Assembly: GCA_024685385.1 (NCBI GenBank)
Contig: JAIKVV010000099.1
Span: 1 to 46,343 of the forward strand
Direction of reading: 5' to 3'
Length of the DNA: 46,343 nucleotides
DNA from: Saccharofermentans sp.
GTDB lineage: Bacteria > Bacillota > Clostridia > Saccharofermentanales > Saccharofermentanaceae
Shown: positions 1 to 46,343 of the stretch, one piece after another
How positions within the stretch are numbered: the stretch's first letter is position 1
How the letters are laid out: every line of letters starts with the position of its first letter
Notes under the pieces: model-generated
Told to the model about the DNA's origin: nothing
Seen by the model: only the letters and a program-made list of their open reading frames with translations
Database searches by the model: none
Program-made: the position numbers and the translations under genes

Positions 1-1
1 G

Positions 2-1069
2 TCAAAGATCCCCGTAATCGAATTCCAATTGATTTCTGTAAGCATCGTAATAGATCAGGACATTCTTCTCGGTATCCATCGTGAGGAAACAACAAGCCAT
101 ATGAAGATCCTTAAAGAATTCATCCGTTGCGGGAAAACGGCTCATGTCATAGTCTTTCTTCCATTTTTTGAGCTGATTGACCTTGAATGTATCCTTATCA
201 AATCCGTTAGTGATACGTTCCTGATCCGTCAGCATGAAAAAGTTCAAAGTAAGGTTTCCGTATGATTCATCTCCCTGAAGGCCCCAGGTCGGATCCACAT
301 GATAGCCCTTGCCGCCCAATAACACATAGGTCCACATATGATGGCCTTTTACGCTGATGTTTATAGCTTCCACTCCTACCTGAAGAAGGAGATATGTAAA
401 GGTCTCTGCTAATTCACGGCAGGTACCCATCCTGGACATGAGGCATGCATATACCGAATAATCATCAACTGTCGTATTGATCTGAAGAGAATAGTCATAT
501 TTGAAATGCTTGCAGACGTAATCATAGAGTCCCATGATCTTCTCGAAATCAGAATATCCCGGACGGACCGCTGATTTAAGTATGCCTTCGACCTCCTTTT
601 CGAAGTTCTGCTCCCTCTCCTGATAGATCCTCTTATCAAGGAGATATTTGATCTTCCCGACACCGTCCTGATAGCCTGCTGCCTTGACATATGTTTGGGA
701 AGGAGGCAGGAACATGCCCATTACGGTTTGAGCCGTGCACCATTTATATGTTTCTTCGTCCTTGCATTTAAATGTTTCTCTTCCGGATCTTATCGCATCG
801 ATCATTTCGTGAAGAGTATTCCACATGTCTTCAGTAACGACTTCCGACAGGAGCTTGGTTTGAACATGAGGATTAAAGGCCACCAGATCCGGATCTCTTG
901 TTGTCGATGTGGGCGTTTCAGATGTTGTTGTGGTAGTTGTAGGTATAGTTGTAGTTGTTGCAACAGTCGTTGTCTCCGTTGACTCAAGCGTGGTTTCCTG
1001 CCCGTTAACACTGCAGGATGTAAGCATAGCCAATGCCAAAAATATACTTACTATCTTTGTTTTTTTCAT
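2..1069 (-). CDS. Lipoprotein with transglutaminase-like domain
   Basis: The 355-residue product starts with a lipoprotein signal (positive MKKTK, hydrophobic stretch, lipobox LTSC with Cys19), followed by a Thr/Ser-rich linker at about residues 25-58. The C-terminal half has a transglutaminase-like papain-fold core: GTCREL with Cys217, GHHMW with His244, and HVDPTWG with Asp259, the expected Cys-His-Asp triad. It is therefore probably a surface-anchored thiol protease or cross-linking enzyme; the substrate cannot be read from the sequence. It is last in a minus-strand run behind two alpha/beta hydrolases, 12 bases after the previous stop. The stop codon lies at the window edge, so the gene is complete. 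The start has only a weak GGGG ribosome site. Confidence 0.8.
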   Translation of the reverse strand: MKKTKIVSIFLALAMLTSCSVNGQETTLESTETTTVATTTTIPTTTTTTSETPTSTTRDPDLVAFNPHVQTKLLSEVVTEDMWNTLHEMIDAIRSGRETFKCKDEETYKWCTAQTVMGMFLPPSQTYVKAAGYQDGVGKIKYLLDKRIYQEREQNFEKEVEGILKSAVRPGYSDFEKIMGLYDYVCKHFKYDYSLQINTTVDDYSVYACLMSRMGTCRELAETFTYLLLQVGVEAINISVKGHHMWTYVLLGGKGYHVDPTWGLQGDESYGNLTLNFFMLTDQERITNGFDKDTFKVNQLKKWKKDYDMSRFPATDEFFKDLHMACCFLTMDTEKNVLIYYDAYRNQLEFDYGDL

Positions 1070-1081
1070 ATGTACCCCAAA

Positions 1082-1942
1082 TTATAAAAGGTAACCGGCG
1101 ACCTCGCCGATCAGATCATATCCATTCAAACAGGGCTTAAAGACAGCCCCCGTATGTCCCTTCGATCCCTTTCCAAAAAGCCGGTGTTCGACACTATTAT
1201 TAATCAGGATCTTCTCAAAGTGGTATGTCATTTTCTTTAAAATATCTTTCTCATTTGTGATTAGCGCAGTCTTCGGCAGTTTCTTAATGTCTTCATTCTC
1301 ATCGAAAAGAAGATATCCATACCTCTTGTCTTCCTCATAATCCTTGGGGAAGACCATCTTTCTCATCCCGTTATAGGCAATGCTGTTCTTGTAAAAATGC
1401 ATGAGACCGCAATCCAGTAAGATCCCTTTATACTGATAATCCTTATCCTCAAATCCGTAGTCAGATCTCATTTCAGAAGACAGGGTCAACAGCGCTTCTG
1501 CCGCAGCAAGAACGCAGCCGGAAGAGTGCCCCGCGATATAGAGCCTGTCAGTGTCACCGCCGTAAGATGCGGCATTTGAGACAATCCGGCGCACCGCCTT
1601 ATCGATATCTTCTATCTGATCGAAAACAGTATATTCGGGATATGCAAGACGGAAATCGATCTCGAAGACCGTAAAGCCCTTCTGCGCGAAGACATTTGCA
1701 TAGACCCTGTCGAATTCCTTTCCGTAAGAGATAAAGCCGCCGCCGTGGATATCGATCAACACAGGCTTTAGATTTCCGTCATCTGCATAATAGATGTCCA
1801 GCTTATGTTCCGGGATCCCGTCATCGGAATAAGAGACATCCTTAACTTCCCTGATGTCACCGGATATCTGCGAAAGATCTATTCTGGCAAGATCCTTCGG
1901 GTAGGCTTTCTCGCCGCTTATCTTCATGATCTTATTGATCAT
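1082..1942 (-). CDS. Alpha/beta hydrolase (esterase/lipase, HSL-like)
   Basis: The product has the alpha/beta-hydrolase signature of the hormone-sensitive-lipase-like esterases: an HGGGF oxyanion-hole motif and the nucleophile elbow GHSSG. A downstream Asp (NEKDIL) and His (KGHTG) fit the rest of the triad. No signal peptide is visible, so it is probably cytoplasmic. I chose the ATG at 1942 because GGGGAG lies about eight bases upstream and because the longer reading frame would overlap the preceding gene; the gap to that gene is four bases. It is the middle gene of a three-gene minus-strand run (hydrolase, hydrolase, transglutaminase-like lipoprotein). The substrate is unknown. Confidence 0.8.
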   Translation of the reverse strand: MINKIMKISGEKAYPKDLARIDLSQISGDIREVKDVSYSDDGIPEHKLDIYYADDGNLKPVLIDIHGGGFISYGKEFDRVYANVFAQKGFTVFEIDFRLAYPEYTVFDQIEDIDKAVRRIVSNAASYGGDTDRLYIAGHSSGCVLAAAEALLTLSSEMRSDYGFEDKDYQYKGILLDCGLMHFYKNSIAYNGMRKMVFPKDYEEDKRYGYLLFDENEDIKKLPKTALITNEKDILKKMTYHFEKILINNSVEHRLFGKGSKGHTGAVFKPCLNGYDLIGEVAGYLL

Positions 1943-1946
1943 ATCA

Positions 1947-2801
1947 TTACTCCCCTGTTCCTGTTGCTTCCGCTGCCGCATCGTGCCAGACCGCGAAAAA
2001 CATCATGTGAGTTCCTCCCGGCACGATATGGATTTCCTTAGCATTATATGTCCTGGCAAGATATTGCGCAAACTCGACGGTCGTCGTCTCATCCTTATCA
2101 CCGTTCCAGACATATACCGGGATCAATGGATCTATATGCGGATGTTCTCTTTTCGCGAAAAGAGAGATCGCATCAAGATAGGCTCCCTTCGCTCTCTTTG
2201 TTATGGACATGAGGATCGCATCCTTATAGATTTCTTTATTCGCTTTATATATTGACTGCTCGAAAGCAGCCATCTGTGCAATCCTGCCGTCCAGGATCTT
2301 GTCTATCTTCTTATTGACCACATATGCCGTAGTCAGGAAATAAAGTCTGGCTATTGGTCTGCACTTCGTTATGAAGAATCTCCTCTTAAGAAGGTCGCGC
2401 GTCATGAGATGTTCGGTCTCGCTGCAATTAAGCGGAGGAAGGCTGCTAAGTAATGTCAATGATCTTGTCATCCCTTTATTTTGTTCAGCAAAGACCTGTG
2501 CATAAAATCCTCCGGCGCTGTGCCCGAAAAGATGCAGTCCGGATACGCCATGTTCCTTCAAGACATCCTTTATCAAGGAGAAGAAATCTTCCATCTCATA
2601 TTCCCCGATCAGATCAGACATGCCGACTCCGGGTCTGTCAAAAGATAAAACGCATGATCCTTCCTTATCAGCATCGGGAGGAAGAAAATCAGATGAAGCA
2701 AGAAAGCCGTGGAAAAAGAGGCAGCAGATATCCGTCCACTCGCCGTATCTTGTGAAGGTCAAAACCTTTCCGTTAAATTCTTTCGATTCGTGATAAACCA
2801 T
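1947..2801 (-). CDS. Alpha/beta hydrolase
   Basis: This is a second alpha/beta-hydrolase-fold protein of about 284 residues. It has an HGF oxyanion turn (FFHGFLAS), a GHSAGG nucleophile elbow, a likely acid in WNGDKD and a C-terminal His in GGTHMMF, which matches the family's usual length and order of motifs. It appears soluble. A GTG codon immediately precedes the ATG used here and neither has a strong ribosome site, so the start is uncertain by one codon. It is the first gene of a tight run with the next hydrolase (four-base gap), which suggests the two act on related substrates. The specific reaction cannot be inferred. Confidence 0.75.
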   Translation of the reverse strand: MVYHESKEFNGKVLTFTRYGEWTDICCLFFHGFLASSDFLPPDADKEGSCVLSFDRPGVGMSDLIGEYEMEDFFSLIKDVLKEHGVSGLHLFGHSAGGFYAQVFAEQNKGMTRSLTLLSSLPPLNCSETEHLMTRDLLKRRFFITKCRPIARLYFLTTAYVVNKKIDKILDGRIAQMAAFEQSIYKANKEIYKDAILMSITKRAKGAYLDAISLFAKREHPHIDPLIPVYVWNGDKDETTTVEFAQYLARTYNAKEIHIVPGGTHMMFFAVWHDAAAEATGTGE

Positions 2802-2951
2802 CACAAGTAATATAGCACATACTTTTTCAAAAAATTTTTCAGACCGCTGTCATATCATCGAAAAATTGTTGTCTCTATGAGTATAAAGGTCAGATCGCAA
2901 GATAACGGAAGCGACATACCAAACAAAAAGACACATAGGGAGGAAACTACC

Positions 2952-4568
2952 ATGAAGAGGAAATTATTTACATTATTGCTGGCAGGAGCCATCGCAGTTA
3001 CGGGAACAGCATGCGCAAGTCATTCTGCAACGAGCACGACCGAAGGCCCTCAGCAGACCTATTGCACAACTGCATATGTTGACACAGTATGTGATTCAAC
3101 GGCTGAAGCAGAGTATTACGAATCAACTTATGCAGCAGCAGAGGCAAATGGCGAAGAGGATTACTACTCAGAACCTTACAGGGACTTCAATACCGAAGAA
3201 TATAACACGATCAAGGAGAACGGCTTCATCGATGTTGCAAACACCCCTCTTTCGACATTTGCAGCAGACGTTGATACCGGTTCCTACTGCAACTTGAGAA
3301 GACTCATTAAAAACGGCTGGGATCTTAACAATGTCGCATCCGCCATCAGAACAGAAGAGATGGTCAACTATTTCGACTACAAAGTCGACGATAAGGACAA
3401 AGTCTTCTCCGTTCAGTATTCAGTCGGAGAATGCCCCTGGAATGAGAGAAATAAGCTCCTCATCCTTACGATGCAGGCAAATGCAGAGACCAATGTACCT
3501 AATGAAGGCAACAATTTCGTATTTCTGATAGATTCATCAGGATCTATGGAAAGCCCCGATAAGCTTGATCTCGTAAAGCAGAGTTTCAAGCTCCTGGCAG
3601 GAACCTTGGGTCCTCAGGACAGAGTATCCATAGTAACTTATTCCGGAAGTTCCGAGACCCTCCTCGTAGGATCCAATAACTACGATGAGATCTGCAGAAA
3701 GCTTGACAGCATTACCGCATGGGGCGGCACGAACGGTTCCGGCGGGATCAATGCAGCATACGACTGCGCAGCAAGAAACTTCGTAAAGAACGGCAACAAC
3801 CGCGTCATCATCGCATCCGACGGCGACATGAACCTCGGCATCACGAGCCAGAGCGGTCTCGTGGACCTCATCAAAGAGAAGAAAGAATCCGGTGTATTCC
3901 TCACAGTTTTGGGCTACGGCCAGGGCAATTACAGCGATGCAAACATGGAATCCATCGCTGACGCCGGCAACGGCAACTACTTCTACATCGATTCCATCGA
4001 GGAAGCAGAAAGAGTCCTCTGCGAGAAAGTTAAGCAGACAACGATAACCGTTGCAAAAGACGTTAAGTTCCAGCTTGAATTCAACCCCGCCGAAGTTACA
4101 TCCTACAGACAGATCGGCTATGAGAACAGACAGATGTCCGCAAGGGATTTTGCAGACGATACAAAGGACGGCGGCGAGATCGGCGCAGGCGCACAGGTAA
4201 CGGTATGCTACGAGATAGTACCTGCTAAGTCAGGATCCGGAGATAAGGGACTTAAGTATCAGGATGTTAATCTTTCCGATAAAGCAGGTTCCGGCGAACT
4301 TTGCACCGTATCCGTAAGATATAAGGCACCCGATTCCGACACAAGCTCCCTCATCGAGTATCCCCTCGTTGACAAGGGAATCAGCAACCGTGATGACTTT
4401 AACTTCATCTGCGGAATCATCGAAACATCGATGGTCTTGAGGAACAGCGAATATAAGGGCAGTGCAACTTACAATTCGGCAATGCAGCTGGCTTCTTCCG
4501 GCAAGGCCAACAACAAGTACAGAGCAGATTTCTGTGATCTTCTCGTAAGGCTCGGCGCAGACAGATAA
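2952..4568 (+). CDS. von Willebrand factor type A domain lipoprotein (YfbK-like)
   Basis: The ATG at 2952 follows a GGGAGG site and gives a 538-residue lipoprotein (lipobox ending in Cys21). An acidic linker rich in Glu and Tyr leads to the N-terminal YfbK-type segment (FAADVDTGSY, RTEEMVNYFDY). A vWA domain follows at about residues 188-365, with an intact MIDAS (DSSGS at 194-198, GGTN, ASDGD). The C-terminal part matches the region usually found in YfbK-like proteins. vWA domains bind proteins through a chelated Mg or Mn ion, so an envelope adhesion or assembly role is likely. It stands alone, convergent with the next gene across a hairpin. Confidence 0.85.
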   Translation: MKRKLFTLLLAGAIAVTGTACASHSATSTTEGPQQTYCTTAYVDTVCDSTAEAEYYESTYAAAEANGEEDYYSEPYRDFNTEEYNTIKENGFIDVANTPLSTFAADVDTGSYCNLRRLIKNGWDLNNVASAIRTEEMVNYFDYKVDDKDKVFSVQYSVGECPWNERNKLLILTMQANAETNVPNEGNNFVFLIDSSGSMESPDKLDLVKQSFKLLAGTLGPQDRVSIVTYSGSSETLLVGSNNYDEICRKLDSITAWGGTNGSGGINAAYDCAARNFVKNGNNRVIIASDGDMNLGITSQSGLVDLIKEKKESGVFLTVLGYGQGNYSDANMESIADAGNGNYFYIDSIEEAERVLCEKVKQTTITVAKDVKFQLEFNPAEVTSYRQIGYENRQMSARDFADDTKDGGEIGAGAQVTVCYEIVPAKSGSGDKGLKYQDVNLSDKAGSGELCTVSVRYKAPDSDTSSLIEYPLVDKGISNRDDFNFICGIIETSMVLRNSEYKGSATYNSAMQLASSGKANNKYRADFCDLLVRLGADR

Positions 4569-4593
4569 GATCTGACCATAGATAGATCCACGG

Positions 4594-4630
4594 AATGCCC
4601 TGAAGCGGATTATATCCCTTCGGGGCATTT
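4594..4630 (+). terminator. Hairpin between convergent genes
   Basis: Arms AATGCCCTGAAG (4594-4605) and CTTCGGGGCATT (4618-4629) pair along 12 positions with one T-G wobble and are followed by a short T run on the plus strand. It lies between the vWA gene and the converging hypothetical gene, so it can act as terminator for the former and possibly for both. Confidence 0.65.
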
Positions 4631-5169
4631 CACATGTAATCTCTTATCATGTCATCAGTCCAGACGTGCGCTTCTATGTATCTTTCGGGACCATATCTTC
4701 CGTCTCCATTCCAGTCCTGGGGAAGGCCGTACTTTTCGATGATCTTAAGGATCTCATCGTATGAATAAAGCTTCCCCCTGTATTCTTTCCCGTCATTGAC
4801 CTTGCCGCTGAATGTCGGCATCGAATCACCATAGGTAAAAGACAGTTTGGACTTGTCGAACTTTTCGACCGGTATCTTGATGTAATCCCCCTGCTCATAC
4901 CATGTCGAAAGCCAGGGGCTGAATTCCACCACCATGTAGTGCGGGGAATCTATATCCGGCACTCCGCCCATGGCTTTAAACTCCTTAAGCAGGACCGCTT
5001 CGGTGTTCCTTCTTTTCACAACATAAAGATCATCCCGCCGGGCCGACATGGAATCCGGCCTTTCTGCCTTGATCTTCTCTAATATGTCGTGCGCTTCTTC
5101 GCAAGATACCGCAGTAAGGCTCTTGAAAGGTCCCGTCCTCTTATCGAAAAAATGGTAAAGATACTTCAT
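4630..5169 (-). CDS. Conserved hypothetical protein
   Basis: A soluble protein of about 179 residues starting MKYLYHFFDKRTGPF. I recognise the general pattern (opening YLYHxFDKRTGPF, middle HYMVVEFSPWLSTW, end GLPQDWNGDGRYGPERY) as that of uncharacterised proteins in Clostridia, but know no function. There is no signal peptide or membrane segment. In-frame upstream starts (TTG at 5202, ATG at 5178) would add up to 11 residues that do not fit the family pattern. The strongest ribosome site in the area (AGGAGG at 5216-5221) serves a different frame, a 22-codon reading frame that overlaps this start, so translation may be coupled. Confidence 0.6.
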   Translation of the reverse strand: MKYLYHFFDKRTGPFKSLTAVSCEEAHDILEKIKAERPDSMSARRDDLYVVKRRNTEAVLLKEFKAMGGVPDIDSPHYMVVEFSPWLSTWYEQGDYIKIPVEKFDKSKLSFTYGDSMPTFSGKVNDGKEYRGKLYSYDEILKIIEKYGLPQDWNGDGRYGPERYIEAHVWTDDMIRDYM

Positions 5170-5209
5170 ATGTTTCATTTCCGGGCGTGCTCTGCACTTC
5201 AACGCCCAT
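5141..5209 (-). other. Short upstream reading frame with strong RBS
   Basis: AGGAGG at 5216-5221 is placed six bases from an ATG at 5209 that opens a 22-codon frame ending at 5141. It overlaps the first ten codons of the downstream hypothetical gene in another frame. A GGGCGT/ACGCCC inverted repeat lies inside it. It could be a leader peptide that couples translation, or the mark of a frameshift in the main gene. Confidence 0.35.
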
Positions 5210-5285
5210 ATTCATCCTCCTTTTCGACGGAGACGATGCATGTCGGCAGGAATATGGAATCCGCAAATCTCTGAACATCCGCAGA

Positions 5286-6965
5286 TCAAGCCGGCTGCGG
5301 TATATACACTTTGCTTTGCAACATATGATTGGCCACACACCAGTTGCCGAATTTGGTAAATACGTCATCACCGAAAGCTTCCTTTATGGCGGCAGCATAT
5401 TTTCTTGTTTTGGCTTCACTGTAGTTTCCGTATGAATAATCCAGCTTTTTCTCGATTATCTTGTCAACAAGCTTGCTGAAATATTTGTCTCCATACTCGT
5501 TTTTCAGAAAATCACATATAGCATAGCCATAGCGATAGATATAATAATGTTCATCACAAACATCCGGATTATATTCTTCAATAAAGATCCTTTCTGCATT
5601 TGAGGCATTTACCTTTTCGGGAACAGGTCCGGTGCCACCGTCAAAACTCCTTCGATCTATGACCTCCTGTATTGAAGGATAATCATCTGCCAGCTCATAA
5701 AGCGTATTGATACCTGCATACTGTGCAATGCCCTCAGCCAGGATGTCCGTGTACTGGCAATATCTGAGACTTATCGCATGAGTGATCTCGTGAGAGAAAT
5801 TCTCATAATCCACATAGTCATAACTGTCTCTGGATTTGTCTTTGTAATAGGGCGATGAGTTCCAATAATCTTCTGAAATAAAAGCCTTATCGTAGATCTT
5901 AACGTATTGTTCGAAAGCATGACTAATATATCCCGAATTCTCTTTATCGAGCATAAGTAAGATCGGGATCTTAGCTCCCACATCCCAATCTAACCAGGGT
6001 TCATTGTTTGTGCCATATAAGTTGTAGTTTCCAAAGTCTGAAACAAATCCTTTTGCATTATGGGAAAGCCCCAATTGCGCTTCGACCTCGTCTACGATCG
6101 CATCAAGATTTACCTTAAGGTCTCCCGGAACATCTATGTGCTTCTCGAGGAAAAGGATGTATTTCTCAGACTCGATGTAACAATAATCATCTGCTATGAA
6201 ATGGTGGTCTTTGACACCGTCGAGAGTGATCTTCTTATAGGGAGTAGTATCCTTGGCATTGGGCTTGGGTGTGGGGCTTACGGGAGTTTGAGCCTTTTTT
6301 CCTGCATATCTCCAGAGGAAGGTAACGATCTGTTTTCTCGTGCAGATGCCGTTAGGTGAGAACTTCTTCGTGCCGGAGATACCGGTCGTGATCCCCTTGT
6401 CCTTTGCCCAGAGGATCGCAGGATACATATCCTTGCCGATAGACGGCTTTACGTCCGTAAAGGGGCTCTCTTTCGAAGAATATTTCTTCTGATCGGGCTT
6501 GCCCGCATATCTATAGAGGAAAGTCACTATGTGCGCCCTGCTGCACTTCGTGTCAGGACGGAAGGTGTTGTCGCTGTAGCCTGCAACTATCTTCTTTCCC
6601 GACGCCCAGAGGATGGCCTTGTACATGTCGGCGTGGGCGTTCTTATATTTCGCATCGATGTCGGTGAAGGGGCTCTCGGAGGATTTGGGCTCGGGCTTGC
6701 CTGCCAGTCTCCAGATAAAAGTCACGGCCTGCGCTCTTGTGCAGGGATCTTCGGGACCGAACTTGTCGGTATTTTTGATGCCTGTGGTAATGCCTTTATC
6801 AACGGCCCAATAGATCGCCTTATAACCGTCAGAGGAAGGACTCAAGTCCACATCTGAGAAGACTTTCTTGGCTGCAGCCTTTGCGCCTGCGGAAGGAATG
6901 AAGATAACGGATGCCAGAAGCGCTGCCAGCAGCACAACGATCAATGCTTTTATATGTCGTTTCAT
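5286..6965 (-). CDS. SLH-domain surface protein with HEXXH metallopeptidase domain
   Basis: The 559-residue protein has a Sec signal peptide (about residues 1-29) and three consecutive S-layer homology repeats (about 35-92, 98-157, 167-223), each with the FTD/FSD start, AI-W centre and TR/SR-x-x-x-V-T-F end. A Pro/Thr linker (228-243) leads to a C-terminal domain with HEITH at 392-396 and a downstream Glu in ILAEGIAQY (Glu411). This is the layout of a zinc metallopeptidase of the gluzincin type. It is probably anchored to secondary cell-wall polymer through the SLH repeats and acts outside the cell. It is monocistronic as far as I can see. Peptidase activity is inferred from the motif alone. 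Confidence 0.8.
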   Translation of the reverse strand: MKRHIKALIVVLLAALLASVIFIPSAGAKAAAKKVFSDVDLSPSSDGYKAIYWAVDKGITTGIKNTDKFGPEDPCTRAQAVTFIWRLAGKPEPKSSESPFTDIDAKYKNAHADMYKAILWASGKKIVAGYSDNTFRPDTKCSRAHIVTFLYRYAGKPDQKKYSSKESPFTDVKPSIGKDMYPAILWAKDKGITTGISGTKKFSPNGICTRKQIVTFLWRYAGKKAQTPVSPTPKPNAKDTTPYKKITLDGVKDHHFIADDYCYIESEKYILFLEKHIDVPGDLKVNLDAIVDEVEAQLGLSHNAKGFVSDFGNYNLYGTNNEPWLDWDVGAKIPILLMLDKENSGYISHAFEQYVKIYDKAFISEDYWNSSPYYKDKSRDSYDYVDYENFSHEITHAISLRYCQYTDILAEGIAQYAGINTLYELADDYPSIQEVIDRRSFDGGTGPVPEKVNASNAERIFIEEYNPDVCDEHYYIYRYGYAICDFLKNEYGDKYFSKLVDKIIEKKLDYSYGNYSEAKTRKYAAAIKEAFGDDVFTKFGNWCVANHMLQSKVYIPQPA

Positions 6966-7033
6966 ATTGATGATCCCCTTTGTAATCCTGATCGATACAT
7001 TAGGGGTATTATATCACGCCGGCTTTGTCTTTA

Positions 7034-7816
7034 TCAGCCCAAGGCCACATCCAGAGCCATCATAAGGCTGAAGCCAATGGCAAAGGATATTACTCCTACA
7101 TTTGTATGTTTGCCCTGGCTCATCTCGGGGATCAGTTCTTCGACTACTACATAGAGCATGGCCCCTGCGGCAAATGACAGAAGATAGGGCATGGCGGGAA
7201 CCACCATTCCTGCGATAAGGACCGTAAGCCCTCCGAAAACAGGTTCCACGGCACCTGAAAGAACTCCGAGCCAGAAGGACTTGGGCTTGCTCTTCCCCTC
7301 CGAAAAGAGAGGCATCGATATGATCGCGCCTTCGGGGAAGTTCTGTATGGCGATACCGAGCGCAAGCGCCATTGCAGCGCCGGCGGTTATATTAGCTGTT
7401 CCGCTCATGAGTCCCGCATAAACGACACCTACGGCCATACCTTCAGGAATATTATGGAGCGTCACAGCCAGAACGAGCATGGCAGTCCTCGTAAGTTTGC
7501 TTCTGGGTCCTTCAGTCTGATTGATCGCAACATGAAGGTGAGGGATTACGTGATCGAGCAACAGCAGGAAGAGGATGCCTGCCCAAAAGCCCAAAAAAGC
7601 GGGCAAGAAAGCCAGCCTCCCCTTATCCAGCGATTGTTCTATCGCGGGAACTATAAGGCTCCAGATAGATGCCGCGACCATGACGCCGGCGGCAAAGCCG
7701 GTAAGTGCGCGCTGAACACTGTCCTTTAAGTCCTTCTTGAGGAAGAAAACACAGGCAGCGCCCAATGAAGTTCCGATAAAAGGGATCAGAAGTCCCGTGA
7801 TAATTGTCTTGATCAT
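7034..7816 (-). CDS. ZIP-family divalent metal transporter
   Basis: A 260-residue multi-pass membrane protein with the ZIP signature: HNIPEGMAVG in one helix and QNFPEGAIISMP in the next, which hold the metal-site His, Asn, Pro and Glu, plus an EELIPEM motif near the end. It resembles the bacterial ZupT/GufA group, which import Zn, Fe or Mn. Its ATG follows the stop of the upstream broken ECF/ATPase fragment by a single base. It is therefore the last gene of the minus-strand run that begins with the two ABC half-transporters and their GTTAGC operators, which suggests a metal-responsive role. The metal cannot be determined by reading. Confidence 0.85.
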   Translation of the reverse strand: MIKTIITGLLIPFIGTSLGAACVFFLKKDLKDSVQRALTGFAAGVMVAASIWSLIVPAIEQSLDKGRLAFLPAFLGFWAGILFLLLLDHVIPHLHVAINQTEGPRSKLTRTAMLVLAVTLHNIPEGMAVGVVYAGLMSGTANITAGAAMALALGIAIQNFPEGAIISMPLFSEGKSKPKSFWLGVLSGAVEPVFGGLTVLIAGMVVPAMPYLLSFAAGAMLYVVVEELIPEMSQGKHTNVGVISFAIGFSLMMALDVALG

Positions 7817-7817
7817 C

Positions 7818-8042
7818 TTATAACCTCTTCATGTATCCTGTTTTGCCGTTTTCGATACAGCGCAGATAGTCGCAGCACATCTCTACGAGTTCGGGATCAT
7901 GCGTTGCCACGATGAAAGGATGGATATATCCCAACATTCCGCATGCAAATTCCACTACGAACAATATTGCAGTGAATATGCCCACCGTGATGAAATCCTA
8001 GGGCTTAAGCCTGTTTGTCTTAACGTTTGTATCTGTACTCAT
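7818..8042 (-). pseudogene. Chimeric remnant: ECF S-component start fused to ABC ATPase end
   Basis: On the minus strand an ATG at 8042 opens a 75-codon frame ending at 7818, interrupted by a TAG at codon 15. Codons 11-42 (RLKP-stop-DFITVGIFTAILFVV, then CGMLGYI) match the N-terminus of MptD-family S-components; the intact gene at 17029 has RLKGKDLITVGIYTALY at the same place. From about codon 43 the frame becomes the C-terminus of an ECF-type ATPase, FIVATHDPELVEMCCD; the intact ATPase at 18351 has FIVTHDPELIAECCDEL. A deletion has therefore removed most of the S-component, any T-component and most of the ATPase. It sits between the ABC pair and the ZIP gene, so this locus once carried an ECF module downstream of its exporters. 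Confidence 0.85.
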
Positions 8043-8062
8043 TATATTATTTTCCATTGTTT

Positions 8063-9799
8063 TTATGCTATCTTCCAACTTACGGCTTTCTTTCTTCCGG
8101 AAACGAAGTTCTTATAGATGCCGTCCTCTGCCATGAGTTCTTTATGATTACCCTGCTGCACGATCCTGCCCTTGTCGATGACTACGATCTGATCTGCGTG
8201 CCTTACGGTCTTCAAACGGTGAGCGATCATGATGATCGTCTTCTCACGCGTAAGATTTGCGATCGCTTCGGTCAGTTCTTTCTCGTTCTCGGGATCGACA
8301 TTGGCCGTTGCTTCATCAAGGATTATTATCGGGGCATCTTTCATGATCGCCCTTGCTATGGCTATCCTCTGCTTCTCGCCGCCCGAGAGGGTTGCGCCGC
8401 CTTCTGCGACTACAGTATCGTATCCGTCGGGAAGCGACATGATGAAATCGTGGCAGCGGGCTTTCTTCGCTGCTTCCATGACTTCTTCAAGGGATGCTTC
8501 GGGACGTCCGAACCTGATGTTATTGGCTATCGTATCTTCGAAAAGATAAACTCTCTGGAATACGAAACTGAAGTTCTCCATAAGAGAATCAAAGCTATAG
8601 TCCATGACATTCCTTCCGCCCAGCGTTACTTCGCCTTCTCCTACATCCCAGAATCTTGCGATAAGGGATGTGATCGTTGTCTTGCCGCCGCCGGAAGGGC
8701 CTACGATCGCAGTCGTGGTCTTTTCCTTGATGTCGAGAGTTATGTCATCGATGATCTTTCTGTTCTCATATGCGAAGCTTACGTGCTCAAGATGGATATC
8801 CCTGTTTTCGGGCTTTATGTCCTCGCCGTTGATATCCATCTGTTCGATGCTCAAGATCTCATTTGCAAGATCGACGCCTCTTCCGATGATCTTGAGGAGC
8901 GCAGTATAGATGCCAGCAGAATCCAATGCCTCGAAGACCATGAACGAACACATGAGCATGGTGATCAAGTAGTTAAGCTGCATCGTTCCGGTGAAGTAGA
9001 AATACAAAGATGCGCCCGCTATCACAACACCTGCAAGCTTTGTTATGAGCATCTGGAATCCGACTGCGGGGATAGCAGTAGTTTCTGCCGTTATATCCGC
9101 ATTCTTCTTGCGCTCCACGCTCTTTTTCACTTTCGAGCTGTTAAGAGCGAAGATATTGTAATTTCTGATCTCGGCGATTCCCTGAATGAATTCCAGGATG
9201 ACTCCGACCATCTCCTGATCGGCAGCGATCTTCTCATCTGCAACCCTTGCGATCCTCTTGTTAGTTACGGTATTAACTGCCATGAAGATGCCGATGAATG
9301 CGACCGATATCAGACCGATCCTCCAGTCAAACACGAACATGCCTACTGCAATGACTGCTGTAGTGATGCTGCCCTGGAGAACGAGCATGATGGCTCTCGT
9401 TGCGATATCGCTCATCTGTTCCAATGTATTGGTCGTGACGGATGTGATATGTCCCAGGCTCGTGTCGTTGAAATAACCCATGGGAAGATATCTTAGGTGT
9501 TCGCCGATCTCGATCCTCTTCAATGCGCAGGTATCGTATCCTGCTTCTGTCTGCATAAGCTGGGAAAAGCGGTTGATAATGGTCTTGCCCAGAGTGCTTG
9601 CGATCATGAAAGCCATGACAGTGATAAAAGCTTGGGCATCAATCTTATTTTCCAGCACTGCCGTGATGGCAAAGAATGCAGCAGGGATCTTGAGAGCTCC
9701 AAACAGAGCATCAAAAACTCCCAGTACGACTGTAATGTAGAATTTATTCCTGTTCTTCCTGCTGCAAAAATCGAAGAACTTTTTAAGCATCTTAAGCAT
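8063..9799 (-). CDS. ABC half-transporter (TMD-NBD), second of pair
   Basis: A 578-residue type IV-fold (exporter-type) half-transporter. About six membrane helices occupy residues 1-320. An ATPase domain follows with GPSGGGKTT (about 365), Q-loop region FSFVFQRVYLF, signature LSGGEKQR, Walker B IIILDEATA and an H-loop (AHR). The sequence VYLFEDTIANNIRFG resembles the YbtP/YbtQ-IrtA/IrtB type of half-transporters, which import siderophores despite an exporter fold. Its ATG has a good AAAGGAG site and overlaps the preceding ABC gene by eight bases, so the two almost certainly form a heterodimer. It is paralogous to the gene at 21575. The substrate is unknown. Confidence 0.9.
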   Translation of the reverse strand: MLKMLKKFFDFCSRKNRNKFYITVVLGVFDALFGALKIPAAFFAITAVLENKIDAQAFITVMAFMIASTLGKTIINRFSQLMQTEAGYDTCALKRIEIGEHLRYLPMGYFNDTSLGHITSVTTNTLEQMSDIATRAIMLVLQGSITTAVIAVGMFVFDWRIGLISVAFIGIFMAVNTVTNKRIARVADEKIAADQEMVGVILEFIQGIAEIRNYNIFALNSSKVKKSVERKKNADITAETTAIPAVGFQMLITKLAGVVIAGASLYFYFTGTMQLNYLITMLMCSFMVFEALDSAGIYTALLKIIGRGVDLANEILSIEQMDINGEDIKPENRDIHLEHVSFAYENRKIIDDITLDIKEKTTTAIVGPSGGGKTTITSLIARFWDVGEGEVTLGGRNVMDYSFDSLMENFSFVFQRVYLFEDTIANNIRFGRPEASLEEVMEAAKKARCHDFIMSLPDGYDTVVAEGGATLSGGEKQRIAIARAIMKDAPIIILDEATANVDPENEKELTEAIANLTREKTIIMIAHRLKTVRHADQIVVIDKGRIVQQGNHKELMAEDGIYKNFVSGRKKAVSWKIA

Positions 9800-11573
9800 A
9801 TACTGTCTCCTTTCCGGCTAACGAGGCACCCTTATCATCAGCCTCATCTCTTGCCATGGTATGCGCTTCCCACATCTTCTTATAGAGCTCGCAGGAAGAA
9901 AGAAGTTCCTCGTGTGTACCTTGCGCCTTCACATTGCCGTCATCGACAACGAAGATCTTATCTGCGTCCTTAATGGTCGAAAGCCTGTGAGCGATAACGA
10001 TAAGCGTGCGGCCCTTTACGAGTTTCGCAACGCTTTCCTGCACAAGGGCTTCGTTTTCAGGATCCGTATAGGCTGTTGCCTCATCCATGATGACAACGGG
10101 AGCATCCTTGAGCATTGCCCTTGCAATGCAGATCCTTTGGCGCTCTCCGCCCGACAGATGTCCGCCGGCACCGCCGACTTCGGTATCGTAACCGTTCTCG
10201 AGCCCCATGATGAATTCATGGCAGCCGGTCTTCATTGCTGCGTCAATGACTTCAGCATCAGTCGCGCCGGCTTTGCCGAGCCTTATGTTTTCCTTGATAG
10301 TCATGTCGAAAAGGTAATTATCCTGGGCAACATAAGCGATCTGCCCCATATAGTAATCAAGGGGGAGTTTTGTTATGTCGACTCCACCGTAGGTTATCGT
10401 TCCGGAATCGACATCCCAGAGAGAATCGATAAGCCTTGCGACCGTGCTCTTGCCCGTGCCGGAAGGTCCTACGATGGCAGTAACCTCACCCTGTTTGATC
10501 TCCATGTTGATCCCGTGCAGGACTTCCTTATCCTTATATGTGAAATGAACATCACTAAGAACGATATCGGAGCCCACAGGTTCTTCCGTAACAGTTTCGG
10601 GACGGATCATGTCAGGTCTTTCCAGGATCTCGGTTACTTCACCGAAGATGGTCTTCATCTTGGCTATGTCATCCGAATAGGAGAATGCAACGACAAGAGG
10701 TGTTATGAGACCTGCAGAAAGGATTATGCAGGTAATGAAATTTCCTGCCGTAAGGCTCCCGTTCTTTACCAGAAGAAGGCCGACAGGCAGCACACCCAGG
10801 AATGTCGCGGGAGTAAAGCACATAGTTCCGGACTGCCACCAGATGCATTTGCGCATCCAGTTGATAAAACAGTCTGCTCCTTCCCTTGCAGCATTCACGA
10901 ACTTCTCATATGAACTGCCGGTCTTTCCGAAAGCCTTGATGACTTCGATTCCGTTAATGTATTCAACTGCAGTATCGTTAAGATACTTTGTCTTCTGGAC
11001 AGTATATTCGAACTCTCCGCGGCTCTTGACCATCATGACAGATGCGCAGAAGACGCCGATCACGGCAGATATGAGATTGGCTAGTCCCACTCTCCAGTCA
11101 ATGGTCATGATATAAATGAACATGACAATCGGGAGCAGGAGATTTGCCGTAAACTCGGGAATGATATGCGCAAGCGTTGTCTCCATGGAATCGACACGCT
11201 CGACGATGATGTTCTTATAACTTCCGCTGTTGTCATCAAGTACCGAACCCAGAGGTATCTTCGAAAGTTTGGTGCACAGTTCCTCACGGATGGTTCCAAG
11301 AACAGTAAATGTAGCTACATGAGAAAGCGTAGTGGAAAAATTATGCATCAGGATCCTTATGATCCAGAATGCCGCCATGAGTATTACCCTGTTAAGGTAA
11401 TATCCGGCCTCCATGTTGCCCTTCAGCAGATTATCCACGATATCCGCTATCAGGATGTAAGGAATAAATGATGCCGCAACCCCTATTATGGCCAGCGTAA
11501 CACTTCCGCCGTAATAGCTCCTCCTGCGCCCGGCAAAATCCAGGACCCAGGACATCAACCCTCTTTTTTTCAT
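9792..11573 (-). CDS. ABC half-transporter (TMD-NBD), first of pair
   Basis: A 593-residue exporter-type half-transporter: membrane domain at about 15-310, ATPase domain with GPSGTGKST (about 366), signature LSGGERQR, Walker B VVIMDEATA and AHRLST. It shares phrases with the C-terminal third of the 1075-residue protein at 18351 (for example MEttLAHIIPEFTANLL against MErpLAHMIPEMTANIL), so the two loci are duplicated versions of one transporter pair. It is the first gene of the minus-strand run, with GGGGAAG before the ATG. Two GTTAGC-N4-GCTAAC palindromes lie 52 and 149 bases upstream, so metal-responsive repression is likely. The ligand is unknown; a siderophore- or haem-like molecule is an inference from family resemblance. 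Confidence 0.9.
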   Translation of the reverse strand: MKKRGLMSWVLDFAGRRRSYYGGSVTLAIIGVAASFIPYILIADIVDNLLKGNMEAGYYLNRVILMAAFWIIRILMHNFSTTLSHVATFTVLGTIREELCTKLSKIPLGSVLDDNSGSYKNIIVERVDSMETTLAHIIPEFTANLLLPIVMFIYIMTIDWRVGLANLISAVIGVFCASVMMVKSRGEFEYTVQKTKYLNDTAVEYINGIEVIKAFGKTGSSYEKFVNAAREGADCFINWMRKCIWWQSGTMCFTPATFLGVLPVGLLLVKNGSLTAGNFITCIILSAGLITPLVVAFSYSDDIAKMKTIFGEVTEILERPDMIRPETVTEEPVGSDIVLSDVHFTYKDKEVLHGINMEIKQGEVTAIVGPSGTGKSTVARLIDSLWDVDSGTITYGGVDITKLPLDYYMGQIAYVAQDNYLFDMTIKENIRLGKAGATDAEVIDAAMKTGCHEFIMGLENGYDTEVGGAGGHLSGGERQRICIARAMLKDAPVVIMDEATAYTDPENEALVQESVAKLVKGRTLIVIAHRLSTIKDADKIFVVDDGNVKAQGTHEELLSSCELYKKMWEAHTMARDEADDKGASLAGKETVYA

Positions 11574-11624
11574 CAGACTTCCCCTTTCTTACAATCGCAT
11601 AAGATTATTCGGTTTATTGATAAA

Positions 11625-11640
11625 GTTAGCACCGGCTAAC
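11625..11640. promoter_or_regulatory. Palindromic operator A (GTTAGC-N4-GCTAAC)
   Basis: GTTAGCaccgGCTAAC, perfect arms, flanked by AA and TT so the symmetry reaches 20 bases. It lies 52 bases before the ABC-pair start codon, just downstream of a possible minus-strand -35 (TTGCTT). It belongs to the recurring set described in the findings. Confidence 0.8.
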
Positions 11641-11657
11641 TTGTGAAGCAATTTTTT

Positions 11658-11674
11658 ACCCGCTCAAAGCGGGT
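11658..11674. other. Small hairpin between operators A and B
   Basis: ACCCGCT (11658-11664) pairs with AGCGGGT (11668-11674) around a three-base loop. On the minus strand it is followed by A residues rather than T, so it is not a standard terminator. It lies in the putative 5' leader of the ABC pair if transcription starts at the distal operator. Confidence 0.5.
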
Positions 11675-11721
11675 CCGGATACAATCTTTATATATTTAAA
11701 GAACTTATGCTTATATCTTTA

Positions 11722-11737
11722 GTTAGCCGTTGCTAAC
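11722..11737. promoter_or_regulatory. Palindromic operator B (GTTAGC-N4-GCTAAC)
   Basis: GTTAGCcgttGCTAAC with perfect arms, 149 bases upstream of the ABC-pair start. An AT-rich stretch follows on the minus strand (TATAAG, then TATATAAAG), so a second, distal promoter is possible. The rest of the 316-base gap 11574-11889 holds operator A, the small hairpin and the gpmA terminator; I see no gene in it. Confidence 0.8.
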
Positions 11738-11820
11738 TTTATCATTACAAAACAACAATGTCAATCTGAATTTATTACGTTTTTCGATTGTGTAAGAAAT
11801 TCATCAATATATACAAAAAG

Positions 11821-11855
11821 CAAGAGCTGCCTCACTTACGGACAAGACAGCTCTT
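11821..11855 (-). terminator. Terminator of the DUF3793-flavodoxin-gpmA operon
   Basis: Arms CAAGAGCTG and CAGCTCTTG at the outer ends of this interval pair over nine bases. On the minus strand the second arm is followed by CTTTTTG, a standard Rho-independent tail. It lies about 35 bases after the gpmA stop. Confidence 0.85.
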
Positions 11856-11889
11856 GAGTGAACAAAGGAGATAGGTAATCTGTGCTTTC

Positions 11890-12636
11890 TTATTTAGCTT
11901 TTCCCTGATTTGCCACGGCATCCATCTTTGCTTTCAATGCATCCTGATCACCTAAATAGTAGTGTCTTATAACATTGAAATCATCATCAAACTCATAAAC
12001 CAGAGGAACAGCCGTGGGGATATTTACTCCTATGATGTCTTCGGATGACATCTTGTCAAAATACTTTACGAGCGCGCGGAGGGAATTGCCGTGTGCTGCG
12101 ATAATGACTCTTTTGCCGGCTTTCATTTCGGGCTTGATCGATTCCTCAAAGTAAGGCACGACACGCTCGATCGTTGTCTCAAGGCTTTCGTTTGCAGGGA
12201 GAAGTGAAGGATCCACGTCTCTATACATTGCCTGTTTGGTTGCGCTCCTCTCATCGGATGCATCCAGTTCGGGAGGTTTGACATCGAAAGACCTTCTCCA
12301 GATCTTTACCTGTTCCTCACCGTACTTCTCTGCAGTCTCGGATTTATTGAGTCCCTGAAGAGCGCCGTAGTGACGTTCGTTGAGTTTCCAGGATTTAATT
12401 ACGGGAAGCCATGCACGGTCCATTTCATCAAGTGCGATATTCAATGTATGGATCGCTCTCTTAAGGTAGGATGTGTAGCATACATCGAAGTCATAACCTT
12501 CTTCCTTCAAGACCTTACCTGCATTTTGGGCTTCTTCTCTTCCCTTCTCGCTCAGATCGACATCCATCCAGCCCGTGAATAAGTTGAGCTTATTCCACTC
12601 GCTTTCTCCGTGTCTTACAAGTACAAGCTTCACCAT
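11890..12636 (-). CDS. gpmA: 2,3-bisphosphoglycerate-dependent phosphoglycerate mutase
   Basis: This 248-residue protein interconverts 3- and 2-phosphoglycerate in glycolysis. It has the phosphohistidine motif [10 protein letters not shown] at residues 5-14, the [11 protein letters not shown] segment and the second catalytic His in [12 protein letters not shown], all typical of cofactor-dependent mutases at the usual length. This enzyme class needs no metal, unlike the manganese-dependent alternative GpmI. It is the third gene of an operon with DUF3793 and flavodoxin (12-base gap, GAGGTG ribosome site) under operator C, and the next glycolytic enzyme, enolase, is divergent. That arrangement suggests its expression is tied to metal status. 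Confidence 0.93.
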
Positions 12637-12647
12637 CTGATATCACC

Positions 12648-13070
12648 TCATACCAATGCTGCGCCGAGCGCCTTGCAGGCTGCAGAAGCCTCATCATCGG
12701 GAGCCTCGTTTGCCGTTACTGATTCAGTTGCAAGAACTGCACCTGCTGTCTTACATCTGTCTTCCCAGTCTCTCATCCACTGGCCGTCACCCCAGCCGTA
12801 GGAACCGAAAAGAGCTACCTTCTTGCCGCTTAAAGCTGATTCTACAGCCGTGAACATGGGATCGAATTCGGATTCTTCCAATACTTCGGCACCCATTGCC
12901 GGACAGCCGAATGCGATCGCATCAAATTCGGATACTTTCGATGCATCAAATCCGTCACATGTAAGTACGGTTGCTTCACCGCCTGCGGCGACGATTCCTG
13001 CTTCGACTTCCTTGGCCATAGCCTCGGTATTGCCGGTTCCGCTCCAATATACAACTGCTACTTTACTCAT
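12648..13070 (-). CDS. Flavodoxin
   Basis: A 140-residue short-chain flavodoxin. The FMN phosphate-binding loop WSGTGNTEAMA is at residues 9-19; the FMN-ring loops fall around FGCPAMGAE and FGSYGWGDGQW, which includes the usual aromatic residues. Flavodoxins replace ferredoxin as low-potential electron carriers, classically when iron is short. The gene follows DUF3793 by 35 bases and precedes gpmA by 11, with a GAGG site before its ATG. The operon's upstream GTTAGC palindrome fits derepression under iron limitation. Confidence 0.93.
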   Translation of the reverse strand: MSKVAVVYWSGTGNTEAMAKEVEAGIVAAGGEATVLTCDGFDASKVSEFDAIAFGCPAMGAEVLEESEFDPMFTAVESALSGKKVALFGSYGWGDGQWMRDWEDRCKTAGAVLATESVTANEAPDDEASAACKALGAALV

Positions 13071-13105
13071 AATGAAAACCTCGTATTTCTATAAATTAAC
13101 AGCAC

Positions 13106-13657
13106 TCAGACAACAAGTTGTTCAAGTGTTCTGCCCTCTTTTAACATGCGCCCGTATTCTTCGGTGCACTTCTTATATCTTCTGAACGCAAGGCGGGCAC
13201 TGTCGACATCGGAATAAACTTTCCAATAGCCGGTCTCATAGAATCCGCCTTGGGGATTTCTGATGAATCCGTCAACATCCAGGGGCGGGTAACCCAGGAA
13301 AAGGCCTATTTCGTGTGGAAATGTAGGTGAGGTATTAAGTCTTCTTACCAGATCGGCAAGACATCTCTCAGAACTTATTACCGCATATCCAAAACGTTTA
13401 AGGATAGAAACTGCCACAGGATCCTTAAGGTCTTTATCGAGCATGGCCGGTCGGTAAATGTAAGTAAGAACATAGTCGTCACAAACTTTCAGCGGTAAGA
13501 TACGAATCCCTTTGCTGTTGACGGATCTGTTGAACATCAGAATATCCTTTCGGAAGTCATCACGAGAAGAAGGGTGCAAGGTGAAGAGACTTCCTGTCTT
13601 GATCCCCGCCAAAGTCGGTGCGCAAAATCTTACTAGCAGATCTTCGGGCAATTTCAT
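13106..13657 (-). CDS. DUF3793 family protein
   Basis: A 183-residue soluble protein. The segment FPHEIGLFLGYPPLDVDGFI near residue 115 is the hallmark of the DUF3793 family, which is common in Clostridia and often found next to flavodoxin genes. No catalytic function has been established to my knowledge. It opens the operon with flavodoxin and gpmA. AAAGGAG lies five bases from the ATG, and operator C begins 13 bases upstream, so transcription must start within or just before the operator. The Cys residues (positions 12, 59 and 99, among others) could be redox or metal ligands, but that is speculation. Confidence 0.85.
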   Translation of the reverse strand: MKLPEDLLVRFCAPTLAGIKTGSLFTLHPSSRDDFRKDILMFNRSVNSKGIRILPLKVCDDYVLTYIYRPAMLDKDLKDPVAVSILKRFGYAVISSERCLADLVRRLNTSPTFPHEIGLFLGYPPLDVDGFIRNPQGGFYETGYWKVYSDVDSARLAFRRYKKCTEEYGRMLKEGRTLEQLVV

Positions 13658-13669
13658 TCTCCTTTCTTA

Positions 13670-13685
13670 GTTAGCCACTGCTAAC
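13670..13685. promoter_or_regulatory. Palindromic operator C (GTTAGC-N4-GCTAAC)
   Basis: GTTAGCcactGCTAAC with perfect arms, immediately before the DUF3793-flavodoxin-gpmA operon. On the minus strand TTGACA lies 17 bases upstream of TACAGT, and that -10 candidate overlaps the operator edge, so a bound regulator would block the polymerase. Confidence 0.85.
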
Positions 13686-13755
13686 TGTAACACTTATTAT
13701 ATTCTTTGTCAATCAACATTGGATATCTAACCATAAACCTATGAAAAACAATGGT

Positions 13756-13785
13756 TTGACACGAAATATAGCAGTGTGGTATATT
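13756..13785 (+). promoter_or_regulatory. eno promoter
   Basis: TTGACA at 13756-13761 and TATATT at 13780-13785, spacer 18 bases. The expected transcription start is near 13792, placing operator D directly at the start of the transcript. Confidence 0.75.
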
Positions 13786-13793
13786 CTTCCTTG

Positions 13794-13809
13794 GTTAGCA
13801 ATCGCTAAC
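13794..13809. promoter_or_regulatory. Palindromic operator D (GTTAGC-N4-GCTAAC)
   Basis: GTTAGCaatcGCTAAC, perfect arms, eight bases after the eno -10 box. This position, about +2 to +18, is typical for a repressor. Confidence 0.85.
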
Positions 13810-13827
13810 TGAGTAGATCATTTAATG

Positions 13828-13865
13828 CCGCCGGGAGCAGGTCCTGATCCAACCTCTTCCGGCGG
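13828..13865 (+). other. Hairpin in the eno 5' leader
   Basis: CCGCCGG (13828-13834) pairs with CCGGCGG (13859-13865); GAG at 13835-13837 can extend the stem with CTT at 13856-13858. No T run follows, so it is probably an mRNA-stability or translational element. It ends about 25 bases before the GAAAGGAAG ribosome site. Confidence 0.6.
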
Positions 13866-13884
13866 ACAAATGAATACCGGATGA

Positions 13885-15207
<1,323 letters not shown>

Positions 15208-15233
15208 CTGTCAAGCTCCCTGTTAACACCAAA

Positions 15234-15271
15234 AAGAACCCGGCCTTTTTCCATTTGCAGGCCGGGTTCTT
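15234..15271. terminator. Bidirectional terminator between eno and DtxR gene
   Basis: Arms AAGAACCCGGCCT (15234-15246) and AGGCCGGGTTCTT (15259-15271) pair perfectly over 13 bases. On the minus strand it is followed by TTTTT; on the plus strand the tail is weaker. It serves the converging eno and DtxR-family genes. Confidence 0.9.
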
Positions 15272-15301
15272 GATTTAGCAAAAAAATTATAATGTAAAGT
15301 C

Positions 15302-15667
15302 TTACTTTCCGTTATTTTTCCTGTGTTTCTTCAGAGCCTTGAAACTCTTGTCACTGATCACATGTTCTATACGGCATGCATCCTCTTCGGCAGTCTTCAT
15401 GTCGACTCCGAGTTCCATGAGGATCTCACTGATGACGACATGTCTCTCGTAGATCGTCTTGGCGATCTTAGAGCCGGAAGGAGTAAGAGTTATATATCCG
15501 TTGTCATCTATCAGGATATATTCGCCTTTTTTTAGTATTCCCATGGCCCTGCTGACGCTTGCCTTGGAATAACCCAGATAATTGGCAACATCCAAAGAGC
15601 GTACCGGTTTTCCCTTCTTGGAAAGGACCAGAATGGATTCAAGATACATTTCACCGGATTCCTGCAT
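15302..15667 (-). CDS. DtxR/MntR-family metal-dependent regulator (copy 1)
   Basis: A 121-residue protein starting MQESGEMYLESILVLSKKG, the typical beginning of iron/manganese-dependent repressors of the DtxR family. A winged helix with recognition segment YSKASVSRAMGIL follows, and then the dimerisation part (LMELGVDMKTAEEDACRIEHVIS) with His, Glu, Asp and Cys candidates for metal binding. It lacks the C-terminal SH3-like domain, as short members do. GGAGG lies nine bases before the ATG. It shares clear similarity with the second copy at 36982. It lies among the operator-bearing genes, but no GTTAGC palindrome is visible in its own upstream region, so it may sense another signal or be constitutive. 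Confidence 0.9.
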   Translation of the reverse strand: MQESGEMYLESILVLSKKGKPVRSLDVANYLGYSKASVSRAMGILKKGEYILIDDNGYITLTPSGSKIAKTIYERHVVISEILMELGVDMKTAEEDACRIEHVISDKSFKALKKHRKNNGK

Positions 15668-15741
15668 ATCTATAGACCTCCATAAGAACTGATATGATTA
15701 TAACATAGAGTTGTCTTTTTCCGATATTGGAATAAAAATCT

Positions 15742-16170
15742 TATGATCCGTGTTTGGGTATCCGGGGAATGCATCTGTTGACTCTTTCCTTATATTCAAG
15801 GTATTCATCACCGTAAAGATCGGCAAGCCAGATCTCTTCCGTATTCTTAAGAACAACCGTAAGGATAATCCAGTTGATGAATATGAAAGGCAATACCATG
15901 TAGTTGTGCCAGATAAAACTTATTCCCGGTAATGCTCTTATCCATGTCGGAACGGAGAGCCCCTATATACCATACTGCCGCTCCGGATAAGATCATGAGA
16001 ACAGCTAAGATACGGAATACCCATACCCATATGCCTTCAAGCCTTGCAAAAGAGAATACCCTAGAAGCCAATATTATCCCCGCGAGAGCAACGATCCCTA
16101 TCCCGGAGATAAGATAGGGGCCTATTCCGAACAAAGGCAGTTTCTGCCCTTCTTTTACGTAATTTTTCAT
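15742..16170 (-). pseudogene. Isoprenylcysteine methyltransferase-like membrane protein, internally deleted
   Basis: The first 70-odd codons encode an N-terminal membrane segment of the ICMT-like methyltransferase family (GPYLISGIGIVALAGI, then WYIGALRSDMDKSITGNK). At about 15935 the frame should continue into the SAM-binding GIYxxVRNPxY region, but this is missing. The family's C-terminus instead resumes in another frame: PFIFINWIILTVVLKNTEE, then LYGDEYLEYKERVNRCIP, ending at 15742. I estimate roughly 30 codons lost plus a frameshift, so the enzyme is dead. It has a minus-strand promoter (TATAAT at 16195-16200) whose -35 overlaps operator E, so the intact gene was part of the same regulon. 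Confidence 0.85.
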
Positions 16171-16208
16171 GCTTTCAAACTCCTTATAATGAAGATTATA
16201 CCACTGTG

Positions 16209-16224
16209 GTTAGCAACGGCTAAC
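16209..16224. promoter_or_regulatory. Palindromic operator E (GTTAGC-N4-GCTAAC)
   Basis: GTTAGCaacgGCTAAC with perfect arms. On the minus strand it contains the -35 (TTAGCC, 16218-16223) of the pseudogene promoter, 17 bases from TATAAT. It is 18 bases upstream of the divergent TetR promoter's -35. Confidence 0.8.
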
Positions 16225-16242
16225 CAAAATGAGGAAAAAGTC

Positions 16243-16271
16243 TTGACATTAAGGATCCTCAGGTGTATAAA
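16243..16271 (+). promoter_or_regulatory. Consensus promoter of TetR gene
   Basis: TTGACA at 16243-16248, spacer 17 bases, TATAAA at 16266-16271. It is followed at once by a palindrome, the expected design for an autoregulated TetR gene. Confidence 0.85.
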
Positions 16272-16295
16272 TTACACCGTAATATTACGCTGTAA
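16272..16295. promoter_or_regulatory. Probable TetR operator
   Basis: A 24-base palindrome directly after the -10 box: left arm TTACAcCGTAAT and right arm ATTACGcTGTAA, with a single mismatched pair. It differs wholly from the GTTAGC sites, so I assign it to the adjacent TetR-family protein. Confidence 0.8.
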
Positions 16296-16333
16296 TATTG
16301 AAAAACAATCATTCTGTCAAAGGTGGGAATAAG

Positions 16334-16951
16334 ATGTCTTACGATTATAACCAGACACATGAAAACATCTTGAAGAGCGCACGCAAACAATTTGCGGAGA
16401 AAGGATTCCGCGATGCCTCCATAAGGAAGATCTGCAGCGACGCAGGCGTTACTAACGGCGCCTTCTATTCCCATTTCAAGAGCAAGGAAGATCTGTTAGG
16501 CAGCATCATCAGCCCCCGCATCAAAGGCCTGACAGATCTTTACTCCTCTGAAAAAGAAGTTTTCCTGGACATAAAGAGCCCGGATGACATCCTGAATGCT
16601 TTCAAAAAGTCTTATTCATCTTATTCGAAAGCCATTATCTATGTATGCGGGTACAGAGAAGAATTTCTCCTTCTCATCGATTCCTGCGAAGGAAGCGAAT
16701 ATGACGGTTTTCTTGATATGCTCATTGATGAGGAAACCGAAAATACGATGGAATTCTTAAGCCGCAGCAAAAGATTCATCAAAAATCCCGAAAACGTTAC
16801 GGAAAACATAGCAAGGCTCGGTGCATCTTTTATGATCGAGACGATCTTTGACGGTCTCAAGAACGGCTTATCCGCCGATGAGATCATTAAGGAAACTGCT
16901 GTAGTAAGTGAATACTGCATTGCCGGTTACAGGCACATGCTCGGAATCTGA
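16334..16951 (+). CDS. TetR/AcrR-family regulator of the ECF/ABC operon
   Basis: The ATG at 16334 follows AAAGGTGGG and gives a 205-residue protein. The N-terminal helix-turn-helix (ILKSARKQFAEKGFRDASI, then ICSDAGVTNGAFYSHFKSK) is typical of TetR repressors; the rest is an all-helical ligand domain of no recognisable subgroup. A consensus promoter with a near-perfect 24-base palindrome lies immediately upstream, so it probably represses itself. A hairpin terminator separates it from the ECF/ABC operon, which carries its own GTTAGC operator; the transporter may answer both to metal and to this protein's ligand. Confidence 0.9.
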   Translation: MSYDYNQTHENILKSARKQFAEKGFRDASIRKICSDAGVTNGAFYSHFKSKEDLLGSIISPRIKGLTDLYSSEKEVFLDIKSPDDILNAFKKSYSSYSKAIIYVCGYREEFLLLIDSCEGSEYDGFLDMLIDEETENTMEFLSRSKRFIKNPENVTENIARLGASFMIETIFDGLKNGLSADEIIKETAVVSEYCIAGYRHMLGI

Positions 16952-16955
16952 TAAC

Positions 16956-16977
16956 AAGGCGTGATCATTCACGCCTT
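16956..16977 (+). terminator. Hairpin after TetR gene
   Basis: AAGGCGTGA (16956-16964) and TCACGCCTT (16969-16977) form a nine-base stem with a four-base loop, followed by an AT-rich tail with interrupted T residues. It is probably a partial terminator; the same AT tail supplies the downstream -10 candidate. Confidence 0.65.
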
Positions 16978-16993
16978 TAAAAATATATTTTCG

Positions 16994-17009
16994 GTTAGCC
17001 ATCGCTAAC
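16994..17009. promoter_or_regulatory. Palindromic operator F (GTTAGC-N4-GCTAAC)
   Basis: GTTAGCcatcGCTAAC with perfect arms, four bases after a TATATT -10 candidate (16984-16989) and 19 bases before the S-component ATG. It is the operator of the ECF/ABC operon. Confidence 0.85.
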
Positions 17010-17028
17010 CGCAACAGGAGGTACTCTT

Positions 17029-17619
17029 ATGAATAACAACAGTAACAGGCTCAAGGGCAAAGACCTTATCACCGTCGGTATCTACACCGCTCTATATACC
17101 GTCTGCGTATTTATCACAGGCATGTTCAACGCCATTCCTATCTTTTACCCGATATATATGTTCGTCGGACCCCTGTTAATGGGCATCCCAATGGCACTTT
17201 ACTATCTTAAGATAGAAAAGTTCGGCATGCTCACGATAAGCGGGATCATCATGGCCTTCTTCTGGTATATAGCAGGTTACACCTGGATCAGCGTTGCCTG
17301 CATCGTACCTGCTTCCCTTCTTGCCGACATCTTCCTTAAAGTTATCGGATATAAGAAATTCGGAGCGATCATTACAAGTTACATCTTCTTCTCCATGGGC
17401 ATTCTCGCAGGTCCCGCTAATCTCTGGTTTGCAGGAGCAGGTTACTGGGACGGCATAAGGGAATCCATGGGCGAACAGTATGCAAGCCAGCTTGCCATGT
17501 ATATGCCGGTATGGTTCCTCCCCATCGCAGTCGTACTCATCGCCGTCGGCGCCGTATGCGGAGCTCTGGTCGGCAGAAAAATGCTGAACAAGCACTTTAA
17601 GAAAGCCGGTATAGTCTGA
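17029..17619 (+). CDS. MptD-family (Trep_Strep) ECF transporter S-component
   Basis: A 196-residue membrane protein with about five or six helices. The start RLKGKDLITVGIYTALYTVC and the internal segments match the MptD/TIGR02185 family of putative substrate-binding S-components of energy-coupling factor transporters. Such proteins bind a small ligand in the membrane and are driven by the T-component and ATPases. AGGAGG lies before the ATG, and the stop overlaps the next start (TGATG). The ligand of this family is not established to my knowledge. The operon context (metal-type operator, paired YbtPQ-like half-transporters) suggests a metal-related ligand such as a metallophore or tetrapyrrole. 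Confidence 0.85.
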   Translation: MNNNSNRLKGKDLITVGIYTALYTVCVFITGMFNAIPIFYPIYMFVGPLLMGIPMALYYLKIEKFGMLTISGIIMAFFWYIAGYTWISVACIVPASLLADIFLKVIGYKKFGAIITSYIFFSMGILAGPANLWFAGAGYWDGIRESMGEQYASQLAMYMPVWFLPIAVVLIAVGAVCGALVGRKMLNKHFKKAGIV

Positions 17620-18350
17620 TGGACCGATATATCGAAAGGAAAAAGTTCAGGCTGGATCCGAGAACGAAACTGTTCCTGATCATTGTTGTAGCAACACTCG
17701 AACTCGTAAATTCAAGCATCTGGTTCACCCTTGCCGTGGGAACCATCCCTTTCCTGCTCTTCCTGAGCAACAGACAGTTTCTCGGCGCATTCAAATATTA
17801 CGGATTATTCCTGATAGCGGCATTCATCCATGTCCACCGCGTGAATATCGAAGTCAACATGTTTCTCAATATGATCATAGTGCTTCTCGGAGGATTGATA
17901 CTTAAGCTCTCCCCTGCTTTTACGACCGGTGATTACATCATCGAATCGACCAATGTCAGTGAAGTGATCGCCGCATTAAACAAGATGAAGGTCAGCCGCA
18001 AGATAATAATCCCGATGTCGGTCCTGTTCAGATTCCTTCCTACTATAAAGCAGGAAAACAGAGCCATACACGATGCCGCTGCCATGCGCGGGATCATAAT
18101 AACCAGGAAAAGATTTTGGGAAAACCCTTTGAGGGCTTTTGAATACAGGATCATTCCGCTCATGATCTCCATAGCCAACACCGGAGAAGATCTTTCTGCT
18201 GCAGCGCTGTCAAAGGGTTTGGATAATCCTAAAAAGCACACAAATTACACTGATGTCAGATTTACGGGCAGAGATCTTTTCGCAGTCCTGTTCGTAACCT
18301 TGTTCCTGGCAGCAGTCTATCTTATAACAACATACTTGAAGGTGAAATAA
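17619..18350 (+). CDS. ECF transporter transmembrane T-component
   Basis: A 243-residue membrane protein beginning DRYIERKKFRLDPRTKLFL, the usual EcfT opening. It has four to five membrane helices and the conserved coupling-helix motifs AAAMRGI and AALSKGL, the two x-R/K-G motifs that contact the ATPases. It transmits ATPase movement to the S-component. It overlaps the S gene by one base and abuts the ATPase gene without a gap, so translation is tightly coupled. This is a dedicated (group I) ECF arrangement because all components are encoded together. Confidence 0.88.
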   Translation: MDRYIERKKFRLDPRTKLFLIIVVATLELVNSSIWFTLAVGTIPFLLFLSNRQFLGAFKYYGLFLIAAFIHVHRVNIEVNMFLNMIIVLLGGLILKLSPAFTTGDYIIESTNVSEVIAALNKMKVSRKIIIPMSVLFRFLPTIKQENRAIHDAAAMRGIIITRKRFWENPLRAFEYRIIPLMISIANTGEDLSAAALSKGLDNPKKHTNYTDVRFTGRDLFAVLFVTLFLAAVYLITTYLKVK

Positions 18351-21300
18351 ATGATCGAACTTAAAAATGTATCTTTCGAATACGATGACGGTCTGGAAAC
18401 CCTGAAAGAACTCGATCTTAACATCCCGACCGGGCAGGTACTGCTGCTCTGCGGCGAATCCGGATGCGGCAAATCCACGCTGATCCGCCTGATCAACGGT
18501 CTCATCCCGAATTACTACAAGGGCAGCCTTAAGGGATGTGTTAAAGTGGACGGACTCGATACTTCAGAAGTTCCTCTGCACGAACTTGCTGAGCACGTAT
18601 CTTCTGTCTTCCAGAATCCGAAAACACAGTTTTATAATGTCGATTCGACGGAAGAGATGGTATTCGGTCTCGAAAATCAGGGTGTCAGCCGCGAAGAGAT
18701 GAAAGAAAGGCTTGACGCCACGGTAAAAAAGCTCCGCCTTGAAGACCTTATGGGCAGAAACCTCTTCAAGATGTCCGGAGGCGAAAAGCAGAAAGTCGCC
18801 TGTGCCTGCGCAGACACCACGGGAACAGACATCATAGTCCTTGACGAGCCTTCTTCCAATCTTGATCTTCATACCATAAATGAACTTGCAAGGATAATAA
18901 AGATCTGGAAGGATCAGGGAAAGACAGTCGTCATCGCAGAACACAGACTCTACTATGTCCTCCCTATCGCCGACAGGGTCTTATACATGAGAAACGGTGC
19001 AGTCGAGATGGATGTAACTCCGGGCGAACTCCTGGCATTGGGAAAAGAAAAGATGTCTGAAATGGGCCTTCGGAGCACAGATATCCGCAATATCCCGCTT
19101 AAAGGCGAAAAGCCTCTTAACAACGAGAAGATCGTTCTTGCTAATTTCCATTATGTTTATCCCGGAAGGCTGCAGGAATCACTCGATGTGCCTTATCTGA
19201 AAGTCTCCCGCAATGCCGTGATCGGGATCGTAGGAGATAACGGCGCAGGCAAATCCACTTTCGCAAGAAACCTTTGCGGGCTCGAAAGACATGCCAGCGG
19301 AAACATCGAATACGAAGGATCGATCTACGCCAGACGCAGAAGACTCAAGAGCGCTTTCATGGTAATGCAGGACGTGGGTCATCAGCTCTTTACCGATGAT
19401 GTCATCGGGGAGATGAACTTCAGTCTCGAAAAAGAATATGAAGGATCCGAAGCCATGATAGATTCCGTTCTTACCGAGCTCAATCTTATCGAAAAAAAGG
19501 ACCGCCACCCTCATTCCCTTTCAGGCGGAGAAAAACAGAGAGTCGCTATCGGAAGTGCCGTTGTCTCTAACAGGGACATCATCGTTTTCGATGAGCCGAC
19601 AAGCGGACTTGATTACCGCAACATGAAAGCGGTATCGGCCTTGATCAGGAAACTCAAGGCAAAAGGCAAAACAATATTCATCGTTACACATGATCCTGAG
19701 CTCATCGCGGAATGCTGTGACGAGCTTATCTACATGCAGGAAGGTAAAGTCCTGGAATACGGCAAGCTCAACAAAGAAATGTATGACAGATGGCTTTACA
19801 GGACTGCCACGAGCAAAGAAAAGCGAGTTCTTCCTACCGACGAGAAACTGACGCCATTAAAGCGCATGTGGCAGCTTGCGTATAAAGAGCATCCCAAGCT
19901 TATCCTGTCAATAATCCTGGCAGTCATCGGCGTATTGGGAAATGCTCTGCCCTATATCGCGGCAGCAAGGATCCTGTCAGCTCTCCTTGCAGGGATCACG
20001 GATCCTGCATTCTATTTCAGCTGGTGTGTATTCGGAGCCATGGGCTTCGTAATCAAGCCGGTCTTCTATTCACTGGGGCTTGCGGTCAGCCATAAGGCGA
20101 CTTTCAATACACTTGCCGACATCAGAAAAGCCATGTTTGATAAACTCCCGAGAATGTCTCTCGGAACGATCATAGATTCATCCTCGGGAAAGCTTAAACA
20201 GATAATAGTGGATGAGGTTGAGAGCATGGAAAGACCTCTTGCTCACATGATCCCCGAGATGACTGCAAACATCCTTGGTGCCGCAAGCATATGGGCTTAC
20301 CTTATGTATGTCGACTGGCGCATGGGTCTCATAGCCCTGATAACCATTCCTCTGGGCCTGATCTTTGCGGTCTTCATCCTCATCGGATATGCAACGGATT
20401 ACGAAAAGAGCGTAAGGACCGTTCAGGACATGAACAGATCCATCGTCGAATATATCCACGGGATCGAAGTCATCAAAGCATATAACCAGGGCGACGGGTC
20501 TTTCGTAAAGTTCAAGAAGAGAGTATTGGCTACAGCCCAGAATTATTATGACTGGATGAAGAGGATCCAGTACAAGTGGTCCCTTACCTATGCAATAGCT
20601 CCCGCAACATTGATCACGGTCCTTCCCATAGGCTGGCTGATGTATATCAACGGAAGTCTGGATGCAGGAACCTTCATGACTTCGATCATGCTCTCCATGT
20701 GCATCGTAGGACCGGTCATGGAAGCGATCAGTTTTTCCGATACCTTGACCAAAGTCAAAACAACAGTCGGAACCGTTGATGAGATATTGACAGGACCCGA
20801 ACAGATCCACAGCGAAGAAAATAAGGTCATTAAAGATCACTCAATCTCCATGACCGACGTTTCCTATTCTTACCACAAAGGCGTAGAAGTCCTTCATGAC
20901 ATTAATCTCATCATCCCGGAAAACACAAAGACGGCTCTTGTCGGGCCTTCAGGAAGCGGAAAATCCACGGTGGCCAAGCTCATAGCAGGTTTCTGGGATG
21001 TGGAGGACGGAACGCTTGCAATGGGCGGGACCGATTATAAAAAGATCCCGCTGAAGCAGCTCTATGATGAGATCGCTTTTGTCTCACAGGATATATACCT
21101 TTTCGATGACACGGTATTGAACAATATCCGCATGGGCAGGATGTCCGCAACGGATGAGGAAGTCATTGCCGCGGCAGAGGCGTCAGGATGCAAAGAACTC
21201 ATAGAGAACCTGGAAGAAGGATACGATACCATCGTCGGTCAGGGCGGAACGCATCTTTCAGGCGGAGAGAAACAGCGCATAGCGATAGCCAGAGCTATGA

Positions 21301-21578
21301 TCAAAGACGCTCCCATAGTCATCCTGGATGAAGCAACAGCCTATATCGATCCCGAAAACGAAGCGATCATACAGAAAGCCATAGCCAATCTCATCAAAGG
21401 AAAGACGGTCATAGTGGTTGCACACAGACTGTCTACCATAACCGATGCAGATCAGATCATCGTTGTCGATAAGGGCACTGTAATTGCAACGGGGAGCCAC
21501 GAGGAATTGCTGATCAAGTGTGATCTTTACAGACACATGTGGAATGCTCATATCGGAGCAGAAGGAGGTGCGGCATGA
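18351..21578 (+). CDS. Fusion of tandem ECF ATPases with an ABC half-transporter (three NBDs)
   Basis: The 1075-residue product joins three modules. Residues 1-245 and 255-485 are two ECF-type ATPases: GESGCGKST at 35-43 with MSGGEKQ at 141 and LDEPSSNLD; then GDNGAGKST at 295-303 with LSGGEKQR at 390 and FDEPTSGLD. Residues about 505-1075 form a complete exporter-type half-transporter with membrane domain, GPSGSGKST near 865 and LSGGEKQR near 970. No stop or internal ribosome site separates them, so the ECF motor and one half of an ABC exporter are one polypeptide. The gene starts directly after the EcfT stop and overlaps the partner half-transporter by an ATGA. I know of no characterised protein of this build. 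Confidence 0.92.
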   Translation: MIELKNVSFEYDDGLETLKELDLNIPTGQVLLLCGESGCGKSTLIRLINGLIPNYYKGSLKGCVKVDGLDTSEVPLHELAEHVSSVFQNPKTQFYNVDSTEEMVFGLENQGVSREEMKERLDATVKKLRLEDLMGRNLFKMSGGEKQKVACACADTTGTDIIVLDEPSSNLDLHTINELARIIKIWKDQGKTVVIAEHRLYYVLPIADRVLYMRNGAVEMDVTPGELLALGKEKMSEMGLRSTDIRNIPLKGEKPLNNEKIVLANFHYVYPGRLQESLDVPYLKVSRNAVIGIVGDNGAGKSTFARNLCGLERHASGNIEYEGSIYARRRRLKSAFMVMQDVGHQLFTDDVIGEMNFSLEKEYEGSEAMIDSVLTELNLIEKKDRHPHSLSGGEKQRVAIGSAVVSNRDIIVFDEPTSGLDYRNMKAVSALIRKLKAKGKTIFIVTHDPELIAECCDELIYMQEGKVLEYGKLNKEMYDRWLYRTATSKEKRVLPTDEKLTPLKRMWQLAYKEHPKLILSIILAVIGVLGNALPYIAAARILSALLAGITDPAFYFSWCVFGAMGFVIKPVFYSLGLAVSHKATFNTLADIRKAMFDKLPRMSLGTIIDSSSGKLKQIIVDEVESMERPLAHMIPEMTANILGAASIWAYLMYVDWRMGLIALITIPLGLIFAVFILIGYATDYEKSVRTVQDMNRSIVEYIHGIEVIKAYNQGDGSFVKFKKRVLATAQNYYDWMKRIQYKWSLTYAIAPATLITVLPIGWLMYINGSLDAGTFMTSIMLSMCIVGPVMEAISFSDTLTKVKTTVGTVDEILTGPEQIHSEENKVIKDHSISMTDVSYSYHKGVEVLHDINLIIPENTKTALVGPSGSGKSTVAKLIAGFWDVEDGTLAMGGTDYKKIPLKQLYDEIAFVSQDIYLFDDTVLNNIRMGRMSATDEEVIAAAEASGCKELIENLEEGYDTIVGQGGTHLSGGEKQRIAIARAMIKDAPIVILDEATAYIDPENEAIIQKAIANLIKGKTVIVVAHRLSTITDADQIIVVDKGTVIATGSHEELLIKCDLYRHMWNAHIGAEGGAA

Positions 21579-23320
21579 TAGAAGCACTGCGTAAGATATT
21601 CCTCTTCTCGGGAAAAGAAAAGAAGAACATCTTAAAATCAATAATCGTAAGCATCCTTAAAGCATGTTTTTCGATGCTCCGTATCGGGGCTGTCTATTTT
21701 ATCGTAAAGGCGATAACAGCAGGCGATCAGACCATATATCCTGCACTCACGGCGCTTCTGCTCATGCTGATTTCCATCCTTGGAAATTCGCTCACCAGAA
21801 ATGTCTCTCTTCTCCAGCAGACTCATGCAGGATATTTCATGAGCGCAAACAAGCGTCTGGATATAGCCGAAAGGCTCAAGAAAGTCCCCATGGGTTTCTT
21901 TAATGACAACAGCGTCGGAGAACTGACGGGCATCTCGACAACGATCCTGGATACAGTTGAAAACCTCGGTGCCATGGTCCTTGTAATGGTCCTGGGAGGA
22001 CTCATCAATACCATCATCTTCTTCCTGATGATACCTTTCCTTGATGTGAGGATAGCGCTGATCGTCCTTGCCGGCATGATCGTATATATGTCCTTCACAT
22101 CCCTGATGGAACACAAGACCAGGGTCCTTGCACCGAAAAGGGAAAAGAGCAAGACGATGATCATATCCGAAGTCATGGAAAACCTTCACGGCATGAGCGT
22201 CATCAAGTCCTTCAATCTCACGGGCAAAGGAGACAAGAGACTAAGACACGCCATAGATGAATACAGGGACAGTAATATGGCACTGGAAAAGATGTTTATC
22301 CCAATCTCGATGTTCCAGAATATAATACTGGGTTTATTCAAGACTGCGATCATCTTCTGCTCTGTTTATTTCCATCTTAACGGCAGCATGCAGCTTCATG
22401 TCGCACTTATTCTGATAATAGTCTCATTCCAGGTATTCGCGGAAGTCGAACAGACTGATTCCGGTCTTTCGATGCTCAGGATCGTAACAGGATCCATAGA
22501 TCAGGTCGAAAAGGCCGACAGCATGCCGGTGATGGATGCAAAGGGAGAAAGCATCATTCCCGAAGATCATGAGATCGTGATAGACGACATAGACTTTTCT
22601 TACGGAAGCAAGAAGATACTTCACAATGCCTCCTTAACCATCCCTTCCAATTCCATGACGGCTTTTGTCGGTCCTTCAGGCGCAGGCAAGACCACGCTTG
22701 CCCTCCTGATCGCAAGATTCTGGGATGTGGATAAAGGAAGCATCTCCATAGGCGGAAAAGACATAAGAGACTATACACTGGAATCTCTTATGTCACAGAT
22801 CAGCATCGTTTTCCAGGATGTGTATCTTTTCGATGATACGATCGAAAACAACATCCGTTTCGGATGCCCGGGCGCTGACAGGAAAATGGTCGAAAGAGCT
22901 GCCAGACTGGCATGCTGCGATGAATTCATAGAAGCCCTGCCCGACGGCTATGACACGGTCGTAGGCGAAGGCGGAGCAAAGCTCTCCGGAGGTGAGAAGC
23001 AAAGGATATCCATTGCCAGAGCCATATTAAAAGACGCACCGATCATAATCCTGGATGAAGCGACGGCAAATGTCGATCCGGAGAACGAAGACAAACTCAG
23101 ATCGGCTTTTGATGCCCTTACCCAAAACAAGACGGTCATCATGATCGCCCACCGTCTCGAGACGATTAAAAACGCCGATAAGATCGTAGTCATAAATAAC
23201 GGTTCTGTCGTTTCCGGTACCCATGGAAGTCTCATGGAAAACAACAGGATCTACAAGAGTTTCGTCATGATGAGAAAGAAAGCAAAAGAGTGGCGAATGC
23301 TTGAAACGGCAAAGATTTAA
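21575..23320 (+). CDS. ABC half-transporter partner
   Basis: The ATG at 21575 overlaps the previous stop (ATGA) and has an ideal AAGGAGG site, giving a 581-residue protein. It has a six-helix membrane domain followed by an ATPase domain: GPSGAGKTT near 366, FQDVYLFDDTIENNIRFG, LSGGEKQR near 470, IIILDEATA and AHRLET. It is paralogous to the gene at 8063 and presumably pairs with the C-terminal half-transporter of the 1075-residue protein. The DTIENNIRFG phrase is shared with YbtQ/IrtB-like proteins, whose known members move siderophores. It is the last gene of the operon; a strong terminator follows. Confidence 0.9.
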   Translation: MIEALRKIFLFSGKEKKNILKSIIVSILKACFSMLRIGAVYFIVKAITAGDQTIYPALTALLLMLISILGNSLTRNVSLLQQTHAGYFMSANKRLDIAERLKKVPMGFFNDNSVGELTGISTTILDTVENLGAMVLVMVLGGLINTIIFFLMIPFLDVRIALIVLAGMIVYMSFTSLMEHKTRVLAPKREKSKTMIISEVMENLHGMSVIKSFNLTGKGDKRLRHAIDEYRDSNMALEKMFIPISMFQNIILGLFKTAIIFCSVYFHLNGSMQLHVALILIIVSFQVFAEVEQTDSGLSMLRIVTGSIDQVEKADSMPVMDAKGESIIPEDHEIVIDDIDFSYGSKKILHNASLTIPSNSMTAFVGPSGAGKTTLALLIARFWDVDKGSISIGGKDIRDYTLESLMSQISIVFQDVYLFDDTIENNIRFGCPGADRKMVERAARLACCDEFIEALPDGYDTVVGEGGAKLSGGEKQRISIARAILKDAPIIILDEATANVDPENEDKLRSAFDALTQNKTVIMIAHRLETIKNADKIVVINNGSVVSGTHGSLMENNRIYKSFVMMRKKAKEWRMLETAKI

Positions 23321-23347
23321 TTTCTAATACCTTCCTACCCCTAACCC

Positions 23348-23387
23348 AAAGGCTTTTTTGATGCTTCAAAGTATCAAAAAAGCCTTT
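23348..23387 (+). terminator. Terminator of the ECF/ABC operon
   Basis: A perfect 15-base stem, AAAGGCTTTTTTGAT (23348-23362) with ATCAAAAAAGCCTTT (23373-23387), followed by CTCTTTG. It stands 27 bases after the last stop. Confidence 0.85.
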
Positions 23388-23424
23388 CTCTTTGTCTCTC
23401 ATTCGGATCCGGAAATAAAAGGCG

Positions 23425-23456
23425 TCCCGGAAGCAACGGTGTTATTGCTTCCGGGA
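23425..23456 (-). terminator. Terminator of xylA
   Basis: TCCCGGAAGCAA (23425-23436) pairs with TTGCTTCCGGGA (23445-23456) over 12 bases. On the minus strand the tail reads CGCCTTTTATTT. It is about 45 bases after the xylA stop. Confidence 0.8.
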
Positions 23457-23500
23457 CTGTCCTGTTTGCGGTATGAGCTTAACTGACCTTAGGATTAGAA

Positions 23501-24826
23501 TCAGTTATTGGCAATGATTATGTTATTCAATACGCCTTCCAGATATTCCTGCTTGCCGGAACCCGGATCCTTGGGAGCCTTAAGTTCTGCTGCTCTTTCG
23601 GCAAGTTCTGCAAGCGTTGCATTACCGGATCTTACTTTCTTTCCGAGTTCACTTTCAAAGGAGGAATAACGCTCATCGATATTCTTCTCAAGCCTTCCGT
23701 CCTCAATGATCTCGGCTGCCTTAAGAAGACCGAATGCGAAGGAATCCATTCCGAGGATGAATGCATGGAACATATCCTCGTAGGTATTGCTGGGTCTCCT
23801 GTTCTTGGAGTCGAAGTTGATACCGACGGGAAGTCCGTCGTTCTTAACGATCTCATACATTGCAAGAGTCGTGTCATAGATATTGCTCGGGAAGCAGTCG
23901 GTATCCCAGCCGAGCATGATGTCGCCCTGGTTTGCATCGATGGAGCCCAGCATGCCGTTGATGCGGCTGATGCGGAGCTCATGCTGGAATGTATGTCCTG
24001 CAAGTGTTGCATGGTTAGCCTCGATGTTCATCTTGAAGTCTTTATCAAGACCATATTCCTTGAGGAAGCCGATGGCTGTTGCAGCATCGAAATCATACTG
24101 GTGCTTCATGGGTTCCTTGGGCTTGGGTTCGATAAGGAATGTTCCGTTGAAGCCGATGCTCCTTCCGTAATCTCTTGCCATCTTCATGAGGTTTGCGATA
24201 TTCTCCTGCTCGAACTTAACCTTAGTGTTGAGAAGTGTCTCATATCCTTCTCTTCCGCCCCAGAAAACATATCCCTTACCGCCGAGCTTAACGGTCATCT
24301 CGATCGCCTTCTTGACCTGGGCTGCAGCAAAGCAATATACATCAAGGCTGTTCGTGCTTCCTGCGCCGTTCATGAATCTGGGATTGGAGAACATGTTTGC
24401 CGTTCCCCAGAGACACTTGATATCAGTGCCGGCTGTCTTCTCAAGGATATAATCGGTGATCTCGTCGAGTCTCCTGTTAGTCTCATTTATATCATCAGCT
24501 TCGGGAACCAGATCGACATCATGGAAACAATAATACTTGATTCCGAGTTTCTTCATGAATTCTATTCCTGCATCGACTTTTGCCTTTGCATGTTCCATAG
24601 TTCCTTCAGAAGCTGCGCCGAACTTCTTATCTGCTGTTCCTCTTCCGAACATATCTACACCGTTAGCGCAAAGGTTATGCCACCAGGCCATTGCGAAAGG
24701 CAGATGCTCGCTCATCTTCTTTCCGAGCACTTCCCTGTCAGCATCGTAATACTTGAAAGCGAAAGGATTCTTGCTCTTACTTCCCTCGTATTTTATCGTA
24801 GGGATTCCTTCGAAAATCTCACTCAT
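23501..24826 (-). CDS. xylA: Xylose isomerase
   Basis: The 441-residue enzyme interconverts D-xylose and D-xylulose. It is a full-length clostridial-type (class II) isomerase: FAMAWWHNLCANGVDMFG near the N-terminus, CFHDVDL with the catalytic His, FLIEPKPKEP, NIEANHATLAGHTFQHE and DANQGDIMLGWDTD, which hold the metal-binding Glu, His and Asp residues. GGAGG precedes the ATG. No xylulokinase or xylose transporter is adjacent. It has a promoter followed directly by a GTTAGC-type palindrome with one mismatch (operator G). Control by a metal repressor rather than by a sugar regulator is unexpected for this enzyme. Confidence 0.96.
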   Translation of the reverse strand: MSEIFEGIPTIKYEGSKSKNPFAFKYYDADREVLGKKMSEHLPFAMAWWHNLCANGVDMFGRGTADKKFGAASEGTMEHAKAKVDAGIEFMKKLGIKYYCFHDVDLVPEADDINETNRRLDEITDYILEKTAGTDIKCLWGTANMFSNPRFMNGAGSTNSLDVYCFAAAQVKKAIEMTVKLGGKGYVFWGGREGYETLLNTKVKFEQENIANLMKMARDYGRSIGFNGTFLIEPKPKEPMKHQYDFDAATAIGFLKEYGLDKDFKMNIEANHATLAGHTFQHELRISRINGMLGSIDANQGDIMLGWDTDCFPSNIYDTTLAMYEIVKNDGLPVGINFDSKNRRPSNTYEDMFHAFILGMDSFAFGLLKAAEIIEDGRLEKNIDERYSSFESELGKKVRSGNATLAELAERAAELKAPKDPGSGKQEYLEGVLNNIIIANN

Positions 24827-24857
24827 TGAAAATATCCTCCTGTTATGTGTCTTTTCA

Positions 24858-24873
24858 GTTATCAGTAGCTAAC
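24858..24873. promoter_or_regulatory. Palindromic operator G, one mismatch
   Basis: On the plus strand GTTATCagtaGCTAAC, one base off the consensus. It lies seven bases after the minus-strand -10 TATAAT (24881-24886), with TTATAG as -35 (24904-24909, 17-base spacer), and 31 bases before the xylA ATG. The geometry is the same as at eno. Confidence 0.7.
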
Positions 24874-24916
24874 TAAAAACATTATAACATATTATCCCTG
24901 CGACTATAAGGAAAAA

Positions 24917-25540
24917 TCAGATGAGGATCATCAATCCCAAAAACATCAATGCGCCGCTCCAGTTGGATGCGCCGCCGATCCTTGTAAGAAACAATATGAC
25001 TGCAACCGGAATGAAGTTGATAATGCATGCCCATTGAGGAAGAGATGTGATGCCGCTTACGACTGCAATAAATAATACAACGCCCATTGTGATCAGACCT
25101 ATGTAACAAAATATCATGGAGAGTGAAGTATCTTTCATAAACTTAACTACAGCCTGTCTTGCATCTTCTGTTCTTCCCATCCGGACATAGAACCACTCGC
25201 CTACACCGCAGAATACATGATGGGCGACTCCGAATGACAATAACAAGGCATCGGCGATCAGGATGATCAGAGCATAAGTTTTCGAGAAAGCCGACATCCA
25301 AAGATAAAGACCATAGTATCCGCAGCCTACCATAAAAAGAGCAAAACAACCTGCAATCATGGATATCAGGGGATTCCTTAAAGGCATGTTTGCGAAGGTA
25401 TCGCTTAACACCTTATTGTCCGACATCTTTGTCACATCAAGTTTCCTGCCTCCGGGCACATATGTTATCAGACAATCACAAACTCCGCAAATGAGATGAC
25501 CGATCACAGCGATCAAAAATAATACTTTAATCTGATCCAT
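24917..25540 (-). CDS. Multi-pass membrane protein of unknown function
   Basis: A 207-residue protein with about six hydrophobic segments and few charged residues between them. I do not recognise the family. Conserved-looking features are CGVCDC in the first helix region, several Gly-Cys pairs (GCFALFMVGCGYYG) and AHHVFCGVGEWF in the middle; the paired His and Cys could be metal or haem ligands, but this is only a possibility. It is third in a minus-strand operon behind a methyltransferase and another membrane protein, under operator H, with GAGG before the ATG and a 10-base gap to the preceding stop. Confidence 0.7.
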   Translation of the reverse strand: MDQIKVLFLIAVIGHLICGVCDCLITYVPGGRKLDVTKMSDNKVLSDTFANMPLRNPLISMIAGCFALFMVGCGYYGLYLWMSAFSKTYALIILIADALLLSFGVAHHVFCGVGEWFYVRMGRTEDARQAVVKFMKDTSLSMIFCYIGLITMGVVLFIAVVSGITSLPQWACIINFIPVAVILFLTRIGGASNWSGALMFLGLMILI

Positions 25541-25550
25541 AATTTATTCC

Positions 25551-26048
25551 TCAGGTCAAACAACCGATTCCTGCAACTATAAGTCCTGCAAGGGGACAGA
25601 ATGTTAAAGGCCATATAACAAGATGCTCGGGAAGAGCCGCTTTCATCCACTCACGAAACTGCCATGCTTTGCAATCCTCGGCACCCTTTATAAGCCCTCT
25701 TTTTTTCTTCGCAACTGCGCGGAGAAGACAATCAAGGATCAGAAGGTCTCCGAAGTTAACGAAGAGCATTTCTGCATATCCCGTCCAAAAGAGATTCCAA
25801 AAACCGTTTATCCCCGCATTGCGGGAACTGATACCGAAATAAATGAACACAAAAAGATATATTGCAAGCAATACGATGTACATCTTCCTTACATCCTTCT
25901 TTACGACATAAGGAGCTGCAGCTTCCTTTATCTCCTTGGGGAACATCGTGCTGTAAGCCTGAGGCCATACAAAAGAAAACATTCCCACTGAAAAATTAAA
26001 GAAGAGGCTCATTGCAAGCCCGTCCAATACTATCCTCATCCATTTCAT
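25551..26048 (-). CDS. Small membrane protein of unknown function
   Basis: A 165-residue protein with about four membrane helices: residues 5-30, 55-75, 80-110 and a C-terminal one ending in GLIVAGIGCLT. A cytoplasmic segment between the third and fourth contains a KKKRG basic patch. No known family is apparent. It overlaps the upstream methyltransferase gene by four bases (ATGA) and precedes a second membrane protein, so all three are one operon downstream of operator H. The overlap suggests that it works together with the methyltransferase. Confidence 0.7.
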   Translation of the reverse strand: MKWMRIVLDGLAMSLFFNFSVGMFSFVWPQAYSTMFPKEIKEAAAPYVVKKDVRKMYIVLLAIYLFVFIYFGISSRNAGINGFWNLFWTGYAEMLFVNFGDLLILDCLLRAVAKKKRGLIKGAEDCKAWQFREWMKAALPEHLVIWPLTFCPLAGLIVAGIGCLT

Positions 26049-26680
26049 CTTAAAGAGCTCTTTCTTGCGATAACTGTGATCCAGGCTTTGCTTTCGTGAT
26101 GCTCTGTTCTGACGTCAGTAAAACCTGCGGATATAAGCGCATCTTTTATAACTTCTGGAGTGTAGCATTTCATTCCGTCGATTATCTTTTCGAATTTAAG
26201 GCTTGTCTCATCCTCACCGTCAGATTCATTGACGATCATGAATGTTCCGTTAGGCTTAAGAATCTTTGCCACTTCTGCAAAACACTTCTCCAGACCGGGC
26301 CAGAAATATATCGTCTCAAAGGCCGTAGCCAGATCATATGATCCTTCGGGAAGATCCAGATTAGAAACATCTCCCTGTCTTACAGTCATCAGACCTGCAT
26401 CGATAAACTCTTTATTGTATTCAGTTGACTTGGCTACGGAGACATCGGAATAATCAACTGCCGTAACGGTTGCAGCCGGAAATTTTCTTACCAGTTCTGC
26501 GGCATTTCTTCCGCCGCCACAGCCCAATTCAGCAATCTGTTTCGGGGTAATGTCCGGAAGATGCGACATCCCCCAGTCAGCGAGCTTTGCGTGCCCTCCG
26601 TTCATACCGTTTACCATCACTTTTCCGAGAACACCCTCAGGTTTTCTCGTCTGACTAACGAACTTCCTGTAAAGACCCAT
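26045..26680 (-). CDS. Class I SAM-dependent methyltransferase
   Basis: A soluble protein of about 211 residues with a Rossmann-fold methyltransferase core: motif I ELGCGGGRNA, acidic motif II (VTAVDYSD), motif III GDVSNLDLPEGSYD, then ETIYFWPGLEKC and ILKPNGTFMIV. It resembles small-molecule methyltransferases of the UbiE/Methyltransf_11 type; the substrate is unknown. The ATG at 26680 is preferred because GGAG lies eight bases upstream. The gene has its own promoter and the perfect operator H, so it is a member of the GTTAGC regulon, and it is followed by two co-transcribed membrane proteins. Confidence 0.88.
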   Translation of the reverse strand: MGLYRKFVSQTRKPEGVLGKVMVNGMNGGHAKLADWGMSHLPDITPKQIAELGCGGGRNAAELVRKFPAATVTAVDYSDVSVAKSTEYNKEFIDAGLMTVRQGDVSNLDLPEGSYDLATAFETIYFWPGLEKCFAEVAKILKPNGTFMIVNESDGEDETSLKFEKIIDGMKCYTPEVIKDALISAGFTDVRTEHHESKAWITVIARKSSLR

Positions 26681-26711
26681 TTTCAATTCTCCGAGTAAAG
26701 ATCATTTTTCA

Positions 26712-26727
26712 GTTAGCCTTTGCTAAC
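26712..26727. promoter_or_regulatory. Palindromic operator H (GTTAGC-N4-GCTAAC)
   Basis: On the plus strand GTTAGCctttGCTAAC, perfect arms. It starts nine bases after the minus-strand -10 box, at about +3 of the methyltransferase transcript. Confidence 0.85.
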
Positions 26728-26736
26728 CGATATCAT

Positions 26737-26765
26737 ATATTAGTTAACAGGCATCATATTGTCAA
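26737..26765 (-). promoter_or_regulatory. Promoter of the methyltransferase-membrane protein operon
   Basis: On the minus strand TTGACA (26760-26765) and TAATAT (26737-26742) are separated by 17 bases, close to the consensus. Operator H follows. Confidence 0.8.
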
Positions 26766-26801
26766 TATTCTTTTTGAGTTATCACGTTCTTTTTATCTGC
26801 C

Positions 26802-27302
26802 TCAAAGCAAAGTGCACATCCAGGACAATAAAGCAACACACGGGAAGAAAAGTATTACGTGCAAGAGATGTGTCTTGCGGTTATATCCGAAAAGATAATG
26901 TCCCAGAACCGGTCTGCACTCAGGATAGAAGCGCGTAAAAAAATCGAATCCCGCATTGCACAAGAGGAACCAGTCAAAAAAGCCTATGTCAAACGCTTTG
27001 AGAAGCATGAGCATAATAATGAACCTGAGAAAGAACTGCCAAAAAGAATACTCACTTCTTATCCCTTCCCATGCCCCCAAGACAACTGCACCGCCCATAA
27101 GAGAGAAGGCAATTATGATGATCAACCACCCCAGAACATGCTGGCCTTTAAACCGTTCCGGCTTCTCCCCGGGAACTATGTCCTTCACCTCCTTAGGAGC
27201 TGACGAGAAAAAACTGTAGTTCTGAACAAATCCTACTCCTCCCAAAAGCAGCAGGAAAAGCCCGGCCATCATCATTAACGAAAGCAGCAATGTCACGATC
27301 AT
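26802..27302 (-). CDS. Membrane protein of unknown function
   Basis: A 166-residue protein: an N-terminal membrane segment (residues 3-25), a short outside or inside loop with KEVKDIVPGEKP, and three further helices. The segment FDWFLLCNAGFDFFTRFYPEC and the end HVILFFPCVALLSWMCTLL are distinctive, with several Cys and aromatic residues. I do not recognise a named family. It is the last gene of the minus-strand run that starts with the ABC/FtsX genes, 30 bases after the methyltransferase stop. The next downstream gene has its own promoter. Confidence 0.7.
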   Translation of the reverse strand: MIVTLLLSLMMMAGLFLLLLGGVGFVQNYSFFSSAPKEVKDIVPGEKPERFKGQHVLGWLIIIIAFSLMGGAVVLGAWEGIRSEYSFWQFFLRFIIMLMLLKAFDIGFFDWFLLCNAGFDFFTRFYPECRPVLGHYLFGYNRKTHLLHVILFFPCVALLSWMCTLL

Positions 27303-27332
27303 CTTAAAATCCTACCATTCAAAAGCTCATGT

Positions 27333-28133
27333 TCATTTGATCCCGTATATCAAGCCTGCATCTTTGATCATCCACGGCGCAGTTACAAATGCGGGTACAA
27401 AATCCTGCTTTTCGATATTCGGGATATAATGGATCTCGGATACTATTCCGGAACTCTTAAGTTCTTCAATGAACTCGTTCATATCTCCGTAAAGGGCTTT
27501 CTGTCCGAACATGTCCTGAAATGCAAACGATCCGCCTTTCTTGACAACACGGAGTGCTTCTTTTACAACATCCCTCTTATCCTGAGCAGTTCTCACTTCA
27601 TGAAACACAAAATTACTCACGGCTCCGTCGAATGTCTCATCATCAAAGTCCAGTTTGGCGGCATCACCTTTTTGAAAAGTGACCCTGTCTGAAACGCCTT
27701 CTGCAGCCGCATTCTTCTCGCATTGTTCCTTGGCATAACTCCATTCGGCACCCCAGTAATCTATGCCCGTGATACGAATGTTCGGATGTGTTTTTGCCAC
27801 GCGGTTAGTGAGAGCTGCCGCGCCGCATCCGATATCGATCAGATTTCCCTCACGGGCTTTCTCCCATGGAAAATGATCAACAAGAAACTGATGGATCGCA
27901 CCCATCACTTTGCCGCCGTTAAAATCGAATAAGATCCTGCAGCGCTGCATGTATATGGTCATGGCCAATGCAGCCGAGGCTATCAGCAGAACGATGATCC
28001 CCGGTATCTTTGTTCTTAAGAAGATCAGCAAAAGTGCTGATATGATCCATATCGCCAAAGTTGCTATCCAAAGCATCTTCATCATTGCAGAAGACACCCA
28101 GTTGCCGTAATCCGCGTTCTTGTTCATCTCCAT
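27333..28133 (-). CDS. Membrane-anchored class I SAM methyltransferase
   Basis: The ATG at 28133 follows AAAGGAG by nine bases, four bases after the previous stop, and gives about 266 residues. Two N-terminal membrane helices (about residues 17-65) precede a methyltransferase domain with motif I NLIDIGCGAAALT, motif II ITGIDYWG, GDAAKLDFDDETFD and RVVKKGGSFAFQD. The domain faces the cytoplasm by the usual topology. Membrane anchoring suggests a hydrophobic substrate such as a lipid, quinone or tetrapyrrole, which is inference. It directly follows a soluble methyltransferase and hydrolase in the same run. Confidence 0.85.
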   Translation of the reverse strand: MEMNKNADYGNWVSSAMMKMLWIATLAIWIISALLLIFLRTKIPGIIVLLIASAALAMTIYMQRCRILFDFNGGKVMGAIHQFLVDHFPWEKAREGNLIDIGCGAAALTNRVAKTHPNIRITGIDYWGAEWSYAKEQCEKNAAAEGVSDRVTFQKGDAAKLDFDDETFDGAVSNFVFHEVRTAQDKRDVVKEALRVVKKGGSFAFQDMFGQKALYGDMNEFIEELKSSGIVSEIHYIPNIEKQDFVPAFVTAPWMIKDAGLIYGIK

Positions 28134-28137
28134 GATC

Positions 28138-28797
28138 TTACTCTCCTTTGACATTTTCCGGCTTCCTTGCAACTGCATGCAGACGGCAGAAGCCGCGCTT
28201 TTCGAAAAGTTCCATTTCAAGCCCTGCATTCTTACAGAGTTCATCAACATCTTCACTGCCGTATATCCTGACATCGCCGTGACCTGCGAGGTTTATGAGC
28301 GGGATCTCTATGTGGTTGCAAAACCAAAGAGCCGCTTTGGTGTTCATGGTCATGTCGCGCAGAATGAGCCTTCCGCCGGGCTTTAAGACCCGTTTAACAC
28401 TGTTAAAGAAGTCCTGAACGTTAGGATAATGGTGAAAACTCTCGCAGCATATGACCGCATCGAAAGAATTCTCTTCGAAAGGAAGATTCTCGCAATCCCC
28501 GACAACGAATTCGGCGCCCGGGATATTCTTTGCTCTTGCGACTTCGATCATCTTGGGTGTCAGATCCAGTCCCGTATAATGCTTATCGGGATATTTCTCA
28601 TAAAGAAGAGATATCATCGGCGCGGTCCCGCAGCCGCAGTCAAGAAGAGTTTCGAAAGGCTCTTTTTCAAGTTCTGCCAGGACATCCGGATAATCCTTCT
28701 TGCACATTTTATACACGCCGGCCTGATCAGTCTCATAGACTGCTGCTGCCTTCGTAAATTCTTTTAAGGACAACGCCTTATATTCGCTGTCATTCAT
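28138..28797 (-). CDS. Class I SAM-dependent methyltransferase
   Basis: A soluble methyltransferase of about 219 residues: motif I LLDCGCGTAPMISLL, TGLDLTPKMIEVA, GDCENLPFEENSFDAVICC and RVLKPGGRLILRD, of the UbiE/Methyltransf_11 type. GGAGG lies nine bases before the ATG at 28797; the longer frame would reach into the preceding hydrolase gene, whose stop is at 28802. Together with the next, membrane-anchored methyltransferase it makes a pair, which suggests two successive methylations or two related substrates. The substrate cannot be read. Confidence 0.87.
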   Translation of the reverse strand: MNDSEYKALSLKEFTKAAAVYETDQAGVYKMCKKDYPDVLAELEKEPFETLLDCGCGTAPMISLLYEKYPDKHYTGLDLTPKMIEVARAKNIPGAEFVVGDCENLPFEENSFDAVICCESFHHYPNVQDFFNSVKRVLKPGGRLILRDMTMNTKAALWFCNHIEIPLINLAGHGDVRIYGSEDVDELCKNAGLEMELFEKRGFCRLHAVARKPENVKGE

Positions 28798-28801
28798 AGT
28801 T

Positions 28802-29563
28802 TCATACCTCCATAAACTCATCTATCGCCTTAAGCACAGGCTCAGCGTACTTATCCCCTCCGAAGAGCCACTGCTCATGTTGCATGTCAAATTCCCTGAT
28901 ATCAGGATCAGCAAAATACTTAAGATATCTCTTCTTATATTTCTCACCCATCTTATTAGCGTAGATGAAATGAGCTGTGGTGCCTTCCACTTTGATGCCT
29001 TCCTTAAGATGAGTAATGAGATCAGTATAGTATTCGTTCTTTATTGATTCGGTATCAAACTTCGAAAAGGCCCCTACGAAGCCTTCAGCAGTCTCCTCAT
29101 CCATCTCGAAAAGTTCCATGAGTTTTTTCTTTGTCTTTTCTTTCTTCTTCTCGCTCTTGTTAAATCCGGTAAGGAGCGGAGTCACCAGAGCTGACTGAAG
29201 TTTTGCTGCGACGATGCCGCTCTGATCAAGATCAGAGCTACCGAAGATCCCGTGATCGATATGGACCTTTTCACGCTGAATGAGCTGGCCGACAAAACTT
29301 CCTCCGAGCGAAGACCCCAGGGCGCCGTCAAGCCTTCCCCGGTGTTTATCGATAATGTATCTTTCGATCTTCTCCGTGACCGTTATCATGTCAGGAAAAA
29401 TCGTGCCGGTTCCGTCAAAACCGTCGTAATTTACCAAGATGAGATGATGCTTTAAAGCGAGCCTGTCTATGACCTTGGCAAAATTACTCTGCCAGTCGCA
29501 GCAGGTCCCGGGCAGGAGCATCAATGTCTTGCCTGACATATTGCCTTTCTCTTCGAAAGTCAT
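28802..29563 (-). CDS. Alpha/beta hydrolase
   Basis: A 253-residue alpha/beta-hydrolase-fold protein. LLPGTCCDWQSNF supplies the oxyanion region, LGSSLGGSF the nucleophile elbow (Ser in SSLGG), and the last segment contains a candidate His (MQHEQWLFGG). A Lys/Glu-rich insertion (KSEKKKEKTKKK) lies in the cap region. It overlaps the HMA-domain gene start by four bases (ATGA) and is followed by two methyltransferases, so it belongs to a biosynthetic or processing set. The natural substrate is unknown. Confidence 0.75.
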   Translation of the reverse strand: MTFEEKGNMSGKTLMLLPGTCCDWQSNFAKVIDRLALKHHLILVNYDGFDGTGTIFPDMITVTEKIERYIIDKHRGRLDGALGSSLGGSFVGQLIQREKVHIDHGIFGSSDLDQSGIVAAKLQSALVTPLLTGFNKSEKKKEKTKKKLMELFEMDEETAEGFVGAFSKFDTESIKNEYYTDLITHLKEGIKVEGTTAHFIYANKMGEKYKKRYLKYFADPDIREFDMQHEQWLFGGDKYAEPVLKAIDEFMEV

Positions 29564-29808
29564 CCGAATAACCCCCTCTTTTTATATGGCTCAGACCAAA
29601 CCCCCATGAATCCGTAGCCGGTATCAGTTATCAAATTTATCACATCCTCTTCGTCAGGCATTTCATCAGTCAGGAATGTCGCTTCCTTCCTTGATCTTGA
29701 AGCTTTTACCTTCTTCGCCGCAGGATATGCTTTTCTTATCGCATCCTGTATATGCGCTTCGCACATTCCGCACATCATGCCGTCGACCTTTATTGTTGTC
29801 TTATACAT
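29560..29808 (-). CDS. Heavy-metal-associated (HMA) domain protein
   Basis: An 82-residue protein with the ferredoxin-like fold of metallochaperones. KVDGMMCGMCEAHIQDAI has the CxxC metal site (Cys-Gly-Met-Cys) in the first loop, and the rest (VKASRSRKEATFL, TDTGYGFMGV) matches the fold. Such domains usually bind Cu(I), Zn or similar ions. No P-type ATPase is adjacent; instead it sits between a MacB/FtsX-like permease and a hydrolase with overlapping frames. It may deliver or sense a metal for this cluster, which itself lies downstream of the feo genes. The unusual MCGMC core differs from the common CxxC surroundings. Confidence 0.85.
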   Translation of the reverse strand: MYKTTIKVDGMMCGMCEAHIQDAIRKAYPAAKKVKASRSRKEATFLTDEMPDEEDVINLITDTGYGFMGVWSEPYKKRGLFG

Positions 29809-29812
29809 TTCA

Positions 29813-32800
29813 TCACTCCCTGTTCTTTAATATTTCTGCGGGCTTTATCTTCCTGATCCTGTTCGTAAGAACGAGATTGATAAGAAGATAAAGACCTATT
29901 ATGACCGCGAATATCACAAGATACATCTCAGGTGAATAATCCGGCCTTATTCCTACGCCTACATTACTTACGAGATATCTCGGATAGATATAATCCATGA
30001 TGAGTTTGGAGAGCGGTATCACTATTAAGGCGCCTATGGCGACAATGTAGAAATTACCGTCTATATACATCTTCCTTACTTCCCTGTTTCTGAATCCGAA
30101 TATCTTGACGAGGGATATGTTGAATGCCGACCTGTCGATCATCATCTTGATCATAAGGTACATGACAACGACAAAAACGACCGCGGAAGCCACAGACATC
30201 GTGATTATCATTGACTGCATCAGATCTACATAGATACCCGCAGATCTTGCGATCTCGCTTTTCGAAACTACTGAATATAACCGTCCGCTGTCTATGTTGA
30301 GTTCATGATCCGAGAAGACTGTATTGAAATAGTCATCATCCTCATCGAAAAGCTCCCGGCATCTGTCTATATCCATGAATATCATCAGAGATGCAGAATA
30401 ATCCGTTATCCTGCTGACCCTGAAAGCATAAAGACGGTCGCCATTCTCTCCTTTCAAGGTAAATTCGTCACCTGTTGAAAGGTTATACTTGTTGGCAACA
30501 GCCGAGCTTACGACAACGTCTGTACCATTTTCGGGAAGATCGCCCGTATCGAAGAAAGGATTTTCTTTAGTTATGCCCATCACGGTAACATCAAAGCTGT
30601 AGCCGTAAATGTCTTTCTTGAGACCTTCAGCCACTGCTGCATATCCTCCTTCGGGGACTTCCTCTGCAGGATATTTGTAATTGTACATATATTCGTAGTG
30701 AGTCTGGCTTACATAATAATCCTTGACTCTTTGGCAGTAGACATATGTATTGAGGGCCATGAAAGCTACAAGAAGAGCCATGAACATTCCCAAGACGACA
30801 GTAAGTCCTGCTCTGATCTCCCTTACCATCTGTCTGATCCTGAACATGCTGAGGAACTTGAGTCCCTTAAGCTTCAGTTCTTTGCCGCGGACAATTTTCT
30901 GTTCATTACGCAGGAGCGACAAAGGGGATCTCTTAAGTTTCTTGCGAATGACAAGCATATTAACGGCGAATGCGGTTACCGGCGGAATCACAAGCCCGTA
31001 GATAATGATGAAAGGCGTGACCTTGATCTCAAGGGCAGGCATCGAATAATACAAAAGAGAATCCATTAGCTGCGCTTCTATCCCTGCAGGAGTAAGCAGC
31101 GCGGCTGTCGTTCCTATGATACCCGATATGAATGTCACGATGACCGGAACAGCTACATAGCTTATTATGAGAGTCCGCCTCCTGACGCCCATTGAATAAA
31201 GAGCTCCGATAACGGAACTTTCCTGATCGATCATATGCACAATGAATACCGATATGACATAAGCAAAGAGCATTACGAGCAGTATTCCGAATATGATGCT
31301 CGCAGAATAATTGATCTTTACATCATCAGCTGCTGAATCGATCCTTGGATTCTCTTTATAGTCAAGGAACAAAATGAGATTCGACGTCTTTATGTTAAAA
31401 ACCTCATCTACCAGATCATCTGCTTTCTCTGCAAACTCGGATACACCGTCGGAAAGTTCCTTAGCTCCTTTTGCAAGTTCTTCCGATCCGTCAAGGATCT
31501 TTCCGGACCCGTCATAGAGCTCGTCGGCTCCGTCAGTCAGATCAGGAAGATTCTTCTTAAACTTTTTTGTCCCGTCATGTAAGGCTTTGGCACCGTCGTT
31601 AAGAACGGTGCTGTTCCTGCTCAAGGCACCCAGTCCGTCAGACAACTGTACAGAGCCGGCAGCCAGAGCCTTTGACCCCTTACAGAGCCCGTCGATACCT
31701 CCTTCCAGTTGATCAAAGATCGTTACAAGACCTGATAATCTCTTGTCAAGATCTTTGGCAGCCTTGGACAATGCAGGATCTGAACTCTTTGCCATCTTTC
31801 CAACATAACCGGAGAAGATCTTAAGTCCGCCGGAATAGTCCGAGGCCGCTTTTTGAAATTTTTCCGAACCGTCTTTAAGATCCTTTGCCCCCTTCACGAG
31901 TTCGGAAGCTCCTCCTGCTGCCCGATCGACTCCGGCAGTATAGGCCCTGACACCCTTCTCCAATGCTGCGGCTCCCTTATCGAGGGCTTCTATACCGTCC
32001 GCAAGTTCAGACACGGCATCGTGGAATTCAGTCATTCCTCCATGAAAATCCTTCACCCCGTCTGATAATTCCTTGGCGCCGTCAGAAAGTTCCTTTGCCC
32101 CGTCAGAAAGTTCATCGATACCTTCAAGGAGTTCATCCTTGCGGCCAGTCATCCTGTCCCAGTATTCACGGAAATATTCATCATCAACATCATTGACATC
32201 AAATTCGATGTCTTCCAGCATGTTCTTAAGTTCATCTTCTTCAATGGTGCCGTTAAGGAGATACGAATAATAGTACTCTTCGGAAGATAAAAAGGCGCCG
32301 GAAAGATAGAGGGCATCATAGGAATCAGGCGTTACGAATAGCAATCCGAAATACCTTGAATCCACGACCGAATCGGTAACTTTCTTAATGACCGTGTTGT
32401 AATCCGGAACGGCTCCGACACCGCAGATCCTAAATTCCCTGTCTCCGATCTTTACTTTATCATTTATGTTAATGCCGTTGACTTCCGAAAAGCGCCTTTC
32501 CAGAACAGCTTCATCATCAGATTGCGGAAGTCTTCCTTCGATCAGAGATATCCTGTTTATGTTCTCTCTGAGCTTAAATACCCTCAGCACCTGTTCTTTA
32601 TCCAGTGGATAATCGGCATAGAACATCTCCTCGATGGTAACGCCCTTGGCTCTTATCCTCTCAATTTCTTCGCTTCTCAAGGGTACAAAGACCGAGAATT
32701 CACCGTCTTCTCTTACGAGTTCCCTGTCCCTTAATTCCGTATAATCGATGACTGTGACAGCGGCACCCATGAGACTTGTAACGATGAATATCGAAAAGAT

Positions 32801-32881
32801 TATGAGGAGCGAGAGAGCCAGATATCTTGCCCAGCCTGCTTTGAGATCACGGAAGGCTCTCTTTAACAGTATCCTGCCCAT
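29813..32881 (-). CDS. FtsX/MacB-type ABC permease with long DG-repeat stalk
   Basis: A 1022-residue permease: a first membrane helix at 20-45, a long extracytoplasmic region, three helices at about 525-650, a second outside domain and three C-terminal helices, the duplicated FtsX layout. The first outside region contains, at about 255-492, many 7-residue repeats of the type ELSDGAK or LxDGxxx, predicted to form a long helical rod. This is seen in large Firmicutes permeases and YhgE/Pip-like proteins. It starts one base after the ATPase gene's stop. It probably exports or extracts a lipid or peptide, or signals across the envelope. Confidence 0.88.
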   Translation of the reverse strand: MGRILLKRAFRDLKAGWARYLALSLLIIFSIFIVTSLMGAAVTVIDYTELRDRELVREDGEFSVFVPLRSEEIERIRAKGVTIEEMFYADYPLDKEQVLRVFKLRENINRISLIEGRLPQSDDEAVLERRFSEVNGININDKVKIGDREFRICGVGAVPDYNTVIKKVTDSVVDSRYFGLLFVTPDSYDALYLSGAFLSSEEYYYSYLLNGTIEEDELKNMLEDIEFDVNDVDDEYFREYWDRMTGRKDELLEGIDELSDGAKELSDGAKELSDGVKDFHGGMTEFHDAVSELADGIEALDKGAAALEKGVRAYTAGVDRAAGGASELVKGAKDLKDGSEKFQKAASDYSGGLKIFSGYVGKMAKSSDPALSKAAKDLDKRLSGLVTIFDQLEGGIDGLCKGSKALAAGSVQLSDGLGALSRNSTVLNDGAKALHDGTKKFKKNLPDLTDGADELYDGSGKILDGSEELAKGAKELSDGVSEFAEKADDLVDEVFNIKTSNLILFLDYKENPRIDSAADDVKINYSASIIFGILLVMLFAYVISVFIVHMIDQESSVIGALYSMGVRRRTLIISYVAVPVIVTFISGIIGTTAALLTPAGIEAQLMDSLLYYSMPALEIKVTPFIIIYGLVIPPVTAFAVNMLVIRKKLKRSPLSLLRNEQKIVRGKELKLKGLKFLSMFRIRQMVREIRAGLTVVLGMFMALLVAFMALNTYVYCQRVKDYYVSQTHYEYMYNYKYPAEEVPEGGYAAVAEGLKKDIYGYSFDVTVMGITKENPFFDTGDLPENGTDVVVSSAVANKYNLSTGDEFTLKGENGDRLYAFRVSRITDYSASLMIFMDIDRCRELFDEDDDYFNTVFSDHELNIDSGRLYSVVSKSEIARSAGIYVDLMQSMIITMSVASAVVFVVVMYLMIKMMIDRSAFNISLVKIFGFRNREVRKMYIDGNFYIVAIGALIVIPLSKLIMDYIYPRYLVSNVGVGIRPDYSPEMYLVIFAVIIGLYLLINLVLTNRIRKIKPAEILKNRE

Positions 32882-32882
32882 G

Positions 32883-33593
32883 TCAGAGATCCTCCAGTTC
32901 CGATGCGGGGATCTTCTGTTCGTTACGGTAATCTTTATAGATCTCTCCGTCCTTAAGATATATTATGTGGTCCACCATGTTCTTTATCGAATTGTTGTGG
33001 GTCACTATCAGCATCGTAGTACCGTACTGTCTGTTTATCTTTTCGAGAAGAACAAGTATATCCCTCGATGTCTTGGAATCCAAAGCTCCAGTCGGCTCAT
33101 CACAGAGCAAGACCTTCGGGTTCTTGACGAGAGCCCTTGCGATAGCGCAGCGCTGCTGCTGACCGCCCGAAAGCTGGGAAGGGAACTTATGCTGATGCTC
33201 CGTAAGTCCCAGGACTTTTATGAGCTCATCGATATCCAAAGGGTCCTTCGTAAGGTATTCGCAGATCCGTATATTCTCCCTGACGGTAAGATTCGGAACC
33301 AGATTATAGAACTGAAAGATAAAGCCCAGATTATCTCTTCTGTAATCGGATAGTTTTTCTCCTTTTAGGCCGTCAACATGCTTTCCTGCGACCGTGACAG
33401 TTCCGGAATCGATGTCATCCAGACCGCCTATACAGTTAAGCAGCGTAGACTTACCTGATCCTGATGTTCCCTGAATGACGCAAAGTTCGCCTTTGGAGAC
33501 ATCCATGTTCACGCCTTTTAAGACCTGAGCGTAGGAACCGCCTTCACCATAGGATTTATGAAGATCCCTGACTTCTAAATAACTCTCTGACAT
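32883..33593 (-). CDS. MacB/LolD-type ABC transporter ATPase
   Basis: The ATG at 33593, with GAGAGG upstream, gives a 236-residue ATPase: GTSGSGKSTLLN (Walker A), FIFQFYNLVPNLTVREN (Q-loop), LSGGQQQRCAIARAL (signature), LLCDEPTGALD (Walker B) and IVTHN (H-loop). These are the standard features of MacB/LolD/FtsE ATPases that drive FtsX-type permeases. It is followed by the permease gene with a one-base gap. A terminator hairpin of the feo operon lies only 27 bases upstream of the start and no separate promoter is evident, so some transcription may come from feo read-through. Confidence 0.93.
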   Translation of the reverse strand: MSESYLEVRDLHKSYGEGGSYAQVLKGVNMDVSKGELCVIQGTSGSGKSTLLNCIGGLDDIDSGTVTVAGKHVDGLKGEKLSDYRRDNLGFIFQFYNLVPNLTVRENIRICEYLTKDPLDIDELIKVLGLTEHQHKFPSQLSGGQQQRCAIARALVKNPKVLLCDEPTGALDSKTSRDILVLLEKINRQYGTTMLIVTHNNSIKNMVDHIIYLKDGEIYKDYRNEQKIPASELEDL

Positions 33594-33619
33594 AAAACCT
33601 CTCAAATAAAACTCCAAAA

Positions 33620-33656
33620 AGAAAGGGTTGTTTCCGTTAAGGAGACAACCCTTTCT
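33620..33656 (-). terminator. Terminator of the feo operon
   Basis: AGAAAGGGTTGT (33620-33631) pairs with ACAACCCTTTCT (33645-33656) over 12 bases. On the minus strand the stem is followed by TTTTT. It separates feo from the ABC/FtsX cluster. Confidence 0.85.
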
Positions 33657-33663
33657 GAATTAA

Positions 33664-33873
33664 CTAACTCTTTACCGGATCAGGTTTTCTCTTTTTTATG
33701 TTTGCGGCCGAGTGACATTTGCCTGCAAGAGCGCAGTTGGCGCAATTACATCCGCAGGAACTCTTACCCTTTTTCTTGTCACGCAGCATGCTGATCACCG
33801 CAAGCGCGACCAGACCTGCAACCAGCGCAATGATAAGGATGTTAGCCCAATTTAAGATCAACCAATCCAGCAT
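33664..33873 (-). CDS. FeoB-associated Cys-rich membrane protein
   Basis: A 69-residue protein with one N-terminal membrane helix (about residues 5-29) and a basic, Cys-rich tail (CGCNCANCALAGKCH). This is the pattern of the small Cys-rich proteins encoded directly after feoB in many Firmicutes; they may bind iron or an Fe-S cluster and modulate FeoB, but their function is not proven. GAGG precedes the ATG. It is the last gene of the feo operon, 11 bases after feoB. Confidence 0.88.
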   Translation of the reverse strand: MLDWLILNWANILIIALVAGLVALAVISMLRDKKKGKSSCGCNCANCALAGKCHSAANIKKRKPDPVKS

Positions 33874-33884
33874 GTTAAAGCCTC

Positions 33885-36323
33885 TTATTTCTCCTTAACG
33901 ACGCCCGTGTACTTCTTGGCAGGTCTTACAACCAGGAAGATGAGTCCAGCAAGGACTAAGACTGCAAAGATCAGTCCGATGACATTTGCGGCACCGGTGA
34001 AGAGGAGACCGAACTGGTAAACGATCAGGGAGAGTGCATAAGCGAATACACACTGATATCCGATCGCAAACCATGTCCACTTCGCTGAGTTCATCTCACG
34101 CTTGATGGCACCGATGGCAGCAAAGCAAGGTGCGCAGAGGAGGTTGAAGATCAGGAATGAGAAACCTGCAAGTGCGGAAAGTCCTTCGAAATCCAATACA
34201 CCGAATACGCCTACGACTTCTTCCTTTGCAACAAGACCCATGATCGTTGCGATGGTTGCCTTGATGTTTGCAAAGCCCAGAGGAGCGAAGATCCAGCTGA
34301 TGGCATTACCGATTATGCCGAGCACGGAAGATTCAAGTTCCATATCAGGATCGAATCCGAATCCTGCTTCCGTATTACCCAGGACGGATCCGAGCCAGAT
34401 AACGATGGAAGAGATAAGGATTATGGTTCCTGCCTTCTTAATGAAGGACCAGCCTCTCTCCCACATGGACCTTAAGAGGTTGCCGATCGTAGGAAGGTGA
34501 TATGCAGGCAGCTCCATGACGAAGGGAGCGGGGTCTCCTGCGAACATCTTAGTCTTCTTGAGAAGGATACCGGAAACGATGACTGCCGCAACTCCGATGA
34601 AATATGCGACGGGAGCAACCCAAGCTCCGTTACCGAGTGTGTGACGGAAAAGAGCTGATGTGATAAGGGCAATAATGGGAAGCTTTGCTCCGCAAGGAAT
34701 GAAGGTCGTTGTCATGATGGTCATCCTGCGGTCGCGCTGACTCTCGATGGTCCTCGATGCCATGATGCCCGGAACACCGCAGCCCGAAGATACGAGCATG
34801 GGGATGAATGATTTACCGGAAAGACCGAACCTTCTGAAGATACGGTCGAGTACGAAAGCGACTCTTGCCATGTATCCGCAGGATTCAAGGAATGCAAGGA
34901 GGAAGAAGAGAACGAGCATCTGGGGAACGAAGCCCAATACTGCACCGACGCCTCCGATGATACCGTCTACTACGAGACCTGTTACGAACTCGTTTGCGCC
35001 GATCTTCTCAAGACCTTTGCTTACGAGATCAGGGATGCTGGGTACGAAGACAGCGCCTTCTGCTTCATCCATGCCGGGCGCCGTGAACTCGCCGTTCTCA
35101 TCCAGTGCACCGGATTCGGTAAGGGCTCCCGCCAGATCGAATCCGTTCTCATCGAACTCGTCTGCATAGAAACCGAAATCTTCTTCGAATGCGCCGAAAT
35201 CAGCATCTTCAAAGTCACCCTGAAGATTCTCGGCACCCGTTATGTCAGCATCTGCTGCCTTATCGATGATCGCTTTGACGTCATCCGTAAATACGGACTC
35301 GCCTGCCCATTCATCAACCATCTCATCGTACTTGGCTCTGCCGATACCAAACAGATACCAGCCGTCACCGAAGATCTGATCGTTGGTGAAATCCGTTGCG
35401 GTTGCGCCGAAGCCCGTCATCGCGATGGAATATACCAGATACATGATGATCGCGAAGATCGGGAGAGCCAGGATCCTGTTCGTCAGGACCTTATCGATCT
35501 TGTCGGATACGGATGCCTTAACGGCTGACTTCTTCTTGTAGCAGCTCTTGATGATGGATCCGATGTAGATATATCTCTCATTCGTGATGATGGATTCTGC
35601 ATCGTCATCAAGTTCCTTTTCTGCTGCAGCGATGTCCTTTTCGATATGGTCGATCTTCTCTTTGGAAAGACCCAGTTTTTCGATTACTTTCTCGTCTCTT
35701 TCGAAAAGCTTGATCGCATACCATCTCTGCTTGTCTTCATTCATGTCATGGAGACAATATTCTTCGATGTGAGCAAGAGCATGCTCAACGGGACCGGAGA
35801 ATGTATGAGGAGGAAGAGTCTTTGTCTCTTCTGCTGCCTTGATCGCGGCTTCAGCCGCCTCCATAATGCCCGTGCCCTTGAGAGCCGAGATGGCAACTGC
35901 CTTGCAGCCCATCTGCTGCGAGAGCATGTCGAGATCGATCTTGTCGCCGTTCTTGTTAACAAGGTCGATCATGTTTACTGCCATTACTACGGGGATACCG
36001 AGTTCGGTGAGCTGTGTCGTAAGATAGAGGTTACGCTCCAGGTTCATGCCGTCAACGATGTTGAGGATGACATCCGGATTCTCGTCGATGAGATAGTTAC
36101 GTGCTACGACTTCCTCCAGTGTATAGGGAGAAAGCGAATAGATACCGGGAAGGTCAGTGATCGTAACACCGTCATGCTTCTTGAGCTTGCCTTCCTTCTT
36201 TTCTACAGTTACGCCCGGCCAGTTGCCGACGAACTGATTGGAACCCGTAAGCGCGTTAAAGAGGGTCGTCTTACCGCTGTTCGGGTTACCCGCTAATGCG
36301 ATCTTGATCTTTGAATCTGCCAT
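33885..36323 (-). CDS. feoB: Ferrous iron transporter FeoB
   Basis: The 812-residue protein imports Fe(II). The N-terminal G domain has G1 GNPNSGKTT (12-20), the Thr-containing G2 loop PGVTVEKKEG, G3 DLPG (57-60), G4 NMID (117-120) and a G5-like SALKG. It is followed by a helical domain and a polytopic membrane part with the Gate motifs, including SSGCGVPGIMASRTIE. Between the first and second membrane segments, at about 331-425, is a strongly acidic insert of roughly 90 residues (about 28 Asp/Glu against two Lys), making the protein longer than most FeoBs. AAAGGAG precedes the ATG. It is cotranscribed with two feoA genes under operators I-K. Confidence 0.97.
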   Translation of the reverse strand: MADSKIKIALAGNPNSGKTTLFNALTGSNQFVGNWPGVTVEKKEGKLKKHDGVTITDLPGIYSLSPYTLEEVVARNYLIDENPDVILNIVDGMNLERNLYLTTQLTELGIPVVMAVNMIDLVNKNGDKIDLDMLSQQMGCKAVAISALKGTGIMEAAEAAIKAAEETKTLPPHTFSGPVEHALAHIEEYCLHDMNEDKQRWYAIKLFERDEKVIEKLGLSKEKIDHIEKDIAAAEKELDDDAESIITNERYIYIGSIIKSCYKKKSAVKASVSDKIDKVLTNRILALPIFAIIMYLVYSIAMTGFGATATDFTNDQIFGDGWYLFGIGRAKYDEMVDEWAGESVFTDDVKAIIDKAADADITGAENLQGDFEDADFGAFEEDFGFYADEFDENGFDLAGALTESGALDENGEFTAPGMDEAEGAVFVPSIPDLVSKGLEKIGANEFVTGLVVDGIIGGVGAVLGFVPQMLVLFFLLAFLESCGYMARVAFVLDRIFRRFGLSGKSFIPMLVSSGCGVPGIMASRTIESQRDRRMTIMTTTFIPCGAKLPIIALITSALFRHTLGNGAWVAPVAYFIGVAAVIVSGILLKKTKMFAGDPAPFVMELPAYHLPTIGNLLRSMWERGWSFIKKAGTIILISSIVIWLGSVLGNTEAGFGFDPDMELESSVLGIIGNAISWIFAPLGFANIKATIATIMGLVAKEEVVGVFGVLDFEGLSALAGFSFLIFNLLCAPCFAAIGAIKREMNSAKWTWFAIGYQCVFAYALSLIVYQFGLLFTGAANVIGLIFAVLVLAGLIFLVVRPAKKYTGVVKEK

Positions 36324-36337
36324 TATCTTATGCTCCT

Positions 36338-36559
36338 TTACTCAACTTCTACCATCTCGGCATCGTTCTTACGAAGCGAGAGCTCATAGCCTCTTACCGT
36401 GATCTCTACGGGATCGCCCAGAGGGGCTACCTTACGGACATAGATCTCTACACCCTTGGTGATTCCCATGTCCATGATCCTGCGCTTTACCGCGCCTTCT
36501 CCGTTGAGCTTGACGACTTTGACAGTCTCACCCACTTTTACTTCTCGCAATGTCTTCAC
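36338..36559 (-). CDS. feoA: FeoA-domain protein
   Basis: A 73-residue SH3-like FeoA protein, starting with GTG after GGAGGAG. The pattern KRRIMDMGITKGVEIYVRKVAPLGDPVEI and GYELSLRKNDA is the standard FeoA signature. FeoA assists FeoB, presumably by contact with its cytoplasmic domain. It is the second of two feoA genes, 14 bases before feoB, and is the more typical of the two. Confidence 0.95.
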   Translation of the reverse strand: MKTLREVKVGETVKVVKLNGEGAVKRRIMDMGITKGVEIYVRKVAPLGDPVEITVRGYELSLRKNDAEMVEVE

Positions 36560-36570
36560 TTTTGCTCCTC

Positions 36571-36783
36571 CTATATCATTATTTTTTTTGCTAATTCACT
36601 GCTGACAGCTACACGGCTTTCCTTAACCTTCACTATCAGATTGTCGCCGATCGAGTTAACTACGCTGATCTCTCCTCCGACCGTAAATCCCATATCCTCA
36701 AGGTGTTTCTTTATATCGGGACTTCCGCCGATCTTCTTTATGATCTGGATCTGCCCTATGTCCGCATAAACGAGAGGCATCAT
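36571..36783 (-). CDS. FeoA-domain protein, first and divergent copy
   Basis: A 70-residue FeoA-like protein. KKHLEDMGFTVGGEISVVNSI and VKVKESRVAVSSELAKKI match the fold, but the usual GDP turn before the last strands is replaced by GDN. Tandem, unequal feoA genes before feoB are common in Clostridia and may make a hetero-oligomer. AAAGGAG lies before two adjacent ATG codons. It is the first gene of the operon; operator I lies 18 bases upstream in the leader, and J and K follow at the promoter. Confidence 0.92.
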   Translation of the reverse strand: MMPLVYADIGQIQIIKKIGGSPDIKKHLEDMGFTVGGEISVVNSIGDNLIVKVKESRVAVSSELAKKIMI

Positions 36784-36801
36784 AAACTCACTCCTTTTAT
36801 A

Positions 36802-36817
36802 GTTAGCACGTGCTAAC
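36802..36817. promoter_or_regulatory. Palindromic operator I (perfect)
   Basis: GTTAGCACGTGCTAAC is fully self-complementary, the only copy with a symmetric centre. It lies in the feo leader, 18 bases before the first ATG. Confidence 0.85.
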
Positions 36818-36836
36818 TCTTTGAATAAATAAAATA

Positions 36837-36852
36837 GTTAGTCTTCGCTAAC
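36837..36852. promoter_or_regulatory. Palindromic operator J, one mismatch
   Basis: On the plus strand GTTAGTcttcGCTAAC. It starts eight bases after the feo -10 box on the minus strand, at about +2, the same position as at eno and the methyltransferase operon. Confidence 0.75.
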
Positions 36853-36860
36853 CGTTTACA

Positions 36861-36889
36861 AGTATAGTAAGCAATTGCTAACGAGTCAA
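36861..36889 (-). promoter_or_regulatory. feo promoter with operator K in the spacer
   Basis: On the minus strand TTGACT (36884-36889) and TATACT (36861-36866) are separated by 17 bases. Operator K (36867-36882; GTAAGCaattGCTAAC on the plus strand, one mismatch) fills this spacer almost exactly, so binding must exclude RNA polymerase. Confidence 0.85.
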
Positions 36890-36922
36890 GCCGTTTTTTA
36901 TAGGAAATCACTGATTTTTCTA

Positions 36923-36951
36923 TTGAATTGTTTTCGTTTTTTTGGTAAGTT
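36923..36951 (+). promoter_or_regulatory. Promoter of the feo-linked DtxR gene
   Basis: TTGAAT (36923-36928), 17-base spacer rich in T, TAAGTT (36946-36951). The -10 lies inside palindrome L, which argues for autoregulation. Confidence 0.65.
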
Positions 36952-36965
36952 AGTGCTAACTTACC
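36944..36965. promoter_or_regulatory. Palindrome L, DtxR-box-like
   Basis: Ten-base arms GGTAAGTTAG and CTAACTTACC around TG. The spacing and arms resemble the classic DtxR/IdeR box (arms TTAGGTTAG and CTAACCTAA) more than the GTTAGC-N4-GCTAAC sites do. It is 16 bases before the regulator's start codon. Confidence 0.8.
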
Positions 36966-36981
36966 TAAGGGGGATAGTGAT

Positions 36982-37353
36982 ATGGCGATATTGGAGTCCG
37001 GCGAGATGTATGTCGAGACCATATATATCCTGTCATTGGAATCTGACAAGGTCAGAGCAAAAGACATATGTGATTTTCTGGGATTTACGAGGCCCTCCGT
37101 CAGCAGGGCGATCTTTTCGCTTAAAGAAAAAGGCCTGGTCAGGAAAGATACTAATGGCAACATCAAACTGACCGAAGGCGGGATCATCCTTGCCAAGCAT
37201 ATTCATGGGCGCGTAGGGCTCCTGAAGGACCTCTTAACGGAACTCGGAGTGGATGAGGAACTTGCAGCTCAGGATGCTTCCCGCATCGTCCGCTTCATAA
37301 GCGACGAGACATTTGACAAGATCAAGGATCACGTAAACGGCAATAAGCGGTGA
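36982..37353 (+). CDS. DtxR/MntR-family metal-dependent regulator (copy 2)
   Basis: A 123-residue DtxR-family protein: MAILESGEMYVETIYILS, recognition helix region FTRPSVSRAIFSLKEKGLV, then GRVGLLKDLLTELGVDEELAAQDASRIVRFIS. It is the short form without an SH3-like domain. Family members bind Fe(II) or Mn(II) and then repress uptake genes. It is divergent from feoA-feoA-feoB, and its promoter overlaps palindrome L, so it is the best candidate for the protein that binds the recurring palindromes. Compared with copy 1 at 15302 it has Ala rather than Cys in the ExDA(C/S) stretch, so metal preference may differ. GGGGGA precedes the ATG. Confidence 0.93.
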   Translation: MAILESGEMYVETIYILSLESDKVRAKDICDFLGFTRPSVSRAIFSLKEKGLVRKDTNGNIKLTEGGIILAKHIHGRVGLLKDLLTELGVDEELAAQDASRIVRFISDETFDKIKDHVNGNKR

Positions 37354-37413
37354 CTTCACCCAATAAATATCCCGTAAAGAAGCAGATTCGGCTTTTCGGC
37401 AAGGGCTCAATCC

Positions 37414-37442
37414 TTGAAAGAAAGGGCAAAAAGTGGTATTAA
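37414..37442 (+). promoter_or_regulatory. Promoter of the MATE gene
   Basis: TTGAAA (37414-37419), 17-base spacer, TATTAA (37437-37442). A small GCGCA/TGCGC hairpin follows near 37454-37467 in the short leader. Confidence 0.6.
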
Positions 37443-37488
37443 ATTACCTTGTGCGCATTAGTTGCGCGGATCTTTTGTCTTATCAGGG

Positions 37489-38844
37489 ATGAACATGAAA
37501 AAATACGCATCACAATATGACATGATGACAAAGCAGTCGGTACCGGGACTTATCGTCAAGCTCGGCATTCCGACTACTATCAGCATGTTCATCACGAGCC
37601 TTTATAACATGGCCGATTCATATTTCGTCGGCCAGATCAACACGTCGGCGAGCGGCGCCACGGGCGTAGTCTTAGGCTTGATGGCTATCCTCCAGGCGAT
37701 CGGCTTCATGTTCGGACACGGCACGGGCAGCGTCATAAGCAGGAAGCTCGGACAAAAGGAAGTCGAGGACGCAAGACGCTTCTCTTCTACCGGCTTTTAT
37801 CTGGCTCTGGCTTCGGGCGGCGTTCTCATGATCTTAGGGATCTTACTCCTTGAACCTCTCATGTATCTTCTCGGAAGCACCCCCACGATCCTCCCCTACG
37901 CCAAGACATATGCTCTTTGCATCCTCTGTGCGGCTCCCGCCATGATATCGAGCTGCGTCATGAACATAATCCTCCGTTACGAAGGAAGAGCGATGTTTGC
38001 CATGATCGGCCTTACTTCGGGCGGTATCCTCAACATCTTCCTGGATGCGCTCTTCATGCAGAAGCTCGGCATGGGTATCCTGGGCGCAGGCCTTGCAACT
38101 GCAATATCCCAGCATGTCTCATGGTTTGTCCTTCTTACAATGTTCATCTTGCGCAAGACCCAGACTTCTCTTGCCGCAAGATATATCACTTTGAAGTGGA
38201 GGACGATCTGGGAGATCATATCGACCGGACTTCCGAGCCTTGCAAGACAGGGTCTTGCCAGCATCTCCACCATGCTCCTCAACAACGCCGCAGGCGTTTA
38301 TGGCGATGCAGCGATCGCCGCCATGAGCATCGTCAACAGGATCAGTATGTTTGTATTCAGCTGTGCGCTCGGCATAGGACAGGGTTTCCAGCCCGTCGCA
38401 GGCTTCAACTACGGAGCCAAAAAGTATTCAAGAGTCAAGGAAGGCTTTATCTTCACTCTCTCGCTCGGAACTGCTTTGCTGGGACTTGCATCTCTTGCCG
38501 TATATTTCAACGCCGGATCATTCATACAGATATTCAGGAACGACCCTGATGTAATAAATATCGGTATTCCCGCTCTGCACGCCCAGTGCATCGCGCTCTT
38601 CTTCGTTCCTTTCCAGGTCTGCAACAACATGATGTTCCAGAGCATCGGATATAAGTTCAACGCTACTTTCCTTTCAACCTTAAGGAACGGCGTTTACTTC
38701 ATACCGATCCTTCTTATCTTCAGCTATGTCTTCGGTCTTGCAGGCATTCAGACAGCGCAGGCAGTAGCAGACATAATGACCTGCTTCACCTGCATACCTT
38801 TCTGCATTAACTTTTTTGCGAAATTACCGAAAGACGGAACCTGA
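37489..38844 (+). CDS. MATE-family efflux transporter
   Basis: A membrane protein of about 451 residues with 12 predicted helices and the MATE layout: PGLIVKLGIPTTISMFITSLYNMADSYFVGQ at the N-terminus, repeated pseudo-symmetrically around residue 240 (IISTGLPSLARQG), and GQGFQPVAGFNYGAKKY. It exports organic cations or drugs using Na+ or H+. ATG codons at 37489 and 37495 are both possible; the ribosome site (AGGG) is weak. A promoter with a 17-base spacer lies upstream. It is monocistronic and converges on the sugar kinase. No specific substrate can be assigned. Confidence 0.9.
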   Translation: MNMKKYASQYDMMTKQSVPGLIVKLGIPTTISMFITSLYNMADSYFVGQINTSASGATGVVLGLMAILQAIGFMFGHGTGSVISRKLGQKEVEDARRFSSTGFYLALASGGVLMILGILLLEPLMYLLGSTPTILPYAKTYALCILCAAPAMISSCVMNIILRYEGRAMFAMIGLTSGGILNIFLDALFMQKLGMGILGAGLATAISQHVSWFVLLTMFILRKTQTSLAARYITLKWRTIWEIISTGLPSLARQGLASISTMLLNNAAGVYGDAAIAAMSIVNRISMFVFSCALGIGQGFQPVAGFNYGAKKYSRVKEGFIFTLSLGTALLGLASLAVYFNAGSFIQIFRNDPDVINIGIPALHAQCIALFFVPFQVCNNMMFQSIGYKFNATFLSTLRNGVYFIPILLIFSYVFGLAGIQTAQAVADIMTCFTCIPFCINFFAKLPKDGT

Positions 38845-38856
38845 TCTTAACTTCCG

Positions 38857-39813
38857 TCAAAGATCTTCAGCCTTGGGATAGGACGGGATCGCGCCCTTTT
38901 TCTGCACGCTTAAAGCGCAATACCTGACTGCAAAATCCGTTGCTTTCTTTAAGTCTTCACTGCTTATATCATCCAGATTGCTGTCATCGTAGCCCAGTTC
39001 CCTGATCTTCCAGAGGAAAGAGCCTATCGATGCATCGCCTGCGCCGGTGCTATCAACAGCCACGACTTCCGGCGCCTTGGAATATACGCTGCACGAAGGC
39101 GTAAAAGCTTTCATGCCTTCGGCACCGCAGGTATAAAGGACCAGTCTTATCCCTTTCGAAAAGAGCCCCGGCAGAGCCTTATCTATATCTTTCTCATCCA
39201 TTATGAATTCCAGTTCGTCGTCAGATATCTTAAGGATATCCGCGAGAGGAATGAATTCATCTACGGCCTGTCTCAGTTTATCCTTATCGTCCCAGAGCAT
39301 GAAGCGCAGGTTCGGATCAAAACTTATTATCGCACCCCTGTCCTTTGCAAGCCTTATCGCTCCCCTGTGGGCATCTTTCATTGGAAAATCACCCAAAGAA
39401 ACGCTGCAGAAATGAAGAGCAAAGATGTCTTCAAATGCAGCCGGATCCAGCTGATCCGGGCGATAGAGCATATCTGCGGAAGGTTTCCTGTAGAAAGAGA
39501 AAGTCCTGTTGCCGTCAGATGCAAGACTTACAAAAGCCAATGCCGTGTTGGCCTTGTCCGTGAGAGCAACAAATGAAGTATCGATCCCTGTTTCATTCAG
39601 GGTGTTCAAGATCTTATGTCCGAAAGGATCGTCCCCCAACTGTGTCAGGAAGACCGACTCCCCGCCGAGCCTTGCAAATACCGCGCAGACATTGGCAGGC
39701 GCCCCTCCGACTGCCGGGAAAAAGGAATCAACCTCAGCGAAGGAGCATCCCGTCCCGGACGGTATAAAATCGATCAGGGCTTCCCCTATCGCAACGAGTC
39801 TGCCTTTTGTCAT
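38857..39813 (-). CDS. PfkB-family carbohydrate kinase, probably fructokinase
   Basis: A protein of about 318 residues that opens with LVAIGEALIDFIPSG and has the N-terminal substrate region VGGAPANVCAVFARLGG and the C-terminal PfkB signature DSTGAGDASIGSFLW, with the catalytic Asp. The overall pattern is that of bacterial fructokinases (ScrK/Fructokinase II). It phosphorylates a hexose, most likely fructose, with ATP. GGGAGG is seven bases before the ATG at 39813; an earlier ATG at 39819 is too close to it. No transporter or sucrase gene is nearby. It ends 12 bases from the convergent MATE gene. Confidence 0.88.
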   Translation of the reverse strand: MTKGRLVAIGEALIDFIPSGTGCSFAEVDSFFPAVGGAPANVCAVFARLGGESVFLTQLGDDPFGHKILNTLNETGIDTSFVALTDKANTALAFVSLASDGNRTFSFYRKPSADMLYRPDQLDPAAFEDIFALHFCSVSLGDFPMKDAHRGAIRLAKDRGAIISFDPNLRFMLWDDKDKLRQAVDEFIPLADILKISDDELEFIMDEKDIDKALPGLFSKGIRLVLYTCGAEGMKAFTPSCSVYSKAPEVVAVDSTGAGDASIGSFLWKIRELGYDDSNLDDISSEDLKKATDFAVRYCALSVQKKGAIPSYPKAEDL

Positions 39814-39920
39814 GCTCATGCCTCCCGCTGATGTAATCTTCTGATTCTGATTATACGCCTTCCCGAAGGAGATCTTTTCGCAAAAAAGAACTTTCCCTCT
39901 CCAAGAGCCGTTTTATGTTG

Positions 39921-39973
39921 TATAATGAAAGTCTGACTACACGATGTAAACTATCGGGGGATAAGCAGTCAGA
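39921..39973 (+). other. TATAAT box and structured leader before TetR gene
   Basis: TATAAT at 39921-39926 (no clear -35). Just downstream TCTGACT (39932-39938) can pair with AGTCAGA (39967-39973), and CGAT/ATCG nests inside. This may be an operator or an RNA leader of the TetR gene at 40030, whose leader would be about 100 bases long. Confidence 0.4.
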
Positions 39974-40029
39974 AAACGGTATCTTACAGCAGCAGACTTA
40001 AGGGTATTTTCTTACAGGGGGATAATGCC

Positions 40030-40605
40030 GTGGAACAGAACAAGAACGACAGAAGAACGCAGAGGACCGAGCGCGCCCTGAGGGACGGCCTGGCAGAGCT
40101 TCTGATAGAAAAAGAGCTTTCCAAGATAACAGTCCGCGAGATCACGGACAAAGCAGACGTCAACCGTGTAACCTTTTATAAGCACTATCTGGATGTCTAC
40201 GATCTGTATGAACAGATCGAAAAAGAGATCCTGGTCGATCTTGGTCTGATCGTGCTGGAATATGGCGAGATATCGACTGCAGAGATCTTCAAGCACCTGC
40301 TGGATTATGTTGACAACAACCGCACCCTCTTTAAGATGGTCTTCTCTCCCAACACGACATCTGCCCTGATAGAGAAGGTCGCAGGTCTTATCGAAGGCAT
40401 ATCCCGCAAGGTACTGGCGGAAAAATACCATGTCGACATCAGCAAGAACAACATAGATTACTTAAACTACTACCGCGCTCACGGCGCGATCGCAATAATC
40501 GACAAATGGGTCATGGAAGACTTCGTTTTGCCGAAAGAAGAAGTCGTCAAGACAGTTTCAGAGCTGGATGCCCACGTCGGAGCCTATATCCACTCCGTTA
40601 TCTGA
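40030..40605 (+). CDS. TetR/AcrR-family regulator
   Basis: A 191-residue protein with GTG start after AGGGGG. The helix-turn-helix is TERALRDGLAELLIEKELSKI, with ITDKADVNRVTFYKHYLDVYDL, the pattern of the TetR subgroup near DhaS whose C-terminal domain is TetR_C_8-like (YLNYYRAHGAIAIIDKWV). Its target is not evident: it is divergent from the sugar kinase, with a 216-base gap, and convergent with queF. The inverted repeats at 39932-39973 may be its own operator. Confidence 0.87.
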   Translation: MEQNKNDRRTQRTERALRDGLAELLIEKELSKITVREITDKADVNRVTFYKHYLDVYDLYEQIEKEILVDLGLIVLEYGEISTAEIFKHLLDYVDNNRTLFKMVFSPNTTSALIEKVAGLIEGISRKVLAEKYHVDISKNNIDYLNYYRAHGAIAIIDKWVMEDFVLPKEEVVKTVSELDAHVGAYIHSVI

Positions 40606-40613
40606 CGTTTTTC

Positions 40614-41096
40614 TTACCTGTTATCCACTTTCTCAGGATACATGTCATGATTTGCAAGGCGGTCCGCTGCGACCTGTTCCCAGCGCGTTCCGGGCTTGCC
40701 ATAATTGCAGTAGGGATCTATCGAGATGCCTCCCCTGGGCGTAAACTTGCCCCAGACTTCTATATACTTGGGATCCATGAGCTTTATAAGATCCTTCATT
40801 ATCATGTTCACGCAGTCCTCATGGAAATCACCGTGGTTGCGGAATGAAAACAGGTAGAGCTTCAAAGACTTGCTTTCCACCATCTTAACGTCAGGCACGT
40901 AGCTTATGGTTATCGTGGCAAAGTCAGGCTGACCCGTTATGGGGCAAAGAGACGTGAATTCGGGACAGTTGAACTTGACGAAATAGTCGTTCTCCTGATG
41001 CTTGTTGGTAAAAGTCTCAAGGATAGAAGGATCGTAATCCGTCTTATATTCCGTTCCGGATGAGCCGAGCTTTGTAAGGTCTTCTCTTTCTCTCAT
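40614..41096 (-). CDS. queF: NADPH-dependent 7-cyano-7-deazaguanine reductase
   Basis: A 160-residue unimodular QueF that reduces preQ0 to preQ1, the last step before insertion of the base into tRNA for queuosine. The nucleophile Cys51 is in [14 protein letters not shown] with Asp58, the QueF motif ESKSLK is at 74-79, and FHED (91-94) binds the substrate. It follows the queuosine-precursor transporter gene by 16 bases. The rest of the queC/D/E pathway is not in the window; the transporter suggests that precursor is salvaged. Confidence 0.96.
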
Positions 41097-41112
41097 GATG
41101 CTGCCTCCTTTA

Positions 41113-41793
41113 TCATCCCTTGATGATATTGTACTTTATGCCCTCATCGAATGTATCGATGCCTTCCTTCTCCTTGATGAACTTAACGACCGCATATGTA
41201 ACCGGCGTAAAGATTATCTCATATAAGACCTTGAACAGATACTGGAACAGGATCATCTTGAGGACGACGGAATTTTCCATCGTGCCCCAGAAAGAGATGA
41301 CGATGAAGATCACGGAGTCGAAACCCTCGCCGATCAAGGTGGACGTGATCGTACGCAGCCATAATTTCTTGCCGCCGGTTACGACCTTGAGTTTTGATAA
41401 GATCATGGAATTGGAAAACTCGCCGAAAAGATATCCTGCAAAAGATGCTATTGCCACGCGGGGCGTTGTTCCCAAAACCTGGGCATATGCTTCCTGACCT
41501 TCCCAGTAACCGGGATGAGGGAGTGCGATCGTCGCAAGGTATATCAGCACTGCAAAGAAGCTCATCGCAAAACCTGCCCAGATTATCATCCTGGCCTTCT
41601 TGAAGCCGTAGACCTCGGTAAATACGTCACCCAGGATATATGTGATCGGGAAAAGGATAACTGCCGCAGGCAGCGTAATGTCCTGAGTCACTGCCCACAT
41701 CTTGCCCGCGATAAGGTTCGACAGCAGAAGGCATGCAACAAAGATAATGCCTATCAGCATATAAAGCCTGGATACCTGTTTTGATTCATTCAT
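41113..41793 (-). CDS. Queuosine precursor transporter (YhhQ/VUT family)
   Basis: A 226-residue membrane protein with about six helices. [20 protein letters not shown] near residue 50 and the [13 protein letters not shown], then [10 protein letters not shown] motifs are diagnostic of the YhhQ family (DUF165), which imports preQ0/preQ1. It is transcribed with queF. The roughly 155-base leader upstream contains hairpins and a terminator, so expression is probably controlled by transcription attenuation. GAGG lies before the ATG. Confidence 0.93.
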
Positions 41794-41846
41794 ATTAATT
41801 CCTCACATCTTAAAGGACCCATAAACATGTCCTCTTTGCAAGGAAA

Positions 41847-41924
41847 CAAAAAGGCGTCGAAACCGGCGCCTGTAATCGATACAAAGATCATGTATTACAG
41901 TCCTGGTTTTGTTTAACGACAGGA
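41847..41924 (-). promoter_or_regulatory. Attenuator-like leader of the queuosine operon (possible preQ1 riboswitch)
   Basis: On the minus strand the leader contains, in order: hairpin TCCTG/CAGGA (41920-41924 with 41901-41905); a longer hairpin CTGTAAT/ATTACAG (ends 41870-41900); and a terminator AGGCG/CGCCT (41867-41871 with 41852-41856) followed by TTTTTG at 41846-41851. The third hairpin shares bases with the second. An intrinsic terminator ahead of a queuosine transporter is the classic layout of a preQ1 riboswitch, but I cannot match any of the known aptamer classes by eye. Confidence 0.5.
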
Positions 41925-41958
41925 TGGCACTAACGAACTGTCGGCTATCAGCAAGAGA

Positions 41959-41986
41959 ACTATATCATCTTATGCCCAAAAGTCAA
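41959..41986 (-). promoter_or_regulatory. Promoter of the queuosine operon
   Basis: On the minus strand TTGACT (41981-41986), spacer of 16 bases, TATAGT (41959-41964). Transcription would begin near 41952, giving a leader of about 155 bases. Confidence 0.7.
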
Positions 41987-41989
41987 GCG

Positions 41990-42019
41990 TTGGGGCGTTT
42001 TTACGAAAAATGATATACT
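41990..42019 (+). promoter_or_regulatory. Promoter of the YitT-family gene
   Basis: TTGGGG (41990-41995), 18-base spacer, TGATATACT with the -10 hexamer at 42014-42019 and an extended-10 TG. It lies back to back with the queuosine operon promoter. Confidence 0.6.
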
Positions 42020-42050
42020 AATGAAAATCCATTTTAAGGGGATGATGTAC

Positions 42051-42917
42051 GTGAGAAAGAAAGATTCTGTTTTATCCTGGCTGATGCTGATCCTGGGCGC
42101 CGTCATAGCGGCCTTCGCTCTGGAGGAGTTCCTTGCGCCCAATAACATCTTCGACGGCGGCGTGACAGGTATCTCAATGATCCTCTCCAACCTCCTGAAA
42201 GCCAGGACCGGCGCGCCCATGTCGCTCGGTATCCTCGTCATCATCATCAACATCCCCTTCGTCATAATCGGATTCAGAAGACTCGGCAAGCGCTTCATAC
42301 TGAAGACCGTCATCGCCGTATCGGTCTTCTCCATAATGACTTCCGTTTTCGAAAAGATCCGGAATGCAACTTCCGACACGCTCCTGGCTGCCGTATTCGG
42401 CGGCGTCTTCTTAGGAATCGGAGTAGGCCTCGTCCTCCGCGGCGGCGGCGTTCTCGACGGAACGGAGATCATCGCCATCATCCTGAACAAGAAGATATCT
42501 GTATCGATCGGCACCATCATACTGGTATTCAACGTGCTGATATATACCGTCGCCGGCTTCCTTTTCGGACTTGACCGCGGCATGTATTCGCTCCTTATGT
42601 ATTTCATCACATCAAAAGTAATAGACATCGTCGAGATGGGCTGGGACAATACCAAGTCCGTCATGATCATCACCAACCACGGCAAGGAGTTGGCAGGTCT
42701 CATCTATCAGGAACTGGGCCGCACCGTAACCTTCATGAAGGGCGAAGGCCTTGTCTCCCATGACAGCAAGGACATCCTCTACTGCGTCGTGACCCGTGCA
42801 GAGATCCACGACCTCAAGGAAGTCATATCCAAGATTGAAGGCAGCACCTTCACGACCATATCCGATGTCTCCGAGATAGTCGGCAATCACATAAAGAGCC
42901 GCGACGTAGACCTCTGA
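42051..42917 (+). CDS. YitT family membrane protein (DUF161 and DUF2179)
   Basis: A protein of about 288 residues: five or six membrane helices (DUF161; WLMLILGAVIAAFALEEFLAPN, DGGVTGISM, and RGGGVLDGTEIIA) followed by a soluble C-terminal DUF2179 domain (VMIITNHGKELAGLIYQELGR, ending EIVGNHIKSRDVDL). This is the YitT/YpjC family of Firmicutes with unknown transport function. The -10 box ends at 42019, so the ATG at 42021 would lie before the transcript start. I prefer the GTG at 42051, nine bases after AAGGGG; ATGs at 42042 and 42045 are too close to it. Confidence 0.88.
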   Translation: MRKKDSVLSWLMLILGAVIAAFALEEFLAPNNIFDGGVTGISMILSNLLKARTGAPMSLGILVIIINIPFVIIGFRRLGKRFILKTVIAVSVFSIMTSVFEKIRNATSDTLLAAVFGGVFLGIGVGLVLRGGGVLDGTEIIAIILNKKISVSIGTIILVFNVLIYTVAGFLFGLDRGMYSLLMYFITSKVIDIVEMGWDNTKSVMIITNHGKELAGLIYQELGRTVTFMKGEGLVSHDSKDILYCVVTRAEIHDLKEVISKIEGSTFTTISDVSEIVGNHIKSRDVDL

Positions 42918-42923
42918 ATTCAC

Positions 42924-42953
42924 AAAGCCCGATAAGCCCCGTTTAAGGGCTTT
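42924..42953 (+). terminator. Terminator of the YitT-family gene
   Basis: AAAGCCC (42924-42930) pairs with GGGCTTT (42947-42953), followed by T and C residues, seven bases after the stop. Confidence 0.7.
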
Positions 42954-43011
42954 TCTGCGGGAAAGGCGCGCTTTTGCTACATTATTACCGCAAATTTCGT
43001 CATGTTCCCAA

Positions 43012-43039
43012 TTGACTAATTATTTATTATTTATATAAT
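43012..43039 (+). promoter_or_regulatory. Promoter of the glycosyltransferase gene
   Basis: TTGACT (43012-43017), 16-base AT spacer, TATAAT (43034-43039). The expected transcript start (about 43046) coincides with the GTG start codon. Confidence 0.75.
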
Positions 43040-43045
43040 ACAGCC

Positions 43046-44371
43046 GTGGATGGACAAAAGGTACAACTCACTGTTGAATTTTTAAGGCGCGTCAATTTCT
43101 TCTTGACGTTCCTTTTTGCCGTCTGCTACGCGTGCCAGTTTTTCTACATTCCGATATCGCTTTTCGAGACTATCAGGAACAAGATCCTCAGCAAAAAGAA
43201 TCCCCCTTCCGAGAAAAAGATCATCGAATATTCCTATGCTTTCCTGATCTGTGCCCGCAACGAGGAACTCGTTATCGGCAACCTCATCGACAGCATCAAT
43301 CACCAGAACTATCCCTACAAGAAGATAAAGGTCTTCGTCTGCGCCGACCATTGCGACGACAGGACCGCAGAGATCTCCAGAAGGAGAGGCGCCGTTGTCT
43401 ATGAGCGCTACAGCGACAAGAACATCGGCAAGGGCTATGCCCTGAACTTCCTCCTTAAGCAGATCCAGAAAGACTATCCCGAGGGATTCGACGGATATTT
43501 CGTTTTCGACGCCGATAACGTAGTCGATTCCGAATTCGTCAAGGAAATGAACATCACCCACAATCAGGGCCATTCCATAATCACCTGCTACAGAAACAGC
43601 AAGAACTACGGCGACAGCTGGACTTCCGCAGGCAATGCCCTCTGGTTCTTAAGAGAAGCTCAATATCTCAACCGTCCCCGTTACTTCCTGCACACAAGCT
43701 GCGGCGTATCCGGCACCGGATTCATGTTCGACCGCAGGATCGCAGAGAAGATGGACGGCTACCCCTTCCACCTCCTGACGGAGGACATTGAGTTCACGAT
43801 CCATCACATCGTCAACGGTGAGAAGATAGCATACTGTGAGAAGGCCATCATCTACGATGAGCAGCCCATCAAGTTCACCCAGTCCTGGATACAGCGCATG
43901 CGCTGGACCCGCGGCGGTCTGCAGGTTTTCATGAAGTACGGTCCCGCCCTCACCAAGGGCATCTTCCACGGCAACTTCTCCTGCTTCGACATGACGATGT
44001 CCGTCATGCCCGCTTTCTTCATCTCAATGGCGGCAATAATCTTGAACTTCCTTCTCTCCATCGTAACGGTGATCGCGGGCGACGATATTCTCCTCGCAAT
44101 CGCATCCCTGGGCGAGACAATCGCAGAAGGTTATGCAACGATCCTCCTGATCGGCTTCATCACAGTCATCACCGAGTGGAAGAAGATCCGCACGACAGGC
44201 GTAAAGAAACTCCTTTACCTCTTCACCTTCCCGATCTTCGTATTCACCTACATCCCGATCGCAGTCTCTTCCCTCTTCAGGACCGTTACCTGGAAGCCCA
44301 TCGCCCACACGGTAACGACGACTGCAGAAGACCTCGCAAACAACGAGAACTTCGACGCGAAGACCCAGTGA
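43046..44371 (+). CDS. Family 2 glycosyltransferase, membrane-bound
   Basis: A 441-residue processive-type GT2 enzyme. One membrane helix near the start (FFLTFLFAVCYACQFFYIP), a GT-A domain with FLICARNEE, the DxD-like DADN, the acceptor-site TEDIE and QRMRWTRG (Q-x-x-R-W), and then several C-terminal helices. This matches the architecture of N-acetylglucosaminyl or glucosyl transferases that polymerise and extrude a polysaccharide (NodC/IcaA/BcsA-like). The only plausible start is a GTG seven bases after TATAAT, so its mRNA may be leaderless. It is a single gene with its own promoter and terminator. Sugar specificity is unknown. Confidence 0.87.
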   Translation: MDGQKVQLTVEFLRRVNFFLTFLFAVCYACQFFYIPISLFETIRNKILSKKNPPSEKKIIEYSYAFLICARNEELVIGNLIDSINHQNYPYKKIKVFVCADHCDDRTAEISRRRGAVVYERYSDKNIGKGYALNFLLKQIQKDYPEGFDGYFVFDADNVVDSEFVKEMNITHNQGHSIITCYRNSKNYGDSWTSAGNALWFLREAQYLNRPRYFLHTSCGVSGTGFMFDRRIAEKMDGYPFHLLTEDIEFTIHHIVNGEKIAYCEKAIIYDEQPIKFTQSWIQRMRWTRGGLQVFMKYGPALTKGIFHGNFSCFDMTMSVMPAFFISMAAIILNFLLSIVTVIAGDDILLAIASLGETIAEGYATILLIGFITVITEWKKIRTTGVKKLLYLFTFPIFVFTYIPIAVSSLFRTVTWKPIAHTVTTTAEDLANNENFDAKTQ

Positions 44372-44395
44372 TAATATCTGTAACCTGATCTGAGC

Positions 44396-44421
44396 GCGGC
44401 GCCCGGGCGGTGCCGCTTTTT
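44396..44421 (+). terminator. Terminator of the glycosyltransferase gene
   Basis: GCGGC (44396-44400) with GCCGC (44412-44416), extended inside by GCC/GGT, then TTTTTG. Confidence 0.85.
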
Positions 44422-44430
44422 GTTTGTGCT

Positions 44431-44448
44431 GAGCTTTTCGAAAAGCTC
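44431..44448. repeat. Perfect 18-base palindrome
   Basis: GAGCTTTTC followed by its reverse complement GAAAAGCTC, fully symmetric. It lies ten bases after the terminator tail. It may be a second terminator or a protein-binding site. Confidence 0.7.
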
Positions 44449-44498
44449 TCTCCATGGCTCTGTAAGTCTCCCTCCGCGCCCGGACTTCCTAGTTCAAA

Positions 44499-44585
44499 AA
44501 CTCCCAATCTCCCCAACTCCCGGCTCATAAATACCCGGGTTCTCGAACTCCCGGACACCAATAACTCTCAATCTCCCCAACTCCC
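44499..44585. repeat. Direct repeats in noncoding DNA
   Basis: Two 23-base copies (44499-44521 and 44563-44585) differ at one position and share the core CAATCTCCCCAACTCCC; a shorter AACTCCCGG unit occurs at 44516 and again between them. The period is 64 bases. The stretch 44449-44771 contains no gene that I can support; besides these repeats it holds a TTGTTGC/GCAACAA hairpin (44612-44633) and a run of nine C at 44751-44759. Confidence 0.7.
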
Positions 44586-44696
44586 TGACATATTGCCGGA
44601 TTTCCCCTTTATTGTTGCAAAAAAAGGCAACAAAAACACCCATTTCAGGCGACATCTCTCAGCAAAGGGCAAAGTTGTCAAAAACAGCCCGAAATG

Positions 44697-44712
44697 TTGT
44701 CAGATCTGACAA
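44697..44712. repeat. Perfect 16-base palindrome
   Basis: TTGTCAGATCTGACAA, followed by AAAA, with further TTGTCA and TGACAA half-copies nearby (44675 and 44729). It may be a binding site or part of a repetitive element next to the insertion sequence. Confidence 0.65.
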
Positions 44713-44870
44713 AAAATCACCCTGTTTCTGACAACTTCTGCCGACCGGTGCCCCCCCCCTTCCGCCGCCTCTGAAGTGGTAACGTAAAAGTAGACACTGT
44801 GCAAAAATTTATATACACCCATATCAGAATAAGTTACATAATTAGGTATCAAGTAAACAGAGGTGTAAAA

Positions 44871-45215
44871 ATGCACGGCACAAAAGAAGAAAGATTAGCC
44901 ATAGGCAAACGTGTCCATGATGGCGAATTAACAAGGAGTGAGGCTTCAAAAGAATATGGCGTTCCTGAGAGGACCATTCGCGAATGGGAAGCTAACTACA
45001 GAGAATCAATTGGTGAAAAGAAAACTCTCAAGAAAAAGCCGAATAATGTTCTTAGCGATGAAAGAGCTGCTTACGAGAACATGACCAAAGAAGAACTAAT
45101 CAGGGAATTGATCTTATCTAAAGCCAATGAACTGAGGGCAAAAAAAGGCTACGAAGTGAGAGGAGTTGGTGCAAACAAGGAATTCATTACCTCAGACGAA
45201 GAGAATTCGAAATAG
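44871..45215 (+). CDS. IS3-family transposase OrfA
   Basis: A 114-residue protein with a helix-turn-helix (KRVHDGELTRSEASKEYG, VPERTIREWEANY) and a C-terminal coiled-coil-like part (MTKEELIRELILSKANELRAKKG). It recognises the element's ends. GAGGTG lies before the ATG. Its frame ends at 45215, but an A7 run at 45140-45146 allows a -1 shift into the orfB frame to make the full transposase. Confidence 0.88.
   Translation: MHGTKEERLAIGKRVHDGELTRSEASKEYGVPERTIREWEANYRESIGEKKTLKKKPNNVLSDERAAYENMTKEELIRELILSKANELRAKKGYEVRGVGANKEFITSDEENSK
45140..45146 (+). other. A7 slippery site for -1 frameshift
   Basis: Seven A residues followed by GG inside orfA, in the A-AAA-AAA phase. A one-base backward slip enters the orfB frame, which is open from here to 46066. 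This is the usual way IS3-family elements produce OrfAB. Confidence 0.75.
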
Positions 45216-46066
45216 TATATGAACTCTCCGGAGACTTCCCGGTTAAGAAACTCTGTGACGTTTTAGATGTTAACAGAAGCGGATTCTACAAGTGGAAGAA
45301 TCGTTTGGAGAAGCCGTCAGCTAAGATGAAATCCTTTATCCAGGACGTTCAGATATTCAAGGAATACCATGAACGCTTCCCCTCTCACGGCTACCGCTGG
45401 CTTAATGCCAAGATCCGTTTGGATGAAGGACTGGTTATGTCAGATCAGCGAGCTCACAGGTGCTGTAAGTTTGCCGGCATACAAAGTAAGACGAAACACT
45501 ACAGGTACAGAAAGTCCGGTATTCCCAGCAGAGTTTTTCCGAATCTAATGCTCGCAGGCGTGAATGTTGACGGTCCTTTGCAGTGTGTTGTAAGTGACAT
45601 GACAGCATTCAGGATAAACAACGTATACCATGAACTCACGCTCTATATGGATCTTTGGAACAACGAGATACTGACCTATGCCCTGTCAGCCAGGAAAGGC
45701 GACAGGATGACCTATATCAATGGTTTAAACAGTCTTATAGAACTTAAGAAAATGAATCCTGATATAGAGATGATCTTACACACGGATCAGGGCTCTGTAT
45801 ATGCTTCCAAAGAGTTCAACGAAGTGCTTCCGCTATTCAACATCACTCGTTCGATGTCAAGAGCCGGAACTCCGACAGACAATGCAGCTATGGAATCGAT
45901 AAATGGCTGGATTAAGGAAGAAATGAAACTGGACTTCCATCTTACCGGAGACAATGTGGAGCACGAAATTGATGAGTACATCAGGTTCTACAACGAAGAA
46001 CGTCCTGCATACGCATTGAATTATCTGACGCCAAAACAATATCGAATGCTCTACCAAAAAGTTTAG
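45146..46066 (+). CDS. IS3-family transposase OrfB (DDE integrase), frameshift product
   Basis: The frame entered from the A7 site continues through YLRRREFEIVYELSGDFPVK and VNRSGFYKWKNR, the normal N-terminus of OrfB, into an rve integrase core. The catalytic triad is visible: Asp in VVSDMTAF, Asp in LHTDQGSVYAS and Glu in AAMESINGWIKEE. It ends with FYNEERPAYALNYLTPKQYR. No good independent start codon with a ribosome site exists in this frame, so it is made mainly as OrfAB. No stop interrupts it, so the element may be active. Confidence 0.9.
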   Translation, partial: RLRSERSWCKQGIHYLRRREFEIVYELSGDFPVKKLCDVLDVNRSGFYKWKNRLEKPSAKMKSFIQDVQIFKEYHERFPSHGYRWLNAKIRLDEGLVMSDQRAHRCCKFAGIQSKTKHYRYRKSGIPSRVFPNLMLAGVNVDGPLQCVVSDMTAFRINNVYHELTLYMDLWNNEILTYALSARKGDRMTYINGLNSLIELKKMNPDIEMILHTDQGSVYASKEFNEVLPLFNITRSMSRAGTPTDNAAMESINGWIKEEMKLDFHLTGDNVEHEIDEYIRFYNEERPAYALNYLTPKQYRMLYQKV

Positions 46067-46124
46067 GTGTATTTTTTCTTGTTTATGTGTCTACTTTTGC
46101 TTGACTAGTGCAGCAAGAGCAAAA

Positions 46125-46184
46125 TTGGCGGAAAACATAGAAAATGTTGGCGCAACCGCCAACAAATCAGACCTTTTCCGCCAA
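46125..46184. repeat. Nested inverted repeats beside the IS
   Basis: Outer arms TTGGCGGAAAA (46125-46135) and TTTTCCGCCAA (46174-46184) are perfect; inside them GTTGGCG (46146-46152) and CGCCAAC (46157-46163) form another perfect stem. The GGCGG/CCGCC motif recurs in all arms. It is noncoding and could fold as a two-level cruciform. Confidence 0.75.
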
Positions 46185-46228
46185 CAACCATCATAAACAA
46201 CAGCAATAATCCCACACAAACCAAAATA

Positions 46229-46258
46229 AAGGTGCCGCCCTGCCCGGGACAGCACCTT
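46229..46258 (-). terminator. Terminator of the gene at the right edge
   Basis: AAGGTGC (46229-46235) pairs with GCACCTT (46252-46258). On the minus strand the tail reads TATTTTGG. It lies 28 bases after the stop of the partial gene. Confidence 0.75.
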
Positions 46259-46286
46259 CACCATCTGCATTATTCTCACTTCATCC

Positions 46287-46343
46287 TCATATCAGCTTAA
46301 GAAATTCATCAAACACCTTCTCATCGCTCCAGCTCTTGAGCTG
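46287..46343 (-). CDS. 3' end of a gene cut by the window edge
   Basis: On the minus strand the frame ends QLKSWSDEKVFDEFLKLI then TGA at 46287-46289, and is followed by a terminator. Only 18 residues are inside the window, too few to name the product. Confidence 0.55.
   Translation of the reverse strand, partial: QLKSWSDEKVFDEFLKLI

Follow-up and report, generated by a model that had tools for sequence, protein, structure and literature searches.

A shared palindrome at iron-uptake and metabolic promoters of Saccharofermentans sp. points to a probable regulon of an iron-responsive DtxR-family protein

The window, i.e. the whole stretch of 46,343 nucleotides analysed here, contains eleven copies of the palindrome GTTAGC-N4-GCTAAC (the box), eight exact and three with one mismatch, at exactly the starts given in a preliminary description of this DNA. 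Two exact boxes serve a pair of ABC exporter-fold half transporters on the minus strand (9792-11573 and 8063-9799, together 8063-11573, assigned by Pfam): one at 11625-11640 lies 52 bp before the pair, and one at 11722-11737 overlaps a -10-like hexamer of the pair (TTGACA-17-TAAAGT, minus strand). Another at 13670-13685 precedes a minus-strand operon (11890-13657) encoding a DUF3793 protein (13106-13657), a flavodoxin (12648-13070) and the 2,3-BPG-dependent phosphoglycerate mutase gpmA (11890-12636), a gene order retained in five of the six relatives examined. The AlphaFold model of the DUF3793 protein (pLDDT 78.5, middling confidence) had no PDB match at E <= 0.001. The enolase gene eno (13906-15207, plus strand) has an exact box at 13794-13809, 8 nt past its -10 (TTGACA-18-TATATT). 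Since enolase is absent in several relatives and truncated in one (G027), it is not an obligatory member of the set.

The first of two dtxR genes (15302-15667, minus strand; 15302 below) follows eno. An exact box at 16209-16224 stands before an ORF of 107 aa without a Pfam match (15847-16170, minus strand), which is probably a remnant; in two relatives (G002 and G004) a homolog of 168 aa is boxed. The box at 16994-17009, also exact, precedes an ECF operon on the plus strand (17029-23320) that consists of a Trep_Strep/MptD-type S component (17029-17619), a CbiQ-type T component (17619-18350), a double ATPase fused to an ABC half transporter (18351-21578) and a second ABC half transporter (21539-23320, start uncertain). 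A box with one mismatch (24858-24873) precedes the xylose isomerase gene xylA (23501-24826, minus strand), boxed in G002 and G004 too. An exact box at 26712-26727, 9 nt past TTGACA-17-TAATAT, serves a minus-strand operon (24917-26686) of a methyltransferase (26045-26686), a protein without Pfam match (25551-26048) and a DUF6796 protein (24917-25540). The last group lies between the ferrous iron uptake genes, two feoA and one feoB (36571-36783, 36338-36559 and 33885-36323; 33885-36783, minus strand), and the second dtxR gene (36982-37353, plus strand; 36982 below): an exact box in the feo leader (36802-36817) and two with one mismatch, at 36837-36852, 8 nt past the feo -10, and at 36867-36882, which fills the gap between the -35 (TTGACT) and the -10 (TATACT) of feo.

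Dinucleotide-preserving shuffling gave a mean of 0.03 boxes and a maximum of one in 100 shuffles, as against the eleven found. The preliminary description placed all sites outside coding regions, and indeed none has a single one of its 16 bases within a called gene, nor does the related palindrome at 36943-36964, in a region that is 93.3% coding. This palindrome, listed at 36944 as a separate type, is present, but it is not clearly a separate class: it equals a box at 36945 with two mismatches, and in five aligned relatives the corresponding sequence forms a box whose left arm is imperfect and which covers the presumed -10 of gene 36982. The claim that most sites overlap a promoter or start within ten bases after a -10 held for seven of the eleven (11722, 13670, 13794, 16994, 24858, 26712 and 36837), by a loose consensus read in the direction of the gene served and with some weak -35 elements, and not for the other four. 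Of these, 36867 occupies the feo spacer, 36802 has its nearest -10-like hexamer 13 nt away or on the other strand, and 11625 and 16209 had no -10-like hexamer in the same scan.

The arms are the conserved part of these intergenic regions. Between eno and the DUF3793 operon, where box and promoter of eno and the arms at 13670 are conserved in five species, 23 of 24 arm columns are invariant, against 0 of 8 in the N4 spacers and 34 of 220 elsewhere. Between feo and gene 36982 (six sequences) the respective counts are 21 of 24, 2 of 8 and 56 of 169. The flanks of 114 exact boxes carry nothing above 0.12 bit beyond the first flanking base, a profile that would fit the geometry of a single dimer, with no flank signal for a second. 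The IdeR half site TTAGGNNNNCCTAA of Saccharopolyspora erythraea consists of two CTAA repeats face to face with a 4-bp spacer and binds one dimer (PMC8464063, PMC10317159). Our box, as TTAGC-N4-GCTAA, has the frame of this site with the inner G and C swapped, giving TTAGCNNNNGCTAA. In other words, compared with TTAGGNNNNCCTAA or its 19-bp double, the geometry matches, the inner letter differs and the flank signal of a second dimer is absent. With the operator proposed for EqbA of Streptococcus equi (PMC3672683) the box has GTTAG-N6-CTAAC in common, and TTAGC-N4-GCTAA has the frame of GTTAGATGTATCTAAC in that operator. The EqbA palindrome, at the proposed eqbB operator, is 36 bp long and reaches further outwards.

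The regulon extends past the window and is not confined to the 25 kb that the preliminary description treated as a local island. The genome-wide scan that it had proposed (at most one mismatch) found 17 places versus 3 for the reversed pattern. Sixteen are credible boxes, five of them on four other contigs, and their further loci include a second FeoAB, a second Trep_Strep transporter and another ABC pair. The seventeenth (C79:25488), which straddles the end of a reading frame, was dropped as a probable chance match. A boxed target at C24:148, whose first 37 residues presumably resembled a flavodiiron protein, had neither a Pfam match nor a PDB match up to E = 1, and this reading was abandoned. 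When 291 genomes were sampled across the class, 81 had an exact box, and a box with at most one mismatch also lies upstream at 49 of 52 feo-linked DtxR loci (among the best 80 of 580 loci, from named genomes). In 59 relatives there are 114 exact boxes, of which 103 fall within the examined stretches, three boxes of the own genome being deducted. In 76 stretches outside the window (764,405 bases) we counted 166 boxes with at most one mismatch and one reversed control; of the 166, 12 lie inside ORFs of at least 100 aa and 102 adjoin the start of a gene whose product is homologous to a protein of the window. As the stretches were mostly picked around exact boxes, these figures describe placement, not frequency. 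All counts refer to searches for this one shape, and the regulon may also hold boxes of another.

The preliminary description assumed one DtxR-type protein and allowed for either gene; the genome has two, and they differ in the metal site. Both are above the cut-offs of PF01325 and PF02742, i.e. both belong to the DtxR family, and both (121 and 123 aa) end after the dimerisation domain, so that the SH3-like C-terminal domain with its ancillary ligands is absent. Both also stay below the NCBIfam equivalog cut-off for actinobacterial DtxR (39 and 26.8 bits versus 290). All six ligand positions of 15302 are intact (M7, E10, H76, C98, E101 and H102), and in the alignment to DtxR M7, C98, E101 and H102 correspond to the IdeR/DtxR primary site, where Met10 and Cys102 supply the sulfur beside Glu and His. 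Where IdeR has Gln43, 15302 has arginine. The protein also misses the MntR equivalog cut-off (76.9 bits versus 153) and has Met and Cys where MntR of Bacillus subtilis and Escherichia coli, which has the same two-domain fold, has Asp/Asn and Glu. Where iron and manganese had been left as alternatives, Met7 and Cys98 make iron the more likely metal by the residue logic of PMC10317159, and manganese the less likely one. Six eno-linked relatives of 15302 have Arg at the H76 position.

The distribution of boxes among same-genus relatives is in accordance with a role of the 15302 type: exact boxes are found in 22 of 26 genomes with an Arg43-type DtxR and in one of eight without (P = 0.0004, kinship not corrected), the four exceptions with Arg43 being G009, G026, G029 and G033. 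Genome G001 (100% complete), with 4 exact boxes and, in its examined stretches, 9 more with one mismatch, has a single PF01325 protein, of the 15302 type; together with the intact metal site this makes 15302 the likely sensor. G010 (74% complete) has three exact boxes, no DtxR by protein search and one weak PF01325 match. In G030 (99% complete; 6 exact boxes) the only PF01325 match is a feo-linked DtxR that has an intact metal site and groups with 36982, so 15302 is, judging by this genome, not the sole type able to accompany boxes.

Protein 36982, with its DNA-reading helix TRPSVSRA kept, is changed at four of the six ligand positions (H76V, C98S, E101V and H102R in 15302 numbering) and thus lacks the IdeR/DtxR metal site. 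Among 120 listed homologs of 219 found, H102R occurs in 79, and C98 and H102 are both lost in 75. A tree of 20 genome rows and 55 homologs, which remained of the 120 after thinning at 93% identity and omission of fragment P0240, places 36 rows, 35 of them altered, in one clade with support 100/100; another DtxR tree comprised 73 of 74 sequences, one duplicate being dropped. The gene is under purifying selection (dN 0.11-0.32, dS from 1.17 to saturation; 15 pairs, 6 genes), and its structure model has MntR as best Foldseek match. The near-fixed arginine of the clade adjoins a mostly kept glutamate, which is valine in 36982 itself. Judged by these residues, 36982 is a member of the DtxR family by descent and not an iron sensor; it probably works in the circuit independently of metal and would be induced with feo by iron starvation. 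The size of the regulon is not explained by this paralog: G002 and G018 lack it and have 11 and 8 exact boxes, while G008 carries it and has only 2.

The earlier proposal is partly supported, in that the boxes point to a DtxR-type regulon, here centred on iron uptake. We infer, with good confidence, that the boxes are operators of an iron-responsive repressor, most likely 15302, and that the metal-blind 36982 acts inside the circuit. With plentiful Fe(II), one dimer of 15302 would occupy each box and block the overlapping promoter; under iron starvation it would release the boxes. This would derepress together ferrous uptake (feoAAB in the window, feoAB on contig C11), probable chelate uptake through the Trep_Strep ECF and ABC pairs, and metabolic genes (those for flavodoxin, gpmA, eno and xylA among them) that would probably economise on metal enzymes. 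The several boxes between feo and gene 36982 could instead mean activation, by analogy with IdeR-activated genes, which tend to carry several boxes (PMC10317159, PMC8464063).

The cofactor-independent phosphoglycerate mutase iPGM needs Mn, and gpmA of E. coli is under Fur control. Two metal-type iPGM genes are present in the genome beside the boxed gpmA, which suggests a swap to the metal-free enzyme. We leave this as a suggestion, because enolase stays metal-dependent and the second iPGM, like a second enolase whose contig has no box, may be contamination (2.12%).

For 36982, itself under boxes and predicted to be induced with feo, we prefer, tentatively and with somewhat less than even confidence, the reading that it and its kin are a DtxR subfamily that went from iron sensor to metal-independent regulator. 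The arginine at a ligand position would replace the cation, operator specificity would be kept, and 36982 would rebind the same half-site boxes and brake the response while 15302 senses. The same loss of the metal site, with helix and fold kept under the boxes of feo, could also belong to an anti-repressor that pairs with 15302 subunits, or fills boxes while leaving RNA polymerase free to pass, and would thereby strengthen derepression when iron is scarce. We regard this as less likely. Against it stands that the almost invariable Arg of the clade, next to a largely retained Glu, is as compatible with an inbuilt cation as with a sensor that has lost its function.

That 36982 is itself the iron sensor and master regulator, 15302 regulating manganese, is suggested by its place beside feo under the box array, by G030, and by feo-linked DtxR proteins elsewhere. 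In the latter (Lachnospiraceae, Butyrivibrio, Oscillospiraceae and others; among L186-L261) feo likewise adjoins dtxR, with boxes upstream and an SVSRA-type helix that was part of the search pattern, but 48 of the 52 loci (from the best 80 of 580) retain C98 and H102, which 36982 and its kin have lost. With Val, Ser, Val and Arg at four ligand positions in 36982, Fe-type Met and Cys in 15302, and G001 boxed with the 15302 type only, we consider it very improbable. Other candidate readers of the boxes exist, among them a TetR-type protein (16298) and a FUR-family protein encoded on contig C65, and some relatives have TetR homologs as neighbours of boxes (mentioned 8 times for 166 boxes). However, arms and spacing agree with published DtxR-family operators, several dtxR genes are preceded by boxes, and box presence follows the Arg43-type DtxR, so we see slight prospects for this explanation. 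RNA hairpins acting as attenuators, or a small mobile repeat present in several copies, conceivable from a 6-bp stem with a 4-base loop in eleven copies within 25 kb, are scarcely credible, as the arm letters are fixed and do not co-vary in either footprint, the boxes overlap -10 regions or sit between -35 and -10, and their flanks share nothing, i.e. there is no transposed unit.

The preferred system, an iron regulon read by 15302, resembles IdeR/DtxR in repeat geometry, in boxes at the -10 or start of iron genes and in Fe-type ligands, and differs in the first base of the repeat (G, not C), in Arg at Gln43 and in the missing SH3 domain. It is set beside EqbA, likewise a DtxR-like protein, by three traits, namely the shared core, the absence of this domain and iron import through ABC proteins. 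Binding by EqbA responds to Fe2+ and Zn2+ and, to a lesser degree, to Mn2+, and a single siderophore cluster is the target described for it (PMC3672683); the present boxes stand at nine promoters or more, including those of feo and glycolytic genes. In the open literature searched, no report came up that describes the box, a DtxR paralog acting independently of metal, or a part of DUF3793 in iron biology. Half sites are presented as an exception of unknown function in the IdeR literature, which asks whether other species use them and for what (PMC10317159, PMC8464063). The predicted sixteen-box regulon makes this question testable through a matched change, the first repeat base from C to G and Gln43 to Arg. 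It also provides a naturally occurring example of a metal sensor whose metal site is gone and which is still under selection within its original circuit. Finally, the predicted regulon links iron starvation with DUF3793, a family to which no function is assigned, and the box may be used to read the iron regulons of poorly studied Clostridia.

Eleven GTTAGC-N4-GCTAAC palindromes (boxes) had been placed at 11625, 11722, 13670, 13794, 16209, 16994, 24858, 26712, 36802, 36837 and 36867 of the window; all were recovered there, eight exact and three with one mismatch, and 100 dinucleotide shuffles of the window gave a mean of 0.03 and a maximum of 1. None lies inside a called gene, in agreement with the preliminary description, in a region that is 93.3% coding. 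Promoter overlap, claimed for most boxes, was found for seven of the eleven. The proposed whole-genome scan with at most one mismatch (2,365,517 bases, 113 contigs) gave 17 boxes against 3 for the same pattern read backwards (the control). The suggested local 25-kb island accounts for the eleven boxes of the window, but six further matches are on other contigs: two upstream of a FeoA-FeoB fusion gene (C11), one upstream of a Trep_Strep ECF operon (C90), one upstream of an ABC pair (C98) and one at the contig edge of C24, upstream of a truncated gene of no assigned identity. The sixth, on C79, was discounted as it spans a stop codon.

According to Pfam and NCBIfam, the boxed genes include ferrous transport genes (feoA, feoA, feoB) and an ECF transporter (Trep_Strep/MptD S component, CbiQ, a double ATPase fused to an ABC half, and the second half). 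An ABC pair, DUF3793-flavodoxin-gpmA, enolase, xylose isomerase, a methyltransferase operon and a second dtxR are also boxed. Flavodoxin is a substitute for ferredoxin. The DUF3793-flavodoxin-gpmA order is conserved in five of six relatives inspected (G001, G002, G004, G011 and G030) and was not seen in the sixth, G018; xylA is counted in the boxed set since it directly follows gpmA in G001. A second enolase (G000:C33:14134-15423), 80% identical, is without a box on contig C33, and the own assembly carries two metal-type iPGM genes (G000:C11:14751-15446 and C38:17874-18569); these three genes may be contamination (2.12%). A 107-residue ORF (15847-16170) resembles a remnant of a 168-residue boxed gene of G002 and G004. 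In front of the TetR-type gene (16298-16951), positions 16243-16300 hold a TTGACA promoter along with a repeated element that contains GTAATATT and may be the operator to which the TetR protein itself binds. An HMA-domain protein (29560-29808) adjoins an FtsX-type permease and ABC ATPase pair (29813-33617), and neither has a box of its own.

Conservation is concentrated in the arms of the boxes. For the two boxes of the eno/DUF3793 spacer in five species, 23/24 arm columns are invariant, as compared to 0/8 in N4 and 34/220 elsewhere; the eno promoter (TTGACA...TATA) is conserved in the same alignment, and the eno box of the window starts 8 nt downstream of the -10. For the two inner boxes of the feo/dtxR_A spacer (six sequences) the values are 21/24, 2/8 and 56/169. 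Here one box constitutes the spacer of the feo promoter, another directly follows its -10, and the presumed dtxR_A -10 overlaps an imperfect box. Among tandem boxes (at most one mismatch), 20 of the 33 pairs no more than 80 bp apart have a spacing of 29-30 or 33-36 bp, about three helical turns.

Named close homologs come from Saccharofermentans. The exact box is present in 35/59 relatives (control 4/59) and in 81/291 genomes sampled across the class (control 13/291). Fetched stretches outside the window contained 166 boxes with at most one mismatch and 1 control match, which speaks for placement rather than frequency, the stretches being mostly picked around exact boxes. Of these boxes, 102 adjoin the start of a window-protein homolog: DUF3793 (15), FeoB (13), ABC_A (13), dtxR_B-like (13), FeoA (12 + 3), Eno (11), Trep_Strep (9), TetR (8) and others, the counts overlapping as a single box may serve two genes. 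Among the best 80 of 580 loci from named genomes, 49/52 feo-linked DtxR loci are boxed (at most one mismatch upstream) versus 7/28 others. Enolase was not found by protein or PF00113 search in nine relatives, each at least 90% complete (G006, G008, G009, G013, G019, G021, G022, G028 and G029), whereas 14/14 control genomes gave a match; the gene may truly have been lost there, or a normally conserved locus may have fallen into assembly gaps. G027 retains, next to dtxR_B and a box, a truncated enolase with one stop that covers residues 213-433.

The own genome has exactly two PF01325 proteins, the eno-linked 15302 (dtxR_B, 15302-15667) and the feo-linked 36982 (dtxR_A, 36982-37353). The metal ligands of 15302 are intact (M7, E10, H76, C98, E101, H102); iron sensors have the sulfur ligands Met and Cys, manganese sensors Asp/Asn and Glu (PMC10317159). 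An Arg43-type DtxR, i.e. one with Arg at the position of IdeR Gln43, adjoins eno in G004, G005, G011, G020, G023, G025, G032 and G033; in all of these except G004 and G011, H76 is Arg and C/E/H are kept. The exact box occurs in 22/26 same-genus relatives with an Arg43-type DtxR versus 1/8 without (n=34, Fisher P = 0.0004, uncorrected for kinship; three of the eight are <75% complete). As the sole PF01325 match of G001 (100% complete, 4 exact boxes) is of the 15302 type (77% identity), this type probably suffices for the boxes. G030 (99% complete, 6 exact boxes) has one DtxR instead, which is feo-linked, retains its ligands and clusters with 36982; the feo-linked line, too, was thus probably a sensor acting on these boxes at one time. 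A second DtxR group in relatives is MntR-like: position 7 is Asp, and the helix reads SVSN or SVST in most members. G012, G014, G015, G016, G022 and G024, where non-Arg43 types alone were found, had no exact box; several of their dtxR promoters bear looser box-like palindromes.

The box looks like a single-dimer site, because the flanks of the 114 exact boxes carry no informative base past the first. In S. erythraea, one IdeR dimer binds the half site TTAGGNNNNCCTAA, whose occurrence and function in other species the authors leave for future study (PMC10317159, PMC8464063). Its geometry equals that of TTAGC-N4-GCTAA, but here C1 of each repeat is G1. Gln43 of IdeR makes the sole direct base hydrogen bond, to the first repeat base, although the IdeR authors regard base contacts as non-essential and prefer an explanation by shape readout (PMC10317159). 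Both 15302 and 36982 align Arg with Gln43, and we infer that Arg43 is matched to G1. For S. equi EqbA, which is DtxR-like and lacks an SH3 domain, a 36-bp palindrome with core GTTAGATGTATCTAAC has been proposed as the operator; binding depends on this palindrome, with a response to Fe2+ and Zn2+ and an incomplete one to Mn2+ (PMC3672683). This operator and the window boxes share a GTTAG-N6-CTAAC frame; our regulon scan covered the GTTAGC-N4-GCTAAC shape only, and the regulon may include others.

In 36982, ligand positions H76, C98, E101 and H102 are V, S, V and R. In the orthologs from G004, G008 and G027, C98 is replaced by N, G and R, respectively, H102 is R and E101 is kept; these genomes and the own one also contain an intact 15302 ortholog. 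In 120 of the 219 homologs found, C-E-H is kept in 36, H102R occurs in 79 and both C98 and H102 are lost in 75, while the helix (T/S)(R/K)PSVSRA is conserved with few exceptions. The altered proteins fall together in a single clade of 36 members, 35 of them altered and 1 intact (support 100/100, stem 0.49), in a tree of 20 genome rows and 55 homologs, the alignment being short and the bootstrap rough. The intact member, P0144, keeps its C-E-H site although it lies inside the metal-blind clade, and may reflect reversal, recombination or an early branch. Since dN is low (0.11-0.32) while dS runs from 1.17 to saturation (15 pairs, six genes), the 36982-type genes are under purifying selection rather than decay. 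The structure model of 36982 (pLDDT 90.6) matches MntR and DtxR with TM ≤0.88. An altered DtxR is present in 4 of the best 80 of 580 loci from named genomes (loci L184 and L185 are probably the same contigs as G008:C5 and G027:C13), from one named Saccharofermentans, two Clostridia and one Ruminococcaceae, and all four are feo-linked and boxed.

With the helix kept and the metal site lost, 36982 would most likely bind the boxes metal-free and limit the response. An anti-repressor role for 36982 is the main rival and somewhat less likely. In the proposed mechanism, with 15302 as the likely sensor, at high Fe(II) 15302-Fe dimers would occupy the boxes and block the promoters; at low Fe(II) 15302 would leave them, and iron uptake, likely metal-sparing enzymes and 36982 itself would all increase. 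DtxR iron regulons as a kind are already known. Within the open literature searched, what is new is a regulon built on the half-site box with its putative G/Arg43 pairing, together with the spread of the box over feo-dtxR loci and the metal-blind clade.
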